From Labrys monachus (GTDB lineage Bacteria; Pseudomonadota; Alphaproteobacteria; Rhizobiales; Labraceae), in contig NZ_JAUSVK010000001.1 of NCBI RefSeq assembly GCF_030814655.1, positions 1,445,501-1,509,500 of the forward strand: DNA of 64,000 bases, in the 5' to 3' direction. Of this stretch, positions 1 to 64,000 are shown piece by piece. How positions within the stretch are numbered: position 1 is the first letter of the stretch; each line of letters begins with the position of its first letter. The notes under the pieces were generated by a model that saw nothing but the letters and a program-made list of their open reading frames with translations, was not told the origin of the DNA and did no database searches. The translations under genes were made by a program, and so were the position numbers.

Positions 1-411
1 GCGGTCGAGACCGAGGCGGCAGGCCTGGCGGCGGAGAAGCGAACCGCCGAAGACCTGGCGCAGATGCGCCATTGGCTCGATGCGATCGACGCGTCGATCG
101 CGGCGGGAGAATCGGCCGTGGAAGCCGATTTCGCCTTTCACCGCGCCATTTCCTCGGCGACGCGCAATCCCTATTTCGAGCGCTTCATGCATTTCCTCGG
201 CCCGGTCATCATCCCCCGCCAGTCGGTGCGGCCGGAAGCCGAGACTCCCGGGCAGCGCCGGCATTATCTCGAACAGGTGCAGGTGGAACATCGCCGGCTC
301 TATGACGCCATCGAGAGCGGCGATCCCGCGGCTTCCAGGCTGAGGCTGAGGGAGCATCTGGAAGCCGGGCAGGAGCGCTATCGCAAAATGGTCGGCCGCC
401 ACCAGGAATAG
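1..411 (+). CDS. FadR-family GntR regulator, C-terminal part (5' truncated)
   Basis: The reading frame is open from base 1 to a TAG stop at 409-411, so the gene begins before the window. What is visible is the FCD ligand-binding domain of a FadR-type GntR repressor: an E-A-A-x-L-A-A helix near the edge, the metal-site-like pattern DFAFHRAI, then NPYFERF and IIPRQ. The wHTH DNA-binding half is missing. The same pattern (DFAFHRAI, NPYFARF, IIPRQ) occurs in the regulator at 15974-16750, so the two belong to one subgroup. It lies upstream of a dehydrogenase on the same strand and next to an operator-like site. It probably senses an organic acid made by the cluster; that is inference. Confidence 0.85.
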   Translation, partial: AVETEAAGLAAEKRTAEDLAQMRHWLDAIDASIAAGESAVEADFAFHRAISSATRNPYFERFMHFLGPVIIPRQSVRPEAETPGQRRHYLEQVQVEHRRLYDAIESGDPAASRLRLREHLEAGQERYRKMVGRHQE

Positions 412-503
412 GCAGCCTCTGGCCTCGCGAGGGCGCCGAGCCGGAGCGGCTTCCCGACATGGCGACGCCGACGGACCTTTTTTCTGGCGACAGAAAATTT
501 GTA

Positions 504-514
504 TGGTTATACGA
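504..514. promoter_or_regulatory. FadR/GntR-type operator upstream of the dehydrogenase
   Basis: TGGTTATACGA fits the FadR-subfamily consensus TNGTNNNACNA. It lies 90 bases before the ATG at 605. Four closer relatives of this site occur elsewhere in the cluster (7253, 9505, 9620, 24348). This copy is the least similar of the five, so it is a candidate only. Confidence 0.5.
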
Positions 515-604
515 TGAATTCCGTGTCGGCATCCCTCGATGCCGACACGGGCGGCGGCCGTGCGGCTTGACCGCCTGCGAAAACACGCCTCCAGGGAGAC
601 AGCG

Positions 605-1525
605 ATGAAAGAGCGGATCGGCTTCGTCGGATTGGGCATGATGGGATCGGCCATGGCGGCGAACCTGCTCGCCAAGGGCTGGCCGCTGGCGGTCCTCGCC
701 CATGCCCGGCGCGAGGCCGTCGACAGGCTGGTGGCGGCCGGCGCGACCGAGGCCGGGAGCGCCAGGGAGCTGGCGCTGGCGAGCGACATCGTCATCCTGT
801 GCGTGACTGGCTCGCCGCAGGTGGAGGAGATCGTCAGGGGTCCCGGCGGCCTCGCCTCGGCCGGCAAGCCGCTGCTCATCCTCGATTGCTCGACGTCCAA
901 TCCCGCCTCCACCATCCAGCTGGCCGGGGACCTCGCCGGGCAGGGCATCACGCTGATCGACACCCCGCTCGGCCGCACGCCGAAGGAAGCCGCCGCCGGC
1001 ACGCTCGACGTCATGGCGGGCGGCGCGGAGGCCGACGTGGCGCGCGCCCGGCCGGTACTCGCGGCTTTTGCCGGGCGGATCATCCATACCGGACCGACCG
1101 GCAGCGGCCACACCATGAAGCTCCTCAACAATTTCATCTCGATGGGCTATTCGGCGATCTATTCGGAGGCGCTGATGCTCGGCGCCAAGGCCGGGCTGAC
1201 GCCGAAAGTGTTCGACAGCGTCGTCCGCGGCGGGCGCATGGATTGCAGCTTCTACCAGGCCTTCTTCGAATTCGTGCTCAACCGCGACGAGAACGCCCAG
1301 CGCTTCGCGATGAAGAACGCCCTCAAGGACATGACCTATCTGGCCTCCTTCGCCCATGCGAGCGGCGCGGCCAACCCGATGGGCGCGGCGGTGCGCAACG
1401 GCTTCGCGGCCGCGGTCGCCATGGGCCGAGGCGAGGCCTTCGTGCCTGCCCTGTCGGATGTCGTCGCCGCGCTGAACGGCGTGTCGCTGGTCGATCAGGG
1501 AGCGGCCGCTCCGGCGGCAGTCTGA
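605..1525 (+). CDS. NAD(P)-dependent oxidoreductase, 3-hydroxyisobutyrate dehydrogenase family
   Basis: A 306-residue beta-hydroxyacid dehydrogenase. The N-terminus has the Rossmann motif GLGMMG (residues 10-14 region). The catalytic-lysine motif GSGHTMKLLNN is present with Lys172. The usual substrate-binding motif DAPVSGG is replaced by DTPLGRT (119-125), so the substrate probably differs from hydroxyisobutyrate or tartronate semialdehyde. The start at 605 follows a GGGAGA ribosome site and gives the family's normal length; an upstream in-frame start at 539 is unlikely. It is followed by a terminator-like hairpin. Its place beside the GntR regulators and sugar importer suggests oxidation or reduction of a sugar-acid intermediate. 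The exact substrate is not readable from sequence. Confidence 0.85.
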   Translation: MKERIGFVGLGMMGSAMAANLLAKGWPLAVLAHARREAVDRLVAAGATEAGSARELALASDIVILCVTGSPQVEEIVRGPGGLASAGKPLLILDCSTSNPASTIQLAGDLAGQGITLIDTPLGRTPKEAAAGTLDVMAGGAEADVARARPVLAAFAGRIIHTGPTGSGHTMKLLNNFISMGYSAIYSEALMLGAKAGLTPKVFDSVVRGGRMDCSFYQAFFEFVLNRDENAQRFAMKNALKDMTYLASFAHASGAANPMGAAVRNGFAAAVAMGRGEAFVPALSDVVAALNGVSLVDQGAAAPAAV

Positions 1526-1535
1526 GGTCCGAACC

Positions 1536-1563
1536 GCCCGGGATGGTTTCGCTCGTCCCGGGC
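1536..1563 (+). terminator. Rho-independent terminator candidate
   Basis: A GC-rich stem (GCCCGGGAT paired with GTCCCGGGC, ten-base loop) starts 11 bases after the dehydrogenase stop and is followed by a T-rich stretch (TGTGTTTG). It separates this gene from the convergent GntR gene at 1615. Confidence 0.6.
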
Positions 1564-1614
1564 TGTGTTTGCGAACGGGTTCGTGCGTCGCGGCGGAAGT
1601 CGCGAGGCGGCCGT

Positions 1615-2364
1615 TCACCGCGCTCCGTTGCGGCCGAGCCTCGGTTCCGGGCGTCCGCCGGCATGCGGGTCGACGCGCTGTGCCGCGCCGGCGAGATGGC
1701 TGCGCATGGCTTCCTGCGCCCGCGGAACGTCCCCGGCCTCGATCGCGGCGAGGATGGCTTCATGCTCGGCGAGCGTGGCGAGGGCGATGTCGTCGGACCG
1801 GTGGCGGTTGCCCGAGGCGAGGATGCTTTCGCGCACGCGTTCCGAAACGAAGCCGAGGAACTGCACCATATAGGCGTTGCCGGTGGCCCGGGCGACGGCG
1901 CGGTGGAATTCGAGATCCGTCCGCAGCCATTGAAGGCTGCCATAGGGTACGTCGGTCATGATGGAGAGCGTGCGGCGCATGCCCTCGATGTCCTCGGGGG
2001 TGCGCCGCCCGGCGGCGAGGCCGGCCGCCTCCACTTCGAGGATGCCGCGCAATTCGAAGAGATGGCGGAAGGCGTCGCCCTTCTCCAGGGCGTCGTAGTC
2101 GATGGTGAGCACGGTGGCATTGGCCGAATCCGCGACGAAGGCGCCGCGGCCCTGCTGCGACCAGACGCGCCCTTCCGAGCGCAGTCGCGCGATCGCCTCG
2201 CGGACGACGTTGCGGCTGACGCCGAAGGTGGTGGCGAGCGCCTGCTCGGTCGGCAACTGGTCGCCCGGCCGGAGCCGGCCCTGCGCGATCTCGCGCGTGA
2301 TGGAGCTTGCGACGAGCGTCGACAGATGCGGGCCGCGACTGACCTTGTCGAGCTTCAGCGTCAT
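1615..2364 (-). CDS. FadR-family GntR transcriptional regulator
   Basis: A 249-residue regulator. Residues about 10-75 form the GntR wHTH (LPTEQALATTFGVSRNVVREAI, quoted as LPTEQ and VSRNVVREAI), followed by an all-helical FCD domain with DLEFHRAVA and NAYMVQF. It is the last gene of the importer operon, 70 bases after the permease at 2435. The start at 2364 (MTLKLDKVSRGPHL) is chosen because the paralogue at 22082-22849 begins with the same residues (MVLKLDKVSRGPHL). The two proteins are very similar along their whole length and may read the same operator. Likely role: local repressor responding to a sugar acid; the ligand is unknown. Confidence 0.9.
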   Translation of the reverse strand: MTLKLDKVSRGPHLSTLVASSITREIAQGRLRPGDQLPTEQALATTFGVSRNVVREAIARLRSEGRVWSQQGRGAFVADSANATVLTIDYDALEKGDAFRHLFELRGILEVEAAGLAAGRRTPEDIEGMRRTLSIMTDVPYGSLQWLRTDLEFHRAVARATGNAYMVQFLGFVSERVRESILASGNRHRSDDIALATLAEHEAILAAIEAGDVPRAQEAMRSHLAGAAQRVDPHAGGRPEPRLGRNGAR

Positions 2365-2434
2365 CGTCCACCCGTTCCCGCGGCGCCCCACATCCGTCCC
2401 GAAGGGAGAGGCGGCCAGCGCTTGCCTCGCGTTC

Positions 2435-3406
2435 TCATTTGATGACGTCGATCTTGCTGCGGTCGATGGTGATCGCCACGGCGACCACGAGCACGGCGCC
2501 GAACACGATGTTCTCGGCGAAGATGTTGACGCCGACGAACGTCATGCCGATGCGCACGATCGAGATGATGAGGGCCCCGATGGCGGTGCGGACCACGCCG
2601 CCGAGCCCGCCGGTGATGGCGGTGCCGCCGACGATCACCGCCGCGATGGCGGGCAGCATCAGCTGGTTGGCCAGGATCGGCGAGCCGCTCGACAGGCGGC
2701 AGGCGAGGATGGCGCCGGCGAGCGCGGCGAGGGCGCCCGAAATCGCGAAGGCGGTGATCTTGGTGCGGTCGACGTTGATGCCGGCCGCCCAGGCCGCCGG
2801 TTCCCCGGCGCCGACGGCGACGCTGTGGCGCCCGAACTTGGTATAGCGCAGGCCGAGATAGCCGAGCAGGCCGACGAGCAGCGCGATGATCACCACCACC
2901 GGCACGCCCCAGATCCTCTGATTCATCCAGGCGGTGTCGAGGCGGCTCGCCTCCTCGATGGTGATCGAGCGGCCATGGGCGGCGAGCAGGGCGAGGCCGG
3001 ACACGACGCCGCCGCTGGCGAGCGTCGCCACGAAGGAGGGCACGCGCAGCCGCACATGCACATAGCCGCTGGCGAGGCCGAAGACGAAGCCGGTGGCGAC
3101 CGCGACGGGGAAGGCGAACAGGCCGATCGAGGGCAGCAGCTGCGCCAGCACCACGCTCGCCAGCGAGGCAACCGACTGGATGGAAAGATCGATGCCGCCG
3201 ATCAGGATGACGAAGGTCTGCCCGGCGGCGAGGATGAACAGCACCGCGGTGTCGGAGAGCACCACGGTCAGCGTCTCGGGCGTGACGAAGCCCGGCGCGC
3301 CGATCTCGACGATGGCGATGAGCGCGATCAGGAGCGCCGGCGGCGCCGCGTCGCGCAGCCATCCATAGGAGCCGCTCCGTGGGCGGAGATTGGCGAGAAA
3401 GGTCAT
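2435..3406 (-). CDS. ABC sugar importer permease (RbsC/RhaP type)
   Basis: A 323-residue inner-membrane permease of the ribose/rhamnose class (BPD_transp_2) with about eight to ten hydrophobic segments. It contains the family motif GGIDLSIQ near residue 70 and the C-terminal GGTAITGGLGGVVRT stretch. It is the second permease of the operon; the first lies at 4939. A set with two different permeases, one double ATPase and one binding protein resembles LsrABCD or RhaSTPQ rather than RbsABC. It follows the ATPase gene by 24 bases. Substrate probably a sugar or sugar derivative. Confidence 0.9.
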   Translation of the reverse strand: MTFLANLRPRSGSYGWLRDAAPPALLIALIAIVEIGAPGFVTPETLTVVLSDTAVLFILAAGQTFVILIGGIDLSIQSVASLASVVLAQLLPSIGLFAFPVAVATGFVFGLASGYVHVRLRVPSFVATLASGGVVSGLALLAAHGRSITIEEASRLDTAWMNQRIWGVPVVVIIALLVGLLGYLGLRYTKFGRHSVAVGAGEPAAWAAGINVDRTKITAFAISGALAALAGAILACRLSSGSPILANQLMLPAIAAVIVGGTAITGGLGGVVRTAIGALIISIVRIGMTFVGVNIFAENIVFGAVLVVAVAITIDRSKIDVIK

Positions 3407-3430
3407 CGGGTCCTGTCCTCGGTGTGTCGT

Positions 3431-4942
3431 TCAGACCATCTGGCGGAGAAGTTCGACCTGGTCCGGCTTGTGGCCGGCGGAGGCGTCGAAGCGGGCGGTG
3501 ATCTCGCCGTCGCGCATGACGAGGATCGTATGGGAGAGGCCGATCGTCTCTTCCAGCGTGTCCGAGATCAGCAGGATGGCGGCGCCCTGGGCCGAAAGGT
3601 CGCGGATCAGCTCGTAGACCTCTTCCTTGGCGCCGACGTCGAGGCCGCGGGTGGGGTGGTCGAGCACGAGGATGCGCGAACCGGCCGTCATCCAGCGGGC
3701 GAGCACGACCTTTTGCTGGTTGCCGCCGCTGAGCTTGCGGCAGGCGATGTCCGGCCCGGGCGCCTTGATGCGCAGCCGGCGGATCCAGTCCTGCGCGAGC
3801 CTGCGCTCCTTGCGATGGTCGATCGCGCCCCGGCGCATGACGCTGTCGAGGTTGGCAAGGGTGATGTTGACGGCGATGGACAGGAACATCACCAGCCCCT
3901 CGACGCGCCGCTCGCGCGGGATGTAGCCGATACCGCGCTGGACCGCGCCTTCGGGCGTGGCGAAGCGGACGGCCTGGCCCGCCACCTTCAATTCGCCTTC
4001 GCTCGGGGTGAGGAAGCCGCCGACGCAGCGCGTCACCTCCTCGCGACCCGAGCCGACGACGCCGGCGATGCCGACCACCTCGCCGGCGTGCAGCTTGAAG
4101 TCGACGCCACGAAACGCTCCGGCGAGGCCGAGAGCGCCGGCCTCGAGCAGGATCTCCGATTGCGGCGGCTGCTGGCAGGCCTCCTTGTAATATTCGGTAT
4201 GCAGCCCGCGCCCGACCATGATCTCGTGGAGCTGCGGCGCCGTCACGGCGGCTGCCTCGTGTTCGGCCACCACCTGGCCGTCCTTCATGACGTAGACCCG
4301 GTCGCTGATGCGCAGGACCTCGTCGAGGCGATGGGAGACGAAGACGAAGCTCGCCCTCGACTTGAGCGCCCGCACCCGGGCGAACAGCGTGTCGATGTCG
4401 GCGCTGCCGAGGACAGAGGTCGGCTCGTCGAGCAGGATGACGAGCTGCCGGTTGGTGCTTTCCTCCAGCGTCAGCGCCTTGGCGAGCTCGACCATCTGGC
4501 GCACGGCGAAAGTGAGCTCCGACGTCCTTTGGGCGACATCGACCTCCACGCCGATCTTGGCGAGCTGACGGCGGGCGGCCGCGTGCATGGCGCCCCAGTC
4601 GACGAGGCCGAAGCGCGTGAACTGCGCTTCCTGGCCGAGATAGATGTTCTCCGCCACGGACATGTTGAGGAGCAGAGATTGCTCCTGGAACACCATGCCG
4701 ATGCCGTGCACGGCGGCGTCGCGCGCGTTGCGCAGGCGCAGCGGCTCGCCGTCGAGCTTGAGCGAACCCGAATCCGGCTGGTGCGTGCCGGCGAGGATGC
4801 GCATCAGCGTCGACTTGCCGGCGCCATTCTCCCCGATCAGGCCGACGACCTCGTTCGGCCGGATCTCGATGTCGACGTTCCTCAGCGCGGGGACGCCGAC
4901 GAAGGACTTGCTGATCTGTGCGGCTGCGAGCATGGCGGTCAC
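3431..4942 (-). CDS. ABC sugar importer ATPase (RbsA/RhaT type, two nucleotide-binding domains)
   Basis: A 503-residue fused ATPase. The first domain has Walker A GENGAGKST (about 38-46) and Walker B VILLDEPTS, but a poor signature, LTFAVRQ. The second domain has a degenerate Walker A (GVVGSGREE) and a good signature, LSGGNQQKV. This asymmetry is normal for the RbsA class. The start overlaps the stop of the upstream permease by four bases, which indicates translational coupling. It energises import together with the permeases at 2435 and 4939 and the binding protein at 6080. Confidence 0.93.
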   Translation of the reverse strand: MTAMLAAAQISKSFVGVPALRNVDIEIRPNEVVGLIGENGAGKSTLMRILAGTHQPDSGSLKLDGEPLRLRNARDAAVHGIGMVFQEQSLLLNMSVAENIYLGQEAQFTRFGLVDWGAMHAAARRQLAKIGVEVDVAQRTSELTFAVRQMVELAKALTLEESTNRQLVILLDEPTSVLGSADIDTLFARVRALKSRASFVFVSHRLDEVLRISDRVYVMKDGQVVAEHEAAAVTAPQLHEIMVGRGLHTEYYKEACQQPPQSEILLEAGALGLAGAFRGVDFKLHAGEVVGIAGVVGSGREEVTRCVGGFLTPSEGELKVAGQAVRFATPEGAVQRGIGYIPRERRVEGLVMFLSIAVNITLANLDSVMRRGAIDHRKERRLAQDWIRRLRIKAPGPDIACRKLSGGNQQKVVLARWMTAGSRILVLDHPTRGLDVGAKEEVYELIRDLSAQGAAILLISDTLEETIGLSHTILVMRDGEITARFDASAGHKPDQVELLRQMV

Positions 4943-5982
4943 TTCACGATCTTGAGGCGCGAACGGTCGAGCGACAGGGCGACCGCGGCGATGATCATCA
5001 GGCCCTGCACCGTCTGCTGCACATAGGGGGAGATGCCGAGCAGGATCATGCCGTTGGAGAGCACGGTGACGATCAGCACGCCGATCAGCGAGTTGACGAC
5101 CCCGCCTTCCCCGCCGGTAAGGGCCGTGCCGCCGACGACCACGGCGGTGACCGAGGCGAAGAGGCGCCCGTCGCCGATCACCGCATTGGACTGGCCGAGC
5201 TGGGCGGCCGAGAGCACGCCGGCGATGCCGTAGAAGATGCCGGCCAGCGTGAAGGCCGCGATGCGGACGCGCGAGGGATCGATGCCGGAGAGCTCGGCGA
5301 CGTCCTCGCCGCCGCCGATCGCCATGATGTGGCGCCCCAGCCGGGTGTAGTTCTGGATGAGGAAGGCGAAGGCGAAGACGAGAATGGCGACCCAGACGGC
5401 CAGCGGCACCTCGAACAGTCTGGTCAGGGCCAGAGCGCGCAGATTCTGGTCCATCAGCCGGACCGCCGATCCGCCGAGCATGTAGACGGAAATGCCGAGG
5501 CCGATGAACCAGGTGCCGAGGGTGGCCATGAAGGAGGGGATGCGCATGCGGGTCTGCACGACGCCGCTGACGAAGCCCATGAAGGCGCTCGCCACGACGG
5601 CCGCGAGCGCCGCCAGCCAGCCATAATCATGGGTGTTGAGATCGTTCGCCGCCAGCAGCACCACCACCATCGCCGAGATCGAGACGGCGCCCTCGACCGA
5701 CAGGTCGATGCTGCCGAGCAGGATGATGAAGGTCATTCCCATCGCGAGCGTCAGCGGGACGGCGGCGGAATTCGCCACCCTGATCAGGTTGCGCACTTCG
5801 ATGAAGTGCGGATTGGCGAGGCTGATGAGGATGCAGAGCACGATGAGGACGAGGAGGGGCGCGAGGCCGCGCAGGCGACGCTTGCCCGCCAGCGATCCGC
5901 GGAGCGAATGCAGGCGCGATGCGATATCCATGGAGCGTCCAGTTGCTGGTGCGGACGAGGTGCGATCGGAGTTCAACGTCAC
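4939..5982 (-). CDS. ABC sugar importer permease (RbsC/RhaQ type)
   Basis: A 347-residue permease with a soluble N-terminus of about 40 residues followed by roughly ten membrane segments. It has the class motifs GSIDLSVEG (about 112-120) and GGTALTGGEGGVVNS near the C-terminus. A second in-frame start 17 codons in (MDIASRL) is possible. Its stop overlaps the ATPase start (ATGA), and it follows the binding-protein gene after 97 bases. It is paralogous to the permease at 2435 but clearly different, so the two probably form a heterodimer. Confidence 0.9.
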   Translation of the reverse strand: MTLNSDRTSSAPATGRSMDIASRLHSLRGSLAGKRRLRGLAPLLVLIVLCILISLANPHFIEVRNLIRVANSAAVPLTLAMGMTFIILLGSIDLSVEGAVSISAMVVVLLAANDLNTHDYGWLAALAAVVASAFMGFVSGVVQTRMRIPSFMATLGTWFIGLGISVYMLGGSAVRLMDQNLRALALTRLFEVPLAVWVAILVFAFAFLIQNYTRLGRHIMAIGGGEDVAELSGIDPSRVRIAAFTLAGIFYGIAGVLSAAQLGQSNAVIGDGRLFASVTAVVVGGTALTGGEGGVVNSLIGVLIVTVLSNGMILLGISPYVQQTVQGLMIIAAVALSLDRSRLKIVK

Positions 5983-6079
5983 GGGACGATTTCCACTCGA
6001 AGGTTACGGCCCTGGCGCGGAGGGGCGCGGTGCCCCGCCGCAGATGTCGGAGCGGCGTGGAGCCGCTGCCCGCGAAGGC

Positions 6080-7165
6080 TCAGCCCTGGCGGATCGGCCC
6101 GGTCACGCGGCCCCAGATGTCGTTCCAGTCGATCGTCGGATGGGAATCGATATTGTGCTTGTAGTAGTCCTCGACGTTGTCCTTGGTGATCAGGAGCGCC
6201 TTGCCGTAGAATTCGCGGTGCTCGGGCGGCTCCTTGGCCGGGTCGATCTGCTTGGACAGCGCGTGGTAGCCGATGGAAAGCCCCATGCCGCCCTGCCAGT
6301 AGGGATCGGAGGTCACCGTGCAGGCGAACTCGCCCTTGCGCACCGCGTCGACCGCCGCCTTGATGCCGTCCACGCCGACGACCGGCACCTTGCCGGCGAG
6401 GCCTTCGGCGCGCAACGCCTCCAGGGCGCCGGTGCCCATGTCGTCATTGGCGGCCCAGATGCCCTTGATGTCGTCGCCGAAGCGGGTCAGCAGGCCGCTG
6501 GTGAGGTCGAAAGCCTCGGTCGATTTCCAGTTCGCAACCTGGAAGTCGAGGAGCTTGATGCCGGAATTCGCCGCCAGCGCCTGGTCGAGGCCCTTCTTGC
6601 GCTCGATCGCCGCGGTGTTGGAGATGGTGCCGCCGATGGCGATGATGCCGCCCGAGCCGCCGATCGCCTTGAACAGGATCTCGGCGATGGTCTTGCCGCT
6701 GGCGATGCCGTCGAACTCGATATGCGAGACGTAATTGGGATTGAAGTTGGCCGGGTGCAGGTCGTCTGGCTTGTTCCACTGCGTCACCACATAGGCGCCG
6801 GCCTTGGCGCAGGCCTCGACGATGGGGCGGGCGTCGGGCGTGTCGTTGGGATCGGAGTTCAGCACCATGTTGCCGCCGGTCTTGGCCAGCATGGCGCGGA
6901 TGTCGGCGATGCCCTTTTCGCTGTTGCCCTCGGAGACGAGGGTGACATGCTCGAGGCCCATCGACTTGGCATAGGCGTCGGCGCCTTCCTTCCAGACCGC
7001 ATGGTAGGGATTGGAGAGGGACCGGATCGAGGTGACCAGCGTCGGCTTGGCCTGGGCCAGCAGCCGACCGGGCAGGGCCGCCACGCCGAGGCCGGCAGCG
7101 GCACCCACCATGAATCGCCTGCGATTGATCCTCGCAGCGCGCAGAATGTCGAGATCGCTCATCAT
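6080..7165 (-). CDS. Sugar ABC importer periplasmic binding protein (Peripla_BP_4)
   Basis: A 361-residue substrate-binding protein, first gene of the importer operon. The N-terminus has a twin-arginine-like export signal (NRRRFMVG, then a hydrophobic AAAGLGVAALPG stretch and LLAQA), which is unusual for this family and would mean export in folded form. The body follows the ribose-binding class: SNPYHAVWKEG, GIWAANDDMGTGALEAL and GVDGIKAAVDAVRKGE. The start at 7165 follows an AAGGTG ribosome site. The perfect operator at 7253 lies 88 bases upstream, so the whole operon down to the GntR gene at 1615 is probably controlled from there. Confidence 0.9.
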   Translation of the reverse strand: MMSDLDILRAARINRRRFMVGAAAGLGVAALPGRLLAQAKPTLVTSIRSLSNPYHAVWKEGADAYAKSMGLEHVTLVSEGNSEKGIADIRAMLAKTGGNMVLNSDPNDTPDARPIVEACAKAGAYVVTQWNKPDDLHPANFNPNYVSHIEFDGIASGKTIAEILFKAIGGSGGIIAIGGTISNTAAIERKKGLDQALAANSGIKLLDFQVANWKSTEAFDLTSGLLTRFGDDIKGIWAANDDMGTGALEALRAEGLAGKVPVVGVDGIKAAVDAVRKGEFACTVTSDPYWQGGMGLSIGYHALSKQIDPAKEPPEHREFYGKALLITKDNVEDYYKHNIDSHPTIDWNDIWGRVTGPIRQG

Positions 7166-7252
7166 CACACCTTTCTTGGACGTCGTTTCCTGCCGACCGG
7201 CGCTTCTCCGGATGCCGGGGCGCTTTCTTGTCACGGGAAGGGCTCTTGCTGT

Positions 7253-7265
7253 GTTGTATGACAAC
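7253..7265. promoter_or_regulatory. GntR-type operator in front of the sugar-importer operon
   Basis: GTTGTATGACAAC is a perfect inverted repeat (GTTGT/ACAAC around an ATG spacer) and matches TNGTNNNACNA. Read on the other strand it is GTTGTCATACAAC, the same core as the sites at 9620 and, with one change, at 9505 and 24348. It lies 88 bases before the binding-protein start at 7165. Confidence 0.7.
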
Positions 7266-7462
7266 CCTTCAAGCTGGAACCTTATAGGGCTTGCCACGAC
7301 CGCACAAGGGAGGCGTCACGAAAGGCTGCAAATTATCCCGGGCACGCGGCCACGCCGGCCCCTCCTGGAAACGCAGGTCTTGCCGCTGCACGCTGGCGGG
7401 CGGATCGAGCCGTCGCGGCTGGCGGCGGGAAAGCTCTAAGATTCTACAAAATAATGAGATTT

Positions 7463-7485
7463 CCTTCTCCCGGCTCGGGAGAAGG
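7463..7485 (-). terminator. Terminator of the reductase-lactonase operon
   Basis: CCTTCTCCCG and CGGGAGAAGG form a ten-pair stem with a three-base loop. On the minus strand it lies 57 bases after the amidohydrolase stop and is followed by an AT-rich run containing ATTATTTTG. The same CCTTCTCCCG word occurs in the larger inverted repeat at 20934-21124. Confidence 0.6.
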
Positions 7486-7541
7486 CGCCTTGTTCTCGTC
7501 TCTCGGCGCTTAAGTGCGGAGACCTCCGTGCGCCCGGGAAG

Positions 7542-8408
7542 TCACGCCTTGCGATAGGTCGCAAGCCCGTAGGCTTCGATGGCGTTGAGGCCGAAGATCG
7601 CGTCCGTCTGCGTTGGCCCGAGATCGGCCAGGCAGGCTCGCAAGGCGGCGATGACCTGCTCGTAACGGCCGGCCACGAGGCAGACCGGCCAGTCGGTGCC
7701 GAACATGCAGCGGTCCCAGCCGAAGATGCGCAGGACTTCGGCGACATAGGGCCTGAGGTCGTCCGGCGACCAGTCGTGCCAATCCGCTTCGGTGATCATG
7801 CCCGACAATTTGCACCAGACATGATCGCGGCGGCCGGCAAAGCCGCCCATCAGCGCGGACCACGCCTCGAAGCCCCGGCCCTTGATGTCGGGCTTGGCGA
7901 TATGGTCGACCACGAAGCGAAGCTGCGGGAAGTCGGCGACGGTCTGGACCGCCGCCGCCAGTTGCGGCGGCTTGACGACGAGATCATAGACGAGCCCGGC
8001 CTCGGCCAGCGCGCCGAGGCCGCGGCGCACATCGTCCCGCAGCAGCCATTCGGGGTCCGGCTCGTCCTGGACGAGATGGCGGATGCCGACGAGCCAGCGT
8101 CCTGCGGGGCTCGCCTTCAACGCGGCGATCGTGCGGGCGACCTGCGCGTCGGTGAGGTCGACCCAACCGACGACGCCGGCCACGAAATCCGTCTTTTGCG
8201 CGATCTCGATATAGTCCCAGGTCTCGCCCAGATCGTTCCAGGTCTGCACGAGAACCGTGCCGTCGACACCGTTGGCCCGCAGCAGGGGCCGCAGGTCCTC
8301 CGGCGCGAAGACCCGGTTGATCGGCTCGAAGGGACCGTTCAGCCAGGGATAGTCGCCCGTCGCCGGATCCCAGAAGTGATGATGCGAGTCGATGACGGGA
8401 GACGCCAT
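7542..8408 (-). CDS. Amidohydrolase family 2 protein, probable aldonolactonase (L-fuconolactonase-like)
   Basis: A 288-residue TIM-barrel metal hydrolase of the Amidohydro_2 group. The metal motif is at the very start (VIDSHHHFWDP, HxH at about residues 8-10). Later come FVVDHIAKP and the FGTDWPV motif with its metal-binding Asp. L-fuconolactonase and L-rhamnono-gamma-lactonase belong to this group. It lies 54 bases downstream of an aldo/keto reductase in the same operon, an arrangement that fits a sugar dehydrogenase making a lactone and this enzyme opening it. The start at 8408 (MASPVIDSHHH) gives the family length. Function by homology class; substrate inferred. Confidence 0.8.
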   Translation of the reverse strand: MASPVIDSHHHFWDPATGDYPWLNGPFEPINRVFAPEDLRPLLRANGVDGTVLVQTWNDLGETWDYIEIAQKTDFVAGVVGWVDLTDAQVARTIAALKASPAGRWLVGIRHLVQDEPDPEWLLRDDVRRGLGALAEAGLVYDLVVKPPQLAAAVQTVADFPQLRFVVDHIAKPDIKGRGFEAWSALMGGFAGRRDHVWCKLSGMITEADWHDWSPDDLRPYVAEVLRIFGWDRCMFGTDWPVCLVAGRYEQVIAALRACLADLGPTQTDAIFGLNAIEAYGLATYRKA

Positions 8409-8462
8409 GGTCGGGATTCCCAACAAGATGGTTGAAGAGGAAGATGGAGTCCCGGCAGCGGC

Positions 8463-9449
8463 TTACCAGCGCTGGTGGACATAGGGCTTGATGTCCTGGT
8501 CGTAGATCGCCTTGAGTTCGGCCATCACGTCGGACGAAAGGGCGGGAAGCTCGGCCGCCTCGGCGTTGGACCGGGCTTGCGCCGGGTTGCGGGCGCCGGG
8601 GATGGCGACGGTGATCGCGTCGAACATCAGGATCCAGCGCAGCGCGAACTTCGCCATGGTGGTGTCGCCCCCGACGAGCGGACGGATGCGCTCGACCGCG
8701 GCCAGGCCCTTGTCGTAGGGCACGCCAGAGAAGGTCTCGCCGACATCGAAGGCTTCGCCGTGGCGGTTGAACTGGCGGTGGTCGGTGTCCTCGAACTTCG
8801 TGTCGGCCTTGAACTTGCCGGAGAGGAGGCCGCTCGCCAGCGGCACGCGGGCGATGAGCGCCGTGTTCTTCGCCCTGGCGAGATCGAACAGATGCTCGAT
8901 CGGGCGCTGCCGGAAGATGTTGAAGATGATCTGGATGCTGACGATGTTGGGATAGTCGAGGGCCTTCAGCGCTTCCTCGACGCGCTCGACGCTGACGCCG
9001 TAATTCCTGATCTTGCCTTGCTTGACCAGCGTGTCCAGGGCATCGAAGACCTCGGGACGGTAGTAGACGTCCGTCGACGGGCAGTGGAGCTGGACGAGGT
9101 CCAGCGCCTCGACGCCGAGATTGGTCAGGCTGCGGTCGACGAAGCCGGTGAGGTTGGCCAGCGTATAGCCGGCGGCGTCCTGCGTCGGCAGGCGCCGGCC
9201 CGCCTTGGTGGCGATGAAGGGCGGGGTGCCGCCACGCTCCTTGACGACACGGGCGATCAGCCGTTCGGAATGGCCGTCGCCATAGACGTCGGCTGTGTCG
9301 ATGAAGGTGACGCCGCGGTCGAGCGCCTCGTGCAGGGCGGCGAGCGCCTCGGCGTCGTCGACATGGCCCCAGCTTGCGCCGATGGCCCAGGCCCCGAAGC
9401 CGATTTCGCTCACCTGGCGACCGGTACGGCCGAATTCTCTGCTCCGCAT
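8463..9449 (-). CDS. Aldo/keto reductase, possible sugar dehydrogenase
   Basis: A 328-residue AKR barrel. The usual tetrad is visible: Asp in FIDTADVYGDG with Tyr at the expected place, Lys in FIATKAGRR, and His in LVQLHCPS. The C-terminal cofactor region reads VAIPGARNPAQARSNAEA. AKR members include L-fucose/D-threo-aldose dehydrogenases as well as YajO-like reductases. The start at 9449 follows a strong GAGGAGGAA site. An operator-like site lies 56 bases upstream (9505), and the divergent Liv-type importer starts at 9674. Together with the downstream lactonase it probably oxidises an aldose; that is inference from context. Confidence 0.82.
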   Translation of the reverse strand: MRSREFGRTGRQVSEIGFGAWAIGASWGHVDDAEALAALHEALDRGVTFIDTADVYGDGHSERLIARVVKERGGTPPFIATKAGRRLPTQDAAGYTLANLTGFVDRSLTNLGVEALDLVQLHCPSTDVYYRPEVFDALDTLVKQGKIRNYGVSVERVEEALKALDYPNIVSIQIIFNIFRQRPIEHLFDLARAKNTALIARVPLASGLLSGKFKADTKFEDTDHRQFNRHGEAFDVGETFSGVPYDKGLAAVERIRPLVGGDTTMAKFALRWILMFDAITVAIPGARNPAQARSNAEAAELPALSSDVMAELKAIYDQDIKPYVHQRW

Positions 9450-9504
9450 CTCACATTCCTCCTCTGGCCGGCGGCATGGGGCCGGCACTGCAATACAGGT
9501 AGGG

Positions 9505-9515
9505 TTATCATACAA
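9505..9515. promoter_or_regulatory. GntR-type operator (reductase side of the divergent promoter)
   Basis: TTATCATACAA differs from the core TTGTCATACAA by one base. It lies 56 bases before the aldo/keto reductase start and 105 bases from the palindrome at 9620, so one regulator could control both divergent operons. Confidence 0.6.
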
Positions 9516-9619
9516 GAGACTGCGGATGACAAGCCCGCGCGCCGATATCGGCCGAACGCGGGAGGCCTTCCGGCAGGCATGCCCGCTTGACAGGTCCAGC
9601 ATGCCGCACTATCAGAGAA

Positions 9620-9640
9620 CAGGGTTGTCATACAACCCTG
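9620..9640. promoter_or_regulatory. Perfect 21-base operator palindrome in front of the Liv/lar genes
   Basis: Nine-base arms (CAGGGTTGT and ACAACCCTG) flank a CAT spacer with no mismatch. The core TTGTCATACAA is shared with the other sites of the cluster. It lies 34 bases before the binding-protein ATG at 9674, a position where bound repressor would block RNA polymerase or elongation. It is the strongest copy of the motif in the window. Confidence 0.75.
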
Positions 9641-9673
9641 TAAGAATGCAAAAAGTTCGGGAGGTTCTTCACC

Positions 9674-10891
9674 ATGGCCGTAGGGGTCAACAAGGCTGCT
9701 CTTCTCGCATTCGGACTGGGCGCGCTCGCGACGCCAGCCCTGGCGGACGATACCGGCAACACCGTCAAGATCGGCGTGGTCGCCGCCGAATCCGGCTCAT
9801 TCGTCTCGGCCGGGCATACGCTGCCGGCCGGCGTCAGCCTGGCGGTCAAGGAGATCAACGACGCCGGCGGCGTGAAGGTCGGCGACAAGACCTACAAGAT
9901 CGAGCTGGTCAAGCGCGACGACCGCACCGACATCGGAACGGCGGTCGCCGCGACGCAGGAACTGGTGCGCGACGTCGGCGTGAAGGCGATCTTCGGCTCC
10001 GAATCGCACGATTTCACCCTGGCGATGACCAAGATCACCCAGCCGGCCAAGGTGCTCCACTTCGCCGGCAACAGCACGCTCGACACCATCCTCACCGATG
10101 CGAGCGTGGCGCCCGGCGGGGCGGACCATTATCTGTTCCAGACCGAGCCGCGCGAGTTCCAGCGCAGCGGCAGCACGGCGCGCGGCGTCCTCTCTTTGCT
10201 GCAGCCGATGGTGGACCATCCGATCAAGAAATCGGTGATCATCGCCGGCAACGACGCGACCGGCCAGTTCCTGTCCTCCTACTACATCAAGGCGCTGAAG
10301 GCCGAGGGCCAGGAGGTGCCGGACATCATCTTCTATCCGCCCGATACCACCGATTTCTCGCCGATCCTGACGCGGGCCAAGAGCCTCAATCCCGACGTGG
10401 TGCATTTCTGGTACAACGGCGACTCCACGCTGACGGCCCTGCCGCAGGCGGTCGAACTCGGCGTGGCGCCCAGCTATTTCCTCTTCGGCGTCGATCCCGG
10501 CATCTGGAAGGAGCGCAGCCTCTCGGCCGACGTGCCGGTGGCGATGAGCTGCGTGCCCGTCTGCTGGGGCGAGTCCTCCAATCCGAAGGCGAAGGCCTAC
10601 TTCCAGAGCTATTTCGCCGCCGGCGCGCCCAAGGGCGTGACCTCCTCCGTCTCGCTGCTCTACTACGATTACGTCCATGTGCTCGCCGAGGCGTGGACCA
10701 AGGCCGGCAGCTTCGATCCGGATAAGGTCGTCGATGCCCTGATGACCCTCCACCACAAGGGCGTCGTCTCGGACGATCTGAGCTTCAATGCGCATCACCA
10801 GGTGACGCATGCGACCGAGGTCTGCGCCGCCAAGCCGGGCGGCGACATCACCTGCTCGATGCAGCAGCCGCCGGCGGACGCGCCGATGTGA
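9674..10891 (+). CDS. Branched-chain-type ABC importer binding protein (LivK/Peripla_BP_6)
   Basis: A 405-residue exported binding protein. Residues 1-24 form a Sec signal peptide (hydrophobic core, cleavage near ALADD). The body has the Leu/Ile/Val-binding-protein pattern KIGVVAAESG, GVSLAVKEINDAGGV and a DTTDFSPIL segment. Cysteines occur at VPVCWGE and near the C-terminus (EVCAAK, ITCSM). It is the first gene of the livKHMGF-like operon that runs up to larA. A GGGAGG site precedes the ATG. Members of this family also carry organic acids and aromatic compounds; here a 2-hydroxyacid or sugar acid is plausible from the neighbouring larA. Confidence 0.88.
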   Translation: MAVGVNKAALLAFGLGALATPALADDTGNTVKIGVVAAESGSFVSAGHTLPAGVSLAVKEINDAGGVKVGDKTYKIELVKRDDRTDIGTAVAATQELVRDVGVKAIFGSESHDFTLAMTKITQPAKVLHFAGNSTLDTILTDASVAPGGADHYLFQTEPREFQRSGSTARGVLSLLQPMVDHPIKKSVIIAGNDATGQFLSSYYIKALKAEGQEVPDIIFYPPDTTDFSPILTRAKSLNPDVVHFWYNGDSTLTALPQAVELGVAPSYFLFGVDPGIWKERSLSADVPVAMSCVPVCWGESSNPKAKAYFQSYFAAGAPKGVTSSVSLLYYDYVHVLAEAWTKAGSFDPDKVVDALMTLHHKGVVSDDLSFNAHHQVTHATEVCAAKPGGDITCSMQQPPADAPM

Positions 10892-10905
10892 GCCGGAATG
10901 GTGTT

Positions 10906-11050
10906 TCACCCTCCCCTCGATGGGGAGGGTCGACACGCAGTGTCGGGGTGGGGTGACTTCGCGAACGCGTTTCGCCCGTTCAAGAATCGTCGAGCTTCCT
11001 CACCCCACCCCGGCCTTTCAGGCCGACCCTCCCCCTCCAGGGGAGGGTGA
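10906..11050. repeat. Large compound inverted repeat between the binding protein and LivH genes
   Basis: Bases 10906-10956 and 11000-11050 are inverted copies of each other. Each copy itself contains a hairpin of the CACCCTCCCC/GGGGAGGGTG kind plus a GGGGTGGGGTGA block. Such intercistronic elements are found as dispersed repeats in Hyphomicrobiales. Here it would form a strong RNA structure that could protect the binding-protein mRNA or reduce expression of the downstream membrane genes. Confidence 0.8.
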
Positions 11051-11079
11051 TCTGAGTTTCATTCGACCGGAAGAGCGGC

Positions 11080-11949
11080 GTGGAAATCTTCATCCAGCAG
11101 ATCCTCAACGGATTATCGATCGCCAGCGTGATCACCCTGATCGCGGTCGGCGTCACCCTGATCTTCGGGCTCACCGGCATCATCAATTTCGCCCATGGCG
11201 AATTCCTGATGGTCGGCAGCATCGTCACCTGGCTCGCAGTCAGCAATGGCTGGGGCTTTCCGCTCGCGCTGTGCGCGGCCGTAGTCGTCGTCGCCGTGAT
11301 GGGATTCGCGCTGGAGCGAGGTCTCTTCCGATTCACGCTGGACCTTCCGACCAACGGCTTCATCGTCTCGCTCGGGCTGATCGTCGTGCTGCAGCACATC
11401 GTCATCCTATTCTGGAACGCCAACCAGAAGAGCATTCCCCATCCGCTGACGAAGGTATGGGAGGTCGGCGGCGTCCGCATCGCGGCCGTCAGGGCCATGG
11501 TCATCATCGTGACCGCCCTCGTCGTGACGCTGACCTTCTTCGTCATCACCCGCAGCCGCTACGGCCGTGCCCTGCGGGCCAGCGTCGAGGATCGCGACAC
11601 CGCCGCGCTGATGGGCATTCCCGTCCGCCGCTACATCACCGGCGTGTTCGTGTTCGGCAGCGCCCTGGCCGGCCTCGGCGGCGCGCTGCTGATCGCCCTG
11701 TTCCCGATCACGCCCTTCACCGGCGGCACCATCGTGATGAAGGGCTTCGCCGTCGCCCTGATCGGCGGCCTCGGCAATCTCACCGGTGCCGTCGCGGCAG
11801 GGCTGATCCTCGGCATCGTCGAAGGCTTCAGCGCCGGCTACGGCCTGTCGCAATGGACCGATGCCTATTCGTTCGCGCTGATGATCCTCGTGTTGCTCAT
11901 CCGGCCCCAGGGCCTGTTCGGCGGCACCAGCGGCCCGAGGATCACATGA
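11080..11949 (+). CDS. livH: Branched-chain-type ABC importer permease LivH
   Basis: A 289-residue LivH-type inner-membrane permease with about eight hydrophobic segments. It has the class hallmarks GVTLIFGLTGIINFAHGEF (quoted in part: GLTGIINFAHGEF) and GGLGNLTGAVAAG. The start is GTG at 11080 with an AAGAG site upstream. The stop codon overlaps the start of livM. It comes directly after the compound inverted repeat. Partner of LivM in forming the channel. Confidence 0.9.
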   Translation: MEIFIQQILNGLSIASVITLIAVGVTLIFGLTGIINFAHGEFLMVGSIVTWLAVSNGWGFPLALCAAVVVVAVMGFALERGLFRFTLDLPTNGFIVSLGLIVVLQHIVILFWNANQKSIPHPLTKVWEVGGVRIAAVRAMVIIVTALVVTLTFFVITRSRYGRALRASVEDRDTAALMGIPVRRYITGVFVFGSALAGLGGALLIALFPITPFTGGTIVMKGFAVALIGGLGNLTGAVAAGLILGIVEGFSAGYGLSQWTDAYSFALMILVLLIRPQGLFGGTSGPRIT

Positions 11950-12992
11950 CCGCCATGCGCCCTTCCGCCCCATCCCCGCAATCCCCGAGTGCCATGAAGA
12001 CGCCCTTCCGCACGATTCTGCCGACTTTGGTCGTGCTCGTCCTGTTGGCGACCGTTCCCTGGCTGTCGCCGACCAACCGCATCCTGTCGCTGGCGATCAC
12101 CGCCGGCATCAACATCGTCGCGCTCTACGGCCTCTCCGTGCTGTTCGGCCAGACCGGCATCCTGTCGATGGGTCATGCGGCCCTGATGGGTGCCGGCGCC
12201 TATGCCGCGACGATCCTGGCCCGGGACCTCGGCGTCGGCTTCTGGCTCGCCATTCCCCTGTCGGCGCTCGTCGCCGCCGCGATCGCCACGATCGTCGGCT
12301 TTCCGTCCCTGCGGGTCGGCGGGCATCATTTCGTCATCCTCACCTTCGCCTTCGGCCAGTTGCTCACCATCATCCTCACCAATGGCGGCGACTTCACCGG
12401 ACGGGCGACCGGCCTCGACCTGCAGGCGCCGCTGACCCTGTTCGGCATGGATCTCAGCCCGCTGCCGCGCTTCTATCTCCTGGTCCTCGGCTTCGTCGCC
12501 CTCAGCGCGGTCGCGAGCTGGGCGATCGTCCATTCGCGCTACGGGCGGACGCTGCGCGCCATCCGCGAGAACGAGAAGCTCGCCGCCTCGCTCGGCATCG
12601 ATGTCGGCCGGCACAAGATCGGCGCCTTCGTCGTCAGCGGGCTGTTCGCCGGGGTGTCGGGCGTGCTCCTGACCTATTTCCTCCGCCATATCTCGCCGAC
12701 GCAGTTTTCCTCCTTTCCCAGCATCTATCTCGCCTTGATGGTGATGATCGGCGGCGCCCGCCTGCTGCTGGGGCCGCTGGCCGGCGGCATCCTCGTCGCC
12801 TTCCTGCCGGAGATGTTCAATCTCGACCCCGTGGAATCGCGCATCCTCTACGGCGTATGCCTGATCGCGGTGATCCTCCTCCTGCCCAACGGCCTGATCG
12901 CCGGCCTGCTCGACGGGTGGAAGCGGCTGTTCGGGCGCAGGCCGGCGTCGAGCCCGGCTGCAGCCAGCCGATCCTCGGTGTCGGGAGGCTGA
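11946..12992 (+). CDS. livM: Branched-chain-type ABC importer permease LivM
   Basis: A 348-residue LivM-type permease with about ten membrane segments. It has the motifs GQTGILSMGHAALMG and GPLAGGILVAFLPE near the end. The ATG at 11946 overlaps the livH stop by four bases (ATGA), so translation is coupled. A second in-frame ATG 16 codons in is possible. The C-terminal tail after the last helix is Ala/Ser-rich. Confidence 0.9.
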   Translation: MTAMRPSAPSPQSPSAMKTPFRTILPTLVVLVLLATVPWLSPTNRILSLAITAGINIVALYGLSVLFGQTGILSMGHAALMGAGAYAATILARDLGVGFWLAIPLSALVAAAIATIVGFPSLRVGGHHFVILTFAFGQLLTIILTNGGDFTGRATGLDLQAPLTLFGMDLSPLPRFYLLVLGFVALSAVASWAIVHSRYGRTLRAIRENEKLAASLGIDVGRHKIGAFVVSGLFAGVSGVLLTYFLRHISPTQFSSFPSIYLALMVMIGGARLLLGPLAGGILVAFLPEMFNLDPVESRILYGVCLIAVILLLPNGLIAGLLDGWKRLFGRRPASSPAAASRSSVSGG

Positions 12993-12995
12993 GCC

Positions 12996-13718
12996 ATGGG
13001 CACATTGGAAATCAGCGGCCTCCGCAAGCAGTTCGGCGGCGTCGTCGCCCTCGCCGGCGTCGACCTGACTATCGAGGAGGGCGAGATCCTCGGCGTGGTC
13101 GGTCCCAACGGCTCCGGCAAGACCACGCTGTTCAACGTCATCACCGGCGTGCACAAGCCGACGGCCGGCCGCGTCACCTGGCGCGGCGCCGACATCACCG
13201 GCCTGGCGGCCCATGCCATCTCGCGCATCGGCATCGGCCATACCTTCCAGCAGGCGATGGCGTTCCCCGGGCTGAGCGTGTTCGAGAATGTGCAGATCGC
13301 GTCCGAGCATTGCCGCCACGCCCGCAACGAGGCCTATCCCTGGCCCTCGCCCGACGCGCTGCTGTCCTTCGTCGGGCTGCAGGACCTGCGCCGGGAGATC
13401 GCCGGCATCATGCCCTTCGGCAATCTGCGGCTGCTGGGACTGGCGCTCGCCCTGGCTTCGCGCCCGACGATGCTGCTGCTCGACGAGCCCGCCGCCGGCC
13501 TCAACGACAAGGAGACCGCCAAGCTCGTGGACCTGGTGAAGCAATTGCCGGGGCATGGCATCAGCGTCTGCGTCATCGACCACGACATGAACCTGATGCA
13601 GAGGCTGTGCCGGCGCCTCGTCGTGCTCGACTTCGGCAGCAAGATCGCCGACGGCCCCACGGCGGAGGTGCTGAACGACCCCAAGGTGCTCGAAGTCTAT
13701 CTTGGAGGGGCGCTCTGA
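12996..13718 (+). CDS. livG: Branched-chain-type ABC importer ATPase LivG
   Basis: A 240-residue ATPase. Walker A is GPNGSGKTT (about 35-43) and Walker B is MLLLDEPAAGLND. The ABC signature is unusual, reading MPFGNLRLLGLALAL where LPYGxQRRLEIARAL is normal, so the Gly is kept but the Gln-Arg part is lost. It starts three bases after livM and its last base overlaps livF. It pairs with LivF on the cytoplasmic side of the importer. Confidence 0.88.
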   Translation: MGTLEISGLRKQFGGVVALAGVDLTIEEGEILGVVGPNGSGKTTLFNVITGVHKPTAGRVTWRGADITGLAAHAISRIGIGHTFQQAMAFPGLSVFENVQIASEHCRHARNEAYPWPSPDALLSFVGLQDLRREIAGIMPFGNLRLLGLALALASRPTMLLLDEPAAGLNDKETAKLVDLVKQLPGHGISVCVIDHDMNLMQRLCRRLVVLDFGSKIADGPTAEVLNDPKVLEVYLGGAL

Positions 13719-14443
13719 TGCTTCTGGAGGTTTCCGGCATCACCACCGGCTACGGGCCGACCATCGTCAACCGCGGCGTTTCGCTCACGCTCGGCGCCGG
13801 CGAGGTCGCGACCATCCTCGGCCCGAACGGCGCGGGCAAGAGCACGCTGCTGCGCACCATCGCGGGCCTGGTCAAACCGAGGGCGGGCACCGTCCGCTTC
13901 GGCGGCAGCGACGCCACCGGACAGCCGCCGGACGTGATGGCCAAGCGCGGGGTCGTGCTCGTGCCGGAGGGTCGCCGCATCTTCGGGGACATGACGGTGG
14001 AGGAGAATCTGCGCCTCGGCGCCTATGCCAGGCGTGACAGCGCCGCCGTCGATGCCGACGTGACGCTGATGGAGAACTTCTTCCCGATCCTCGCCACCAA
14101 GCGGCGCGACAAGGGCGGCTCCCTCAGCGGCGGGCAGCAGCAGATGCTGGCGATCGCCCGCGGCCTGATGGCGCGGCCGCGCGTCCTCCTGCTCGACGAG
14201 CCCTCGCTTGGCCTGTCGCCGCTGCTGGTCAAGGAGATCCAGGCGATCATCCTGTCGATCGGCGAGCGCTTCGGCGCCTCGGTGCTGCTCGTCGAGCAGA
14301 ATGCGGGCCTCGCTCTGTCGGTGGCGACGCGCGGCTACCTCATGCAGACGGGACAGATCGTCACATCCGGGCCGATCGAGGAACTGCGCGACATGTCGCT
14401 GATGCGCGAACTCTATCTCGGCGGCGCGGCCGTGGCTTCCTGA
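13718..14443 (+). CDS. livF: Branched-chain-type ABC importer ATPase LivF
   Basis: A 241-residue ATPase with Walker A GPNGAGKST (about 36-44), signature LSGGQQQMLAIARGL and Walker B VLLLDEPSLGLSP. Unlike its partner LivG the signature is canonical. The ATG lies inside the end of livG (TGATG junction). It closes the five-gene importer; larA follows after 260 bases on the same strand and may be read from the same transcript. Confidence 0.9.
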   Translation: MLLEVSGITTGYGPTIVNRGVSLTLGAGEVATILGPNGAGKSTLLRTIAGLVKPRAGTVRFGGSDATGQPPDVMAKRGVVLVPEGRRIFGDMTVEENLRLGAYARRDSAAVDADVTLMENFFPILATKRRDKGGSLSGGQQQMLAIARGLMARPRVLLLDEPSLGLSPLLVKEIQAIILSIGERFGASVLLVEQNAGLALSVATRGYLMQTGQIVTSGPIEELRDMSLMRELYLGGAAVAS

Positions 14444-14587
14444 GCCGGGCGGGTCCGGTCTCACCCTGTCCGGGCGCAGGGGGGGATGGGCTGTACCCGG
14501 GCCGCCGATTTGCGTAGGCTTGGGGGAATCGAGGCGAGAGGACCGGGCCGGTCGGCGCTTCGCCGGCGGACCCGAATCCGTTCCGGC

Positions 14588-14679
14588 GAAACCCGAAGTT
14601 TCACATCAGATTCGTGATTTCCGGCCATCCTCTTGTTTTTGTTGGTGATCCCGCCTGAAACATCTGCGAGTTTCAGGCG
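14588..14679 (+). promoter_or_regulatory. Two GAAAC/GTTTC inverted repeats in the larA leader
   Basis: The 260-base gap before larA holds two inverted repeats with the same core. The first is GAAAC-5-GTTTC at 14588-14602. The second is CGCCTGAAAC and GTTTCAGGCG around eight bases at 14652-14679, ending seven bases before the larA ribosome site. They may be an operator pair for one of the GntR regulators or, in RNA, a hairpin controlling larA translation. No TTGTCATACAA copy lies here. Function is inferred. Confidence 0.45.
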
Positions 14680-14703
14680 TGTGTTGAAGGAGCGGTGCCT
14701 GCG

Positions 14704-15996
14704 ATGACATCCGGCGATATTGCGGTCTCCTATGGGCGCGGCCATCTCGACGTGCGTTTGCCGGCTTCGGCGGAAGCGACGGTCATCCGCAAGCAGCCGC
14801 TGCCGAAGATCGCGGATCCCCACGCGGCGCTGATGCAGGCGCTCGACCAGCCGATCGATGCGCCGTCGCTGGCCGAGCTGAGCAGGGGGCGGACGAGCGC
14901 CTGCATCCTCATCTGCGACATCACCCGGCCCGTGCCCAACCGCCTTTTCCTGCGTCCGATGATCGAGACGATGGTGGCGGCCGGCATTGCGCTCGACCGC
15001 ATCCGCATCCTGGTGGCGACGGGCCTGCACCGGCCGAATCTCGGCGAGGAACTGGCCGAACTCGTCGGCGATCCCTGGGTGCTGGCGAATGTGCGCATCG
15101 ACAACCACGACGCCCGCAACGACGACGACCATGTCGATTTCGGCCGGACCAGCACCCGCGGCACGCCCGTCAAGATCGACCGGCGCTTCGTCGAGGCGGA
15201 TCTGCGCATCGCCACCGGGCTGGTCGAGCCGCATTTCATGGCGGGCTGGTCGGGCGGGCGCAAGGTCGTCGCCCCCGGCGTCGCCCATCACGAGACCATC
15301 CGCACCTTCCACTCGGCGCGCTTCATGGAAGACCCGCTGGCGGTGCAGTGCAACCTCGTCGGCAACCCGCTGCACGAGGAGCAGCTCCAGATCGTCGGCA
15401 TGGTCGGCGAGATCTACGGCCTGAACACCGTCCTCGACGAGGAGCGCGACCTCGTCTGCATCACCTTCGGCGAGATCATCGCCAGCCACGCCGCCGCCGT
15501 CGACTTCGTCAGCAACGTCACCCGCGTCCCGGTGCCGCGCAAGTTCAGCACGGTGGTGACGTCCTCCGCCGGCTATCCCCTGGACAAGACCTACTACCAG
15601 ACCATCAAGGGCATGGTGACGCCGCTCGACATCCTCGAGCCCGGCGGCACGCTGATCATGGTATCGGAGTGCTCGGAAGGCTTCGGCTCGCCCGAATTCC
15701 GCGATGCGCAGACCCGCCTGGTCGAGCTGGGGCCGGAGCGCTTCCTTGCCACGCTGACGGCCAAGACGCTGGCCGAGATCGACGAATGGCAGACGGAGAT
15801 GCAGCTCAAATCGCTGCGCATCGGCCGCGTCGAGCTCTATTCGTCGGGCCTCGACGCGCATGACAAGGCCATCACCGGCGTCGAGACGATCAGCGATCTC
15901 GACGCCGCCATCGCTGCCAGCATCGAGCGGTCGAATGACGGCGCGGTGGCGGTGATCCCCGAAGGACCCTATGTCATCCCCTACCATGCGCCGTGA
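14704..15996 (+). CDS. larA: Nickel-pincer-dependent 2-hydroxyacid racemase/epimerase (LarA family)
   Basis: A 430-residue LarA homologue. The residues that hold the nickel-pincer nucleotide and do catalysis in Lactobacillus LarA (His108, His174, Lys184, His200) are matched by His109 (TGLHRP), His177, Lys187 (HFMAGWSGGRK) and His203 (TFH), with the same 10- and 16-residue spacings from Lys. Asp72 and Arg75 (DITRP) are also present. The protein should therefore be active. LarA homologues act on lactate, malate and other 2-hydroxyacids, so the substrate is open. ATG 14704 is preferred over GTG 14695 because the GAAGGAG site is too close to the GTG. Its 3' end overlaps the convergent regulator by 23 bases. 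Confidence 0.9.
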   Translation: MTSGDIAVSYGRGHLDVRLPASAEATVIRKQPLPKIADPHAALMQALDQPIDAPSLAELSRGRTSACILICDITRPVPNRLFLRPMIETMVAAGIALDRIRILVATGLHRPNLGEELAELVGDPWVLANVRIDNHDARNDDDHVDFGRTSTRGTPVKIDRRFVEADLRIATGLVEPHFMAGWSGGRKVVAPGVAHHETIRTFHSARFMEDPLAVQCNLVGNPLHEEQLQIVGMVGEIYGLNTVLDEERDLVCITFGEIIASHAAAVDFVSNVTRVPVPRKFSTVVTSSAGYPLDKTYYQTIKGMVTPLDILEPGGTLIMVSECSEGFGSPEFRDAQTRLVELGPERFLATLTAKTLAEIDEWQTEMQLKSLRIGRVELYSSGLDAHDKAITGVETISDLDAAIAASIERSNDGAVAVIPEGPYVIPYHAP

Positions 15997-16750
15997 GCGG
16001 CTCCGGCGCGACGGTGCCGGCCTGCTCGCGCAGCGCCGCATAGCGTTCATAGCTCTTGGTCAGATGGGCGCGGGCGGCGCGGCGGGAGGCGGCGGCGTCG
16101 CCGGCGAGGATGGCGGCGAAGATCGCTTCATGCTCCTTCTGGATGCGGCGGAGATAGGCCTCGCGCTTGGCCGACGGCATGGCGCCCAGCCGCACGCGCT
16201 GGCGCGGAATAATCGAGGCGCCGAACACGTCGATGAAGCGGGCGAAATAGGGGTTGTGCGTCGCCTCCAGGATGGCGCGATGGAAGGCGAAATCCTCCTC
16301 CGCGCCTGGAGCGGCGGCGCCGATGGCCTCTTCCAGCGCCCCCAGGGCGATCTCGATGCGCTTGAGGTCGCCGGCGTCCCGGCGGGCGGCGGCGAGGGCG
16401 GCGGCCTCGACCTCGACGCTCATGCGCAATTCGAGGACATGGAGGATGTCCGGGATCGATTCGAGCTCCTCCGGCACGATCGAGAAGGTCTTGGAGATCG
16501 GCTTGTCCGACACGAACGCCCCGAGGCCCTGGCGCGTCGTGATCAGGCCGCGCGCCCTCAGCGAGGCCAGCGCCTCACGGACGACGGTCCGGCTCACGCC
16601 GGTGGCGGAGACGATCGCCTGTTCGGTCGGCAGGCGCTGTCCGGGCGCCAGTTCTCCCGATACGATCCTCTCGACGAGAAGATCGATCAGCCCGCTCGTC
16701 AGATTGGGCGTCTGCTTGATGGTATCGAAGAAACTGGGACGGCCGTTCAT
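15974..16750 (-). CDS. FadR-family GntR transcriptional regulator
   Basis: A 258-residue regulator with the GntR wHTH at about 10-75 (LPTEQAIVSATGVSRTVVREAL in shortened form: LPTEQ, GVSRTVVREAL) and an FCD domain (DFAFHRAI, NPYFARF, IIPRQRVR). The start at 16750 (MNGRPSFFDTIKQ) gives the normal length. It is transcribed against larA, with overlapping ends, and away from larC, whose start is 281 bases from its own. It resembles the truncated regulator at 1-411. This position suggests local control of the lar genes. Confidence 0.9.
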   Translation of the reverse strand: MNGRPSFFDTIKQTPNLTSGLIDLLVERIVSGELAPGQRLPTEQAIVSATGVSRTVVREALASLRARGLITTRQGLGAFVSDKPISKTFSIVPEELESIPDILHVLELRMSVEVEAAALAAARRDAGDLKRIEIALGALEEAIGAAAPGAEEDFAFHRAILEATHNPYFARFIDVFGASIIPRQRVRLGAMPSAKREAYLRRIQKEHEAIFAAILAGDAAASRRAARAHLTKSYERYAALREQAGTVAPEPLTAHGRG

Positions 16751-17031
16751 GGACAGGTGAGCCTGGGCGAGGAATCCGGCGGCAAGGATCGCATGGCGCC
16801 CGGACCGGCGCAAGCAAGGGGCGGGCATCGCCGGGCGTGCCGCTGGCCGATGGCGTCGGCTGCTTTTCGCGCGACTTTATCGGGGGCGAGGGCAGGGAGC
16901 GCCTCGTCACGGCTCCCCGTCCGCCCCATATGACGGTGCCGTCGGGGCCGGACATCGAATCGCTTCTGCCGGCGGAGCGATGTGCGGGCCTTGCTCCGGC
17001 ACCGGGACGAACGATCTGGAGAGAGCCGATC

Positions 17032-18330
17032 ATGGAACTGCATCTCGACCTGGTCGGCGGCCTTGCGGGCGACATGTTCGTCGCTGCGATGCTGGACCTG
17101 TTTCCCGACCTCGAACCCGCGGTGCAGCGCGGCATCGCCGCGAGCGGCTTGCCGTCCGACGTCGCATGCCGCCTTGTCCGCCATGACGACGGCGTCCTGG
17201 TCGGCCGGCGCTTCGTCGTGGAGCGAACCGGCGGCGAGGCGGCGGCCGGTCCGGTCCAGGCCGTTCTCCACGAGGCCGGCCACTCGCACGAGCCCCACGA
17301 CCATCATCATCACCACGCTCCGGGCGAGGATCGTCACCGGCCCGCCGCGGCGCGTGCGCATCATCACGTCGCCTGGCGGCAGATCCGCGACATGCTGGCC
17401 GCCTCGCCGCTCGACCCGCCGGTCCGCGCCGCCGCGATCGGCATGTTCGCGCTGCTCGCCGACGCCGAGGGCGCCGTGCACGGCGTCGACCCGGATGCGG
17501 TCACCTTCCACGAGGTCGGCGCCTGGGACTCGATCGCCGATATCGTCGGCGCCGCCGTGATCGTCGCCGCGGTCGGGGCGCGGCGCTGGACGGTGGGGGC
17601 CGTCCCCCTCGGCTCCGGCCGGGTGGAGATGGCGCATGGATCCCTGCCGGTGCCGGCGCCGGCGACGGCGCGCCTCCTCACGGGCTTCGCCGTGATCGAC
17701 GACGGCGTGCCGGGCGAGAGGGTGACGCCGACCGGCGCAGCGATCCTGCGCTATCTGTGCGGCGACGCCGCCCCCGTCGCCGGCGCCAGGATCCTCGGGC
17801 GTTCGGGTGTCGGCTTCGGCACGCGGTGCCTGCCCGGGCTCAGCAATTGCGTGCGCGTGCTCGCTTTCGGGGACATGCCGGCATCGGCGGCGACGGATGA
17901 GGTCGCGGTGATCGAATTCGAGATCGACGACGCCTCCGGCGAGGAGCTGGCGCGCGGGCTCGACTTCATCCGGGCGCATGCGGCGGTGCATGATGCGATC
18001 CAGGCACCCGTCTTCGGCAAAAAGGGCCGCATGATGACGCATGTGCGCGTCCTGGCCGAGCCGGCGGCGCTCGAGGAGATCGTGGCGCTCTGCTTCCGGG
18101 AAACCACGACGATCGGGCTGCGCCACGCGGTGCAGCGGCGGGCCGTGCTGCCGCGACAGGCGCGGCGCGTCGCCGTGGGGGCGCATGCGATCGGGGTGAA
18201 GATCGTCGAGCGCGGCGATGTGCGAACGGCCAAGGCCGAGGCCGACGACGTCGCCTCGGTGGCGGGCCATGCGGGGCGGGCGGCGCTGCGCCATGCCGCC
18301 GAACGCTCGGCCCTGGAGAACGACGCATGA
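17032..18330 (+). CDS. larC: Nickel insertase LarC (pincer cofactor biosynthesis)
   Basis: A 432-residue LarC homologue. LarC inserts nickel into the pyridinium-3,5-bisthiocarboxylic acid mononucleotide in a CTP-dependent reaction. The start reads MELHLDLVGGLAGDMFVAAM, the family signature. A histidine-rich loop with a run of five His after the His at residue 84 (about 79-110) is a likely nickel store. In several bacteria LarC is made from two frames by ribosomal frameshifting; here it is a single uninterrupted frame. The ATG follows GGAGAGA. It starts the larC-larE-larB operon, with four-base overlaps between genes. Confidence 0.93.
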   Translation: MELHLDLVGGLAGDMFVAAMLDLFPDLEPAVQRGIAASGLPSDVACRLVRHDDGVLVGRRFVVERTGGEAAAGPVQAVLHEAGHSHEPHDHHHHHAPGEDRHRPAAARAHHHVAWRQIRDMLAASPLDPPVRAAAIGMFALLADAEGAVHGVDPDAVTFHEVGAWDSIADIVGAAVIVAAVGARRWTVGAVPLGSGRVEMAHGSLPVPAPATARLLTGFAVIDDGVPGERVTPTGAAILRYLCGDAAPVAGARILGRSGVGFGTRCLPGLSNCVRVLAFGDMPASAATDEVAVIEFEIDDASGEELARGLDFIRAHAAVHDAIQAPVFGKKGRMMTHVRVLAEPAALEEIVALCFRETTTIGLRHAVQRRAVLPRQARRVAVGAHAIGVKIVERGDVRTAKAEADDVASVAGHAGRAALRHAAERSALENDA

Positions 18331-19136
18331 CCGACAGCCTCGAACGTCTCGAAGCCATCCTGCCTGGCCTGGGGAGCGTTGCCATTGCTCTCAGCGGCGG
18401 CGTCGACAGCATGACGCTCGCCACGGTCGCCCATCGCCTGCTCGGCCGCGACCGCGTGAGGATGATGCATGCGGTGTCGCCCGCCGTCCCGCCGCCGGCG
18501 ACGGCGCGCGTACGGGAGATCGCGGCGGCCGAAGCCTGGGACCTGCAGATCCTCGACGCCGGCGAATTCGCGGATCCGCGCTATCGCGCCAATCCCTATA
18601 ACCGCTGCTTCTTCTGCAAGACCAATCTCTACGGCGCCATCGCCGGCCGGACCGACCGGCAGGTCCTCTCCGGCACCAATGTCGACGATCTCGGCGAATA
18701 CCGGCCCGGCCTCCAAGCGGCGCGCGAGCACGGCGTGCGCCATCCCTTCGTCGAGGCGGACATGCGCAAGGCCGATGTGCGGGCCGCGGCACGCCGGCTC
18801 GGTCTCGGTGCCGTCGCCGAACTGCCGGCCTCGCCCTGCCTGTCGAGCCGGGTCGAGACCGGCATACCGATCGATCCGGCGACGCTGGTCTTCGCCCACG
18901 AAGTCGAGCAATTCGTGACGGCCGAGATTGCCCCCGCGACGGTGCGCTGCCGCGTGCGGCCTTCTGCCGTGGTCGTCGAGCTCGACCGGGAAAGCCTCGA
19001 CGCCATGGCCTCCGAGGCCCGTCGCGCGATGGAGGAGGCGATCGGCGCCATGCGGCCGGCGGCGACGCGGGGGCTGCCCGTCACCTTCGCCGCCTACCGG
19101 ACCGGCAGCGCCTTCGTCGATCGGAGCCGGCCATGA
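18327..19136 (+). CDS. larE: Sulfur transferase LarE (pincer cofactor biosynthesis)
   Basis: A 269-residue PP-loop ATPase with SGGVDS at 23-28. LarE adds sulfur to the dicarboxylated nicotinate nucleotide, giving the thiocarboxylates that bind nickel. Cys171 in SPCLSSR matches the position of the sacrificial cysteine in Lactobacillus LarE. Two further cysteines, Cys94 and Cys97 (NRCFFCK), give a three-cysteine set like that of LarE proteins that carry an iron-sulfur cluster. The ATG overlaps the larC stop by four bases and the stop overlaps larB by four. Confidence 0.93.
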   Translation: MTDSLERLEAILPGLGSVAIALSGGVDSMTLATVAHRLLGRDRVRMMHAVSPAVPPPATARVREIAAAEAWDLQILDAGEFADPRYRANPYNRCFFCKTNLYGAIAGRTDRQVLSGTNVDDLGEYRPGLQAAREHGVRHPFVEADMRKADVRAAARRLGLGAVAELPASPCLSSRVETGIPIDPATLVFAHEVEQFVTAEIAPATVRCRVRPSAVVVELDRESLDAMASEARRAMEEAIGAMRPAATRGLPVTFAAYRTGSAFVDRSRP

Positions 19137-19819
19137 GGGAGACGATCGCAAGCGAGGAGATCAGGCTCGACTTCCAGCGGGCGGCCCGCATCGGGCTGCC
19201 CGAGGCGATCTACTGCACCGGCAAGTCGCCCGCCCAGATCGACGCCATCCTGGCGATGGCGGCGGACAAGGGCCGGGGGCTGCTGCTGACCCGCCTCGAT
19301 CCGGCGAAGCGGGCACAATTGCGGCCCGAGCACGGAGCGGCGATCGATTATTGCCCGGTTTCGGGCACCGGCTTCTTCGGTCCCCTGCCGCCGGAGCAGG
19401 GCGGGGCAGCCGTCGCCATCATCGCGGCGGGAACCTCCGACGTGCCGGTCGCCCGGGAGGCCCAGCGCGTGCTGCGCCATGCCGGGCGGGCGTCGAACTT
19501 CATCGCCGATGTCGGCGTGGCCGGCCTGTGGCGGCTGACCGAAAGACTGGAGGAGATCCGGGCGCACGCCGTCGTCATCGTCGTCGCCGGCATGGACGCG
19601 GCGCTGGCCAGCGTGGTCGGCGGCCTCGTCCCCGGCATCGTCGTCTGCGTGCCGACCTCCGTGGGCTATGGCGTGGCGGAAGGCGGGCACACGGCGCTGA
19701 ACGCCATGCTGGCGAGCTGCGCCCCCGGCATCACCGTCTGCAATATCGACAATGGCTATGGCGCGGCCTGCGCCGCCATCCGCGCCCTCGACAGCATCGA
19801 GATGCAGCGGAGGGCGTGA
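19133..19819 (+). CDS. larB: Carboxylase/hydrolase LarB (pincer cofactor biosynthesis)
   Basis: A 228-residue LarB, a member of the PurE (AIR carboxylase) family. LarB carboxylates C5 of the nicotinate ring of NaAD and hydrolyses the dinucleotide, the first cofactor step. Visible motifs are AAGTSDVPVAREA (about 98-110), VVAGMDAALASVVGGL and VPTSVGYG. The long N-terminal part before the PurE-like core is normal for LarB. It is the last gene of larCEB. An IS element begins 36 bases after its stop, so any further downstream gene may have been cut off. Confidence 0.93.
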   Translation: MRETIASEEIRLDFQRAARIGLPEAIYCTGKSPAQIDAILAMAADKGRGLLLTRLDPAKRAQLRPEHGAAIDYCPVSGTGFFGPLPPEQGGAAVAIIAAGTSDVPVAREAQRVLRHAGRASNFIADVGVAGLWRLTERLEEIRAHAVVIVVAGMDAALASVVGGLVPGIVVCVPTSVGYGVAEGGHTALNAMLASCAPGITVCNIDNGYGAACAAIRALDSIEMQRRA

Positions 19820-19867
19820 TTCCCGGGATCGCAGGCGTCCCGCCCATATGCGCTAGAGCGAAATTGT

Positions 19868-20473
19868 TCAGACTGTAGAATATCCAGCATTAGAGAAGTA
19901 ATTTCTGCATTCGGACGGGGAGAAGCGCGGGAGAGTTTTGGCGATTTCGTCCCAGAGATCGTGGATGGATCGGGTTGCAGCCGCGCGCAGGAGAGCTTTG
20001 AGCTTTGCGAAGAGGTTCTCGATCGGATTGAGATCGGGGGAGTAGGCGGGCAAGTAAAGCAGTTCCGCCCCTGCGGCCTCGATGGCTTGGCGCACACCCG
20101 GGACTTTGTGGCTGCTCAGATTGTCCATGATGACGATATCGCCGTAATTGAGGGTGGGAACGAGGATCTGCGCGACATAGGCCTTGAAGCAATCGCCGTT
20201 GACTGGGCCGTCGAGCACGCAGGGAGCTGTCAATCCCCCGCTGCGCAGAGCGCCAATGAAGGTCGTGGTTTTCCAATGGCCATGCGGCACGTAGTCGATC
20301 AGGCGCTGTCCGCGCTTGCACCTGCCGTAGTGGCGCGCCATCGCGGTCGAGGCCCAGGTCTCGTCAATGAAGACCAGACGCGAGGGCCTCAGCCAGATTT
20401 GGTTGCTGTGCCATTTGCGGCGAGCGGCCGCGACATCGGGGCGTTTTTGCTCGCTGGCGTGGATCGTCTTTTT
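19868..20473 (-). CDS. IS630-family transposase, catalytic part (frame B)
   Basis: About 201 residues with the DDE core: FIDETWAS, then LDGPVNGDCFK, VIMDNLSSHK and the YLPAYSPDLNPIENLFAKLK block. The frame opens only at an A7 run (20469-20475), directly after an in-frame TAA, and has no good start there. An internal ATG at 20341 would give 157 residues without the first Asp motif. It therefore needs a -1 shift from the upstream frame to make a full transposase, unless a base was lost from the A run. Confidence 0.85.
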   Translation of the reverse strand, partial: KKTIHASEQKRPDVAAARRKWHSNQIWLRPSRLVFIDETWASTAMARHYGRCKRGQRLIDYVPHGHWKTTTFIGALRSGGLTAPCVLDGPVNGDCFKAYVAQILVPTLNYGDIVIMDNLSSHKVPGVRQAIEAAGAELLYLPAYSPDLNPIENLFAKLKALLRAAATRSIHDLWDEIAKTLPRFSPSECRNYFSNAGYSTV

Positions 20474-20823
20474 TTATATGTCAGCCCAAGCCGCTTGAGC
20501 ATATGCCACATCGGGGCATGGCTGATGCTGACCCCCAATTCTTCCTCCGCCCAGGCCCGCAGATCCGCGACACGCGCATCCGGATCAGCCGCGACCTTGG
20601 CCCGCAGAACCTCTTCATGCTTGGCAAGCTTGAGCGGAACATGATTGCGCTGGGGGCGGGCACTGACCTCCCCCGTCGCGCGCCGCCGCGCGGCCGCCTT
20701 GTAGATGTAGGACACACTCACCCTGAAGATTGGTGCGATTGTGCTCGCCGACATCCCGCTATCCAGCGCCCCAAGCACACGATCTCGCAAATCCTGCGAA
20801 TAGGCTTCACCACGCTTCGTCAT
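20389..20823 (-). CDS. IS630-family transposase, N-terminal HTH part (frame A)
   Basis: A 144-residue frame with tandem helix-turn-helix regions: YSQDLRDRVLGALDSGMSA at the N-terminus, IAPIFRVSVSYIYKAAARR, and a winged region with VADLRAWAEEELGVSIS and MWHMLKRLGLTYKK. After the A7 run it reads a short unrelated tail (RRSTPASK) and stops. Fused with frame B it would be a typical transposase of about 345 residues. Confidence 0.85.
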   Translation of the reverse strand: MTKRGEAYSQDLRDRVLGALDSGMSASTIAPIFRVSVSYIYKAAARRRATGEVSARPQRNHVPLKLAKHEEVLRAKVAADPDARVADLRAWAEEELGVSISHAPMWHMLKRLGLTYKKRRSTPASKNAPMSRPLAANGTATKSG

Positions 20824-20933
20824 GCTTCATCTCCGGAATAGCCCGGAAACCTATGAATCACACTAAGCCATCCAGTGGAATCCCTTCCGATTCCACTCAG
20901 ACAAATTCCGCTCTAACATATGGGCAAGACCCG

Positions 20934-21124
20934 CCTTCTCCCGGTTCGGGACTTCGCATTTCCTTTGGAAATGCTTGGGGTCCCGGCAGGGGGATGAGGG
21001 TCTAAACTTCAAACGCGGATAGCTCAATAGTCGCGCTGGAATTGCAGAAGTCCAGACCCTCATCCGGCGCTTCGCGCCACCCCCAGCATTTCCGCAGGAA
21101 ATGCGAAGTCCCGCATGGGAGAAG
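20934..21124. repeat. Imperfect long inverted repeat
   Basis: Arms of about 70 bases (20934-21004 and 21053-21124) are inverted copies with indels; shared words include CCTTCTCCC, GCATTTCC, GGAAATGC and GAGGGTCT. Each arm also has its own small hairpin. It fills most of the gap between the IS element and the convergent gene ending at 21237. It may act as a bidirectional terminator and looks like a dispersed palindromic element of this genome. No gene is seen in 20914-21236. Confidence 0.75.
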
Positions 21125-21236
21125 GAAAATCGCGCTATTGTCGGCAAAGTTAGCGCCTATGGGCGTCCCACCTGCTCTGGAAACGGCTCCGGTCCAGAAA
21201 GAGGCAGGCTGGAAGCCTGCGGTCCCAGGGGGGCGC

Positions 21237-22085
21237 CTATGGCGCGGCGACCGTGACCTGCTGCTGCTCGCCGAGGCCTTCGATGCCGAGGCGGATGGTC
21301 TGGCCCGGCTTGAGGAAGACCGGTTCCGGCTTGATGCCCATGCCGACGCCGGGCGGCGTGCCCGTGGAGATGACGTCGCCCGGCTGCAGGCTCATGAATT
21401 GCGAGATGTAGGAGACGAGATGGGCGACCGGGAAGATCATGGTGCGGCTCGAGCCGTCCTGGCGCTTGATGCCGTCGACGGTCAGCCACATCGCCAGCTT
21501 CTGCGGATCGGCGACCTCGTCGCGCGTCACCAGCCAGGGCCCGATGGGGCCGAAGCTGTCGGCCGACTTGCCCTTGGTCCACTGGCCGCCGCGCTCGGCC
21601 TGGAAGGCGCGCTCGGACACGTCGTTGATCACGCAATAGCCGGCGACATGGTTCATCGCGTCGGCCTCGCTGACATAGCGGGCCTCCTCGCCGATGACGA
21701 CGCCGAGTTCGACCTCCCAATCCGTCTTCTGCGAATTGCGGGGGATGATGACCGGATCGTTCGGGCCGGTGATGGCGCTTGTCGCCTTCATGAACAGGAT
21801 CGGCTCCGCCGGAATGGCTGCGCCGGTTTCCGCCGCGTGGTCGGCATAATTGAGGCCGACGCAGATGAACTTGCCGACGCGGGCGACGCAGGGGCCGATG
21901 CGCTGGCCTTCCGGCAGGAGCGGCAGGGAGCCGACCTCGATCGCGGCGATCCTTGCGAGTCCGGCCGGGGTCAGCCATTCGCCGGCGAGCTCGCCGACAT
22001 GGGCGGAGAGGTCGCGGACCCCTCCCTTCGAATCGAGGATGGCGGTCTTTTCGGCGCCCTTGGCGCCATAGCGCAGAAGTTTCAT
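21237..22085 (-). CDS. Fumarylacetoacetate hydrolase family protein, possible 2,4-diketo-3-deoxy-sugar-acid hydrolase
   Basis: A 282-residue FAH-family enzyme, last gene of a three-gene operon. The metal ligands are seen as Glu124 and Glu126 (DWEVELGVVIG) and Asp155 (CVINDVSERA). The N-terminus MKLLRYGAKGAEK and the pattern NYADHAAETG, EPILFMKATSAI and STGTPPGVGMG match the group that includes 2,4-didehydro-3-deoxy-L-rhamnonate (and -fuconate) hydrolases, often mislabelled ureidoglycolate lyase. Those enzymes give pyruvate and L-lactate. Its start overlaps the GntR stop by four bases. Exact substrate is inferred. Confidence 0.85.
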   Translation of the reverse strand: MKLLRYGAKGAEKTAILDSKGGVRDLSAHVGELAGEWLTPAGLARIAAIEVGSLPLLPEGQRIGPCVARVGKFICVGLNYADHAAETGAAIPAEPILFMKATSAITGPNDPVIIPRNSQKTDWEVELGVVIGEEARYVSEADAMNHVAGYCVINDVSERAFQAERGGQWTKGKSADSFGPIGPWLVTRDEVADPQKLAMWLTVDGIKRQDGSSRTMIFPVAHLVSYISQFMSLQPGDVISTGTPPGVGMGIKPEPVFLKPGQTIRLGIEGLGEQQQVTVAAP

Positions 22086-22849
22086 CGGTCTTGCTCTTCA
22101 GGAAGGGGAGGGGGAGGAGAAGTCCGGCCGCCGGGGGCCGGCTCGACGGGCAGGCCGACGCGGCGGGTGGCCGCCTCGATATGGCTCTGCATGGCGCGCC
22201 GCGCCTCGCCATCGTCGCCGGCGGCGATGGCGTCGAGGATGCGCTGGTGCTCGGCGAGCGTCGTCTGCGCCATGTCGTCCGAGCGGAGGCGGTGCCCGGC
22301 GGCGAGGATGCTCTCGCGGATCCGCTCCGAGATGAAGACCAGGAACTGAACCATATAGCTGTTGCGCGTGGCGGCGGCGATGACGCGGTGGAACTCGAGA
22401 TCCGTCTTGAGCCAGGTCACGCTGCCATAGGGGGCCTCGCACATGGTGGCGAGCGTCTGCCGCATCAGTTCGAGATCCTGCCCGGTGCGCCGCGCCGCGG
22501 CGAGCGCCGCCGCCTGGGCTTCGAGGATGCCGCGCAGTTCGAACAGGCCGCGGAAGGCGTCGGCCTGCTGCAGCGAGGCGCTGTCGATGGTGAGGACGGT
22601 GGAATCGGAGGCTTCCGATACGAAGGCGCCGCGGCCCTGCTGGGACCACACCCGCCCTTCGGAGCGCAGGCGCGATATCGCTTCGCGCACGACGTTGCGG
22701 CTGACGCCGAAGGTCTGCGACAATTCCTGCTCGGTCGGCAGCTTGTCCCCCGGCTTCAGACGGCCCTGCGCGATTTCCCGCGAGATGGAACTCGCCACCA
22801 GGGCCGGCAGATGGGGACCGCGACTGACCTTGTCGAGCTTCAGCACCAT
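22082..22849 (-). CDS. FadR-family GntR transcriptional regulator
   Basis: A 255-residue GntR/FCD regulator. The wHTH reads LPTEQELSQTFGVSRNVV (about 37-54), and the FCD domain has DLEFHRVIA and NSYMVQF. It is a close paralogue of the regulator at 1615-2364. It lies in the middle of the FAD-dehydrogenase/FAH operon, three bases after the first gene. The C-terminal tail is Pro-rich and differs from the paralogue. It is a good candidate for the factor that binds the TTGTCATACAA sites, including the one in its own promoter at 24348. Confidence 0.92.
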   Translation of the reverse strand: MVLKLDKVSRGPHLPALVASSISREIAQGRLKPGDKLPTEQELSQTFGVSRNVVREAISRLRSEGRVWSQQGRGAFVSEASDSTVLTIDSASLQQADAFRGLFELRGILEAQAAALAAARRTGQDLELMRQTLATMCEAPYGSVTWLKTDLEFHRVIAAATRNSYMVQFLVFISERIRESILAAGHRLRSDDMAQTTLAEHQRILDAIAAGDDGEARRAMQSHIEAATRRVGLPVEPAPGGRTSPPPPLPEEQDR

Positions 22850-22852
22850 GGC

Positions 22853-24298
22853 CTATTCGTCCGAAGCGCCGGGAAGGGACGGAAAAATCCGGCCGCTGCT
22901 GAGAAGATGGCCGGGATCCAGCACGTTTTTCAGCCGCATGGCAAGGTCGAGAGCGACGGGATCCGCCCGTTCGACGAAAGCCTTCTGCTTGACCCTGCCG
23001 ATGCCGTGTTCGGCGCTGATGCTGCCGCCGAGGCGGTCGACGACATCGAAGATCAGGGCTTCGGCGCCATGGAAGAGATCCTCGGTCTGCTGCAGCGAGA
23101 GGTCCGCCGGCGGAATCACGTTCATGTGGACGTTGCCGTCGCCGACATGGCCATAGGCCAGGGCGAGCGCCTCGGGATAGCGCCCCCGCACCGCGGCGAC
23201 GCCCTGGTCGACCAGTTCGGCCAGCCGTGAAATCGGTACGGACACGTCGGTGCGCAGGTAGCGCCGGCCATTGCCCTGCCTTTCGACCATTGTCTCCCGG
23301 AAGAGCCACAGCCTGTCCGCCTGCGCCTTGCCGGAGGCCATCACCGCGTCGGCCACGAGGTCGTCCGCCTCGGCGAGGCAGCCCTCCAGCAGGGCGCGCA
23401 GGTCGACGCGTCCGGCGGCCGAGGTCTCGATCAGCACATAGACGGGGTAGGGCGCATCCATGGGATCGGTGAAGTCCGGCCGGGCCCTGAGCGCGACCTC
23501 GATGCCCTCGCGCAGGATGAGCTCGAAGGCGGTGAGCAGGTCGCTGCACTCGCGCCGGGCGCGCGCGAACAGCAGCATCGCATCCTCGACCGAGCGCAGG
23601 CCGACCAGCGCCACCTCGACCTGCGTCGGCTTCGGGAACAGCTTCAGCGAGGCGGCGGTGACGATGCCGAGCGTCCCCTCGCTGCCGATGAAGAGCTGCT
23701 TGAGGTCATAGCCGCGATTGTCCTTGCGCAGGACCTTGAGGCCATTCCAGATGCGCCCGTCCGCCAGCACGACTTCCAGCCCGAGCACGAGGTCGCGCGT
23801 CATGCCGTAGCGCAGGACGTTGAAGCCGCCGGCATTGGTGGCGACGTTGCCGCCGATGCGGCAGCTGCCCTGGGCGCCGAAGGTGATCGGCAGCACGCAG
23901 TCGTGCTTCTCGGCCGCGTGCTTGGCGTCCTCCAGGATGCAGCCGGCCTCGACCACCATGGCGAAATCGATAGGGCTCACGGAACGCACGGCATTCATGC
24001 GCTCCAGGCTGACGACGAGTTCGCCGCCGCCCGGCGCGGCCACCGCGGCGCCCACCAGTCCCGTCAGCCCGCCCTGCGGGACGAGGGGGATGCGCTCCTG
24101 CCGGCAGTGGCGGACCAGCGCTGCCACATCCTCGGCCGTTCGCGGGCGAGCCACGGCGAGAGGACGGCTCACATGGTCTCCCGACCAGTCCCGGCTGTAG
24201 CGCTCGAGGTCGCCTTCGGCGGTGAGCAGGAAATCACCGGGAAAGGCCTCGGCCAGCTTGGCGAGGGCCTTGAGGGACTGCGGGGACGCGACGTTCAT
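22853..24298 (-). CDS. FAD-linked 2-hydroxyacid dehydrogenase (D-lactate dehydrogenase/GlcD type)
   Basis: A 481-residue flavoprotein. The FAD_binding_4 domain includes PLVPQGGLTGLVGAAV and SCRIGGNVATNAGG (about 60-160), and the FAD-oxidase C-terminal domain includes YGHVGDGNVHMN and SAEHGIGRVK. Relatives oxidise D-lactate, glycolate or D-2-hydroxyglutarate and pass electrons to quinone or cytochrome. It is the first gene of the operon with GntR and FAH. Start at ATG 24298; no strong ribosome site is seen, and an in-frame TTG at 24358 would overlap the operator. A D-specific enzyme beside LarA suggests oxidation of the epimerised hydroxyacid. Confidence 0.85.
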   Translation of the reverse strand: MNVASPQSLKALAKLAEAFPGDFLLTAEGDLERYSRDWSGDHVSRPLAVARPRTAEDVAALVRHCRQERIPLVPQGGLTGLVGAAVAAPGGGELVVSLERMNAVRSVSPIDFAMVVEAGCILEDAKHAAEKHDCVLPITFGAQGSCRIGGNVATNAGGFNVLRYGMTRDLVLGLEVVLADGRIWNGLKVLRKDNRGYDLKQLFIGSEGTLGIVTAASLKLFPKPTQVEVALVGLRSVEDAMLLFARARRECSDLLTAFELILREGIEVALRARPDFTDPMDAPYPVYVLIETSAAGRVDLRALLEGCLAEADDLVADAVMASGKAQADRLWLFRETMVERQGNGRRYLRTDVSVPISRLAELVDQGVAAVRGRYPEALALAYGHVGDGNVHMNVIPPADLSLQQTEDLFHGAEALIFDVVDRLGGSISAEHGIGRVKQKAFVERADPVALDLAMRLKNVLDPGHLLSSGRIFPSLPGASDE

Positions 24299-24347
24299 TC
24301 GAGGAGTTCCGGCGGAAGGGCAGCAGGAGGAGGTATGAATTGTAGAG

Positions 24348-24358
24348 TTATCATACAA
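24348..24358. promoter_or_regulatory. GntR-type operator of the FAD-dehydrogenase operon
   Basis: TTATCATACAA, identical over eleven bases to the site at 9505 and one base from the perfect palindrome at 9620. It lies 50 bases before the ATG at 24298. It ties this operon, 15 kb away, to the reductase and Liv/lar operons. Confidence 0.65.
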
Positions 24359-24415
24359 CTGTGCGATGGGATATCAAGATCGCCTGCGATCGATTCCGGT
24401 ATCACCGCACGGACG

Positions 24416-24452
24416 GGCACGGTGGGCGGGTCCCCGACCCGCCCACCGTGCC
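24416..24452 (-). terminator. Strong hairpin, terminator candidate after the MFS gene
   Basis: A perfect 17-base stem (beginning GGCACGGTGGGCGGG) with a CCC loop lies 85 bases beyond the stop of the MFS gene. No T-run follows on either strand, so it may work with Rho or as a mRNA-stabilising structure. Confidence 0.5.
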
Positions 24453-24536
24453 ATCGATTCGCCTTGCCTCCGCCGATCGGGACGATGATCGGCACGTGCC
24501 GGTCACGGGAGCGGCACGGTGGATGGGGCCTTCGTG

Positions 24537-25835
24537 TCAGGCGCTGCCGGCCGGGCGTCTCGCCGCAGCCCGGTTCGGCAGGCAGTACCAGACGGCACCG
24601 GCGAGTTGGAGCAGGACGAGCACGGTCCAGGCGGTCAGATGCGCGGCGGGGGGATAGTGTCCGGCCTGCACCGGCCAGCGGTTGAGCAGGGCGCCGACGC
24701 CGAGCTGGAAGCCGAAGATCAGCAGAAAGAGCACCAGCGTGAGCGTGGTGTTGGCACGCCCGATCATATGCGCGGGAAAATGCTCGGCGAGCACGGCGTA
24801 GCTGAGGATGCCGGTGCCGCCGAAGATGCCGTAGGCGATCCACAGCACCGGCATCGGCAGCGGTGCGCCCAGCATGATCAGCAACTGGTCGACGACGAAG
24901 AGCGCCATGCCGATGCCGCAGAAGGCGTTGACGGACAGGCCGACGCGCTCGAGCGCCCGGGCGAGGGCGCCGAAGCCGACGCATCCCGCCATCATGGCGA
25001 AGCCGATGATCGACACGAAGCCGGCCGCATGGGCGGCGTCCAGGCCGGCGACGTCGCGCAGATAGGCGCCCACCCAGAGCGATTGCATGCTGTAGAACAC
25101 GCCCTGGGTGATGCAGGAGAAGGAGGCGATCTTCCAGAAGGCGGCGCTGCCGAGAATATGCCGCGTGCCCTTGAGCTGGCCGGCGATGCTGCCCTGGCGC
25201 TGCGGCTCGCCCGGATCGGGCGCCCCGAACCAGAGGGCGAGCGAGACCGCGATGGTGGCGCCGGCGAGGCCGAGGCAGATCGTGCGCCAGTCCGTCACCG
25301 TCAGCAGCCAGGAGAGGGGCGAGCCGACGGCGACGCCGCCGAGGCCGCCGACCGCCATGACCAGCCCGTTGACGAGGGGGATCTGGCGGATCGGGAAGGC
25401 CTGCGCCAGCGCCTTGAAGGCGCCCCCGAGGCAGACCGAGACGCCCACGCCGATAAGGAGGCGTCCCAGCATCATCGCCCCGAGGCCGTGGGCCTGCCCG
25501 AACACCGCGATCCCGGCGGCTGCGAGCAGCAGCATGCCGGCGTTGACGCGGCGGGCGCCGAAATGGTCGAGCAGCACGCCGCCCGGGATCTGCGCCGCCG
25601 CGAAGCCGAGGAAATACAGGCTGGTGAGCAGCCCGAGATCGGCCGCGGACAGGCCGATCTCATGGGTGATGAGCGGTGCGAAGCCGAGATTGATGCCGCG
25701 GAACACATAGGAGACGAAATAGCCGAGGCCGAACAGCACGAAGACGCGCAGCCGCGCGGAGACCGGCGTGGCCGGCTTCGCCGCCCCTCCTGCACGGGAG
25801 GGGGCGGGGCGGTCCGTCGGAGCGTCGTCAGGCAT
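24537..25835 (-). CDS. MFS transporter
   Basis: A 432-residue major-facilitator protein with twelve predicted membrane helices after a cytoplasmic N-terminus of about 30 residues. It has the loop 2-3 signature LDHFGARRVNAG and RLLIGVGVSVCLGG in helix 4. The N-terminal half with FRGINLGFAPLITHEIGLS is like that of organic-acid or sugar-phosphate type MFS proteins. ATG 25835 is chosen over an in-frame TTG 12 bases upstream. The divergent LysR gene at 25931, 95 bases away, is its probable regulator. Substrate unknown. Confidence 0.85.
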   Translation of the reverse strand: MPDDAPTDRPAPSRAGGAAKPATPVSARLRVFVLFGLGYFVSYVFRGINLGFAPLITHEIGLSAADLGLLTSLYFLGFAAAQIPGGVLLDHFGARRVNAGMLLLAAAGIAVFGQAHGLGAMMLGRLLIGVGVSVCLGGAFKALAQAFPIRQIPLVNGLVMAVGGLGGVAVGSPLSWLLTVTDWRTICLGLAGATIAVSLALWFGAPDPGEPQRQGSIAGQLKGTRHILGSAAFWKIASFSCITQGVFYSMQSLWVGAYLRDVAGLDAAHAAGFVSIIGFAMMAGCVGFGALARALERVGLSVNAFCGIGMALFVVDQLLIMLGAPLPMPVLWIAYGIFGGTGILSYAVLAEHFPAHMIGRANTTLTLVLFLLIFGFQLGVGALLNRWPVQAGHYPPAAHLTAWTVLVLLQLAGAVWYCLPNRAAARRPAGSA

Positions 25836-25930
25836 GGTTCTTCGCAAATCCGTGTCGCGGCGTCAGGGCTACCGTAGCGATGGCGGCAAAGCTATTATCG
25901 ATTGATGATGGCCCGGCATAGGAGAAAGCT

Positions 25931-26869
25931 ATGAGCTTCACGCTGCCGCAGCTCCGCCATTTCGTGGCGGCGGCCGAGACGGGCCGGATTTCCAGGGCGG
26001 CCGAGCACTGCAACATCGCCCAGCCCTCCCTCTCGACGTCGCTGCGGAACCTTGAGGACGGGCTCGGCGTGGCGCTGTTCCGCCGCGAGGCCAGTGGCCT
26101 CTATCTCACGGCGGAAGGCGAACGGCTGCTGCGCCACGCCAAGCATATCCTCTCGGCGGTGACGGAAGCGACGGAGGACACGCGCGCCGCGCGGGACCTC
26201 GCCGCGGGCGAGATCCGGATCGCGGTGACGGAGACCGTCAGCGGCTTCCTCGTTCCCGCGCTGCTGCGGCAGATCGCGCAGGCCCTGCCGTCGGTGACCG
26301 TGCAGATCGTCGAATTCGAGCGCCGGGAGGCCGAGGACCGCCTGCTGGCCGGCGAGTTCGACCTGTCGATCGCGATCCTCATGCCGCAATCCGAGCGGCG
26401 GCGGCTCGTCCATGACGTTCTCATCCGCTCGCGGCGCCAGCTATGGACCTGTCTCGACCACCCGCTGCTGGAGAAAGAGGCGGTTTCACTGGCGGATGTG
26501 GCAGCCTGCGATTTTGCGCTTCTCGACATGGACGAGCATGTCTCGATCGCGCAGGGCTACTGGGCCGAGCACGGTCTCGCGCCGCGCATCATGTTCCGCA
26601 GCAAGTCGCTGGAGTGCATCCGCAGCCTGGTCGGGCAGGGGAGCGGGGTGACGATCCTGTCCGACTTCGTCTACCGGGCCTGGTCGCATGACGGTGGCCG
26701 CATCCGCCGCCGGCCGCTGCGCGATGCGGTGCCGACCATGGATATCGGCATCGCCTACAAGGCCGACCGGCCGCTCACGCCGAGCGCGCGCAGCGTCGTC
26801 GAACTGGCGCGGCGGCTCTCCATGACGAGCGCCGGCCGTCCGGCCGCCGGCGCTCTGCCGCCGGGCTGA
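25931..26869 (+). CDS. LysR-family transcriptional regulator
   Basis: A 312-residue LysR protein. The HTH at about 5-60 reads LRHFVAAAETGRISRAAEHC with SLSTSLRNLEDGLGVALF. The effector domain (about 90-295) has GEIRIAVTETVSGFLVP and GSGVTILSDFVYR. It is divergent from the MFS gene across 95 bases, the usual arrangement for LysR control of a transporter. A GAGAAAG site precedes the ATG. Confidence 0.92.
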   Translation: MSFTLPQLRHFVAAAETGRISRAAEHCNIAQPSLSTSLRNLEDGLGVALFRREASGLYLTAEGERLLRHAKHILSAVTEATEDTRAARDLAAGEIRIAVTETVSGFLVPALLRQIAQALPSVTVQIVEFERREAEDRLLAGEFDLSIAILMPQSERRRLVHDVLIRSRRQLWTCLDHPLLEKEAVSLADVAACDFALLDMDEHVSIAQGYWAEHGLAPRIMFRSKSLECIRSLVGQGSGVTILSDFVYRAWSHDGGRIRRRPLRDAVPTMDIGIAYKADRPLTPSARSVVELARRLSMTSAGRPAAGALPPG

Positions 26870-26877
26870 GCAGCCGG

Positions 26878-27288
26878 TCAGCCCGGCGCCGCGGGCCGGA
26901 TCGCCTCGGCGAGGATCCGCTGGGCCGGGTCCAGCCGCTCCGCCAGCGCTTCGGGAACGCCGGCCCGCCGGAGCATCGGGGCGGCGGCATGGAACGAGAC
27001 CAGCACGCGCCCGGCGTCCTCCCGCACCAGCACGCGCAGGGGCAGGTCGAGCGCGGCTTGCGGCGCCGCGAGCATGATCGGCGTGCCGCCTTTGGGGTGG
27101 CCATAGGTCAGCAGCACGGTCGGCGGCATGGTCTCTCCGACGTCTCGCGCTCCGGCTGCGTGATCGATCGTTGAGAACAGGATCATTCCTGCTTCTTCGA
27201 TCGCCTTGGTGAGACGATCGATCGTTACCGCGAACGTCCAGCTGCTGGTAAGTTCGATCAAATCAGAATTCGTGCTATCGGACATCAT
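26878..27288 (-). CDS. DUF302 domain protein
   Basis: A protein of about 136 residues, nearly all one DUF302 domain: TFAVTIDRLTKAIEEAGMILFSTIDH at the start (the DUF302 helix) and later RVLVREDAGRVLVSFH. DUF302 proteins are small soluble proteins of unclear function, sometimes linked to stress or metal responses. ATG 27288 has a GGAA site; an upstream ATG at 27324 would add 12 residues. It is divergent from a LysR gene at 27393, its likely regulator. Confidence 0.8.
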   Translation of the reverse strand: MMSDSTNSDLIELTSSWTFAVTIDRLTKAIEEAGMILFSTIDHAAGARDVGETMPPTVLLTYGHPKGGTPIMLAAPQAALDLPLRVLVREDAGRVLVSFHAAAPMLRRAGVPEALAERLDPAQRILAEAIRPAAPG

Positions 27289-27392
27289 GATCATTCCATA
27301 TTTTTGCGGTGAATGATGAACCATTGGCTGAGAATCGGGGTCGACTCATCCTATGACCCTATTGGGTGGGGCATGGATATAAAGGATAACAC

Positions 27393-28304
27393 ATGCGGTC
27401 TGCCGATCTGGGTCTGATGCTTTCTCTCGACGTATTGCTCGAGGAAGCCAATGTGACCCGCGCGGCCTCGCGTCTCGCCATCAGCCAGCCCGCCCTCTCG
27501 GCCCAACTCGCCCGCCTGAGGGAACTGTTCGGCGATCCGCTCCTCGTTCCCGCCTCGACCGGGCGCGGCATGGTGGCGACGCCCCGCGCGCTGGCCATGA
27601 AGGGTGCGCTGCACACGGCGCTGGCCAATCTGCAGGCGCTGACCGACGGGCCGCCGGCTTTCGACCCGCAGGAGAGCAAGCGCAGTTTCCGCATCGTCGC
27701 CGACGACAATGCGGCGATCATGGTGGGCGCGGGGTTGGTGGCGCGGGCACGCGACCTCGGCGCCCTCGACATCCGCATCGCCTGCCTCCATCCGAACGGC
27801 AGGCCGATCTGCGAGCGGCTCGAGAGCGGCGAGGCCGATCTCGCTCTGGGATCGGGCCTCGATGCCGGCGAGGGCCTGATCCGCCGCAGTCTCTTCGAGG
27901 ACCGCTTCGTCACGGCGCAGAGGAAGGGCCATCCGCGTGGTGATCACCCGCTCGATCTCGACGGCTATTGCCGCTGCGACCATCTCATCGTCTCCGCCGA
28001 AGGCGGCTTCACCGGCACCGTCGACCGGCTGCTCTACGAGGCCGGGCGCCACCGGCGGGTGACCGTATCCGTGCAGAATTATGCGTTGGTGCCGGAAATG
28101 CTGGTCCGCAGCGATCTGCTCTGCACCCTGCCCAGCCGCTTCCTCGATCTGTATGCCGACCGCCTCGATCTCTTCGAGACGCCGATAGCCCAGCCGAGAT
28201 TCGTGCTGGCGGCGTTCTGGCATGCCCGCGTCCACGAGGACCCGGCCAATGTCTGGCTTCGGGAGCGGCTGTTCGAGGTCGTCGGCCCGTCAGGTCCTGC
28301 CTGA
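27393..28304 (+). CDS. LysR-family transcriptional regulator (NodD-like subgroup)
   Basis: A 303-residue LysR protein. The HTH (about 8-65) has LLEEANVTRAASRLAISQPALS and LRELFGDPLLVP, typical of the NodD/LinR branch. The effector domain ends with VLAAFWHARVHEDPANVWLR, also typical of that branch. It is divergent from the DUF302 gene. The 3' end overlaps the convergent NUDIX gene by 15 bases. Confidence 0.9.
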   Translation: MRSADLGLMLSLDVLLEEANVTRAASRLAISQPALSAQLARLRELFGDPLLVPASTGRGMVATPRALAMKGALHTALANLQALTDGPPAFDPQESKRSFRIVADDNAAIMVGAGLVARARDLGALDIRIACLHPNGRPICERLESGEADLALGSGLDAGEGLIRRSLFEDRFVTAQRKGHPRGDHPLDLDGYCRCDHLIVSAEGGFTGTVDRLLYEAGRHRRVTVSVQNYALVPEMLVRSDLLCTLPSRFLDLYADRLDLFETPIAQPRFVLAAFWHARVHEDPANVWLRERLFEVVGPSGPA

Positions 28305-28697
28305 GGCGACCAGCGGCAGGACGATGTCGCGCGTCAGCGGGGCGAGTTCGATCGGCCCGGGCCCGCCGGCGTCCACCCAGGCCAGTTCCTCGATCTCCGC
28401 CGCGATCGCGACCGGGCCATGCAGGGCCACCTCGTAGAGAAGGGCATCGACCCATCGCCCCGCCTCGTTGGCGGCGGGGGCGCGATAGCGGCCGAGGAAG
28501 ATGGCCGCCTGAAATTCGCAGCCGGAGCCCAGTTCCTCGGCGATCTCCCGCCGGAGCGCTTCCAGCGGCGCCTCGGACGGCTCGATCTTGCCGCCGGGCT
28601 GGATGAAGGCCCGCGTCCCGCGCTTGCGCACGAGAAGGACATGGCGGGACTCATCCAGGATGACGGCGGCGACGATCGATATCGCATCGTCGGTCAC
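28290..28697 (-). CDS. NUDIX hydrolase
   Basis: A 135-residue NUDIX protein. The NUDIX box is complete: GGKIEPSEAPLEALRREI then AEELGS, with the REIAEE core. These enzymes hydrolyse nucleoside diphosphates linked to another group. The start is GTG at 28697 with a GAGG site about nine bases upstream; no ATG is available and an in-frame TTG lies at 28739. Substrate cannot be told. Confidence 0.85.
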   Translation of the reverse strand: MTDDAISIVAAVILDESRHVLLVRKRGTRAFIQPGGKIEPSEAPLEALRREIAEELGSGCEFQAAIFLGRYRAPAANEAGRWVDALLYEVALHGPVAIAAEIEELAWVDAGGPGPIELAPLTRDIVLPLVASGRT

Positions 28698-28735
28698 GGG
28701 ATGATCCTCGGCTCCATCGGCGCAGCCGGAGCGTA

Positions 28736-29092
28736 TCAAGGTGCGCTTTCCGGCGCCTGGTCGACCTCGATCTGCAGCGCCGCGATATGGTCGCGGGCGG
28801 CGTCGGTCATCGCGCGCTCGATGGCCCGGAAGCGGGAGATCACGGCGAGGCCGAGCGGGGTCAGGGTGGCGCCTCCCCCATTCCTGCCGCCGGTCTGGCG
28901 GATCGCGACCGGCTTGCCGAAGATCTGGTTGGTCTCCTCCACCAGCTCCCAGGCGCGGCGATAGGACATGCCCATGGCACGGCCGGCAGCCGAAATCGAC
29001 CCGTGCGCGGCTATGTTTTCGAGGAGTTCGATCTTGCCGGGACCGATTCGCCCGCCCGGATCAAGATCGATGCGCAAGCTCAGGGATGGCAT
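28736..29092 (-). CDS. ModE-like winged-helix regulator (DNA-binding domain only)
   Basis: A 118-residue protein that matches the N-terminal winged-helix of ModE/LysR-type molybdate regulators: GKIELLENIAAHGSISAAGR, then MSYRRAWELVEETN and GGRNGGGATLTPLG. The C-terminal molybdate-binding (Mop/TOBE) domains of full ModE are absent. Such one-domain forms are common in alphaproteobacteria. It is divergent from the DUF6314 gene at 29159. No molybdate transporter is near, so its target is unknown. Confidence 0.85.
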   Translation of the reverse strand: MPSLSLRIDLDPGGRIGPGKIELLENIAAHGSISAAGRAMGMSYRRAWELVEETNQIFGKPVAIRQTGGRNGGGATLTPLGLAVISRFRAIERAMTDAARDHIAALQIEVDQAPESAP

Positions 29093-29158
29093 GATGATTC
29101 GACACTCGCATCGGATGCCCGGCTGCGCGAATGATACGCCAGCACGAGGATACGGACA

Positions 29159-29614
29159 ATGACATGGGCCCCACACGATATCCTGTCGTCGCTCGCCGGC
29201 GAATGGCGGATCCGCCGCTCGATCGAGGAGATCGCGTCGTCGGCGCCGATGGCCGAGCTGGAAGGCATCGCCCGCATCACGCCAGCGGGCCGGTCCGAGG
29301 CGGCCTATGTCGAGGAGGGGCTGCTGTCGCTGCCGGGACGCCCGCCGGTGGGCGCCCGGCGGGCCTATCATTACCGCCAGCGCGCCGACGGCATCGACAT
29401 CTTCTTCGACGCGGCGGGGACGCGGATCTTCCACCGCCTCGTGCTGCGGGACGAGGGCGACGGCGGCCTCGCCGCCACCGATCTGCATCTGTGCGCGGCG
29501 GACCGGTACGAGGGAGTCTACCGCTTCCTCGCTGACGGGCGCTTCACGGTCGAGCATGCCGTGACGGGGCCGCGCAAGTCGTATCGCAGCATGACCGATT
29601 ACCGGCGGGCATAG
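29159..29614 (+). CDS. DUF6314 family protein
   Basis: A 151-residue soluble protein that resembles the DUF6314 group: LAGEWRIRRSI near the N-terminus, YHYRQRADGIDIFFD in the middle and LHLCAADRYEGVYRF towards the end, closing with VTGPRKSY. The predicted beta-rich fold could bind a small ligand. It has no signal peptide. Function unknown. Divergent from the ModE-like gene over 66 bases. Confidence 0.7.
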   Translation: MTWAPHDILSSLAGEWRIRRSIEEIASSAPMAELEGIARITPAGRSEAAYVEEGLLSLPGRPPVGARRAYHYRQRADGIDIFFDAAGTRIFHRLVLRDEGDGGLAATDLHLCAADRYEGVYRFLADGRFTVEHAVTGPRKSYRSMTDYRRA

Positions 29615-29703
29615 GTCCCGTCGCGATCGTCATTCGCCGTTGGATATGGCGGAGACGGCGCTATGATCGGCGAGATATCGGAATCGGGGAGGGGGATGGA
29701 GAC

Positions 29704-30210
29704 ATGAGGAAAGCCTGGGTCGTCATTTCGCTGGCCGTCTCGGTCGGGACGGGCGCGGCATGGCCCGCCACTGCCGACGAGGCGGCCTGCGCCACGTTCA
29801 AATGGCCGATGGCACGGGAACAGGCCTGGCTGCAGGCGGCCCATCCGGCCTTGGCGACGGGCGGGACCCTGCCGGTGGCGAACGGCGCTTTCAGCCTCGC
29901 CCTGAGCCCGGTCGAGAGCGTCTCGTTCGGCGTGGCGCCCTACCACAAGCCGCCGGCGGGCACGTTCGGCGCCGCCGTCTCGACCACGGTCGAGCATGAC
30001 GGAATGTATCAGGTCACGCTGTCGGGCGAAGGGTGGATCGACGTCGTCCAGGCCGGCAAGTCGATCAAGTCGGCGGGATATAGCGGCGTGAAGGGATGCC
30101 CCGGCATGCGCAAGAGCGTGCGCTTCGATCTCAAGGCGGGACCGGCCACGATCGAGGTCAGCGGCGTCAAGGCGTCGGCCATCGACGTCGCCGTGGGGCC
30201 GGCGACGTAG
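29704..30210 (+). CDS. Exported hypothetical protein
   Basis: A 168-residue protein with a clear Sec signal peptide (MRKAWVVISLAVSVGTG, cleavage near ATADE). The mature part has two cysteines (ACATFKWP near the start and KGCPGMRK), which could form a disulfide. It has the look of a beta-sandwich: HDGMYQVTLSGEGWIDVVQAG and GPATIEVSGVKASAIDVAVGP. I do not recognise a named family. A GGAGGGGGATGGAGAC stretch upstream serves as ribosome site. Confidence 0.7.
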   Translation: MRKAWVVISLAVSVGTGAAWPATADEAACATFKWPMAREQAWLQAAHPALATGGTLPVANGAFSLALSPVESVSFGVAPYHKPPAGTFGAAVSTTVEHDGMYQVTLSGEGWIDVVQAGKSIKSAGYSGVKGCPGMRKSVRFDLKAGPATIEVSGVKASAIDVAVGPAT

Positions 30211-30253
30211 GGCGCGCCGGGAGCGCGGCCAGGATGAGGCGCTCGCGTGCAGC

Positions 30254-30640
30254 TCACGCGCACGCGGCGCGGGCCGGCGGGCCTTCGGCGTCGAGCGCCG
30301 CGGCCTCGTCGTCGGTGAAGACCCGGCTGCGGGTGAGGAAGCGGACGCCCTCGGGCGCTTCGGCGGAAAAGCCGGAGCCGCGGCCGGGAACGACGTCGAT
30401 GACGAGCCGCGTGTGCCGCCAATATTCGAACTGCGCGGCGCCGATATAGAATTTGCAGCCGGCGATCTCGCCGAGCAGCACGTCCTGCGGGCCGACCCTG
30501 AAATCGCCGACCGGATAGCACATCGGTGCCGATCCGTCGCAGCAGCCGCCCGACTGGTGGAACAGGAGGGCGCCGTGCTGCGCCCGGAGGCGGGCGATGA
30601 CTTCCGCCGCTTTTTCGGTGATCTCGACCCGGGCGACCAT
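30254..30640 (-). CDS. DUF779 protein, aldehyde dehydrogenase partner
   Basis: A 128-residue DUF779 protein with the family motif HQSGGCCDGSAPMC (about 27-40), whose cysteines may bind metal, and YWRHTRLVIDVVPGRGSGFS later. DUF779 genes are regularly found beside acetaldehyde-type aldehyde dehydrogenases. Here it lies 63 bases downstream of such a gene in the same operon. The ATG at 30640 has an AGGGAGAA site. Confidence 0.85.
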   Translation of the reverse strand: MVARVEITEKAAEVIARLRAQHGALLFHQSGGCCDGSAPMCYPVGDFRVGPQDVLLGEIAGCKFYIGAAQFEYWRHTRLVIDVVPGRGSGFSAEAPEGVRFLTRSRVFTDDEAAALDAEGPPARAACA

Positions 30641-30703
30641 GGCCGTTCTCCCTGTTGCGCGTGCCGGCCGGGAAGCCGGCACGCCGCTATGTCCTGTCCG
30701 GCC

Positions 30704-32224
30704 TCAGAAGAAGCCGAGGGCCTTGGTCGAATAGCTGACGAGGATGTTCTTGGTCTGCTGATAGTGGTCGAGCATCATCTTGTGCGTCTCGCGCCCGATG
30801 CCGGACTGCTTGTAGCCGCCGAAGGCCGCATGGGCCGGATAGGCATGGTAGCAATTGGTCCATACCCGGCCGGCCTGGATGGCGCGGCCGAAACGATAGG
30901 CCCGGTTGCCGTTGCGCGTCCACACGCCCGCGCCGAGGCCGTAGAGCGTGTCGTTGGCGATGGCGAGCGCCTCGTCGTCGTCCTTGAACCGGGTGACGGC
31001 GACGACCGGTCCGAAGATTTCCTCCTGGAACACGCGCATCTTGTTGTGGCCCTCGAAGATCGTCGGCTCGACATAATAGCCGCCGGCGAGTTCGCCCTCC
31101 AAATTGGCGCGATGGCCGCCGGTGAGGACCTTGGCTCCTTCCTGCCGGCCGATGTCGAGATAGGAGAGGATCTTCTCCAATTGGTCGTTGGAGGCCTGGG
31201 CGCCGATCATGGTTTCCGCATCGAGCGGGTGGCCCTGCTTGATCTTCCGGGTGCGGGCGACGGCGCGCTCCATGAACCTGTCATAGATCGCGTCCTGAAC
31301 CAGCACCCGGCTCGGACAGGTGCAGACCTCGCCCTGGTTGAGGGCGAACATGGCGAAGCCTTCCAGCGCCTTGTCGAAGAAATCGTCATCGGCGTCGGCG
31401 ACGTCGGCGAAGAAGATGTTGGGGGACTTGCCGCCCAGCTCCAGCGTCAACGGGATGATGTTGTCGGCCGCGTATTGCATGATCATGCGGCCGGTCGTCG
31501 TCTCGCCGGTGAAGGCGATCTTGGCGATGCGCCTGTTCTGGGCGAGCGGCTTGCCCGCCTCGATGCCGAAGCCGTTGACGACGTTGACGACGCCGGCCGG
31601 CAGGATGTCGCCGATCAGCTCCATGACGACGAGGATGCCGAGGGGCGTCTGCTCAGCCGGCTTCAGCACGACGCAGTTGCCGGCGGCCAAAGCGGGCGCC
31701 AGCTTCCATGTCGCCATCAGGATCGGGAAGTTCCAGGGTATGATCTGGCCGACCACGCCGAGCGGCTCGTGGAAGTGGTAGGCGACCGTGTCGGCGTCGA
31801 TCTCGGAGATCCCGCTTTCCTGGCCCCGGATGACGCTGGCGAAATAGCGCCAGTGATCGACGACGAGCGGCATGTCGGCATGGGTCGATTCGCGGATGGG
31901 CTTGCCGTTGTCGAGGGTTTCGACCAGGGCGAGGAGATCGAGGTTCGCCTCGATCTTGTCGGCGACCTTGTTGAGGAGGCGCGAGCGCTCCTGCACCGAC
32001 GTCTTGCCCCAGGCGTCCTTGGCCTTGTGTGCGGCATCGAGGGCGAGTTCGATGTCGGCGGCCGAGGAGCGCGGCACTTCGCACAGCTTCTTGCCGGTGA
32101 TCGGGCTCGGATTGTCGAAATAGCGTCCCTCGACGGGTGCGATCCATTTGCCGCCGATGAAATTGTCGTAGCGGTCGCGGATGAGGACCTGCTTGGAAAC
32201 CTTCTCCAGGGCCTGCTGGAACAT
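30704..32224 (-). CDS. Aldehyde dehydrogenase, acetaldehyde dehydrogenase II type (ExaC/AldB-like)
   Basis: A 506-residue NAD(P)-dependent aldehyde dehydrogenase. The catalytic Cys is at about 301 ([11 protein letters not shown]), and the general-base Glu at about 262 (LELGGKS). The EVCTCPSR form, the length and the DUF779 partner point to the acetaldehyde/AcoD group. The start at 32224 follows AAGGAGGAA. Likely role: oxidation of acetaldehyde or other small aldehydes. The divergent gene at 32441 codes a second, different aldehyde dehydrogenase. Confidence 0.92.
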
Positions 32225-32440
32225 TGCCTTCCTCCTTGGGATAGAGCGCCTTCGGCGTCGTTTCGATCTTGCGGGGTGGCGGATCGGCGTCGTCCGGACA
32301 GGCCGCAGCCGGCCCTCGGGAACGCGCATGACGGGATCGCCGCCTCGTCCTCGTAAGAGTGCGCCCTAGCCAAGGAGCCGTCAACGTTATATTCGTTCGG
32401 ATATTACGCTTGTAAGGGATGAGCGGACAGGAGGAAGCCG

Positions 32441-33871
32441 ATGGCTCACGCGTTGCAGTTCTATATCGATGGTTCCTGGGTCGACCCGGTCGTTCCCAAT
32501 GTGCTCGACGTCATCGATCCGTCCTATGAGGATGCGTTCGCGCAGATTTCGCTGGGCACCAAGGCGGATGTCGACAAAGCGGTCGCGGCGGCCAAGCGCG
32601 CCTTTGCGACCTTCGGCTACACCAGCCCGGCCGAGCGGCTGGAGATCCTGCAGCGGGTCGTCGACATCTACAAGAAGCGCAGCAGGGACCTCGCTTTGGC
32701 GGTCTCGCGCGAAATGGGCGCGCCGCGCCAGTTCGCCCTGGATTCGCAGGTGGGCATCGGCCTCGCCCATCTCCTGAAGATCGTCGAAGTGCTGCGGACC
32801 TTCCAGTTCCGGAAGGTGAAGGGCACCTCCCTCGTGGTCAAGGAGCCGATCGGCGTCGTCGGCCTGATCACGCCGTGGAACTGGCCGCTGAACCAGATCA
32901 CCTGCAAGGTCGGCCCGGCGCTCGCCGCGGGCTGCACCATGGTGCTGAAGCCGAGCGAGATCGCGCCGCTCGACGCCGTCATCTTCGCCGAGATCCTCGA
33001 CGAGGCCGGCGTACCCAAGGGCGTGTTCAACCTCGTCAACGGCGACGGCCCGACGGTGGGCCAGGCGCTCGCCTCCCATCCCGACATCGACATGATGTCG
33101 TTCACGGGCTCGACCCGCGCCGGCATCCTGGTGGCGAAGTCGGCGGCCGACACCGTCAAGCGCGTGTCCCAGGAACTGGGCGGCAAGTCGGCCAACATCC
33201 TGTTGCCGGACGTGGATTTCGCCGTGGCGGTGCCGAAGGGCGTCGAGGGCTGCTTCGGCAACGGCGGCCAGTCCTGCAATGCACCGACGCGGATGTTCGT
33301 GCCGCGCGACCGGCATGACGAGGCGGCGGGCTATGCCAAGGTGGCAGCCGAGAAATTCGTCGTCGGTGCCGCCGATGCCTCCGGCACCAATCTCGGACCG
33401 GTCGTCAGCCAGATCCAGTACGACAAGATCCAGGGCCTGATCGAGAGCGGCATCGCCGAGGGCGCGACGCTGGTCACCGGCGGTCCTGGCCGTCCGGCCG
33501 GCCTCAACCGCGGCTATTATGTCCGTCCCACCGTCTTCGCCGACGTGACGCCGCAGATGCGCATCGCCCGCGAGGAGATCTTCGGGCCGGTGCTCTCGAT
33601 CCTGCCCTATGATAGCCTGGAACAGGCGATCGAGCAGGCCAACGACACCCCCTACGGCCTGGCCTCCTATATCCAGGGCCAGGACCTCGACAAGGTGCGC
33701 GCCGTGGCATCCCGCATGCGCAGCGGCAATGTCTACATCAACTATCCCGCCTGGGACGCCGGCATTCCCTTCGGCGGCTACAAGCAGTCGGGCAATGGCC
33801 GCGAATATGCCGAATACGGACTGGATGACTTCCTCGAGATCAAGGGCATCCTCGGTTACGAGGCGGCGTGA
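32441..33871 (+). CDS. Aldehyde dehydrogenase family protein
   Basis: A 476-residue aldehyde dehydrogenase with Glu245 (QELGGKS) and catalytic Cys279 (GNGGQSCNAP), and the PWNWPLNQI cofactor motif. The GQSCNAPTRM form differs from the acetaldehyde type across the divergent promoter, so its substrate is probably different. The 216-base region between the two genes is comparatively AT-rich just before this start (ATTCGTTCGGATATTACG). An AGGAGG site lies before the ATG. Confidence 0.9.
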   Translation: MAHALQFYIDGSWVDPVVPNVLDVIDPSYEDAFAQISLGTKADVDKAVAAAKRAFATFGYTSPAERLEILQRVVDIYKKRSRDLALAVSREMGAPRQFALDSQVGIGLAHLLKIVEVLRTFQFRKVKGTSLVVKEPIGVVGLITPWNWPLNQITCKVGPALAAGCTMVLKPSEIAPLDAVIFAEILDEAGVPKGVFNLVNGDGPTVGQALASHPDIDMMSFTGSTRAGILVAKSAADTVKRVSQELGGKSANILLPDVDFAVAVPKGVEGCFGNGGQSCNAPTRMFVPRDRHDEAAGYAKVAAEKFVVGAADASGTNLGPVVSQIQYDKIQGLIESGIAEGATLVTGGPGRPAGLNRGYYVRPTVFADVTPQMRIAREEIFGPVLSILPYDSLEQAIEQANDTPYGLASYIQGQDLDKVRAVASRMRSGNVYINYPAWDAGIPFGGYKQSGNGREYAEYGLDDFLEIKGILGYEAA

Positions 33872-33910
33872 GGCAAGCGCGGGGAGCGGCGCGCTTCACC
33901 CACGGTGCCA

Positions 33911-33940
33911 CCGCCATGCGGCATGATTGCCGCATGGCGG
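33911..33940 (+). terminator. Hairpin after the aldehyde dehydrogenase gene
   Basis: CCGCCATGCGGC and GCCGCATGGCGG form a perfect twelve-pair stem with a six-base loop, 40 bases after the stop. No T-run follows, so termination is likely but not certain. Confidence 0.5.
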
Positions 33941-34126
33941 TGAATATGGCTGTGATGCGTAGGTCCGGGCCGGTTACATCGATGTGCCTTGCGGCTCTGA
34001 ATGTGCCCCCTTGCCCAGGTGCCGAATCGTCCCCTAATGGGGGGTGGTTACGATTTGTGACCATCGACTTCGGCATTTCAGGAATCGTCGGGCGGACAGG
34101 CCCGCCGATGGGGCTTCAGGCACATC

Positions 34127-35161
34127 ATGGAACTCGGGCTTTATACCTTCGCGGAAACCACGGCCGATCCGGCGACCGGGGCCGTCATCGGGGCGCAGGA
34201 GCGCTTCGCCAACCTGATGGAGGAGGCGGAGCTCGCCGACCAGGTCGGGCTCGACGTCTTCGGCATCGGCGAGCACCACCGGCCCGATTTCGCCGCCTCC
34301 GCCCCCGCCGTGCTGCTGGCCGCCGCCGCGATGCGCACGAAGCGCATCCGCCTCACCAGCGCGGTGACGGTGCTCAGCTCGGACGATCCGGTGCGCGTCT
34401 TCCAGGAATTCTCGACCGTCGATCTCCTGTCGGGCGGCCGCGCCGAGATCCTGGCGGGGCGGGGGTCCTTCATCGAATCCTTTCCCCTGTTCGGCTACGA
34501 CCTCGCCGACTACGACAGCCTGTTCTCCGAAAAGCTCGACCTGCTGCTGCGCCTGCGCGAGCGGACGACGCTCAACTGGGAAGGCAAGCACCGCGCCCCG
34601 CTGCACGAGCAGAGCGTCTATCCGCGCCCGGTCCAGCAGCCTTTGCCGGTGTGGGTCGGCGTCGGCGGCAATCCGTCCTCGGTCGTCCGCGCCGCGACCC
34701 TCGGCCTGCCGATGGCGCTCGCCATCATCGGCGGCGAGCCGGCGCGCTTCAAGCCGCTGGTCGACCTCTACCGCGAAGCGGCGCGGCGGGCGGGCCATGA
34801 CCCGGCGACCCTGCCGGTCAGCATCAATTCGCACGGCTTCATCGATGATGACGGGGATGCGGCGGCTGAGACGATCTATCCCTATTACGTCGACGTGATG
34901 GGCCGACTGGGACGCGAGCGCGGCTGGGGGCCGTATAGCCGGGCGCAGTTCGAGGCGCAGCGTTCGCCGCGCGGCTCGGACTTCATCGGTGATCCCCAGC
35001 AGGTGATCGACAAGATCCTGGCCGAGCACGAGCTCTTCCACCACCAGCGCTTCCTGATCAAGTTCAGTATGGGCAGCGTGCCGCATGCCAGGCTGATGCG
35101 CGCCATCGAATTGTTCGGAACGGTGGTGGCGCCCGCCGTGCGCAAAGCACTCGCGCCGTAG
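34127..35161 (+). CDS. LLM-class flavin-dependent oxidoreductase
   Basis: A 344-residue luciferase-like monooxygenase (Bac_luciferase). Visible motifs: [15 protein letters not shown] (about 41-55), [23 protein letters not shown] and [14 protein letters not shown]. The group uses reduced FMN or F420; the form here is like the FMN-type YvbT/alkanal-monooxygenase relatives. It stands alone, 255 bases after the aldehyde dehydrogenase. Luciferase-like enzymes can generate aldehydes, so a link to the dehydrogenases is possible but unproven. Confidence 0.88.
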
Positions 35162-35243
35162 CGGGCGCTCTTCCTGGGACTGCGGGCGTCCCCGCCCGCC
35201 TCTTCCATGCCGCGGGCAAGACGGTCCTTGCGGCGCGTGCCTA

Positions 35244-36509
35244 TCAAGAGGCGGACGGGACGTTCGCGGTGCCGGGAGGGGAGGGGCGGGCGGCCGACCG
35301 GCCTTCCGGGGCGGCGAATCGCGCCAGTAATTCGTCGACCTTCTGGCGGCTGAAGATGTCGTAGAAGGCGAGATAGGCGGCGCCGAACAGCGCGCTGTCC
35401 TTGTGCGGATAGGCGAGCACGATCTGCAGGTCGCGCGTGGCCAGCGGCAGGCAGCGCTGGTAGACGAGTTCGCGGATGCCCGACAGCAGGAAATCCCCGC
35501 TCCGGGCGAGCGTGCCGCCGACGACGATCAGGCTCGGATTGAGGATGCTGACGACATCGGAGGCGACTTCGCCGATCACCCGGCCCGCAGCGCGCAGCAG
35601 CATGAGGGCCTCGGGATTCTGCCGGGTGACGAGCTCGACGACGTCGCGCGCATTCTCGGCCTTGAACCCCCGCTTCGTCAGGTCGCGGGCGATGGCCCAG
35701 CCGGCCGCGCGGGCTTCGACGCAGCCGAACTTGCCGCAGCGGCACAGAGGCGGATCGGCCGATTCGAACTGGATGTGGCCGATATCGCCCGCCGCTCCCT
35801 GGGCGCCGCGGAAGATGCGGCCGCCGGAAACGATGCCGCTGCCGATGCCGGTGCCCGCCTTGATGAAGATCATGTCGTCGACATGCGGGTAGTTCTGGCG
35901 ATGCTCGTGGATGGTCATCAGGTTCACGTCGTTCTCGACATAGGCCGGCACGCCGAAGCGCTCGCGCATCCAGCCGGCGATGTCGAACTCGTCCCAGCCA
36001 TGCAGCACGGACGGGCCGACGACGCAGCCGCGCTTGAAATCGACCGGGGTCGGCAGGCTGATGCCGAGGCCGAACAGGAAGGGATGGCTGGCCCGGCTCC
36101 GCGCGATCAGCCGGTCGAACTCGCGGGCGAGGTGCTCGAGGACATGTTGCGGACCGTCCGCGGCGTTGAAGGGGATCGTGCTTTCGACGATGATCGAGGG
36201 CTCGGTGTCCATGGCCGCGAGGCGGATGAAGGTCTCGCCGATATTGGCGACGAGCACGAAGCCGGCGCGCTCGTTGACGCTCAGGACGCGGGTCGGCCGG
36301 CCGCCGCTCGGCACCGTCCGTTCGGTTTCCCGTACGAGTCCGGCGGCGATCAGGGCGTTGAGCCGCTGAGTGACCGTGACGCGCGACAGGCCGGAAAGCT
36401 CGAGCAGCGCCGAACGGGACGTCGCCGTGCCGGTCGCGATCAGCGACAGGATCTCACCGCTGTTGCCGAGAATCGCATGTCCCGCCGCTTCCTCCGTTCG
36501 CATTCGCAT
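35244..36509 (-). CDS. ROK-family transcriptional repressor (NagC/XylR type)
   Basis: A 421-residue ROK regulator. The wHTH is at about 28-62 (SGLSRVTVTQRLNALIAAGL). The ROK domain keeps GTGIGSG (219-225), His245 and the zinc site CRCGKFGC (Cys256, 258, 263), and Asp194 in ENDVN. It binds a sugar rather than working as a kinase, by family. It is divergent from the FGGY kinase and importer genes across 240 AT-rich bases (36510-36748), where its operator should lie. An AGGAGGAGG site precedes the start. Confidence 0.9.
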   Translation of the reverse strand: MRMRTEEAAGHAILGNSGEILSLIATGTATSRSALLELSGLSRVTVTQRLNALIAAGLVRETERTVPSGGRPTRVLSVNERAGFVLVANIGETFIRLAAMDTEPSIIVESTIPFNAADGPQHVLEHLAREFDRLIARSRASHPFLFGLGISLPTPVDFKRGCVVGPSVLHGWDEFDIAGWMRERFGVPAYVENDVNLMTIHEHRQNYPHVDDMIFIKAGTGIGSGIVSGGRIFRGAQGAAGDIGHIQFESADPPLCRCGKFGCVEARAAGWAIARDLTKRGFKAENARDVVELVTRQNPEALMLLRAAGRVIGEVASDVVSILNPSLIVVGGTLARSGDFLLSGIRELVYQRCLPLATRDLQIVLAYPHKDSALFGAAYLAFYDIFSRQKVDELLARFAAPEGRSAARPSPPGTANVPSAS

Positions 36510-36748
36510 CGACAGGCCTCCTCCTGAGGATAAGGATATTCTTAGAAGGAATTCCGGTAATTTTGTTCAAAAATAATCATAAATGTTGATTTTCGTTCTT
36601 TTCCATTTCTAATTCGGCCAAGCGCGGAGAACACGTGCCGCGCATCGGCGCGATCGCACATAGGCCGTGTTCGACCGGATATTTCAATAGGGTGGAATTT
36701 CAACGTGTTGCCGCAACAGAGCCCGTCCGACGCAGCCGGACCGTCCGC

Positions 36749-38305
36749 ATGAGCACCTATCTGATCGGCCTCGATTACGGCACGGAATCGGCGCGCGGCG
36801 TCCTGATCGATGCGGCCAGCGGCGAGCAGGTTGCGAGCCACGCGCATCCCTACCGCCACGGCGTGATGACGAGCCTGCCGGACGGCACGCGCCTGCCGCC
36901 GCTATGGGCGCTCCAGGACGCCGACGACTATATCGAGGCCGCCGGCGAGATCCTGTCCAGGCTCGGGCGGGGCCGGGCGGTCGAGGCGATCGGCCTCGGT
37001 TTCACCGCGAGTTCGCCGATGCCGGCGACCGGGGCGGGCGTGCCGCTTTCGCGCATCCATCCCGGCGACCCCCACGCCTATGTCAAATTGTGGAAGCACG
37101 GCGCGGCACAGCCCTATGCCGACGCCATCAACGCCGGAGGCGGCGCCTTCCTCGACAATTTCGGCGGCAAGCTCTCCGGGGAATGGCTGCTGGCGAAGGC
37201 GGCGCAGATCGCCGACGAAGCGCCGGAGATCTGGCGGGAAACGGAGCGCTTCATCGAGGCGGGCGACTGGCTGGTCTGGCAATTATGCGGGCGGGAGGCG
37301 CGCAGCCTGGGCTTTGCCGCCTACAAGGCGCAATATTCCGAGGCCCTGGGCTATCCGGAGGGCATCGTCCCGGGATTGGCGGGCAGGCTGTCGTCGCCCC
37401 TAGGCATCGGTTCGGCGGCGGGCGGCCTGTCGGCCGCCTGGCGCGAGCGGACCGGCATCTCGGGCGCGGCGGTGGTCGCCGTCGCGGTCATCGATTCGCA
37501 TGTGGTGCTGCCGGCCATCGGCGCGGTGTCGACGGGAGCCCTGGTCGGCGCCCTCGGCACCTCCGCCGTCTACCTGTTCCTGAACCGTGATTTCCGTCCG
37601 CTGCCGCCCGGCATCGAGGGGGTCGCCAGGGACGGCTCGATCCGCGATCTGTGGTGCTACGAGGCGGGGCAGGCCGGTTTCGGCGATACGCTCGCCTGGT
37701 TCGTGAAGGCCTTTCCGCGAGCGCCGACCCAGGCCGGCAGCTTCGCGCTCTACAATGGCGAGGCCGCCGCCATGGCGCCGGGCGCCAACCATCTCCTCGC
37801 GCTCGACTGGTGGAACGGCAATCGCGTGCCGCTGGCCGATTCCGGGCTGAGCGGCCTGCTGCTCGGCCTGAAGACCGATACGACGGCGGTCGGCATCTAT
37901 CGCGCCTTGATGGAATCGCTGTGCTTCGGCGCAAGGACCGTCCTCGACCTCTTCGAGGCCGCGGATTTCTCCATCGAGCGGGTGATCCTGACGAGCGGGC
38001 TCGCGCAGAACAACCCCCTGCTCGTGCAGATCATGGCCGACGTCTTCGAGCGCAGCGTCGAGGTGCCAGAAATCGCCAATCCCACCGCCGTGGGGGCGGC
38101 GATCCATGGCGCGGTCGCGGCCGGACTGGTGCCGGACTATGCAGAAGGCGCCGCGCGCTTCGGCGCGCGCAGGTTCACGCCGTACCGGCCGAACCCCGGC
38201 CACGCGCCGGCCTACAGGACGCTCTACCGCAATTATCGCGCCCTGTGTGCCGATGACACGGTACGGAGGGCGTTGCACGACCTCAATATCGTCATTCCCG
38301 GTTGA
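36749..38305 (+). CDS. FGGY-family carbohydrate kinase, pentulokinase-like
   Basis: A 518-residue FGGY kinase. The N-terminus LIGLDYGTESARGVLIDA is the ribulokinase form of the phosphate-binding loop. Later motifs are GLGFTASSPMPATG, ALGTSAVYLFLNRD and ILTSGLAQNNPLLVQI. The GTESARG form and the overall order are like AraB and D-ribulokinase, though it is about 40 residues shorter than AraB. It precedes a fructose-type importer, so the substrate is probably a ketose such as ribulose. The start at 36749 gives the family N-terminus. Confidence 0.85.
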   Translation: MSTYLIGLDYGTESARGVLIDAASGEQVASHAHPYRHGVMTSLPDGTRLPPLWALQDADDYIEAAGEILSRLGRGRAVEAIGLGFTASSPMPATGAGVPLSRIHPGDPHAYVKLWKHGAAQPYADAINAGGGAFLDNFGGKLSGEWLLAKAAQIADEAPEIWRETERFIEAGDWLVWQLCGREARSLGFAAYKAQYSEALGYPEGIVPGLAGRLSSPLGIGSAAGGLSAAWRERTGISGAAVVAVAVIDSHVVLPAIGAVSTGALVGALGTSAVYLFLNRDFRPLPPGIEGVARDGSIRDLWCYEAGQAGFGDTLAWFVKAFPRAPTQAGSFALYNGEAAAMAPGANHLLALDWWNGNRVPLADSGLSGLLLGLKTDTTAVGIYRALMESLCFGARTVLDLFEAADFSIERVILTSGLAQNNPLLVQIMADVFERSVEVPEIANPTAVGAAIHGAVAAGLVPDYAEGAARFGARRFTPYRPNPGHAPAYRTLYRNYRALCADDTVRRALHDLNIVIPG

Positions 38306-38481
38306 AAATCGCCGCGGCCCGTTCCTTAATAATGATGGCTGCCTCGACTTGCCGAACTTATGTACAGAAATAGACAAAATATATTTGATTTCGTCGGAGG
38401 TTGAGGCATAAAGTCTCCAGCCTTCGAGACGAAGGATCAACGAAGGGGCGGGAAGCTCCGGCAACAAAAATGGGAGAAATC

Positions 38482-39504
38482 ATGTCTGCTTTGCATCCGC
38501 GCCGGTCATTGGCAACCGGAAGCGTCCTTCGATCGACCGCTATCGGCTTTGCTCTCGTCGCGACGGCGTTCGCGATGGCGGGGCCCGCTTCGGCGGCGAG
38601 CGAGACCATCGTCGGCCTCGTCACCAAGACCGAGGTCAACCCCTATTTCGTCAAGCTGCGCCAGGCCGCAGAGGCGGAGGCCAAGAAGAAGGGCCTCAAG
38701 CTGATCGCCCGCTTCGGCAAGTTCGACGGCGACAATGAAGGCCAGGTCGCCGCGATCGAGGATCTCATCAGCGCCGGCGCCAAGGGTATCCTGGTCACGC
38801 CCAACAATTCCACCGGCATGCTCGGCATCATCAAGAAGGCTCGCGACGCCGGCATCCTGGTGATCGCCCTGGACACGGCGACGGATCCGGCGGATGCGGT
38901 CGACGCCACCTACGCCACGGACAATTTCGAGGCCGGCGTGAAGCAGGGCAGCTATGCCCGCAAGGCGCTGGGCGACAAGAAGCCCATCCTCGCCATGCTC
39001 GACGGCACGCCGGGCGGCACCGTGGATACGTTCCGCCACAACGGCTACCTCAAGGGCTTCGGCATCGCCGAAGGTGATCCTGCGATCGCCGGTTCGGCCA
39101 TCACCAACGGCGCCCAGGACAAGGGGCAGGTCGGCATGGAGAACCTCCTGTCGAAGAACGGCGACATCAATGCCGTCTACACCATCAACGAACCGGCGGC
39201 CGCCGGCGCCTATGCGGCGCTGAAATCCTTCGGCAAGGCCAAGAGCGTGATGCTGACCTCGATCGACGGCAGCTGCTCCGGCGTCAAGGACGTCAAGGCC
39301 GGCAAGGTCGCGGCGACCGTGATGCAGTTCCCCTACAAGATGGCGCTGCTGGGCGTCGATGCCGTGGCGGACTATGCCAAGACCGGCACGAAGCCGAGCG
39401 GGTTCATCAACACCGGCTCCGAACTCATCACCGACAAGCCGGTGGCGGGCGTGGAATCGAAGGACACCGCCTGGGGCCTCAAGAACTGCTGGGGCGGCAA
39501 ATAA
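38482..39504 (+). CDS. Sugar ABC importer binding protein (FrcB-like)
   Basis: A 340-residue exported binding protein with a Sec signal peptide (about 1-38, cleavage after GPASA). The mature part starts ETIVGLVTKTEVNPYFVKL, the fructose-binding FrcB pattern, and continues with GKFDGDNEGQVAAIEDL, TPNNSTGMLGI and SIDGSCSGVKDVKAG. The start at 38482 follows GGGAGAAATC. First gene of a binding protein-permease-ATPase set as in rhizobial frcBCA. Confidence 0.88.
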   Translation: MSALHPRRSLATGSVLRSTAIGFALVATAFAMAGPASAASETIVGLVTKTEVNPYFVKLRQAAEAEAKKKGLKLIARFGKFDGDNEGQVAAIEDLISAGAKGILVTPNNSTGMLGIIKKARDAGILVIALDTATDPADAVDATYATDNFEAGVKQGSYARKALGDKKPILAMLDGTPGGTVDTFRHNGYLKGFGIAEGDPAIAGSAITNGAQDKGQVGMENLLSKNGDINAVYTINEPAAAGAYAALKSFGKAKSVMLTSIDGSCSGVKDVKAGKVAATVMQFPYKMALLGVDAVADYAKTGTKPSGFINTGSELITDKPVAGVESKDTAWGLKNCWGGK

Positions 39505-39649
39505 TCCCGCTCTTTTCCGGCGAACGGGCGCCGCATCCTTCGTGCAGCCGTGCGGGCGGCTTTCGTCCCGCACGGCTGCAGGAAGGGTTGGCGCCTGTTC
39601 GGCCTAAAGGGTCTTGCGCCAGTCCTGCATCGACAGTTTCGAGGTTTTG

Positions 39650-40636
39650 ATGAGTACAGTGACCGCTTCATCGCCCGAAAAGGAGCGCGGCCTTCTCGCG
39701 CGTATCGTCGCGACGCCCTCCGCCGGTCCTCTCCTGGTGCTGGTGGTCTTCTGCATCATCTTTTCGTTGATCAACGACCGCTTCCTCGCCGAGCAGAATC
39801 TCTCGCTGATCCTGCAGCAGACCGTCGTCGTCGGCACGCTCGCCATCGGCCAGACGCTGATCATCCTCACCGCGGGGATCGATCTCGCCGTCGGCGCGAT
39901 CTGCGTCCTCGGCACCATCATCGCCGGCAAGCTGGCCGATGGCGGTTATGATCCGGTGCTGTCCATGGCGGTCGCGGTCGTGCTGTGCACGGCTTCGGGC
40001 GCGGTGGCCGGCGGGCTGATCAGCGGCCTCAGGCTGCCGCCCTTCATCGTGACGCTGGGCACGCTGGGCATCATCACCGCGGCTCTCCGGCTCATCTCCG
40101 CGGGCGGCGCCTTTCCTGTCGACGACGATTTCCTCGGCTGGACCGGCAATGGCGACGCCTATTTCGGTTTCGTCGTGACCTACGGCGTCCTCGGCATGCT
40201 CGTGCTGTATGGCGCCATCTGGTACCTGCTGAACCAGACGAAATGGGGTCGGCACGTCTACGCCATCGGCAACAATCCGGAAGCCGCGCGGCTCGTCGGC
40301 ATCCCCGTGCGGCGCCACCTGCTCTCGGTCTACGTGCTCGCGGGATTCATCTACGGCGTCGCCGCCTGGCTGGCGCTGGGACGCATCCCCAATGCCGATC
40401 CCAACGCGCTGCAGACCGCCAATCTCGATTCGATCACGGCCGTCGTTATCGGCGGCACCAGTCTTTTCGGCGGCCGCGGCGGGCTCGTCGGCACGCTGAT
40501 CGGCGCCCTGATCGTCGGCGTGCTGCGCAACGGCCTGACGCTCGCCGGCATCGATCCGCTATGGCAGGACCTGATCACGGGCATCCTGGTGATCGCCGCG
40601 GTCGCCTTCGACCAGCTTTCGCGCGGGAGGCGCTGA
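39650..40636 (+). CDS. Sugar ABC importer permease (FrcC-like)
   Basis: A 328-residue permease of the ribose/fructose class with about ten membrane segments, the motif TAGIDLAVGAI and GGTSLFGGRGGLVGT near the C-terminus. The ATG at 39650 follows a GAGG site. Its stop codon overlaps the ATPase start (TGATG). Only one permease gene is present, so it should form a homodimer. Confidence 0.9.
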   Translation: MSTVTASSPEKERGLLARIVATPSAGPLLVLVVFCIIFSLINDRFLAEQNLSLILQQTVVVGTLAIGQTLIILTAGIDLAVGAICVLGTIIAGKLADGGYDPVLSMAVAVVLCTASGAVAGGLISGLRLPPFIVTLGTLGIITAALRLISAGGAFPVDDDFLGWTGNGDAYFGFVVTYGVLGMLVLYGAIWYLLNQTKWGRHVYAIGNNPEAARLVGIPVRRHLLSVYVLAGFIYGVAAWLALGRIPNADPNALQTANLDSITAVVIGGTSLFGGRGGLVGTLIGALIVGVLRNGLTLAGIDPLWQDLITGILVIAAVAFDQLSRGRR

Positions 40637-41433
40637 TGGCCGAAACAGCTTCTTCCTCGGCCCCCATCCTCGAAGCGCGCGACATCATCAAGCGCTACGG
40701 CCATGTCGTCGCGCTCGACGGCGTCGATTTCGAGCTTCGGCGCGGCGAGATCCTCGCCGTGGTCGGCGACAACGGCGCCGGCAAGAGTTCGCTGATCAAG
40801 GCGCTTACCGGCGCCCTCAAGCCGGACAGCGGCGAGATCCTGCTCGACGGCCAGCCCGTGCAGTTCAAGGGACCGCTCGACGCCCGCTATCGCGGCATCG
40901 AGACGGTCTATCAGGACCTCGCCGTGGCGCCCGCCCTCGACATCGCCAGCAATCTCTTTCTCGGCCGCGAATTGCGCATGCCCGGCATTTTCGGCTCGGT
41001 CTTCCGCCGGCTCGACAAGAGGCGCATGCGCGAGGAGGCGCGCAAGGCGATGGCGGAGCTGAAATTCCGCCTGCCCTCGATCTACAATGCGGTGGAGAAC
41101 CTTTCGGGCGGCCAGCGCCAGGGCGTCGCCGTGGCGCGGGCGGCGCTGTTCGCCAAGAAGCTGGTGATAATGGACGAGCCGACGGCGGCGCTCGGCGTGC
41201 GCGAGACCGGGCAGGTGCTCGAACTCATCCGCACCATCCGCGAGCGCGGCCTGCCGGTGGTGCTGATCAGCCACAACATGCCGAACGTGTTCGAACTGGC
41301 CGACCGCATCCACATCATGCGCCTCGGCAAGCGGGCGGCGGTCGTTAGCCCGAAGACCCATTCGATGGCCGACGTCGTGGCGATCATGACCGGCGCCGCC
41401 AAGGTCGAGGACTTCTCGAAGACGGCGGGCTGA
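40636..41433 (+). CDS. Sugar ABC importer ATPase (FrcA-like, single domain)
   Basis: A 265-residue ATPase with one nucleotide-binding domain: Walker A GDNGAGKSS (about 43-51), signature LSGGQRQGVAVAR, Walker B VIMDEPTAALG. Ribose-type ATPases usually have two domains (about 500 residues); a single-domain form is typical of FrcA. The ATG overlaps the permease stop. Last gene of the kinase-importer cluster, followed by a terminator hairpin. Confidence 0.9.
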   Translation: MAETASSSAPILEARDIIKRYGHVVALDGVDFELRRGEILAVVGDNGAGKSSLIKALTGALKPDSGEILLDGQPVQFKGPLDARYRGIETVYQDLAVAPALDIASNLFLGRELRMPGIFGSVFRRLDKRRMREEARKAMAELKFRLPSIYNAVENLSGGQRQGVAVARAALFAKKLVIMDEPTAALGVRETGQVLELIRTIRERGLPVVLISHNMPNVFELADRIHIMRLGKRAAVVSPKTHSMADVVAIMTGAAKVEDFSKTAG

Positions 41434-41476
41434 GCGTCTCCCGGGAGCGCGGGCGTCTCGCCCAAGGACGCGCAGG

Positions 41477-41502
41477 GAGGGGCGATCGCCAGATCGCCCC
41501 TC
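41477..41502. terminator. Bidirectional terminator hairpin
   Basis: GAGGGGCGATC and GATCGCCCCTC form an eleven-pair stem with a four-base loop between two convergent operons (importer ATPase ending 41433 and binding protein ending 41599). No clear T-run on either side. Confidence 0.5.
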
Positions 41503-41598
41503 TCGGAAACGCAGAGCCTTGCCGTCGAGGAGAAGGTCGACCGGCGAGCGATCTCCCGGCTGTCGGCGAGGAAGTCCGCGCTCCCCGGCGTGCCGGCC

Positions 41599-42669
41599 CT
41601 ATTTGCAGTGTCCGTCGACGACGCCTTGGGCGAAGGTCGGATCGATGGCCGCGGCGATCGCCTTCTCGTCGGGCGGATTGGCGATCGTGCCCTGTTCCTT
41701 CATCCATTGCCCGGTCTGGTAGAGCACCTTGGCGACGAGACCGCTGCCGGGATCGGCGACCGTGCCCATGCCGTTCGGTCCGGTCTGGTCGGCGATCGGC
41801 CAATAGGGCCAGGCCTTGCCCAGCTTGATGACGTCGTCGGAGTTCGGCTCGCCGCCGCTATAGGCGCCCGCCTTGTTCAGCACGTCGGTGGAACCGGGGC
41901 CGGCCACCATGTCCGCGGTCTTCTGCATGGCGCAGACATAGGCCTGCACGATCTCGGGATGCGCCTTGACGAGGCTGGCCTTCGCCACGACCACATTGAC
42001 GCCGGGATAGCCTTCCTTGGCCATGTCGGCGCTGGTGGCGACGAGCTTGCCCTTGTCGGCGGCCATCTCGCTCGGCCAGGGCTGGCTGACCCAGCCGCCC
42101 GCGATCGCGCCGCTCTTATAGGCCGCCATCATCGCCGGCGGCGTGAGGTTGACGAGCTTGACCTTGCCGAGCAGGTTGCGGTTCTTCAGCCAGCCATAGA
42201 AGGAGAAGGCTTCGGACGAGCCGATCTGCTCGCCGACCTGCTTGCCGACGAGACCGTCGGGCACGGCGATGTCGCTGCGGACGGCGAGGCCGGCGAAGTC
42301 GTAATATTGCGCCCATACGATCTTCATGTCGGTGCGGTTGGCGATCGCCGCCAGCACCGGCGGGTTGCCGACGCCGCCGACGAAGTCGTAGGAACCGGCC
42401 TTCATCGCCGCGAGGGCGGCCGGGCCGCTGGTGATGGCGTGATAAGTGAGGTTGGCGGGTATCGTCTTCTGCAGTTCCGGCTGGGTCGCCAGGATGGTCT
42501 CGGGCGAGGGCGTCGACTGCTGCCAATAGGTGACCACCAGGTCGGGCGCATCGGCGGCCATGCCGGCAGTCGCCGTCGCGGCCAGGGCGGCGAGGCCGAG
42601 GGCCGCTGCGGCGAGGCCCGTCGTCCGGCGCGGGGCGCGCCTGCGTTTCGTCGTCTTTGCGTTCGTCAT
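41599..42669 (-). CDS. Sulfonate/taurine-type ABC importer binding protein (TauA/SsuA-like)
   Basis: A 356-residue exported binding protein of the NMT1/TauA group. The long basic N-terminus (TKRRRAPRR) and hydrophobic core form a signal peptide ending near GMAADA. The mature part has VTYWQQSTPSPETILA and the family pattern ALAAMKAGSYDFVGGVGNPPVLAA. The pocket segment GSSEAFSF and the GWVSQPWPS region are typical of TauA. It is the last gene of an operon with a permease, an ATPase and a CuyA-like lyase, so the ligand is probably a sulfonate such as cysteate. Confidence 0.85.
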   Translation of the reverse strand: MTNAKTTKRRRAPRRTTGLAAAALGLAALAATATAGMAADAPDLVVTYWQQSTPSPETILATQPELQKTIPANLTYHAITSGPAALAAMKAGSYDFVGGVGNPPVLAAIANRTDMKIVWAQYYDFAGLAVRSDIAVPDGLVGKQVGEQIGSSEAFSFYGWLKNRNLLGKVKLVNLTPPAMMAAYKSGAIAGGWVSQPWPSEMAADKGKLVATSADMAKEGYPGVNVVVAKASLVKAHPEIVQAYVCAMQKTADMVAGPGSTDVLNKAGAYSGGEPNSDDVIKLGKAWPYWPIADQTGPNGMGTVADPGSGLVAKVLYQTGQWMKEQGTIANPPDEKAIAAAIDPTFAQGVVDGHCK

Positions 42670-42699
42670 TGTTCCACCTCCGGGGTTCTGTGCTGGATT

Positions 42700-43548
42700 T
42701 TATTGGGTCGGGTCGAGTTTCCTCAGGATCAGCCGCAAGGCCCGGTCCATGACGAGGCCGACAATCCCGATGATGATGATGGCGGAGAAGACGAGGGCGG
42801 TATCCAGGTAGTTTCCGGCCTCGAGGATGACGTAACCGATGCCGTGGTCGGCGGCGATCATCTCGGCCGCCACGATGCTGGTCCACGACACGCCGACGGC
42901 AACGCGCATGCCGGTGACGATCGGCACCAGGGCGGCACGGATCCTCACATGGACCATCGCATAGCGCGGCGAGGCGCCGAGCGAGGCGGCGGCGTCGAGA
43001 AGCTGCTTGGGCACGCCGTCGAGCCCCGCCAGCGTGGCGATGATCATGATCGGCACCACGCCGATGAAGATCAGCACCATCTTGGGCACCTCGCCGATGC
43101 CGAACCACACCACCAGCAGCGGGATGAAGGCGAGCGGCGGCAGGGGACGCATCAGTTCGATGACCGGGTCGATGGCGTAGCGCACCCATTTGATGGCGGA
43201 CATCGCCGCGCCGATGGCGATGCCGGCGATGCTGCCGGCCACGAAGCCGATGAGGATGCGCACGATGCTGTAGAGCGTGTGCTCCGGCAGCGTCGAGTTC
43301 TGGGCGGGATAGGGCAGCGTCAGGTGCTGCAGGCAGACCGAGAGGACGAGCGAGGGAGCCGGCAGGATCGCAGGGTCGTCGATCGCCAGGCGGGCGACGA
43401 GTTCCCAGACGACGAGCAGGGCGACCATCGACAGGCTGCCGACGACGAGTTTCTGGCGCCGGAGCCAGAAGCTCTCCTTCTCGATGCCATCGGCGACCCC
43501 GGAGCCGTTCCGGGCAGGCGATGTCGGGATGGCGCGTGTCTCAGACAT
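42700..43548 (-). CDS. Sulfonate/taurine-type ABC importer permease (TauC/SsuC-like)
   Basis: A 282-residue permease with about six membrane helices and the EAA-like loop LDGVPKQLLDAAASLGAS typical of BPD_transp_1. The start at 43548 (MSETRAIP) lies inside the end of the ATPase gene (eight-base overlap). A 30-base gap separates it from the binding-protein gene. Works with the ATPase at 43541. Confidence 0.88.
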   Translation of the reverse strand: MSETRAIPTSPARNGSGVADGIEKESFWLRRQKLVVGSLSMVALLVVWELVARLAIDDPAILPAPSLVLSVCLQHLTLPYPAQNSTLPEHTLYSIVRILIGFVAGSIAGIAIGAAMSAIKWVRYAIDPVIELMRPLPPLAFIPLLVVWFGIGEVPKMVLIFIGVVPIMIIATLAGLDGVPKQLLDAAASLGASPRYAMVHVRIRAALVPIVTGMRVAVGVSWTSIVAAEMIAADHGIGYVILEAGNYLDTALVFSAIIIIGIVGLVMDRALRLILRKLDPTQ

Positions 43549-44386
43549 GGTGTTCGGCCCCTGCGAGATGGCTGCGGACGACCCGGCGGGCCGCCACCTG
43601 CTCGGGCGCATCCACCGCCAGAGTCGAACGCGGCCGCGCAATGTCGATGTCGACCACCGCGGCGATGCGGCCGGGACGGGGCGACATCACCACCACGCGG
43701 TCGGCGAGAAGCACCGATTCCTCCACGTCATGGGTGACGAAGACGATGGTGGTGCGGTGTGTCGTCCACAGGTCGAGCAGGAAATCCTGCATGTGGCTGC
43801 GGGTGATGGCATCGAGCGCGCCGAAGGGCTCGTCCATCAGCAGGACGCCCGGGCGGTTGATCAGCGCCCGGGCGATGGCGAGGCGCTGCTTCATGCCGCC
43901 CGAAAGCTGGTGCGGGCAATGGTCGCGGAAATGCTGGAGCCCGACGACGGCGAGCAGCTCGTCGCATTCGGCGAGGGTCCGGGCGGAGAGCCTGCCTTGG
44001 GCCTTGGGCCCGAACAGCACATTGTCCCGCACCGTCAGCCAGGAGAAGAGCGTCGGCTCCTGGAAGATCATGCCGCGGTCGGCGCCGGGGCCGCGTATCG
44101 GCCTGCCGTCGACGGTGACCGAGCCCTGGTCGGGAAACAGGAAGCCGCCGATCATGTTCAGCAGCGTCGATTTTCCGCACCCCGAGGGACCGACGAGGCA
44201 GGTGAAGGTCCCCGCCCCGATGGTGAGCGACGCCTCCAGCAGCGCCGCCTGCGGATCGGACGACTTCGTCCGCCGGAAGAACTTGCTGACGCCGTCGACG
44301 CGGATCGCCGCGCCCCCGGCTGCCGGTGCGCCCGGTCCGTCCATGGATGATCGCTCGCCCCCCATCGCCGATCCCTCAGTTCGCAT
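43541..44386 (-). CDS. Sulfonate/taurine-type ABC importer ATPase (TauB/SsuB-like)
   Basis: A 281-residue ATPase: Walker [10 protein letters not shown] (about 64-72), signature [15 protein letters not shown], Walker [13 protein letters not shown] and the switch His in VTHDVEE. The first 28 residues are Gly/Ala-rich and extra to the family; alternative starts at 44365 and 44344 are possible. With the first ATG it overlaps the lyase gene by eleven bases. Confidence 0.9.
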
Positions 44387-45392
44387 AGCCCGGCAGGCCG
44401 AAGGCGTCGGGATAGCCGAACAGGGCCGCCGAGCCGCCGGTGTGGAGGAAGACGAGGTCGCTGTCGGCCTCGAAATGGCCGCGGCGGACGAGGTCGATCA
44501 GGCCTGCCATCGCCTTGCCGGAATAGACCGGGTCGAGCAGGATGCCTTCGAGCTCGGCGACCATGCGCACGGCCTCGACCATGCCGGGCGTGCCGATGCC
44601 GTAGCCGTCGCCGACATAGTCGCAATTGGCGACGACATCCTCGCTTGCGACGATATCGCCGAGCCCCATATGGTCGCAGGTCCGCCGGGCGAGGGACAGC
44701 ACCATGTCCTCCTGCTTCGGCCTGGGCGCCCTGACGCCGATGCCGAGCACGGGAATGCCGGAACGCGCGGCGACGAGGCCGGCGACGAGGCCGGCCTGCG
44801 TGCCGGCGCTGCCGGTGCCGTGGACGACATGCGTCGGCGCGATGCCCATGTCGTTGAGCTGCACCAGCAGCTCCAGCGCGCAATTGACATAGCCGAGGGC
44901 TCCGACCGGGTTGGAACCGCCGCCCGGGATGACATAGGGCTTGTGCCCGTCGGCGCGCAGCTGGTCGGCGAGCTTCTCCATCTCGGCCGCCATGTCCGCG
45001 CCGCCGGGCCGGCGGGCGACCGTCGCCCCGTGCAGCCTGTCGAGGAGCACATTGCCGTTGAGCACGTAGTCGGCGTCGTTCCGCCCCGTGCGATCCTCGA
45101 GAAGGATGTGGCATTGCATGCTTAATTTGCATGCTGCAGCGGCCGTCTGCCTTGCATGGTTGGATTGGGTGGCGCCCTGGGTGATGACGACATCGGCGCC
45201 CTGGGCCAGTGCGTCCGCCATCAGGAATTCGAGCTTGCGCGTCTTGTTGCCGCCGGTCGAGAGTCCCGTGCAATCGTCCCGTTTGATCCAGATTCGGGGG
45301 CCGCCCAGCTTCTGGCTCAGATTCTTCATCGGTTCTAGGGGTGTCGGCAGATGGCCTAGACGGATTCGGGGAAAGCGGGATATGTTCATCAT
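44376..45392 (-). CDS. cuyA: L-cysteate sulfo-lyase homologue (D-cysteine desulfhydrase/ACC deaminase family)
   Basis: A 338-residue PLP enzyme. The PLP lysine is Lys50 in [13 protein letters not shown]. The pattern [30 protein letters not shown] and HILLEDRTG follows CuyA of marine alphaproteobacteria closely and differs from enterobacterial D-cysteine desulfhydrase (DDVTPMAMGGNK). CuyA splits L-cysteate into pyruvate, ammonium and sulfite. It is the first gene of an operon with a taurine-type importer and is divergent from a LysR gene, which supports a sulfonate role. Start at the tandem ATG (45392/45389); the ribosome site is weak. D-cysteine desulfhydrase remains the alternative. Confidence 0.8.
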
Positions 45393-45514
45393 CGTTGTTG
45401 TCCAGTCGTTCTGCCGCGACGAACCCTGCCGCGATTCATGCCTCGGGCTGCCGGCGGGCTCGCTCGATGGGGAGGAGCTAACAACATCGGCAGAGGTTCG
45501 CCAACGTTGAATTT

Positions 45515-45544
45515 TCGACATTACATGCATTATTTGCATATAAT
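45515..45544 (+). promoter_or_regulatory. Promoter and inverted repeat between cuyA and its LysR gene
   Basis: TCGACA at 45515-45520 and TATAAT at 45539-45544 form a sigma70-like pair with an 18-base spacer pointing to the LysR gene at 45566. Within the spacer, ATGCA-5-TGCAT (45525-45539) is an inverted repeat and a plausible LysR box. A regulator bound there would block its own promoter and could activate cuyA. Confidence 0.5.
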
Positions 45545-45565
45545 CTAGGCAATGGAAGGGGATTT

Positions 45566-46480
45566 ATGGATCTGGGCTGGCTTGAGGACTACCTCGTGCT
45601 GCGGGAACTCGGCAGCTTCACGGCCGCCGCCGAGCGGCGCAATCTGAGCCAGCCGGCCTTTTCGAGGCGCATCCAGGCGCTGGAGGCCTGGCTCGGCGTG
45701 ACGCTGGTGGATCGCAGCTGCAGGCCGCACCGCTTCACGCCGGTCGCCCTCGAAAACGACCTCGACCTGCACCGTTTCCTCAACCAGATCTACGATCTGC
45801 GCAGCCAGCTGAGGGGCGAGCAGGCGCGGGCCTCCCGGCTTCGCGTCGCCGTGCAGCATTCGCTGTCGATCTCGCTGTTTCCCCGCCTGGTCGAGAGCCT
45901 CCGGCACAATGGCTTCCAGCCGGCCTATCACCTCTATTGCGGCGACCGTTCGCAATGCATCGACATGATGCTCCGCAACGAGGTCGACCTCCTCATCTGC
46001 CACGAGACCGATCGGACGCCGGCGCAGATCCCCTCGGCCACGGCCGTGCGGCTGATCGCGGGGCAGGACGCGATGATCCTCGTCGGCCTGCCGGACAGCG
46101 CCGCCTTCGCGGCCGGGGCGCCGGCGGAGGGCCGCAAGCTCGCCCTTCTCACCTATCCCCAGTCGAGCTTCTTCGGGTCCGTGATCTGGGAGCAGGCCAT
46201 GCCCCGGCTGACCGGCCGTTTCGAAGTCGAGACGATGTGCATCAGCGCCTTCAGCAGCGCGCTGCGCGCCATGGTGCTGGCGGGCCTGGGCATGGCCTGG
46301 CTGCCGAGGAGCCTCGTCGGGGCGGACATCCGGTCCGGCGTGCTGGCGGCATTCGATCCGGACGGGCTGCAGCATCCGCTGGACATCGCCATCTATGCCC
46401 ATCGCCCGCGGGGGAGCGACCAGGACGTCGCCCTCTGGCAGCATCTGGCGCAGATCGATCTCGCCGCCCTGATGCATTGA
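45566..46480 (+). CDS. LysR-family transcriptional regulator (CuyR-like)
   Basis: A 304-residue LysR protein. HTH about 5-60: YLVLRELGSFTAAAERRNLS with FSRRIQALEAWLGVTLV. The effector domain has CGDRSQCIDMMLRNEVDLLICHE. It is divergent from the cuyA-importer operon (173-base gap) and followed after nine bases by a racemase gene on the same strand. Probable regulator of both. GGAAGGGG site before the ATG. Confidence 0.88.
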   Translation: MDLGWLEDYLVLRELGSFTAAAERRNLSQPAFSRRIQALEAWLGVTLVDRSCRPHRFTPVALENDLDLHRFLNQIYDLRSQLRGEQARASRLRVAVQHSLSISLFPRLVESLRHNGFQPAYHLYCGDRSQCIDMMLRNEVDLLICHETDRTPAQIPSATAVRLIAGQDAMILVGLPDSAAFAAGAPAEGRKLALLTYPQSSFFGSVIWEQAMPRLTGRFEVETMCISAFSSALRAMVLAGLGMAWLPRSLVGADIRSGVLAAFDPDGLQHPLDIAIYAHRPRGSDQDVALWQHLAQIDLAALMH

Positions 46481-46489
46481 GGCGGCACC

Positions 46490-47335
46490 ATGAACGACAG
46501 GACAGGGGACAGGGCGATGCGCAACGATGCACAGGATGGACCACCCGGGCAGAGCGGTATGCGGCCGGCCGACGGCGGCGAAGGCTGGGCCGTCATCCGG
46601 GGCAGGGCGCCCGAGGTGCTCGTCGGCGTTCTCGGCGGCATGGGCCCGGCGGCGACGCTGGATTTCCTCGACAAGCTGATCGCCGCGACGCCGGCGGAGC
46701 GCGACCAGGACCATATCCCGGTGACGGTCTGGTCGAATCCACGCATCCCGAACCGCAACCGGGCGCTGCTCGAGCCTGGCAGCCCCTCGCCGGGGCCGGA
46801 TCTGCAATATGGCGTGCGGCAGCTTGAAGCACAGGGCGCAAGCTTCATCGCCATCGCCTGCAACACGGCGCATCACTGGCATGCGGAAATGCAAGCCGCG
46901 GTCTCGATCCCGATCCTGCATATCGCCGACATCGCCGTCGCGGCGCTGAGGGAAGCCGGCCATCTCCCGGGCACGGCGGTCGGCCTGATGTGCAGCGACG
47001 GAACCCTTGCCTCGGGCTATTACGACACACGGCTGGCCGAAGCCGGGTTCGCGGTGATTCGCCCCACGGACGACATGCAGCGGCGGATGATGACGGCGAT
47101 CTATGCCGTGAAGGTCGCCGATCTCACGCTGGCGGGCCGTCTCAGCCGGGAGCTCGCCAAGGAATTCGCGGCGGCGGGCGCGGGCGTCCTGCTGCTCGCC
47201 TGCACCGAGCTGCCGGTCGCCCTCGCCAACGATCTCTGCGGCCTGCCGTCTTGCATCGATGCCACGCTCTGCCTGGCGCGAGCCTGCGTCGCCCGGGCCG
47301 CGGCGCTCGCCTCCGAGCCCTATCCCGAAACCTAG
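46490..47335 (+). CDS. Aspartate/glutamate racemase family protein
   Basis: A 281-residue PLP-independent racemase. The two catalytic cysteines are present: Cys124 in [10 protein letters not shown] and Cys238 in LLACTELP. The core begins at [19 protein letters not shown] (about 45-63); the first 40 residues are extra and not conserved-looking. A start at the second ATG (46517) is possible. It forms an operon with the LysR gene, close to cuyA. Cysteate is the sulfonate analogue of aspartate, so the enzyme may turn D-cysteate into L-cysteate. Asp racemase is the default alternative. Confidence 0.85.
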
Positions 47336-47412
47336 CCCGGCTTGATCGGCGCCGTTTTCCATGCGCTAATCGCTTGACGTGCCTTGCTGCCGAGCCCCAT
47401 ATCCGGCGCGTG

Positions 47413-48378
47413 ATGACTGCCGAAAAACCACCGCTGTCGATTTTGCTCTGCTCGCCCCGCGGCTTCTGCGCCGGCGTGGTGCGGGCGATCGACGCCGTCG
47501 AGCGCGCGCTCAAGCTCTATGGCGCGCCGGTCTATGTGCGTCACGAGATCGTGCACAACAAATATGTCGTCGAGAGCCTCAAGGCGAAGGGGGCGATCTT
47601 CGTCGAGGAGCTCGACGAGATACCGTCGACCGACGCGCCGGTGATCTTCTCGGCCCATGGGGTGGCGAAGACGGTGCCGGCCGTGGCGCAGACGCGCAAT
47701 CTCTTCGCCATCGACGCCACATGCCCGCTCGTCACCAAGGTGCATCGCGAGGCGGAGATCCATTTCAAGCGCGGCCGCGAGATCATCCTCGTCGGCCATG
47801 CCGGTCATCCGGAAGTCGTCGGCACCATGGGCCAGCTGCCCGCCGGTGCGGTGCGGCTGATCGAGCGGGTGGAGGATATCGCCGGTTTCGTGCCCCGCAA
47901 TCCCGATGCGCTGGCCTTCGTGACCCAGACCACCCTGTCCGTCGACGACACGCGCGAGATCGTCGAGGCGCTGCGGGCGCGTTTTCCCGCCATCGTCGGC
48001 CCGCACAAGGAAGACATCTGCTACGCCACGACCAACAGGCAGGAGGCCGTCAAGGCGGTGGCGCCGCGGGTCGAGGCGATGATCGTGGTGGGTGCCCCCA
48101 ATTCCTCCAATTCGCAGCGGCTGCGCGAAGTGGCGGAGCGGGCGGGATGTCCGATCGCCGTGCTGACGCAGCGGGCCGTCGACATCGACTGGACGCTTTT
48201 CGGCGGCCTGGCCTCGCTCGGCATCGCCGCGGGCGCCTCGGCGCCGGAGGTGCTGGTGGAGGAGATCCTCGACGCCTTCGCCCAGCGCTACACCCTCAGC
48301 GTGGAGACGGTGTCGACGGCGGACGAAAGCGTCTTCTTCCCCCTGCCCAGGGATTTGCGCGAAGCGGCGCTGTCCTGA
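47413..48378 (+). CDS. ispH: 4-hydroxy-3-methylbut-2-enyl diphosphate reductase IspH
   Basis: A 321-residue IspH, the last enzyme of the MEP isoprenoid pathway (HMBPP to IPP/DMAPP). The three Fe-S cysteines are visible: Cys19 in SPRGFCAGV, one in [10 protein letters not shown] and one in RAGCPIAV. The active-site Glu is in the TQTT-containing region and the SNSQRL motif is present. ATG 47413; a GTG directly before it is also in frame. First gene of a run with thrB and rnhA, as in many Hyphomicrobiales. Confidence 0.97.
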
Positions 48379-48409
48379 ATTCCTGCAAATCTGAAGGCAT
48401 GCGCCGCCG

Positions 48410-49375
48410 ATGGCCGTCTACACCGAGATCAACGACGAGGAACTCGCCCATTTCGTCGCGCAATACGATATCGGCGCCGTGCTCGCCTGCAAGGGCATCG
48501 CCGAGGGCGTCGAGAACACCAATTACCTGCTGCGCACCGAGAAGGGCGCCTATATCCTCACCCTCTATGAAAAGCGGGTGAAGCGCGAGGACCTGCCCTT
48601 CTTCATCGAGCTGATGAAACATCTGTCGGCGCGCGGCGTGACCTGCCCGACACCGATCCGCCGCCGGGACGGCGAGGTGCTGGGGCAACTGGCCGGCCGC
48701 CCGGCCGCCATGGTCAGCTTCCTCGAAGGCATCTGGATCAAGCGCCCCGGCGTCGAGCATTGCGGCGCCGTCGGCCGAGCCCTCGCGGCGATGCACAACG
48801 CCGCCCTGGATTTTCCGATGCGCCGGCCCAACGCGCTGTCGCTGGCCGGCTGGCAGGCGCTCGCCGCGCAGGCCGAGCCCCGGGCCGACAGCGTCCTGCC
48901 GGGGCTCGCCGCCGCCATCGCCGGGGAACTCGCCTTCCACGAGGCGCATTGGCCGCGCGATCTGCCGGCGGGCGTCATCCATGCCGATCTCTTCCCCGAC
49001 AATGTGTTCTTCCTGAGGGGCCGGCTTTCCGGCCTCATCGACTTCTATTTCGCCTGCACCGACCTCCTCGCCTATGACGTCGCGATCTGCCTCAATGCCT
49101 GGTGCTTCGAGACGGACCACGCCTACAATGCCACCAAGGGGCGCGCGCTGCTCGCCGGCTACCGCGCCGTGCGGCCGCTGTCGGCGCCGGAGTTGGAGGC
49201 GCTGCCGGTGCTGGCGCGCGGTTCGGCGCTGCGCTTCATGCTCACGCGGCTGGTCGATTGGCTCAACGTGCCCGCCGGCGCGCTGGTCAAGCCTAAGGAT
49301 CCCTTGGAATATTGGAAGAAGCTGCGCTTCCACCAGCATGTGGCCAGCGTCGCCGAATATGGGTTCGAGCCATGA
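48410..49375 (+). CDS. thrB: Homoserine kinase ThrB (APH-fold type)
   Basis: A 321-residue homoserine kinase of the aminoglycoside-phosphotransferase fold used by proteobacteria, not the GHMP type. Catalytic loop [13 protein letters not shown] (about 188-200) and metal motif [11 protein letters not shown]. The N-terminus [22 protein letters not shown] is characteristic. It makes O-phosphohomoserine for threonine synthase, whose gene thrC lies at 58906. The last bases overlap the rnhA start. Confidence 0.96.
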
Positions 49376-49845
49376 CCGTGAAGCGGGTGACGCTTTATAC
49401 CGACGGCGCCTGCTCGGGCAATCCCGGGCCCGGCGGCTGGGGGGCGATCCTGATGTTCGGCGACCATCGCAAGGACCTCTTCGGCGGCGCGCCGGACACC
49501 ACCAACAACCGCATGGAGCTGCAGGCGGCGATCGAGGGGCTCGAGGCCCTCACGCGCGGCTGCGCGGTCGACCTCCACACCGACAGCCAATATCTGCGCA
49601 ACGGCATCACCAGCTGGATCTACGGCTGGAAGCGCAACGGATGGCGGACGGCGGACAAGAAGCCGGTGAAGAACGAGGACCTGTGGCGGCGGCTGGACAC
49701 GGCGCTGGAGCGCCATGAGGTCGCCTGGCACTGGGTCAAGGGCCATGCCGGGCATCCGCTCAACGAGGAGGCGGACAGGCTCGCCCGGCAGGGCATGGCG
49801 CCGTTTCTCAGGGAGAAGCGGGCGGCGAGGACCGTGGCGTTCTGA
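49372..49845 (+). CDS. rnhA: Ribonuclease HI
   Basis: A 157-residue RNase HI that removes RNA from RNA-DNA hybrids. The acidic residues are Asp11 ([11 protein letters not shown]), Glu49 (NRMELQA), Asp71 (HTDSQYL) and Asp135 (NEEADRLA). The basic handle [21 protein letters not shown] is present in part. The ATG overlaps the thrB stop (ATGA). Confidence 0.97.
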
Positions 49846-49869
49846 TCGAACTCCCAGCGCCTTCTGGAC

Positions 49870-50364
49870 TCACAGCGCCTTCAGGATGGTGTCGGCACCG
49901 GAAATGTCGAGCTTGCCGCCGTCGTCGAGGTTGAGGGCCTTGACCACGCCGTCCTCGACCAGCATGGCATAGCGCTGCGAGCGCACGCCGAGCCCGGCGG
50001 CGACGCGGTCGAGTTCCATGCCGGTCGCCTTGGCGAATTCGCCGGCGCCGTCGGCCAGGAACTCGATCTTGCCGAGCGCGCCGGTCGCCTGGGCCCAGGC
50101 CTGCATGACGAAGACGTCGTTGACGGAGGTCACGGCGACGGCGTCGACGCCCTTGGCGCGGAATTCGTCATAATGCTCGAGAAAGCCGGGAAGATGGTTG
50201 CGGTGGCAGGTCGGCGTGAAGGCGCCGGGAACCGCGAACAGCACGACCTTGCGTCCGCCGAAGATCTCGGCCGTCGTCTTCGCGGCCGGAGCGTCGGGGG
50301 TCACGACTCGGAAAGTCACATCGGGAAGCTTGTCGCCGGGCTTGATCGTCACTTTTCTCTCCAT
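49870..50364 (-). CDS. Peroxiredoxin (Prx5 type)
   Basis: A 164-residue peroxiredoxin. The peroxidatic Cys is Cys53 in PGAFTPTCH, and SVNDVFVMQAWAQ is typical of the Prx5/hybrid-type group. No glutaredoxin domain is fused. It reduces peroxides in the cytoplasm using a thiol partner. Convergent with rnhA. The ribosome site before 50364 is poor. Confidence 0.95.
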   Translation of the reverse strand: MERKVTIKPGDKLPDVTFRVVTPDAPAAKTTAEIFGGRKVVLFAVPGAFTPTCHRNHLPGFLEHYDEFRAKGVDAVAVTSVNDVFVMQAWAQATGALGKIEFLADGAGEFAKATGMELDRVAAGLGVRSQRYAMLVEDGVVKALNLDDGGKLDISGADTILKAL

Positions 50365-50497
50365 TCGACATGAATTCGAAGACAGTATCGTCCGAGGCGC
50401 AAGCAGGCCGGACCGGCGGGGAGCCCCGTCCTGCGGGGAAACCGAGCCGGGCCGCAGCCCCTCCTCGTTGCGAAAAATCGCAATTGGCTCCAAAGCA

Positions 50498-50544
50498 TTT
50501 TGCTCTGGAGCAAAGCGCGTTTAGGCAGAAACGGAGCTTTGCTC
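50498..50544. repeat. Palindromic intergenic element
   Basis: TTTTGCTC and GAGCAAAG pair across two bases at 50498-50515, and GAGCAAAGC (50508) also pairs with GCTTTGCTC (50536-50544). Related words (TTTGCG, AAAACGCTCTAG) continue to about 50610. The region is AT-richer than its surroundings and lies between the peroxiredoxin start and the DsbD-N-like gene. Likely a copy of a dispersed palindromic repeat. Confidence 0.55.
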
Positions 50545-50604
50545 TAACTCCTTGTTTTCGACGCGTCTTTGCGTTTTGCCGATTCCGTCAAAACACAAAA
50601 CGCT

Positions 50605-51483
50605 CTAGGGAAGTCGATATAGGCTCTCGATCCCGCCCTCGCCAGTCGAAAGCGTGAAGCGCAGCGGGGTTCCGGGCAGCACGGCCTTGGACGGCAGGCC
50701 TTCGAGGGGCAGGACGAAGCTCTGCGGATTGGCCTTGTCGGCGCCCGGCGCTGGCGCCGGCATCGGAAGGTACCAGTCCGCCGGCCCCTCGACGAAGAGC
50801 GAGGAGGGGCGCGGCGTGGCGACGTCGATGGTCAGCACCGGCGGCTTGGCGGCGCTGTCGAGGCGCACCTGCCGGATCGATGGGGAGGATGAGGCACCGA
50901 TCGCCGTCGGCACCGGCACCTGCCTGGCCGCTTCAGCGACGGCGGCGGCGCCGTCGGTCTGCGGCGAGGCGGGATCGAAGGTCAGGCTGGCCTCTCCCTT
51001 GGCGGGGACGCAGATGTCGTGGCAGATGCCGTAGGCGAGGGTGAGGTGGAGCACCACGGGCTTGGATGCATCGGTGGCGGCGACCCGCAGCGGCAGCACG
51101 ACATCGCCCTTGTAGACGGCCGATGCGCCGCCCTCGTCGTCGAGGCGCGTCGGCGCCGGCCACAGCACGGTCACGCTTGCGAGGTTCTGCGATTTCGACC
51201 AGTCGAACACCGGCGGCACGCCGGAATCCCCGGGATTGCGCCAATAGGTCTTCCACCCCTGGTCGAGCCGGATCTCGAGGCCGGCGAGGCCGCTATCGCC
51301 GGCGTCCGCCGGCCGGGCGGTGCCGGCGAGCAGGCGGATCGCGGCCCCTGGCGCCGCCGACCAGGGCGAGGCACCCGAGGCGAGGGCGGGCGCCGAAAGA
51401 CCCGTGAGCATGAGGAGGAGCCCGGCGGCGCGGATCGGCGCCGCGGCCGCCGAATTGCGAAATCGGCACTGGAATTCCATCAT
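50605..51483 (-). CDS. Exported DsbD N-terminal-domain-like protein
   Basis: A 292-residue protein with a signal peptide (hydrophobic stretch about 17-34, cleavage near ALASG). The mature part resembles the periplasmic alpha domain of Dsb[20 protein letters not shown] and the cysteine pair CHDIC (Cys154, Cys158) in [13 protein letters not shown]. The transmembrane and thioredoxin domains of full DsbD are absent, so it would depend on a membrane partner to be reduced. Start at the tandem ATG (51483/51480). Confidence 0.82.
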
Positions 51484-51711
51484 GTCCGATGGATAGCCTC
51501 GAAACGCGATCGACGCCAGCCACGAAGGCGTGACGGAGCCCGATGCCACGGGGGGAGGCCGCCGTTCCCCTCCCAACCCCTCGGCGCCGGAATTCTCGCC
51601 CGGCTCCGCCCTTCTGCCCTCGTCCGCAGGATGCCGCCTGCCGCGCATCGCGGAGCGGCTTCGCCAAAATTATGCCTTAACAAAGCCCCTGCGATGCGGC
51701 ACCATCTGCGC

Positions 51712-52323
51712 ATGACAAGCTACCATTCCGCTGTGTTCGATTCCTCCGAGGGCTTCCTCGACGGCAAGATCCTTGTGGCCATGCCCACCATGGCGGATGA
51801 GCGTTTTGCCCGCAGCGTGATCTATGTCTGCGCGCATTCGGCCGAGGGGGCGATGGGAATCGTCGTCAACCAGCCCGCCCGGAACATCAAGTTTCCCGAC
51901 CTCCTGAAGCAGCTCGGCGTCATCGAGACGCCCGCGGACATGCGCGCGCCGCGCGGCGCGCCCATCCGCATCGTCAATGGCGGCCCGGTCGAATCGGGCA
52001 GGGGTTTCGTGCTGCACACCAACGACGTCTTCATCGACGATTCCACCATGCCGATCGAGGACAATATCTGCCTGACGGCGACGCTCGACATCCTGCGCAG
52101 CATCGCCCTCGGGGAGGGCCCGGAGCAGGCGCTGCTGGCGCTGGGCTACGCCACCTGGGGCGCGGGGCAGCTCGAGCGGGAAATCCACGCCAATGGATGG
52201 CTGCATTGCGAAGCCGATCCCGACATCGTGTTCGACGACCAGACCGACACCAAATATGACCGGGCGCTGCGCAAGATCGGCATCGAGCCCGGCATGCTCT
52301 CGAGCGACGCCGGCCACGCCTGA
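51712..52323 (+). CDS. YqgE/AlgH family protein
   Basis: A 203-residue UPF0301 protein. Hallmarks are [13 protein letters not shown] near the N-terminus, [28 protein letters not shown] and [14 protein letters not shown]. The family is widespread in proteobacteria; its biochemical role is not settled. An in-frame ATG at 51694 would add six residues. Divergent from the DsbD-N-like gene. Confidence 0.93.
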
Positions 52324-52426
52324 CGGCTCGTTTGAGACCCGCAGCAGCGGCGAAGGTCGATTATCCCGGCAGCCCGCAGCGGTGAGAACGAGGGAGGCAT
52401 GGGCCAGGCGCTGCCCAGCGAGCGCC

Positions 52427-52460
52427 ATGGGTTCCCCTGCACAATGGGTTCCCCTGCACA
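52427..52460. repeat. Tandem 17-base duplication
   Basis: The 17-base unit ATGGGTTCCCCTGCACA occurs twice head to tail (52427-52443 and 52444-52460), in the 278-base gap between the YqgE gene and the end of the EAL-domain gene. Nothing else is evident in this gap. Confidence 0.8.
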
Positions 52461-52601
52461 TGCCCGGGATTCAGCGAGCCCCGAGCGTCGCGCCGACGAT
52501 GAAACCCATCTCTCGACGAGAATGAGCGGCAACGGGCGCTTGCGGCATCGGGTGCGACGCGGCCGGCGCTTCTCGCCGCGACGGCGCTGAGAGGTGTGCC
52601 C

Positions 52602-55487
52602 CTACGCCCGCAGTCGGATCGGCCCCGCGATCAGGCGGCGGGCTTCCTCGGCGGTGACGGGATCGCCGAAGGCGGCGCCGCGGGCGAATTCGCAGCCGAT
52701 ATGGCTGAGATCGTCCGCATCCGCGTCGGTGTCGGCGCCGTCGGCGATCACTTCCATGCCGAGGTCGCGCGCCAGCGCGATGATGGAGCGCAGGATCACC
52801 GGGCGGCCGCGCCCGTTCTGCTTGACGAAGCTCTGGTCGATCTTGAGCATGTCGAACGGGAAACGCTGCAAATAGGACAGGCTCGAATAGCCGGTTCCGA
52901 AGCCGTCCATGGTCAGGCCGACGCCGAGATCGTGCAATTGCGCCAGGATCTGTGCGGCATATTCGGGGTTCTCCATCACCAGGCCCTCGGAGATTTCGAG
53001 CTTGAGGGAGCCCCGCTCGATGCCGGCGCGGGCCAGCACGGCCTTGATGTCCTGGATCAGGTCCTGGCGCAGCAATTGGCGGCTCGAAACATTGACGAGC
53101 GCGAAGAGCGGCGGCTCCACTTCGACGAGGCGCTGCCAGATGGCGAGCTGGCGGGCGGTGCGATCGAGCACGAACAGGCCGACATCGACGATGAGGCCGG
53201 TTTCCTCCGCCATGGCGGTGAACTCGGCCGGCGGCAGGCGGCCGAGCTTGGGATGCTCCCAGCGCACCAGCGCCTCGAAACCGGCAATGGTGCGGTCCTG
53301 CAGGTGGACGACGGGCTGGAACAGCACCTTCAGCTCGTCGCGCTCCATGGCGCGGCGCAGATCCGCCTCCAGCGACGACCGGTCCGGTCGCTCGATGCGC
53401 ATGGAGGGATGGAAGATTTCGATGCGGTCGCCGCCGGCCTTCTTGGCGTTGTACATGGCGATCTCCGCATCCTTGATCAGATCGCCGGCCTTGGACGGGG
53501 ATTGCGGGTCGTGGGTGGCCACGCCGATGGAGGCGGTGAGGAAGATCTCGCGGTCGGCGACGGCCACCGGCGTGCGCAGGGAACGGCGGATGGTCTCGGC
53601 GAAGGCGGCGGCGCGCTCCGAATCGGGCTCGGACAGCAGGATCACCCCGAACTGGTCGCCGAAGATGCGGCAGACGCTGTCGCGGGGCTTGAGCAGGCGC
53701 GACATCCGCCGCGCCACCGTCAGCAGGATGGAATCGCCGACCGAATGGCCGACCGCGTCGTTGACCTGCTTGTAGCGGTCGAGATCGAGGACCAGCACCG
53801 TCGGCCGGAGACCCGGGTCCTGCCTGGCGAAGACCAGCGCCGCCTCCAGGCGATCGGTGAAGAGTTCCCGGTTCGGCAGGCCCGTGAGGTTGTCGCGCAC
53901 CGCATCGTGCAGCAGGCGTTCCTCGGCCGTCTTCTGCTCGGTGATGTCGGAGATGGTGCCGACGCAGCGCACGACCTCGCCGTCGGAGCCGACCACCGGC
54001 CGGGCCTTGAGGTTCAGCCACATATAGTGCCCGTCGCTGGCCCGGATGCGGAAATCCTGGCTGACGCGGCCGCGGCGCTGGTCGATGACAGCATCGAGCG
54101 CGGTGCGGAAGCGGTCGCGGTCGAACATGTGGACGAGCTCGAGCCAGCCGCTCGCCGGCCCGTCCAGGGCGCCGGGCGAGACGCCGAGCAGCTGGTCGGC
54201 CTCTGGGCTGACATAGATGCGGTCGGCGGGGACGTCCCAGTCCCACACGACGTCGCCGGAGCCGGTCAGGGCGAGCGCCTTGCGCTCGGTATCGGTCATC
54301 AGGCCCGGGGCGAAGGCACTGCCGGCAAAGGCGTGCTGCATCACCGTGAACCCTATCAGCATGACGACGAGGACGAGCCCGCCGGTCAGGGCCGGCTGGA
54401 CGAGGTCGTTGGTGAGGTGGCCGGTGATGGTGAGCCCCGCCGCGACCACCCAGCCGAGCAGGAGCGTCCAGGTCGGGATCAGCATCACCGCGCGGTCATA
54501 GCCGTGGAAGGCGAGGAAAAAGATGATCAGCAGCCCGACGACGGCGAGCGTGGCGATGGAGATGCGGGCGACGCCGGCGGCGACCGGCGCGTTGATCACG
54601 GCGAGCCCGACGAGCGCCGCGAGGCCGAGCAGCCAAAGCCCGGAGACCACGCTGTAGCGCACATGCCATCGATTGAGGTTGAGATAGGCGAAGAGGAAGA
54701 CCAGCAGCGTGGCCGAGAACACAGCCTCCGCTCCGGCGCGCCAGACCCGGTCGCCGTCGCCGGTGATGGCCAGGAACTTGTGCAGGAAGCCGAAATCGAT
54801 GGCGAGATATGCGAGGACCGCCCAGGCCAGGGCGGCGGCCGCCGGGAACATCGCGGTGCCCTTGACGACGAAGGCGATGGTGAGGAAGAGCGCCAGCAGG
54901 CCGGCGATGCCGAGCACGATGCCCTTGTAGAGCGTCAGGGAATTGACTTTGTCCTTATAGGAGTCAGGGTTCCACAGATAGAGCTGGGGCAGGTTGGCGG
55001 TCCTGAGCTCCGCGACGAAGGTGATGCGCGAGCCCGGATCGAGGGTGATGCGGAAGACGTCGGCATCGTCGTCGTCCTCGCGCTCCGGCTGGAAGCCCTG
55101 GCTCGGCGTGATCTCGGCGATTCGCGAGGCCCCGAGGTCGGGCCAGACCAGGCCGGAGCCGACGAGGCGGAAATGCGGCGCGACGACGATGCGGTCGATC
55201 TGCTCGTCGGTGGTGTTGGCGAGGGCGAAGACGATCCAGTTCGGGCTGGCCCCGGCCTCCTTCGACCGCACCTCGATGCGGCGGACGATGCCGTCGGCGC
55301 CCGGCGCGGTCTGGATCTGGATGCGGTCGCCCTGGCTCGAATAGCTTTCCACGGCGGGCAGGAGGTCGATGGCGTCGACGTCGCCATTGACCGATACAGG
55401 CTCCAGCGCCTGCGCCGTGCCGTCGAACGCGACCATGACGAACATCACGGTCAGGAAGGCGACGACGACGCGAATAACCTGCAACAT
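52602..55487 (-). CDS. Membrane-bound PAS-GGDEF-EAL protein with degenerate catalytic motifs
   Basis: A 961-residue protein: signal peptide (1-28), periplasmic domain of about 150 residues, seven or eight membrane helices (about 187-390), a PAS domain (about 400-520), a GGDEF domain (about 530-690) and an EAL domain (about 705-955). The GGDEF active site reads FGDQF (609-613), which should abolish diguanylate cyclase activity. The EAL motif (738-740) and Lys of LKIDQSF are kept, but the DDFGTG motif reads MDGFGTG (Gly862 for Asp), AEGVET reads ADGADT, and the C-terminal block is altered. It may be an inactive c-di-GMP sensor. ATG 55487 has a GGAGA site. Confidence 0.92.
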   Translation of the reverse strand: MLQVIRVVVAFLTVMFVMVAFDGTAQALEPVSVNGDVDAIDLLPAVESYSSQGDRIQIQTAPGADGIVRRIEVRSKEAGASPNWIVFALANTTDEQIDRIVVAPHFRLVGSGLVWPDLGASRIAEITPSQGFQPEREDDDDADVFRITLDPGSRITFVAELRTANLPQLYLWNPDSYKDKVNSLTLYKGIVLGIAGLLALFLTIAFVVKGTAMFPAAAALAWAVLAYLAIDFGFLHKFLAITGDGDRVWRAGAEAVFSATLLVFLFAYLNLNRWHVRYSVVSGLWLLGLAALVGLAVINAPVAAGVARISIATLAVVGLLIIFFLAFHGYDRAVMLIPTWTLLLGWVVAAGLTITGHLTNDLVQPALTGGLVLVVMLIGFTVMQHAFAGSAFAPGLMTDTERKALALTGSGDVVWDWDVPADRIYVSPEADQLLGVSPGALDGPASGWLELVHMFDRDRFRTALDAVIDQRRGRVSQDFRIRASDGHYMWLNLKARPVVGSDGEVVRCVGTISDITEQKTAEERLLHDAVRDNLTGLPNRELFTDRLEAALVFARQDPGLRPTVLVLDLDRYKQVNDAVGHSVGDSILLTVARRMSRLLKPRDSVCRIFGDQFGVILLSEPDSERAAAFAETIRRSLRTPVAVADREIFLTASIGVATHDPQSPSKAGDLIKDAEIAMYNAKKAGGDRIEIFHPSMRIERPDRSSLEADLRRAMERDELKVLFQPVVHLQDRTIAGFEALVRWEHPKLGRLPPAEFTAMAEETGLIVDVGLFVLDRTARQLAIWQRLVEVEPPLFALVNVSSRQLLRQDLIQDIKAVLARAGIERGSLKLEISEGLVMENPEYAAQILAQLHDLGVGLTMDGFGTGYSSLSYLQRFPFDMLKIDQSFVKQNGRGRPVILRSIIALARDLGMEVIADGADTDADADDLSHIGCEFARGAAFGDPVTAEEARRLIAGPIRLRA

Positions 55488-55981
55488 GCGATCTCCAGCC
55501 AGGGCCGGCCACTCCATCGGAATGTCCGCCCTGTCGCTCTGCCCTGGACCCCGACCCGCGCCGCGACGGCGCCGGCCGTGATCCCTGTCTCTTGGACGGG
55601 CCCGCCCAACTGCCATCCAATTGTCTCAGGAAGCAGTAGCCAGCATTGGAAAAATGGGCAAGCCGGTCCATCGAGTTTCTGGCGGCGTCAACCGGAATGA
55701 TGATGCCCGGGCCGGGAGGATCCCCTGCATTTACCCGGGGATAGCGAGAAGAATTCGCGTTCTGTCTTATTTTTATTGCTTGGCTCTGGCAAAGGCGAGA
55801 TTGCTGCCGGCCCGAACTGTGTTTAGGCTCCAGCGGCGCTTCGATCGCGACAATCGGCAGGTCCGGCCGGGTCGCGCGCGGGCGGTCGTGATGCACGGCA
55901 TGCGTCACGGTGCGCCTCTTCACGCGAAGGGGCGGAATGATCAAGCTTGGATTGTATCAGGGTTCGTTTCAAGGGTTCTTC
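55488..55981. other. Intergenic region between two divergent genes
   Basis: This 494-base stretch separates the EAL-domain gene and galU. It is less GC-rich in the middle (ATTTTTATTGCTTGGC around 55769). I see no coding pattern, RNA gene or clear repeat. It must carry the promoters of both divergent genes, but I cannot place -35/-10 boxes with confidence. Confidence 0.5.
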
Positions 55982-56857
55982 ATGACACGCATTCGAAAAG
56001 CCGTGTTCCCCGTCGCCGGCCTCGGCACCCGCTTCCTTCCGGCCACGAAGTCCGTGCCCAAGGAAATGCTGACGGTCGTCGACAAGCCGGTCATCCAGCA
56101 TGTGGTGGACGAGGCCCGTGAGGCCGGCATCGAGCATCTCGTCTTCGTGACGGGGCGCAACAAGGGGGTGATCGAGGACCATTTCGACATCGCCTACGAA
56201 CTGGACGCCACCCTCAAGGAGAGGGGCAAGACGGAGGCGTATGAGGCGCTGCAGCGCATCCTTCCGGCGGCGGGGCAGACGAGTTTCACCCGCCAGCAGG
56301 CTCCCCTCGGCCTCGGCCACGCGGTGTGGTGCGCACGCGAGATCGTCGGCCGCGAACCCTTCGCGCTCCTGCTGCCCGACATGCTGCATCACGGCAGGGA
56401 GAGGGGCTGCCTCGCCGAGATGGTCGAAGCCTATGACAATGTCGGCGGCAACCACATCGCCGTGTTCGAGGCGCCCGAAGACCAGACGCACCAATACGGC
56501 ATCGTCGGACGGGGCGAGGCGATCGGCGGCAACGCCTTCGAGATCACCCAGATGGTCGAGAAGCCCAAGAAAGGAACGGCGCCGTCCAACCTGGCCGTTT
56601 CCGGACGCTATATCCTGCAGCCGGAAATCTTCGATCTCCTGGAGAACCAGGAACGCGGCGCCGGCGGCGAGATCCAGCTCACGGATTCGATGCTGAAGCT
56701 CGCCCAGTCGCAGAAGTTCTACGGCTCGGTCTTCAAGGGCCGCATCTACGATACGGGCATGAAGATCGGCTTCCTCCTCGCCAACGTCGCCTATGCGCTG
56801 GACCGTCCCGATCTCGGCGGCGAACTGCGCTCCGAACTGAAGACGCTGCTCGGCTGA
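55982..56857 (+). CDS. galU: UTP-glucose-1-phosphate uridylyltransferase GalU
   Basis: A 291-residue nucleotidyltransferase. The nucleotide loop [19 protein letters not shown] (about 12-30) and [26 protein letters not shown] and [13 protein letters not shown] are diagnostic for bacterial GalU. It makes UDP-glucose for surface polysaccharides. The start at 55982 ([13 protein letters not shown]) is chosen over an upstream in-frame one at 55910. Normal family length. Confidence 0.96.
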
Positions 56858-56956
56858 GGCTGCGGACAGAGAGCGGCGCCGGGGACCGTGAGGCCGCCGG
56901 CCCGTACAAGCGGGAGGGCGGCCGGTTCGTTCGGAGCCTTCCACGGCCCGCGCCGC

Positions 56957-57544
56957 CTATTTCACTTCGTCGTCGGCGAGGATGGCGTAGAGCAGATGGT
57001 CGCGCCAGGCGCCCGCGATGCACAGATAGGAGCGCGCATAGCCTTCCCGCGTGAAGCCGACCCTTTCGAGCAGGCGGATGGAGGCGATGTTTTCCGGCAG
57101 GCAGGCCGCCTCGATGCGGCGCAGGCGCAGTGCCGTGAAGGCATAGGGGAGAACGGCGCGCACCGCCGCCGTCATATAGCCCTGGCCGGCATGGGCCTCG
57201 CCCATCCAGTAGCCGAGCGATCCCGTCTGCGCGACGCCGCGACGGATCTGCCCGAGCGTCAGCCCGCCCAGAAGCGCGCCGTCGCTGGTACGGAAGAGGT
57301 AGAGCGGATAGGCGGCGTCCGCCCGCACGTCCTGGCTGTAGCGCCGCAGGCGCGCCCGGAAGGCGGAGCGGGTCAGGTCATTGGCCGGCCAGGTCGGCTC
57401 CCAGGGGCGCAGGAAGGCGCGGCTCGCCGAGCGCAGGGCCGCCCAGGCCTCGAAATCACGCATTTCGGGCGCACGCAATTCGATGCCCGGCCCCTGGATC
57501 GGCGGGAGCACGTCCGCAAAGGAAAAGGGCCGCAGGAACGACAT
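56957..57544 (-). CDS. GNAT acetyltransferase, RimJ type
   Basis: A 195-residue GNAT protein of the RimJ/RimL group. The acetyl-CoA motif is GYWMGEAHAGQGYMTAAV (about 113-130) and ENIASIRLLERVGFTREGYAR follows. RimJ acetylates the N-terminus of ribosomal protein S5; the present target is not proven. It lies downstream of the M16 peptidase on the same strand, as in many Hyphomicrobiales. Confidence 0.9.
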   Translation of the reverse strand: MSFLRPFSFADVLPPIQGPGIELRAPEMRDFEAWAALRSASRAFLRPWEPTWPANDLTRSAFRARLRRYSQDVRADAAYPLYLFRTSDGALLGGLTLGQIRRGVAQTGSLGYWMGEAHAGQGYMTAAVRAVLPYAFTALRLRRIEAACLPENIASIRLLERVGFTREGYARSYLCIAGAWRDHLLYAILADDEVK

Positions 57545-57649
57545 GGTCGGTTCACCCCTGCTGCCGAGGCCGAGCCGGAGAACCGCAGGTCCGCCGGGGC
57601 CGCTCGTTCGGGAACAGGAAGGCGGGAGGCCGCAGGCCCGTTCGAACCG

Positions 57650-58909
57650 TCATGCTGCGAGCCGCGTCCTGATGCTGTCGAGGCGCGGCAAGGTCGAGAC
57701 CGGGCCGAGGGCGGCAAGCGTTGGGGCGGACGCCAGCAGGGCGAGGCCGGCGTTGCGGACATCCGCCACGGTGACGGCATCGACCTTGGCGATCAGTTCG
57801 GCGGCGCTGAGCGGGCGGCCCCAGGTCAGGATATGGCGGGCGAGCTGTTCGGCCCGCACGGAGGATGATTCGAGCGACATCAGCAGGCCCGCCTTCATCT
57901 GGGCCTTGGCACGTGCGACTTCGGCTTCCCCGGGCGCCTGCGCGGTCGCTTCGATGGTGTCGAGGATGACGGGCACGAGATCCGCGAGGTCCTCCGCGCC
58001 GGCGCCGGCCGAGATGCCGAAGATGCCGGTGTCCGCATAGGCCCATTGGAAGGCGTAGATCGAATAGCACAGCCCCCGTTTCTCGCGCACTTCCTGGAAG
58101 AGGCGGGAGGACATGCCGCCGCCGAGGACATTGGTGAAGACACCCAGCGCCGGGCTGGCGGCGTCGCGATAGGACCGGCCTGCAAAGCCGATCAGCACAT
58201 TGGCCTGCTCATGGTCGGTATCGACGACGAATTCGCCGCCGTGATAACGGGCGGACACCGGCGCGGGGCCCTTGTCGGTCGGCAGCCCGGCGAACAGGCG
58301 GGTCGAATCCTCGACGATCCGGTCGTGGTCGACGGCACCGGCCGCCGCCACCACCATGCGGCCTGCGCGGTAATGCGTATCGAGATAGCTGCGGATGGCA
58401 TCGCGATCGAAGGACATCACGCTGTCGGGCGTGCCGAGAATGGGGCGTCCGATCGGCTGGTCCGGGAAGGCGGCCTGGTTGAACATGTCGAAGACGAGAT
58501 CGTCCGGCGTGTCCTCGACGGCGCTGATCTCCTGCAGGATGACGTTCTTCTCGCGCGTCAGCTCATCCTCGTCGAAGATCGATTCGGTGAGGATGTCCGC
58601 GAGGATGTCGAGGCCCAGGCCGACATCTTCCTTCAGCGTGCGGGCATAATAGGCGGTCTGCTCGGCCGACGTGGCGGCGTTGAGCTCGCCGCCGGCGCTC
58701 TCGATCTCCTCGGCGATGCGCCGGGCGTCGCGCCGCGTCGTGCCCTTGAAGGCCATGTGCTCGAGCAGATGGGCGAGGCCGTGCTCCGCTTCGCCTTCCG
58801 ATCGGGCGCCCGCCCCCGCGAAGACGCCGAGCGCGGCCGTCTCCAGATGGGGCATCGCATCGGTGATGACGGTAAGGCCGGAGGGAAGGACGGTGACTTT
58901 CAGACTCAT
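57650..58909 (-). CDS. M16-family metallopeptidase (processing-peptidase-like)
   Basis: A 419-residue pitrilysin-family zinc protease. The inverted zinc motif HLLEH is at 47-51, with the distal Glu in the region of EEIESAGGELNAATSAEQTAYYAR. The GGGMSSRLFQEVREKRGLCYS block marks the second half. It resembles mitochondrial processing peptidase beta. Its start overlaps the thrC stop by four bases. Confidence 0.95.
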   Translation of the reverse strand: MSLKVTVLPSGLTVITDAMPHLETAALGVFAGAGARSEGEAEHGLAHLLEHMAFKGTTRRDARRIAEEIESAGGELNAATSAEQTAYYARTLKEDVGLGLDILADILTESIFDEDELTREKNVILQEISAVEDTPDDLVFDMFNQAAFPDQPIGRPILGTPDSVMSFDRDAIRSYLDTHYRAGRMVVAAAGAVDHDRIVEDSTRLFAGLPTDKGPAPVSARYHGGEFVVDTDHEQANVLIGFAGRSYRDAASPALGVFTNVLGGGMSSRLFQEVREKRGLCYSIYAFQWAYADTGIFGISAGAGAEDLADLVPVILDTIEATAQAPGEAEVARAKAQMKAGLLMSLESSSVRAEQLARHILTWGRPLSAAELIAKVDAVTVADVRNAGLALLASAPTLAALGPVSTLPRLDSIRTRLAA

Positions 58910-60318
58910 GCGGCAGCACCCTTCGCCGCACGGGAATGCCGACGGACGAACTCTTCGAGGACAATCAGGTCGTTGGGCAGGACGGTGAAGCGCTCCGGCC
59001 GCTCAAGCAGATCCGCCATGAAGGGGGGAAGCGCCGGCTCGATGCCGGACGCAGCCTTCACCGCGGCGGGGAACTTGGCCGGATGGGCGGTCCCCAGCAC
59101 CACCATGGGCACATGCCTGTCGCGGTCCGATTTCTCCGCGACCGCGACGCCGACGGCGGTATGGGGGTCGAGGAGATAGCCCGCCTCGCGCCAAAAGCGT
59201 CCGATCGTCGCGGCGACCTCCCGCTCGTCGGCGCGGTCGGCATCGAATTCGGCCCGTATCCGCTCGATCGCCGAGGGTTCGATCTCGAAGGCGCCCGACT
59301 GGGCGAGGCCCGCCATCAGGCCGCGGACGCTGGCCGCGTTGCGGTCATGCGCGTCGAACAGCAGCCGCTCGAAATTGGAGGACACCTGGATGTCCATCGA
59401 CGGCGCGGATGTCGCGACCACGCCGCGCGCTTCGTAGACGCCGGTGGCGACGGTGCGCGCGAGAATGTCGTTCACATTGGTGGCGATCACCAGCCGGTCG
59501 ATCGGCAATCCCATGCGCTTGGCGACGTAGCCGGCGAAGATGTCGCCGAAATTGCCGGTCGGCACCGAGAAGGACACCGGCCGGTGCGGCGCGCCGAGGG
59601 CCACGGCGGCCGTGAAGTAATAGACGATCTGCGCGACGATGCGGGCCCAGTTGATCGAGTTCACGCCGGAGAGGCCGATCTCGTCACGGAAGGCCAGATG
59701 GTTGAACATCGCCTTCAGCTGCGCCTGGCAATCGTCGAAATTGCCCTCCAGCGCGACGGCCTGCACGTTGGGGGCCGCCACCGTCGTCATCTGGCGGCGC
59801 TGCACCTCGGAGACGCGGCCATGGGGGTAGAGGATGATGACGTCGACCTGCTCCAGGCCCCGGAAGGCCTCGATCGCCGCGCTGCCCGTATCGCCCGACG
59901 TCGCGCCGACGATCGTCGCCCGCCGTCCCCGGGCCTTGAGCACGTGATCCATCAGCCGCGCGAGCAGCTGCATCGCCACGTCCTTGAAGGCGAGGGTCGG
60001 CCCATGGAAGAGCTCCTGGACGAACAGGCTGTCGCCGATCTGGACCAGGGGAGTGACGGCGGGATGGGTGAAGCCGGCATAGGCCTGCTGCAGCATGTGG
60101 CGCAGGTCGTCCGCCCCGATCTCCTCGCCGATGAAGGGGGAGATCACCGTTTCGGCGACCTGCCAGTAGGGCTTGCCGGCGAGCCGGGCGATGGCGGCAT
60201 GCGACAAGGTCGGCCAGGTTTCGGGAACATAGAGGCCGCCGTCGCGGGCGAGGCCGGCGAGCAGGGCATCGCAGAAGCCGAGGACAGGAGCTTCGCCCCT
60301 GGTGGAGATATACCGCAC
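58906..60318 (-). CDS. thrC: Threonine synthase ThrC
   Basis: A 470-residue PLP enzyme that turns O-phosphohomoserine into threonine. The PLP lysine is Lys112 in LAFKDVAMQ, and the phosphate-binding GATSGDTGSAA follows. The N-terminus MRYISTRGEAPVLGF is standard. The start codon is GTG at 60318 with an AAGGAT site. Translationally coupled to the M16 gene. Works with ThrB (48410). Confidence 0.96.
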   Translation of the reverse strand: MRYISTRGEAPVLGFCDALLAGLARDGGLYVPETWPTLSHAAIARLAGKPYWQVAETVISPFIGEEIGADDLRHMLQQAYAGFTHPAVTPLVQIGDSLFVQELFHGPTLAFKDVAMQLLARLMDHVLKARGRRATIVGATSGDTGSAAIEAFRGLEQVDVIILYPHGRVSEVQRRQMTTVAAPNVQAVALEGNFDDCQAQLKAMFNHLAFRDEIGLSGVNSINWARIVAQIVYYFTAAVALGAPHRPVSFSVPTGNFGDIFAGYVAKRMGLPIDRLVIATNVNDILARTVATGVYEARGVVATSAPSMDIQVSSNFERLLFDAHDRNAASVRGLMAGLAQSGAFEIEPSAIERIRAEFDADRADEREVAATIGRFWREAGYLLDPHTAVGVAVAEKSDRDRHVPMVVLGTAHPAKFPAAVKAASGIEPALPPFMADLLERPERFTVLPNDLIVLEEFVRRHSRAAKGAAA

Positions 60319-60465
60319 GAATCTATCCTTCTGGGGGCTGGAGCGGGACGATGACGTAGCCCGTTCCGTTCGGCACGATCCCCTTCCTGTAGTCCCGGCA
60401 AGGCTCGCGGGCAAGGCGAGTGTCGCCTCCTTGTGTTCCAGGACGGTCGCATTCGGCCCGAAGGC

Positions 60466-61212
60466 TCAGCCCCGGCCGGACAGGCGGCGCCATACCATCG
60501 CCGCGTAGACGCCGACGAGCCCGATGGCGAGGCCGAACCAGGTCAGCGCATATTGGAAATGGTTGTTGGGGAAGGAGAGGATGGTCTCGCCACCCTGGGG
60601 AAGGCCGCCCGGCGCGCTCGCATCGGCGTCGATGATGAAGGGCGCCACACGCGTGAGGTGCTCGGCCTGCGCGATCGCGGCGATGTCGCGCGTGAACCAG
60701 TTGCCCGTCGCCGGATTGTCCGCGGGGGTGAAGAGGTTGCGGTCCTCGGTCCAGCGCGCGAGCCCGGTGAGGGTGACGGGCCCCTCGACCTGCCCGGCCG
60801 GCCGTCCCGCCGGATCCTTGGCGCTTTCGGGCACGAAGCCGCGATTGATCAGGATGGTCGAGCCGTCGGCGCGGACGAGAGGCGTGACGATCCAGTAGCC
60901 GACCCCGCGGGCCGCTCCCCTGGCGTCCGGCAGGTTGGCGAAGACCTGCACCTCCCCGGCATGGTCGAAGGTTCCGCTGACCTGCCAGTGGCTGTATTCG
61001 ATCGCATCCTGTGTCAGGCCCGGCCAGCGGCTTTCGGGCGGAGCGGGGACGGGCGCCTGCGTCGCGCGCTCCGAGACCTCGCGGATCAGCCCTTCCTTCC
61101 ACTTCAGCCGCTGCAGCTGCCATGTGCCGAGGCCGACGAGAAAGGCGCACATCGCCAGCATGAACACGGTCGGGACGAGAAGGGAGCGCCTGTCGGCGTG
61201 GACCTCTGTCAC
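60466..61212 (-). CDS. surf1: SURF1 family cytochrome oxidase assembly protein
   Basis: A 248-residue SURF1 protein with one membrane helix at each end (about 10-28 and 220-240) and a periplasmic domain between them. Motifs are GTWQLQRLKWKE at the end of the first helix and VGYWIVTPL and INRGFVP in the middle. It helps place heme a in subunit I of cytochrome aa3 oxidase. Start is GTG at 61212, three bases after the DUF983 stop. Confidence 0.94.
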   Translation of the reverse strand: MTEVHADRRSLLVPTVFMLAMCAFLVGLGTWQLQRLKWKEGLIREVSERATQAPVPAPPESRWPGLTQDAIEYSHWQVSGTFDHAGEVQVFANLPDARGAARGVGYWIVTPLVRADGSTILINRGFVPESAKDPAGRPAGQVEGPVTLTGLARWTEDRNLFTPADNPATGNWFTRDIAAIAQAEHLTRVAPFIIDADASAPGGLPQGGETILSFPNNHFQYALTWFGLAIGLVGVYAAMVWRRLSGRG

Positions 61213-61215
61213 GAA

Positions 61216-61593
61216 TTATTCCTCAAGCCGGCCCTCGGCCGCCTTGTTGGTAAATTGCAGCGCCACGAGGACGCCCTTCATCAGGCGCAGCAGGCCGAGA
61301 CAGACGATGATGGCGAGGGGACCCCACAGGACGATGTGGACCCAGATCGGTGGCTCGAAGGTGAATTCGACATAAAGGGCGGCGCCCAGGATGATGAAGC
61401 CGGCCAGGAGAATCACCAGCACGGCAGGCCCGTCGCCGGAATCGGCAAAGCTGTAGTCGAGGCCGCAGGATCGACAGCGCGGCACGAGCTTGAGAAAGCC
61501 GTCGAACATCCGTCCCTGGCCGCAGCGGGGGCAGACGCCGCGCAATCCGGTCTGGAAGGGCGAAAGCGGCGGGTAGTGATGATCCTGCGACAT
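61216..61593 (-). CDS. DUF983 family zinc-ribbon membrane protein
   Basis: A 125-residue DUF983 protein. Two CxxC pairs (CPRCGQGRMF about 21-24 and CRSCGLDYSF about 40-43) form a zinc ribbon, followed by two membrane helices (about 56-77 and 84-105). It sits between ctaE and surf1 in the oxidase cluster, the usual place in alphaproteobacteria. Its role in oxidase assembly is unproven. Confidence 0.92.
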   Translation of the reverse strand: MSQDHHYPPLSPFQTGLRGVCPRCGQGRMFDGFLKLVPRCRSCGLDYSFADSGDGPAVLVILLAGFIILGAALYVEFTFEPPIWVHIVLWGPLAIIVCLGLLRLMKGVLVALQFTNKAAEGRLEE

Positions 61594-61627
61594 GGCTGCG
61601 ATCCCCGGGAAACGGTGTCCTCAAAAG

Positions 61628-61655
61628 GAAACGGCCGGGTCAGCCCGGCCGTTTC
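61628..61655 (-). terminator. Rho-independent terminator after ctaE
   Basis: GAAACGGCCGGG and CCCGGCCGTTTC form a perfect twelve-pair stem with a four-base loop, 21 bases after the ctaE stop on the minus strand, followed by CTTTTGAGG. It would separate the cta genes from DUF983-surf1. Confidence 0.7.
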
Positions 61656-61676
61656 GCTGGCTAGGGAGGCGCCGGC

Positions 61677-62513
61677 TCAGCCGTTCACGCCGCCGGGGCC
61701 GTGGCCCCAGACATAGATGCAGGCGAACAGGAACAGCCAGACCACGTCGACGAAATGCCAGTACCAGGCCGCGAACTCGAAGCCGAGATGGTGGCGGATG
61801 GTGAACTGGCCCAGCGATGCCCGCCACAGGCAGACGGCCAGGAAGATGGTGCCGACGATGACGTGGAAGCCGTGGAAGCCCGTCGCCATGAAGAAGGTCG
61901 CGCCGTAGATGTGGCCCGAGAAGTCGAAGGGGGCGTGGGCGTATTCGTAGGCCTGGCAGGTGGTGAAGAACAGGCCGAGGATCACCGTCAGGATCAGGCC
62001 GTTGCGCAGGCCCTTCTTGTCGCCCTCGAGCAAAGCGTGATGCGCCCAGGTCACGGTGGTGCCGGAAGTGAGCAGGATCAGCGTGTTGAGCAGCGGCAGG
62101 TGCCAGGGATCCAGCGTCTCGATGCCCTTGGGCGGCCACACGCCGCCGGTCAGCGTCGTGCGGGCGAATTCGATCGGCTCGCCGGGAAAGAGCGCAACGT
62201 CGAAATAGGCCCAGAACCAGGCGACGAAGAACATCACCTCGGAGGCGATGAACAGCATCATGCCGTAGCGGTGATGGAGCTGCACCACCGGGGTGTGATC
62301 GCCCTCGGCGGCTTCCTTGATCACGTCCCACCACCACATCAGCATGGTGTAGAGCACGCCGATGAGGCCGATGCCGAACACCAGCGGCCCCGGCGTGTAG
62401 TGGTGCATCCAGGTGATCAGGCCGATGGCGAGGACGAAGGCCGACATCGCGCCGACCAGCGGCCAGGGGCTCGGATTGACGAGGTGGTAATCATGGTTCT
62501 TGGCGTGAGCCAT
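61677..62513 (-). CDS. ctaE: Cytochrome c oxidase subunit III
   Basis: A 278-residue subunit III of the aa3-type oxidase with seven membrane helices. Motifs include [18 protein letters not shown] at the start, [22 protein letters not shown] and [18 protein letters not shown]. The N-terminal HAKNHDYH and the C-terminal [12 protein letters not shown] are standard. It follows ctaG after 30 bases. Confidence 0.97.
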
Positions 62514-62543
62514 GGCTTTCTCCAGATGCCGGTCGCCCGGGTG

Positions 62544-63149
62544 TCACAACTGCGGTTTGGTATTGGACGACGTCGCCTCCGCGATCGGTGTCGCGGACGG
62601 CTTCGCCGGATAATAGGTATAGGAGAGGGTGATCGTCTTCACGCCGTGAAGGTCGCGATCCTCGTCGATGGCCGGATCCACGAAGAACACCACCGGCAAT
62701 TCCTGGCTCTCGCCCGGCCCCAGGGTCTGGCTCGAGAAGCAGAAGCATTGGATCTTGGAGAAGAAGGCGCCCGTCTCCAGCGGCGTGACGTTGTAGGACG
62801 CCGTGGCGTGGGTGGCCTGCGAGGACAGGTTGGTGATCCGGTAATAGACCGTCTTGACCTCGCCCGCCCGGACTTGGACGCTCCGCGTCTCCGGCTCGAA
62901 TTTCCACGGCAGGGCCGCGTTGATGTTCGAATCGAAACGGACCTCGAAGCTGCGATCGATGGTGCGGCCCGGCGCCTGCGCGGCGACGCGCGTCGTCCCG
63001 CCATAGCCGGTAACCCTGCAGAACAGGCTGTAGAGCGGCACGGCGGCATAGGCTGCGCCGAGCATCGATCCCACGAAGGCGACGCAGCAGACCGCAACCA
63101 GCCGGTTGCTGGTCCTCGTCTTCTTCCGGTCGGGATCACCTGCGGTCAT
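62544..63149 (-). CDS. ctaG: Cytochrome c oxidase assembly protein CtaG (Cox11)
   Basis: A 201-residue Cox11-type copper chaperone that loads CuB of oxidase subunit I. One N-terminal membrane helix (about 17-38) is followed by the VPLYSLFCRVTGYGG signature and a periplasmic domain. The copper-binding pair is Cys135-x-Cys137 in KIQCFCFSSQ. It starts one base after the small CoxF-like gene. Confidence 0.96.
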   Translation of the reverse strand: MTAGDPDRKKTRTSNRLVAVCCVAFVGSMLGAAYAAVPLYSLFCRVTGYGGTTRVAAQAPGRTIDRSFEVRFDSNINAALPWKFEPETRSVQVRAGEVKTVYYRITNLSSQATHATASYNVTPLETGAFFSKIQCFCFSSQTLGPGESQELPVVFFVDPAIDEDRDLHGVKTITLSYTYYPAKPSATPIAEATSSNTKPQL

Positions 63150-63150
63150 G

Positions 63151-63399
63151 TCAGAAGCCCTGGCTGCCGATGCCCGGCCCCTTGACGAAGCTCACGGCGT
63201 AGACCAGCAGAACGAAGGCGATCAGCGCTGTCGCGAGCGCGATGCTGCGCCAGTGCAGCTTGCGAGCCTCGTCCGGGCGCAGCCGGCCGATCCAGGAATC
63301 CCGCGGGGGGCGCTGATAGGCGAGGGGCCGGAAGGCGATGATCAGGATCAGCACGAGGACGAGCGGCCCGACCAGCCAGATATGATTGGTGATGCTCAT
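63151..63399 (-). CDS. Small CoxF-like membrane protein
   Basis: An 82-residue protein with two hydrophobic helices (about 8-26 and 54-74) joined by a charged loop ([21 protein letters not shown]). It overlaps the ctaB stop by four bases and ends one base before ctaG. A small gene at this place is standard in alphaproteobacterial oxidase clusters and is often called CoxF. Function in assembly is inferred from position. Confidence 0.8.
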
Positions 63400-64000
63400 G
63401 CGATCGCCCTCATGACGAGGGTCTCGCCGAGCAGGCAGGCGAACAGCGCGAAGAGATAGAGGATGGAATAGCCGAACATGCGGCGGGCGGGAGCCATGTC
63501 GTCCGGCCTGCGCCAGATATCCACCGCGAGCCACAGCATGCCGAGTCCGCCGGCGGCCGACACGATGCCATAGGCAAGAGGGGCGAAACCCAGAAACCAG
63601 GGCAGCATGCCGATCGGGGCGAGGGCGACGGTGTAGAGCAGGATCTGCTTGCGGGTCTCGCCCGCACCGGCGACGACGGGCAGCATCGGCACGCCCGCCT
63701 TCTCGTAGTCGCCCGACTTGAACAAGGCGAGCGCCCAGAAATGGGGCGGGGTCCACATGAAGATGATGGCGAACAGCACCAGGCTCTCGAGCGTCACCGT
63801 GCCGGTGACGGCCGCATAGGCCACCACCGGGGGCAGGGCGCCGGCGGCGCCGCCGATCACGATGTTCTGCGCCGTCCAGCGCTTCAGCCACATCGTGTAG
63901 ACGACGACGTAGAAGAAGATGGTGAAGGCCAGGAGGGCTGCGGCCAGCAGATTGGTGAAGATGCCGAGGATCATCACCGAGGCGCAGGACAGGAACACCC
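63396..64000 (-). CDS. ctaB: Protoheme IX farnesyltransferase CtaB, C-terminal part (truncated by window end)
   Basis: About 201 residues of heme O synthase are visible; the start lies beyond base 64000. The UbiA-type fold is seen in several membrane helices with [24 protein letters not shown] and the second Asp-rich-like region [21 protein letters not shown]. The first aspartate motif (NxxxDxxxD) is outside the window. It is the upstream gene of coxF-ctaG-ctaE. Confidence 0.95.

Follow-up and report, generated by a model that had tools for sequence, protein, structure and literature searches.

Why should a nickel-pincer racemase be encoded among genes for the oxidation of a sugar? The question is raised by the window, the 64,000-nucleotide stretch of Labrys monachus DNA analysed here, for which a preliminary description had proposed a diketo route from L-rhamnose or L-fucose to pyruvate and L-lactate, with the racemase LarA passing lactate in its D form to a FAD-linked enzyme. 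Our own reading, for and against which the case seems to us evenly balanced, is that the genes constitute a regulon under GntR control that oxidises and degrades an L-fucose-configured sugar – presumably L-fucose, L-galactose or D-arabinose – and in which LarA inverts the three-carbon L-2-hydroxyacid released by a FAH-family hydrolase. Gene content, conservation, common operators and active-site residues were computed; the reactions given below are those that the genes would be expected to support.

The aldo/keto reductase, lactonase-like amidohydrolase, FAH-family hydrolase, LarA with its cofactor set and FAD dehydrogenase named previously were all found and score clearly. A HIBADH-family dehydrogenase on the plus strand (539..1525, likely start about 605; Pfam NAD_binding_2/NAD_binding_11) is followed on the minus strand by GntR/FCD regulator 1 (1615..2391), which ends the Rbs operon, and by an Rbs-type sugar ABC transporter recognised by Pfam (2435..7297: permease 2435-3406, ATPase 3431-4942, permease 4939-5982 and binding protein 6080-7297, likely start about 7168; best solved relative 2rjo, 397 bits), which would take up the sugar. 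The aldo/keto reductase (AKR; 8463..9602, minus strand, likely start about 9449; best solved relative IolS, 113 bits), a candidate aldose 1-dehydrogenase, would convert the sugar to a lactone, and the L-fuconolactonase-like amidohydrolase (7542..8426, minus strand; Amidohydro_2, E = 1.4e-52; 4dlf, E = 2.1e-37) would open it. On the plus strand lie a Liv-type ABC transporter (9674..14443: LivJ 9674-10891, LivH 11080-11949, LivM about 11994-12992, LivG 12996-13718, LivF about 13718-14443), for whose LivJ no informative solved relative was found, and LarA, a predicted nickel-pincer 2-hydroxyacid racemase (14695..15996; Lar_N, LarA_C). GntR-type regulator 2 (open reading frame 15974..16828, minus strand) matches LldR/NanR/GlcC-type NCBIfam models, all below cut-off. 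LarC (16837..18330, likely start about 17032; LarC1 175.5 bits, LarC2 102.9 bits), LarE (18327..19136; TIGR00268, 253.7 bits, with no Pfam match) and LarB (19133..19819; NF033503, 250.4 bits), all on the plus strand and above the cut-offs of these models, would make the nickel-pincer cofactor of LarA. The minus strand then carries the FAH-family hydrolase of the 2,4-diketo-3-deoxy-L-rhamnonate/L-fuconate type (21237..22085; best solved relative 8gsr, 310 bits), GntR/FCD regulator 3 (22082..22849), which overlaps it by 4 bases, and a FAD-linked D-2-hydroxyacid dehydrogenase (FADDH; 22853..24358, likely start about 24298). Both transporters and the three GntR-type regulators, absent from the gene list of the preliminary description, belong to the unit along with the enzymes. 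Counted against our reading is that three proteins fall below NCBIfam equivalog cut-offs: the amidohydrolase against L-fucono-1,5-lactonase (203 bits; cut-off 400), FAH against NF053535 (420.5 bits over 280 of 284 positions; cut-off 500) and LarA against NF033504, nickel-dependent lactate racemase (336.7 bits; cut-off 460). Rfam (at gathering scores) and tRNA scans of the 64-kb window gave no matches, and the RNA structure 5' of larA is not convincing (z = -1.77).

The cluster is present in 18 of 80 related LarA loci and, because these keep the same neighbours and have operators in common, it is real and conserved, and its arrangement is more than chance. LivH, LivM, LivG and LivF occur in all 18 clusters, LivJ and HIBADH in 17, FADDH and a short-chain dehydrogenase (SDR) in 15, AKR, lactonase and glyoxalase I (GloA) in 14, and FAH in 11. 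Ten of the 18 loci have FAH, SDR, GntR and FADDH side by side on one strand, and 4 more have SDR, GntR and FADDH so arranged. The HIBADH gene (66-79% identical in relatives, but below every NCBIfam cut-off) there sits between GntR2 and larC; the relatives' GntR proteins are about equally like window regulators 1 and 3 (best match 8 and 8). A class-wide sample of 385 genomes, with a FADDH ortholog (E 1e-150) in one, the window's, and LarA (E 1e-100) in 22, was too sparse for co-occurrence, and a single family (that of G005) was used instead. Among its 394 genomes FADDH orthologs occur in 7, LarA in 8 and both in 6 (Fisher, P = 4e-11, which is no independent test since the genes are linked). The link between LarA and the cluster is not strict: the G676 cluster has FAH and SDR without LarA and LarBCE, a 67% LarA lying elsewhere; at E 1e-30 no LarA was detected in G462; G783 keeps LarA and FADDH and lacks SDR and FAH; and in the M. 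ciceri stretch Liv and FADDH are present but LarA, SDR and FAH are all missing.

What ties the racemase to the sugar genes is a 13-bp palindrome, GTTRTCRTACAAC, that precedes the operons for Rbs, AKR-lactonase, Liv-LarA and FADDH-FAH. It reads GTTGTCATACAAC before the Rbs operon (7253..7265, minus strand, no mismatch) and again before the Liv operon (9624..9636, plus strand), GTTATCATACAAG before the AKR-lactonase operon (9504..9516, plus strand, one mismatch) and GTTATCATACAAC before the FADDH-GntR-FAH operon (24347..24359, plus strand). These four sites at up to one mismatch compare with a mean of 0.01 expected, and none of 100 shuffles gave four. In the relatives the operator heads every LivJ operon (17 of 17) and every FADDH operon (14 of 14) that could be tested. 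Using a pattern derived from the same sites that were then counted, we found 34 exact sites across the cluster loci (363,339 bases) and none across the other 62 loci (1,028,082 bases); when one mismatch was allowed, the counts were 38 and 2. No operator precedes HIBADH-larCEB in the 17 relatives examined, and the window has only a weak half-match there, at 504. Since the operator is common to Liv-LarA and the sugar operons, LarA seems to be part of the sugar regulon. The window LarA lies 251 bases behind LivF; we infer its control by the Liv operator from relatives, in which LivF and LarA abut. The protein binding the operator is presumably a GntR-type regulator.

That a diketo-type sugar-acid route is encoded was borne out by the relatives' clusters and by the rest of the genome. 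A D-arabinose/L-fucose/L-galactose dehydrogenase is known among the AKRs of COG0667, according to the accessible portion of PMC6336799. Once the lactone is opened, a dehydratase and then a 2-keto-3-deoxy-fuconate (KDF) dehydrogenase would act. Both had been reported missing, and so they proved: no dehydratase was found among the cluster genes scanned in the window, and the relatives' SDR (2-keto-3-deoxy-fuconate dehydrogenase) gave no tblastn match in it, leaving the window's cluster without this pair of the non-phosphorylating L-fucose pathway. Candidates for both are encoded elsewhere in the window's genome. The SDR of the 15 relatives bears the L-KDFDH signature, as does a second copy in that genome (L092, 6402-7133). 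All 11 L-KDFDH pocket residues listed in PMC11199699 occur in 25 of 28 SDR rows (some being one gene fetched twice), including the genome's own copy; the remaining three miss the last column only, where the match ends early. Arg148-Thr183-Arg192-Arg214, which mark a type 1 L-KDF 4-dehydrogenase, are found in 28 of 28 rows, and Trp252, which contacts the C6 methyl in L-KDFDH (PMC11199699), in 25, the other three matches ending before it.

For the dehydratase, a gene that we label FucD-like (79% identical) lies at L151 4938-6212. Each of the 12 genomes searched has enolase-superfamily genes. The 27 loci examined around such genes (356,566 bases, including stretches of G005, G008 and G011) contain no operator at 0 or 1 mismatch, which speaks against our reading, and an in-cluster dehydratase was rejected. 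In G000, 15 of 18 enolase-superfamily matches fall within the stretches taken (L091, L092, L151-L161), the others being at 5402459 (just beyond L162), 5234769 and 3988898. The search of flanking DNA that had been suggested did reveal one gene of the enolase superfamily, 3 kb to the left of the window (L091, about 13604-14779), but gluconate/galactonate dehydratase models match it best, under cut-off, its neighbours are uronate-type genes, and it was not counted as the missing step. Also set aside was an R. leguminosarum enolase-type gene beside AKR2, which is adjoined by its own GntR and transporter and beside which no operator was found, even with one mismatch allowed. FAH hydrolysis would complete the route, yielding pyruvate and a three-carbon L-2-hydroxyacid. 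LarA, presumably working from L to D, would invert this acid, which would be L-lactate if the sugar is a 6-deoxy one and L-glycerate if it is L-galactose, for D-specific enzymes: FADDH here, glycerate 2-kinase in some relatives.

The window LarA, like those of all 80 loci, carries catalytic D72, H108, H174 and K298 and cofactor-binding R75, K184 and H200; with larB, larC and larE adjacent, it is placed in the LarA superfamily of NPN-dependent 2-hydroxyacid racemases. The best-scoring solved relative, 9eid ("broad-substrate spectrum LarA", 345 bits), we take as LarAIp of SAR group 2 (PMC7583248, PMC11851776). The two agree in catalytic and cofactor residues and at three of four pocket positions, F-M-W-Q in the window against L-M-W-Q, and differ in Phe for Leu after the second catalytic histidine and in the sugar-oxidation context. 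The F is found in 80 of 80 loci and the M in 79. Phe-Met after H174, with W and Q, assigns the window LarA to group 2, defined by Leu-Met or Phe-Met there and a bulky hydrophobic pocket. Judged by these residues, the pocket fits short 2-hydroxyacids, including lactate and glycerate, and not aldonates; LarAIp is most active on L-lactate and 2-hydroxybutyrate, with L-glycerate next (PMC7583248, PMC11851776). The suggestion that LarA epimerises C2 of an aldonate, for example L-fuconate, agrees with the aldonate-forming enzymes of the cluster and with the D-gluconate 2-epimerases (GntE) known in the superfamily, but those enzymes usually have E, V, A and H where the window has F, M, W and Q, and we consider it very improbable.

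Of the proposed ending, L-lactate to D-lactate to pyruvate, the fit of the LarA pocket to short 2-hydroxyacids and the operator common to Liv-LarA and the sugar genes are supported. Lactate itself is not established: several of the nearest out-of-cluster kin of LarA lie beside glycerate kinases, the FADDH pocket is polar and FMN_dh genes could provide an alternative oxidation of L-lactate. Glyoxalase I usually feeds a pathway ending in D-lactate. Its gene faces FADDH across the operator in 14 of 18 clusters (and, within a single family, at all 7 FADDH loci), which favours the lactate ending, as do the SDR's Trp252, the preferences of LarAIp, same-subfamily LarAs near LutA and LutB at 4 of 62 other loci and, in the available text of PMC7801405, the moderate activity on D-lactate of human D-2-hydroxyglutarate dehydrogenase, a FADDH relative. 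However, the LutAB-associated LarAs branch separately from those of the cluster, as a clade of their own, the fuconate-type SDR disfavours L-rhamnose as the sugar, and FMN_dh genes, found in 12 of 12 genomes searched and in the window's genome including one scored LldD-like, could oxidise L-lactate directly. FADDH has Arg386, His434, His441, Glu475 and His476 of a general D-2-hydroxyacid dehydrogenase (positions set by motif and counting, without structural alignment), but Val390, Arg401, Tyr432 and Asn443 line its side-chain pocket in the window and 25 of 25 cluster rows. In most D-lactate dehydrogenases, yeast exceptions apart, residue 390 is large and hydrophobic, 401 and 432 are small and 443 is hydrophobic, as far as the excerpt of PMC7801405 extends. 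The FADDH pocket is polar, unlike that of the FAD-dependent GlcD/LDHD type, and a route from L-fucose or L-rhamnose through both lactates to pyruvate is possible, if rather unlikely.

The polar pocket speaks for glycerate, which FAH would release in L form from an L-galactose-like sugar and LarA would pass as D-glycerate to FADDH, HIBADH or a glycerate 2-kinase. According to the title of a study cited in PMC13406643, mammals degrade L-galactose through the L-fucose route to glycerate. Among LarA loci without the cluster, 9 of 62 have a glycerate kinase nearby, compared with 0 of 20 control loci centred on enolase genes. Four such rows (L010, L016, L022, L172) nest in the supported 28-row clade holding the cluster LarAs, but no glycerate kinase was detected beside its other four out-of-cluster rows, which have neither marker set. 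A glycerate 2-kinase directly follows the GMC gene (facing an operator) in 3 of 10 cluster stretches showing GMC (L096, L097, R. leguminosarum pSK01), yet glycerate kinase is absent from 7 of the 10 longer stretches and from 18 of 18 cluster loci within flanks. With Trp252 and the LRA6-like FAH suggesting 6-deoxy substrates, HIBADH below every cut-off, and a polar group reducing LarAIp activity at like substituent size, this ending too is doubtful, though conceivable. Alternatively, Liv, LarA and FADDH may be a separate module for external racemic 2-hydroxyacids, sharing a regulator with the sugar genes without processing their product. LarA directly 3' of LivF in relatives such as L011, the acceptance of branched 2-hydroxyacids by SAR-type LarA, and the presence, without SDR and FAH, of Liv and FADDH in the M. 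ciceri stretch and of LarA and FADDH in G783 speak for this; M. ciceri also keeps Liv without LarA, however, and the alignment of FADDH with SDR, mostly with FAH as well, and the operator heading the sugar operons render it improbable.

A single sugar regulon including LarA, our preferred reading, has among its closest counterparts route 3 of the non-phosphorylating L-fucose pathway (FucA, FucB, FucC, FucF, FucG), which ends in pyruvate and L-lactate (PMC11199699). Shared are the lactonase-like, KDF-dehydrogenase (in relatives and as the second genome copy) and FAH-type genes; the cluster adds LarA, LarB, LarC, LarE, the Liv transporter, FADDH and HIBADH, and no dehydratase was found in that of the window. 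RhaR regulons with lldD or lldEFG likewise extend a sugar pathway whose lactate is oxidised to pyruvate, but employ L-lactate dehydrogenases and a phosphorylating pathway, and the passages on them in the accessible text of Rodionova 2013 (PMC3870299) name no racemase. Human D-2-hydroxyglutarate dehydrogenase and its relatives share with FADDH the five catalytic/metal residues, Tyr432 and Asn443, with Thr and Lys for Val390 and Arg401, in the part of PMC7801405 at hand.

What LarA homologs do in vivo has been called an important remaining question (PMC7583248), and for two lactate-racemase homologs the physiological significance was left to in vivo work (PMC11770544). Here a conserved operator links LarA to genes for sugar uptake and oxidation, and its role is testable in named, cultivable rhizobia. 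More speculatively, and with some doubt, we suggest that a nickel-pincer racemase is an obligatory part of aerobic oxidation of L-sugars of the fucose/galactose class, carried as a GntR regulon on chromosomes and rhizobial megaplasmids, that it turns the L-2-hydroxyacid portion – lactate, glycerate or, depending on the sugar, either one – into its D form, and that glycerate racemisation is ancestral in this LarA subfamily. If true, LarA would have a physiological role inside sugar catabolism, and the L-sugar catabolism of cluster-bearing strains would be nickel-dependent.

The genes lie, from left to right, in the order HIBADH, GntR1, an Rbs-type sugar ABC transporter, a lactonase-like amidohydrolase and an aldo/keto reductase (AKR); then a Liv-type ABC transporter leading to the nickel-pincer racemase LarA, with GntR2, LarC, LarE and LarB; and finally a DDE transposase remnant, FAH, GntR3, the FAD-linked D-2-hydroxyacid dehydrogenase (FADDH), and one gene each of the MFS and LysR families. 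Coordinates assigned to them in the preliminary description are correct within start-codon choice. LarA is the sole Lar_N match in the window's genome (6.92 Mb, one contig), and a search of four other genomes of the genus at E 1e-30 gave no LarA, so either this lineage acquired the unit or its relatives lost it. Among the best 80 of 350 LarA relatives, the rows nearest to that of the window come from Inquilinus limosus and from a record labelled Mycobacterium sp. KBS0706. A neighbouring cluster to the left (positions 11676-17698 of L091, the stretch G000:C1:1428001-1445700, extending into window positions 1-411) holds a GMC oxidoreductase, an enolase-superfamily dehydratase, a second HIBADH-like gene, a uronate-dehydrogenase-like epimerase-family gene and a GntR regulator, and resembles a cluster for uronates or hexonates.

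Genome contigs were scanned with LarA, which gave 350 relatives (best 80 kept); a locus counted as a cluster locus when it held three or more of 12 non-Lar markers with identities of at least 55%. The cluster proposed earlier is real and conserved: 18 of the 80 LarA loci carry it, chiefly in Rhizobium, Phyllobacterium, Kaistia and other Rhizobiales. In the other 62 loci the markers found at this identity were just GntR2 (one locus) and FAH (one locus); HIBADH, not among the markers, occurs in one. Gene counts in the 18, taken at 40% identity, are lower bounds (several loci end at contig ends or at the 10 kb flank): LivH, LivM, LivG and LivF are in all 18, LivJ and HIBADH in at least 17, LarB, LarC, LarE and GntR2 in at least 16, FADDH, RbsC1 and the predicted 2-keto-3-deoxy-fuconate dehydrogenase (SDR) in at least 15, AKR, amidohydrolase and glyoxalase I (GloA) in at least 14, a second AKR (AKR2) in at least 13 and FAH in at least 11. 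Plasmids also bear the cluster: LarA at 60-80% identity is present in seven plasmid records and FADDH at 60-80% in seven, five being common to both.

The typical order in relatives is AKR2-lactonase-AKR, LivJHMGF-LarA, GntR2, HIBADH-LarCEB, FAH-SDR-GntR-FADDH, GloA, Rbs and a GMC oxidoreductase; three of the ten stretches showing the GMC gene have a glycerate 2-kinase behind it. Plasmid pSK01 of R. leguminosarum bv. viciae has all gene types of this order. The window's copy differs in being without SDR, GloA and AKR2, in having HIBADH at the far end, and in the transposase remnant between LarB and FAH. This remnant (DDE_3 type, 19868-20341), where relatives have FAH and SDR after larB, may mark a rearrangement.

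A 13-bp palindrome, GTTRTCRTACAAC, of the GntR/FadR type, occurs at four sites in the window, upstream of RbsB, AKR (one mismatch), LivJ and FADDH; the expected mean is 0.01, and none of 100 shuffles reached four. In the 18 relatives, at one mismatch or fewer, it precedes every testable LivJ head (17 of 17) and every testable FADDH head (14 of 14). A further twelve extension loci, of which six come from genomes also represented in the 18 and some repeat one gene via overlapping stretches, have it before 4/4 LivJ, 10/10 FADDH and 10/10 RbsB heads. Cluster loci (363,339 bases) contain 34 exact matches and the 62 others (1,028,082 bases) none; at one mismatch the figures are 38 and two. Since the pattern was built from these same sites, all these counts show how well it is conserved and give no independent test, the safeguards being the shuffle control and the near-empty background. 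The HIBADH-LarCEB head has no operator in the 17 relatives examined. Judged by its operators, the cluster is a putatively co-regulated unit, and regulator 3, whose gene is part of the FADDH operon, is a candidate for binding the operator. In the window LarA starts 251 bases after LivF (the two overlap in relatives such as L011), so a private LarA promoter is possible. Within this gap, just 5' of larA, lies an inverted repeat, TGAAAC-N8-GTTTCA (14656-14675; one match, 0.06 expected), a possible private operator of larA.

The closest solved relative of the SDR is human DHRS6 (2ag5, 314 bits), followed by 8y11 and 8xwk (292 bits); the titles of these two say merely SDR family oxidoreductase, and they are taken to be the Herbaspirillum L-2-keto-3-deoxyfuconate 4-dehydrogenase described in PMC11199699. 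Arg148, Thr183, Arg192 and Arg214 are kept in all 28 SDR rows (one gene fetched twice in some cases; five rows from outside the LarA cluster) and Trp252 in 25, the other three matches stopping short of the position. A protein of this SDR type, 61% identical, is encoded at 4036402-4037133 of the window's genome, in a second sugar locus that also holds an enolase-superfamily gene and, judged by eye, a RhaM-type mutarotase-like gene. Near 2.499 Mb lies a protein 79% identical to a relative's dehydratase, presumably FucD-like from its N-terminal motif; no NCBIfam model matched the relative's protein above cut-off. With these two genes each pathway step has a candidate in the genome, two of them away from the cluster.

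FADDH has as its best solved relatives 3pm9 (370 bits) and human D-2-hydroxyglutarate dehydrogenase (296 bits), scoring lower (157-167 bits) against glycolate oxidase and D-lactate dehydrogenases. Its side-chain pocket, V390, R401, Y432 and N443 (numbering transferred by motif, not structure), is shared by the window and 25 of 25 cluster rows (some being one gene twice); the combination was found in none of 13 paralogs from three genomes. According to PMC7801405, D-lactate dehydrogenases other than yeast DLD2 and DLD3 carry small side chains at 401 and 432 and a hydrophobic residue at 443, and the human D-2-hydroxyglutarate enzyme has moderate D-lactate activity. FADDH retains the five catalytic and metal residues. 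Its pocket speaks for an enzyme that would act on a polar D-2-hydroxyacid or be broad, and against a dedicated D-lactate dehydrogenase. A 49% identical relative in Sinorhizobium adjoins D-erythronate dehydrogenase and another FAH. On S. meliloti pB (L175, 5870-9523) a 49% relative is followed by GntR and FAH, beside denD and with a TRAP transporter, and has an operator-like site (one mismatch) before it; the stretch is a putative sister module.

LarA of the window retains all catalytic and cofactor residues, and its side-chain pocket (F, M, W, Q) recurs throughout the 18 clusters as well as in 61 of the 62 remaining loci. Its best solved relative, 9eid, titled broad-substrate spectrum LarA, is taken to be LarAIp, which has the pocket L, M, W, Q; the preferred substrates of LarAIp are L-lactate and 2-hydroxybutyrate, followed by L-glycerate (PMC11851776). 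The usual pocket, as given in PMC11770544, is F, F, W, E/Q in lactate racemases and E, V, A, H in gluconate epimerases; epimerization of an aldonate at C2, the alternative raised before, is thus unlikely. Between lactate and glycerate the pocket does not distinguish.

Genomic context is split between these two acids. Lactate is favored by glyoxalase I (157.9 bits, NCBIfam cut-off 120), whose gene stands on the other side of the operator from FADDH in 14 of the 18 clusters, and by LutA and LutB near LarA in four of the 62 other loci. FMN_dh genes are present in 12 of 12 genomes searched, and for the best of those in the window's genome a piece of 364 residues reaches 325 bits against an L-lactate dehydrogenase model (cut-off 376); given this LldD-like, sub-cut-off protein, L-lactate need not go through LarA. 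Glycerate is favored by glycerate kinases near LarA in nine of the 62 other loci and in none of 20 controls (enolase-centered stretches of two genomes, a weak background); however, none of the 18 cluster loci has one within its flanks. In the LarA tree, whose bootstrap is not fully settled, a clade of 28 rows (support 100/96) holds the cluster LarAs. Eight of its rows are out-of-cluster: L010, L016, L022 and L172 have a glycerate kinase, and in L003 (a 3.4 kb contig), L005, L019 and L024 neither marker set was detected. The remaining glycerate-kinase rows are scattered across the tree; the rows with LutAB, four in number, group in a single separate clade. In these four (L044, L052, L056, L064) LutA/LutB stand about 6-7 kb upstream of LarA, which gives the same LarA subfamily a lactate-type setting. 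On R. ruizarguesonis pRlX3 (L172, 14001-19331) larA-larC-larE-larB-glycerate kinase form a run, with BKACE, lactonase and thiolase genes alongside. This may be a glycerate-racemase operon belonging to a deoxy-sugar-acid pathway; the arrangement resembles the deoxyribonate routes of PMC6365646, which pass through glycerate. The mammalian L-fucose route is likewise cited, in a reference title in PMC13406643, as turning L-galactose into glycerate.

Linkage among the cluster genes can break. One genome (G676) keeps FAH, SDR, FADDH, Liv and Rbs with LarA, LarB, LarC and LarE absent at that locus; its LarA, 67% identical, is 2.9 Mb away behind a glycerate 2-kinase. There (L133, 8783-14012) a glycerate 2-kinase-LarA-LarC-LarE-LarB run stands beside genes that by eye are galactarate/uronate-catabolism-like. 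A second genome (G462) has FADDH and Rbs, and LarA at E 1e-30 was not found in it; a third (G783) has LarA and FADDH without SDR and FAH, LivF alone of the Liv genes being seen; and the M. ciceri pMc1192 stretch (plasmid searched) keeps Rbs, GloA, FADDH, Liv and AKR, with LarA, SDR, FAH and lactonase missing. FAH, lactonase and LarA each score under their NCBIfam equivalog cut-offs.

Sugar regulons with lactate dehydrogenase genes (PMC3870299), LarA near COG0277 dehydrogenases in general (PMC7583248) and an L-fucose ABC transporter encoded close to genes for a lactonase and a dehydratase (PMC11378808) are known. A search of the open-access literature found no paper linking lactate racemase to the diketo sugar route, a weak negative; three papers co-mentioning lactate racemase and L-fucose have titles concerning lactobacilli and gut growth. 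The logic first put forward is right in outline. The odds are roughly even that LarA works for the sugar pathway, inverting the three-carbon acid which that pathway yields, with lactate and glycerate about equally likely as the substrate, and the unit may handle both.
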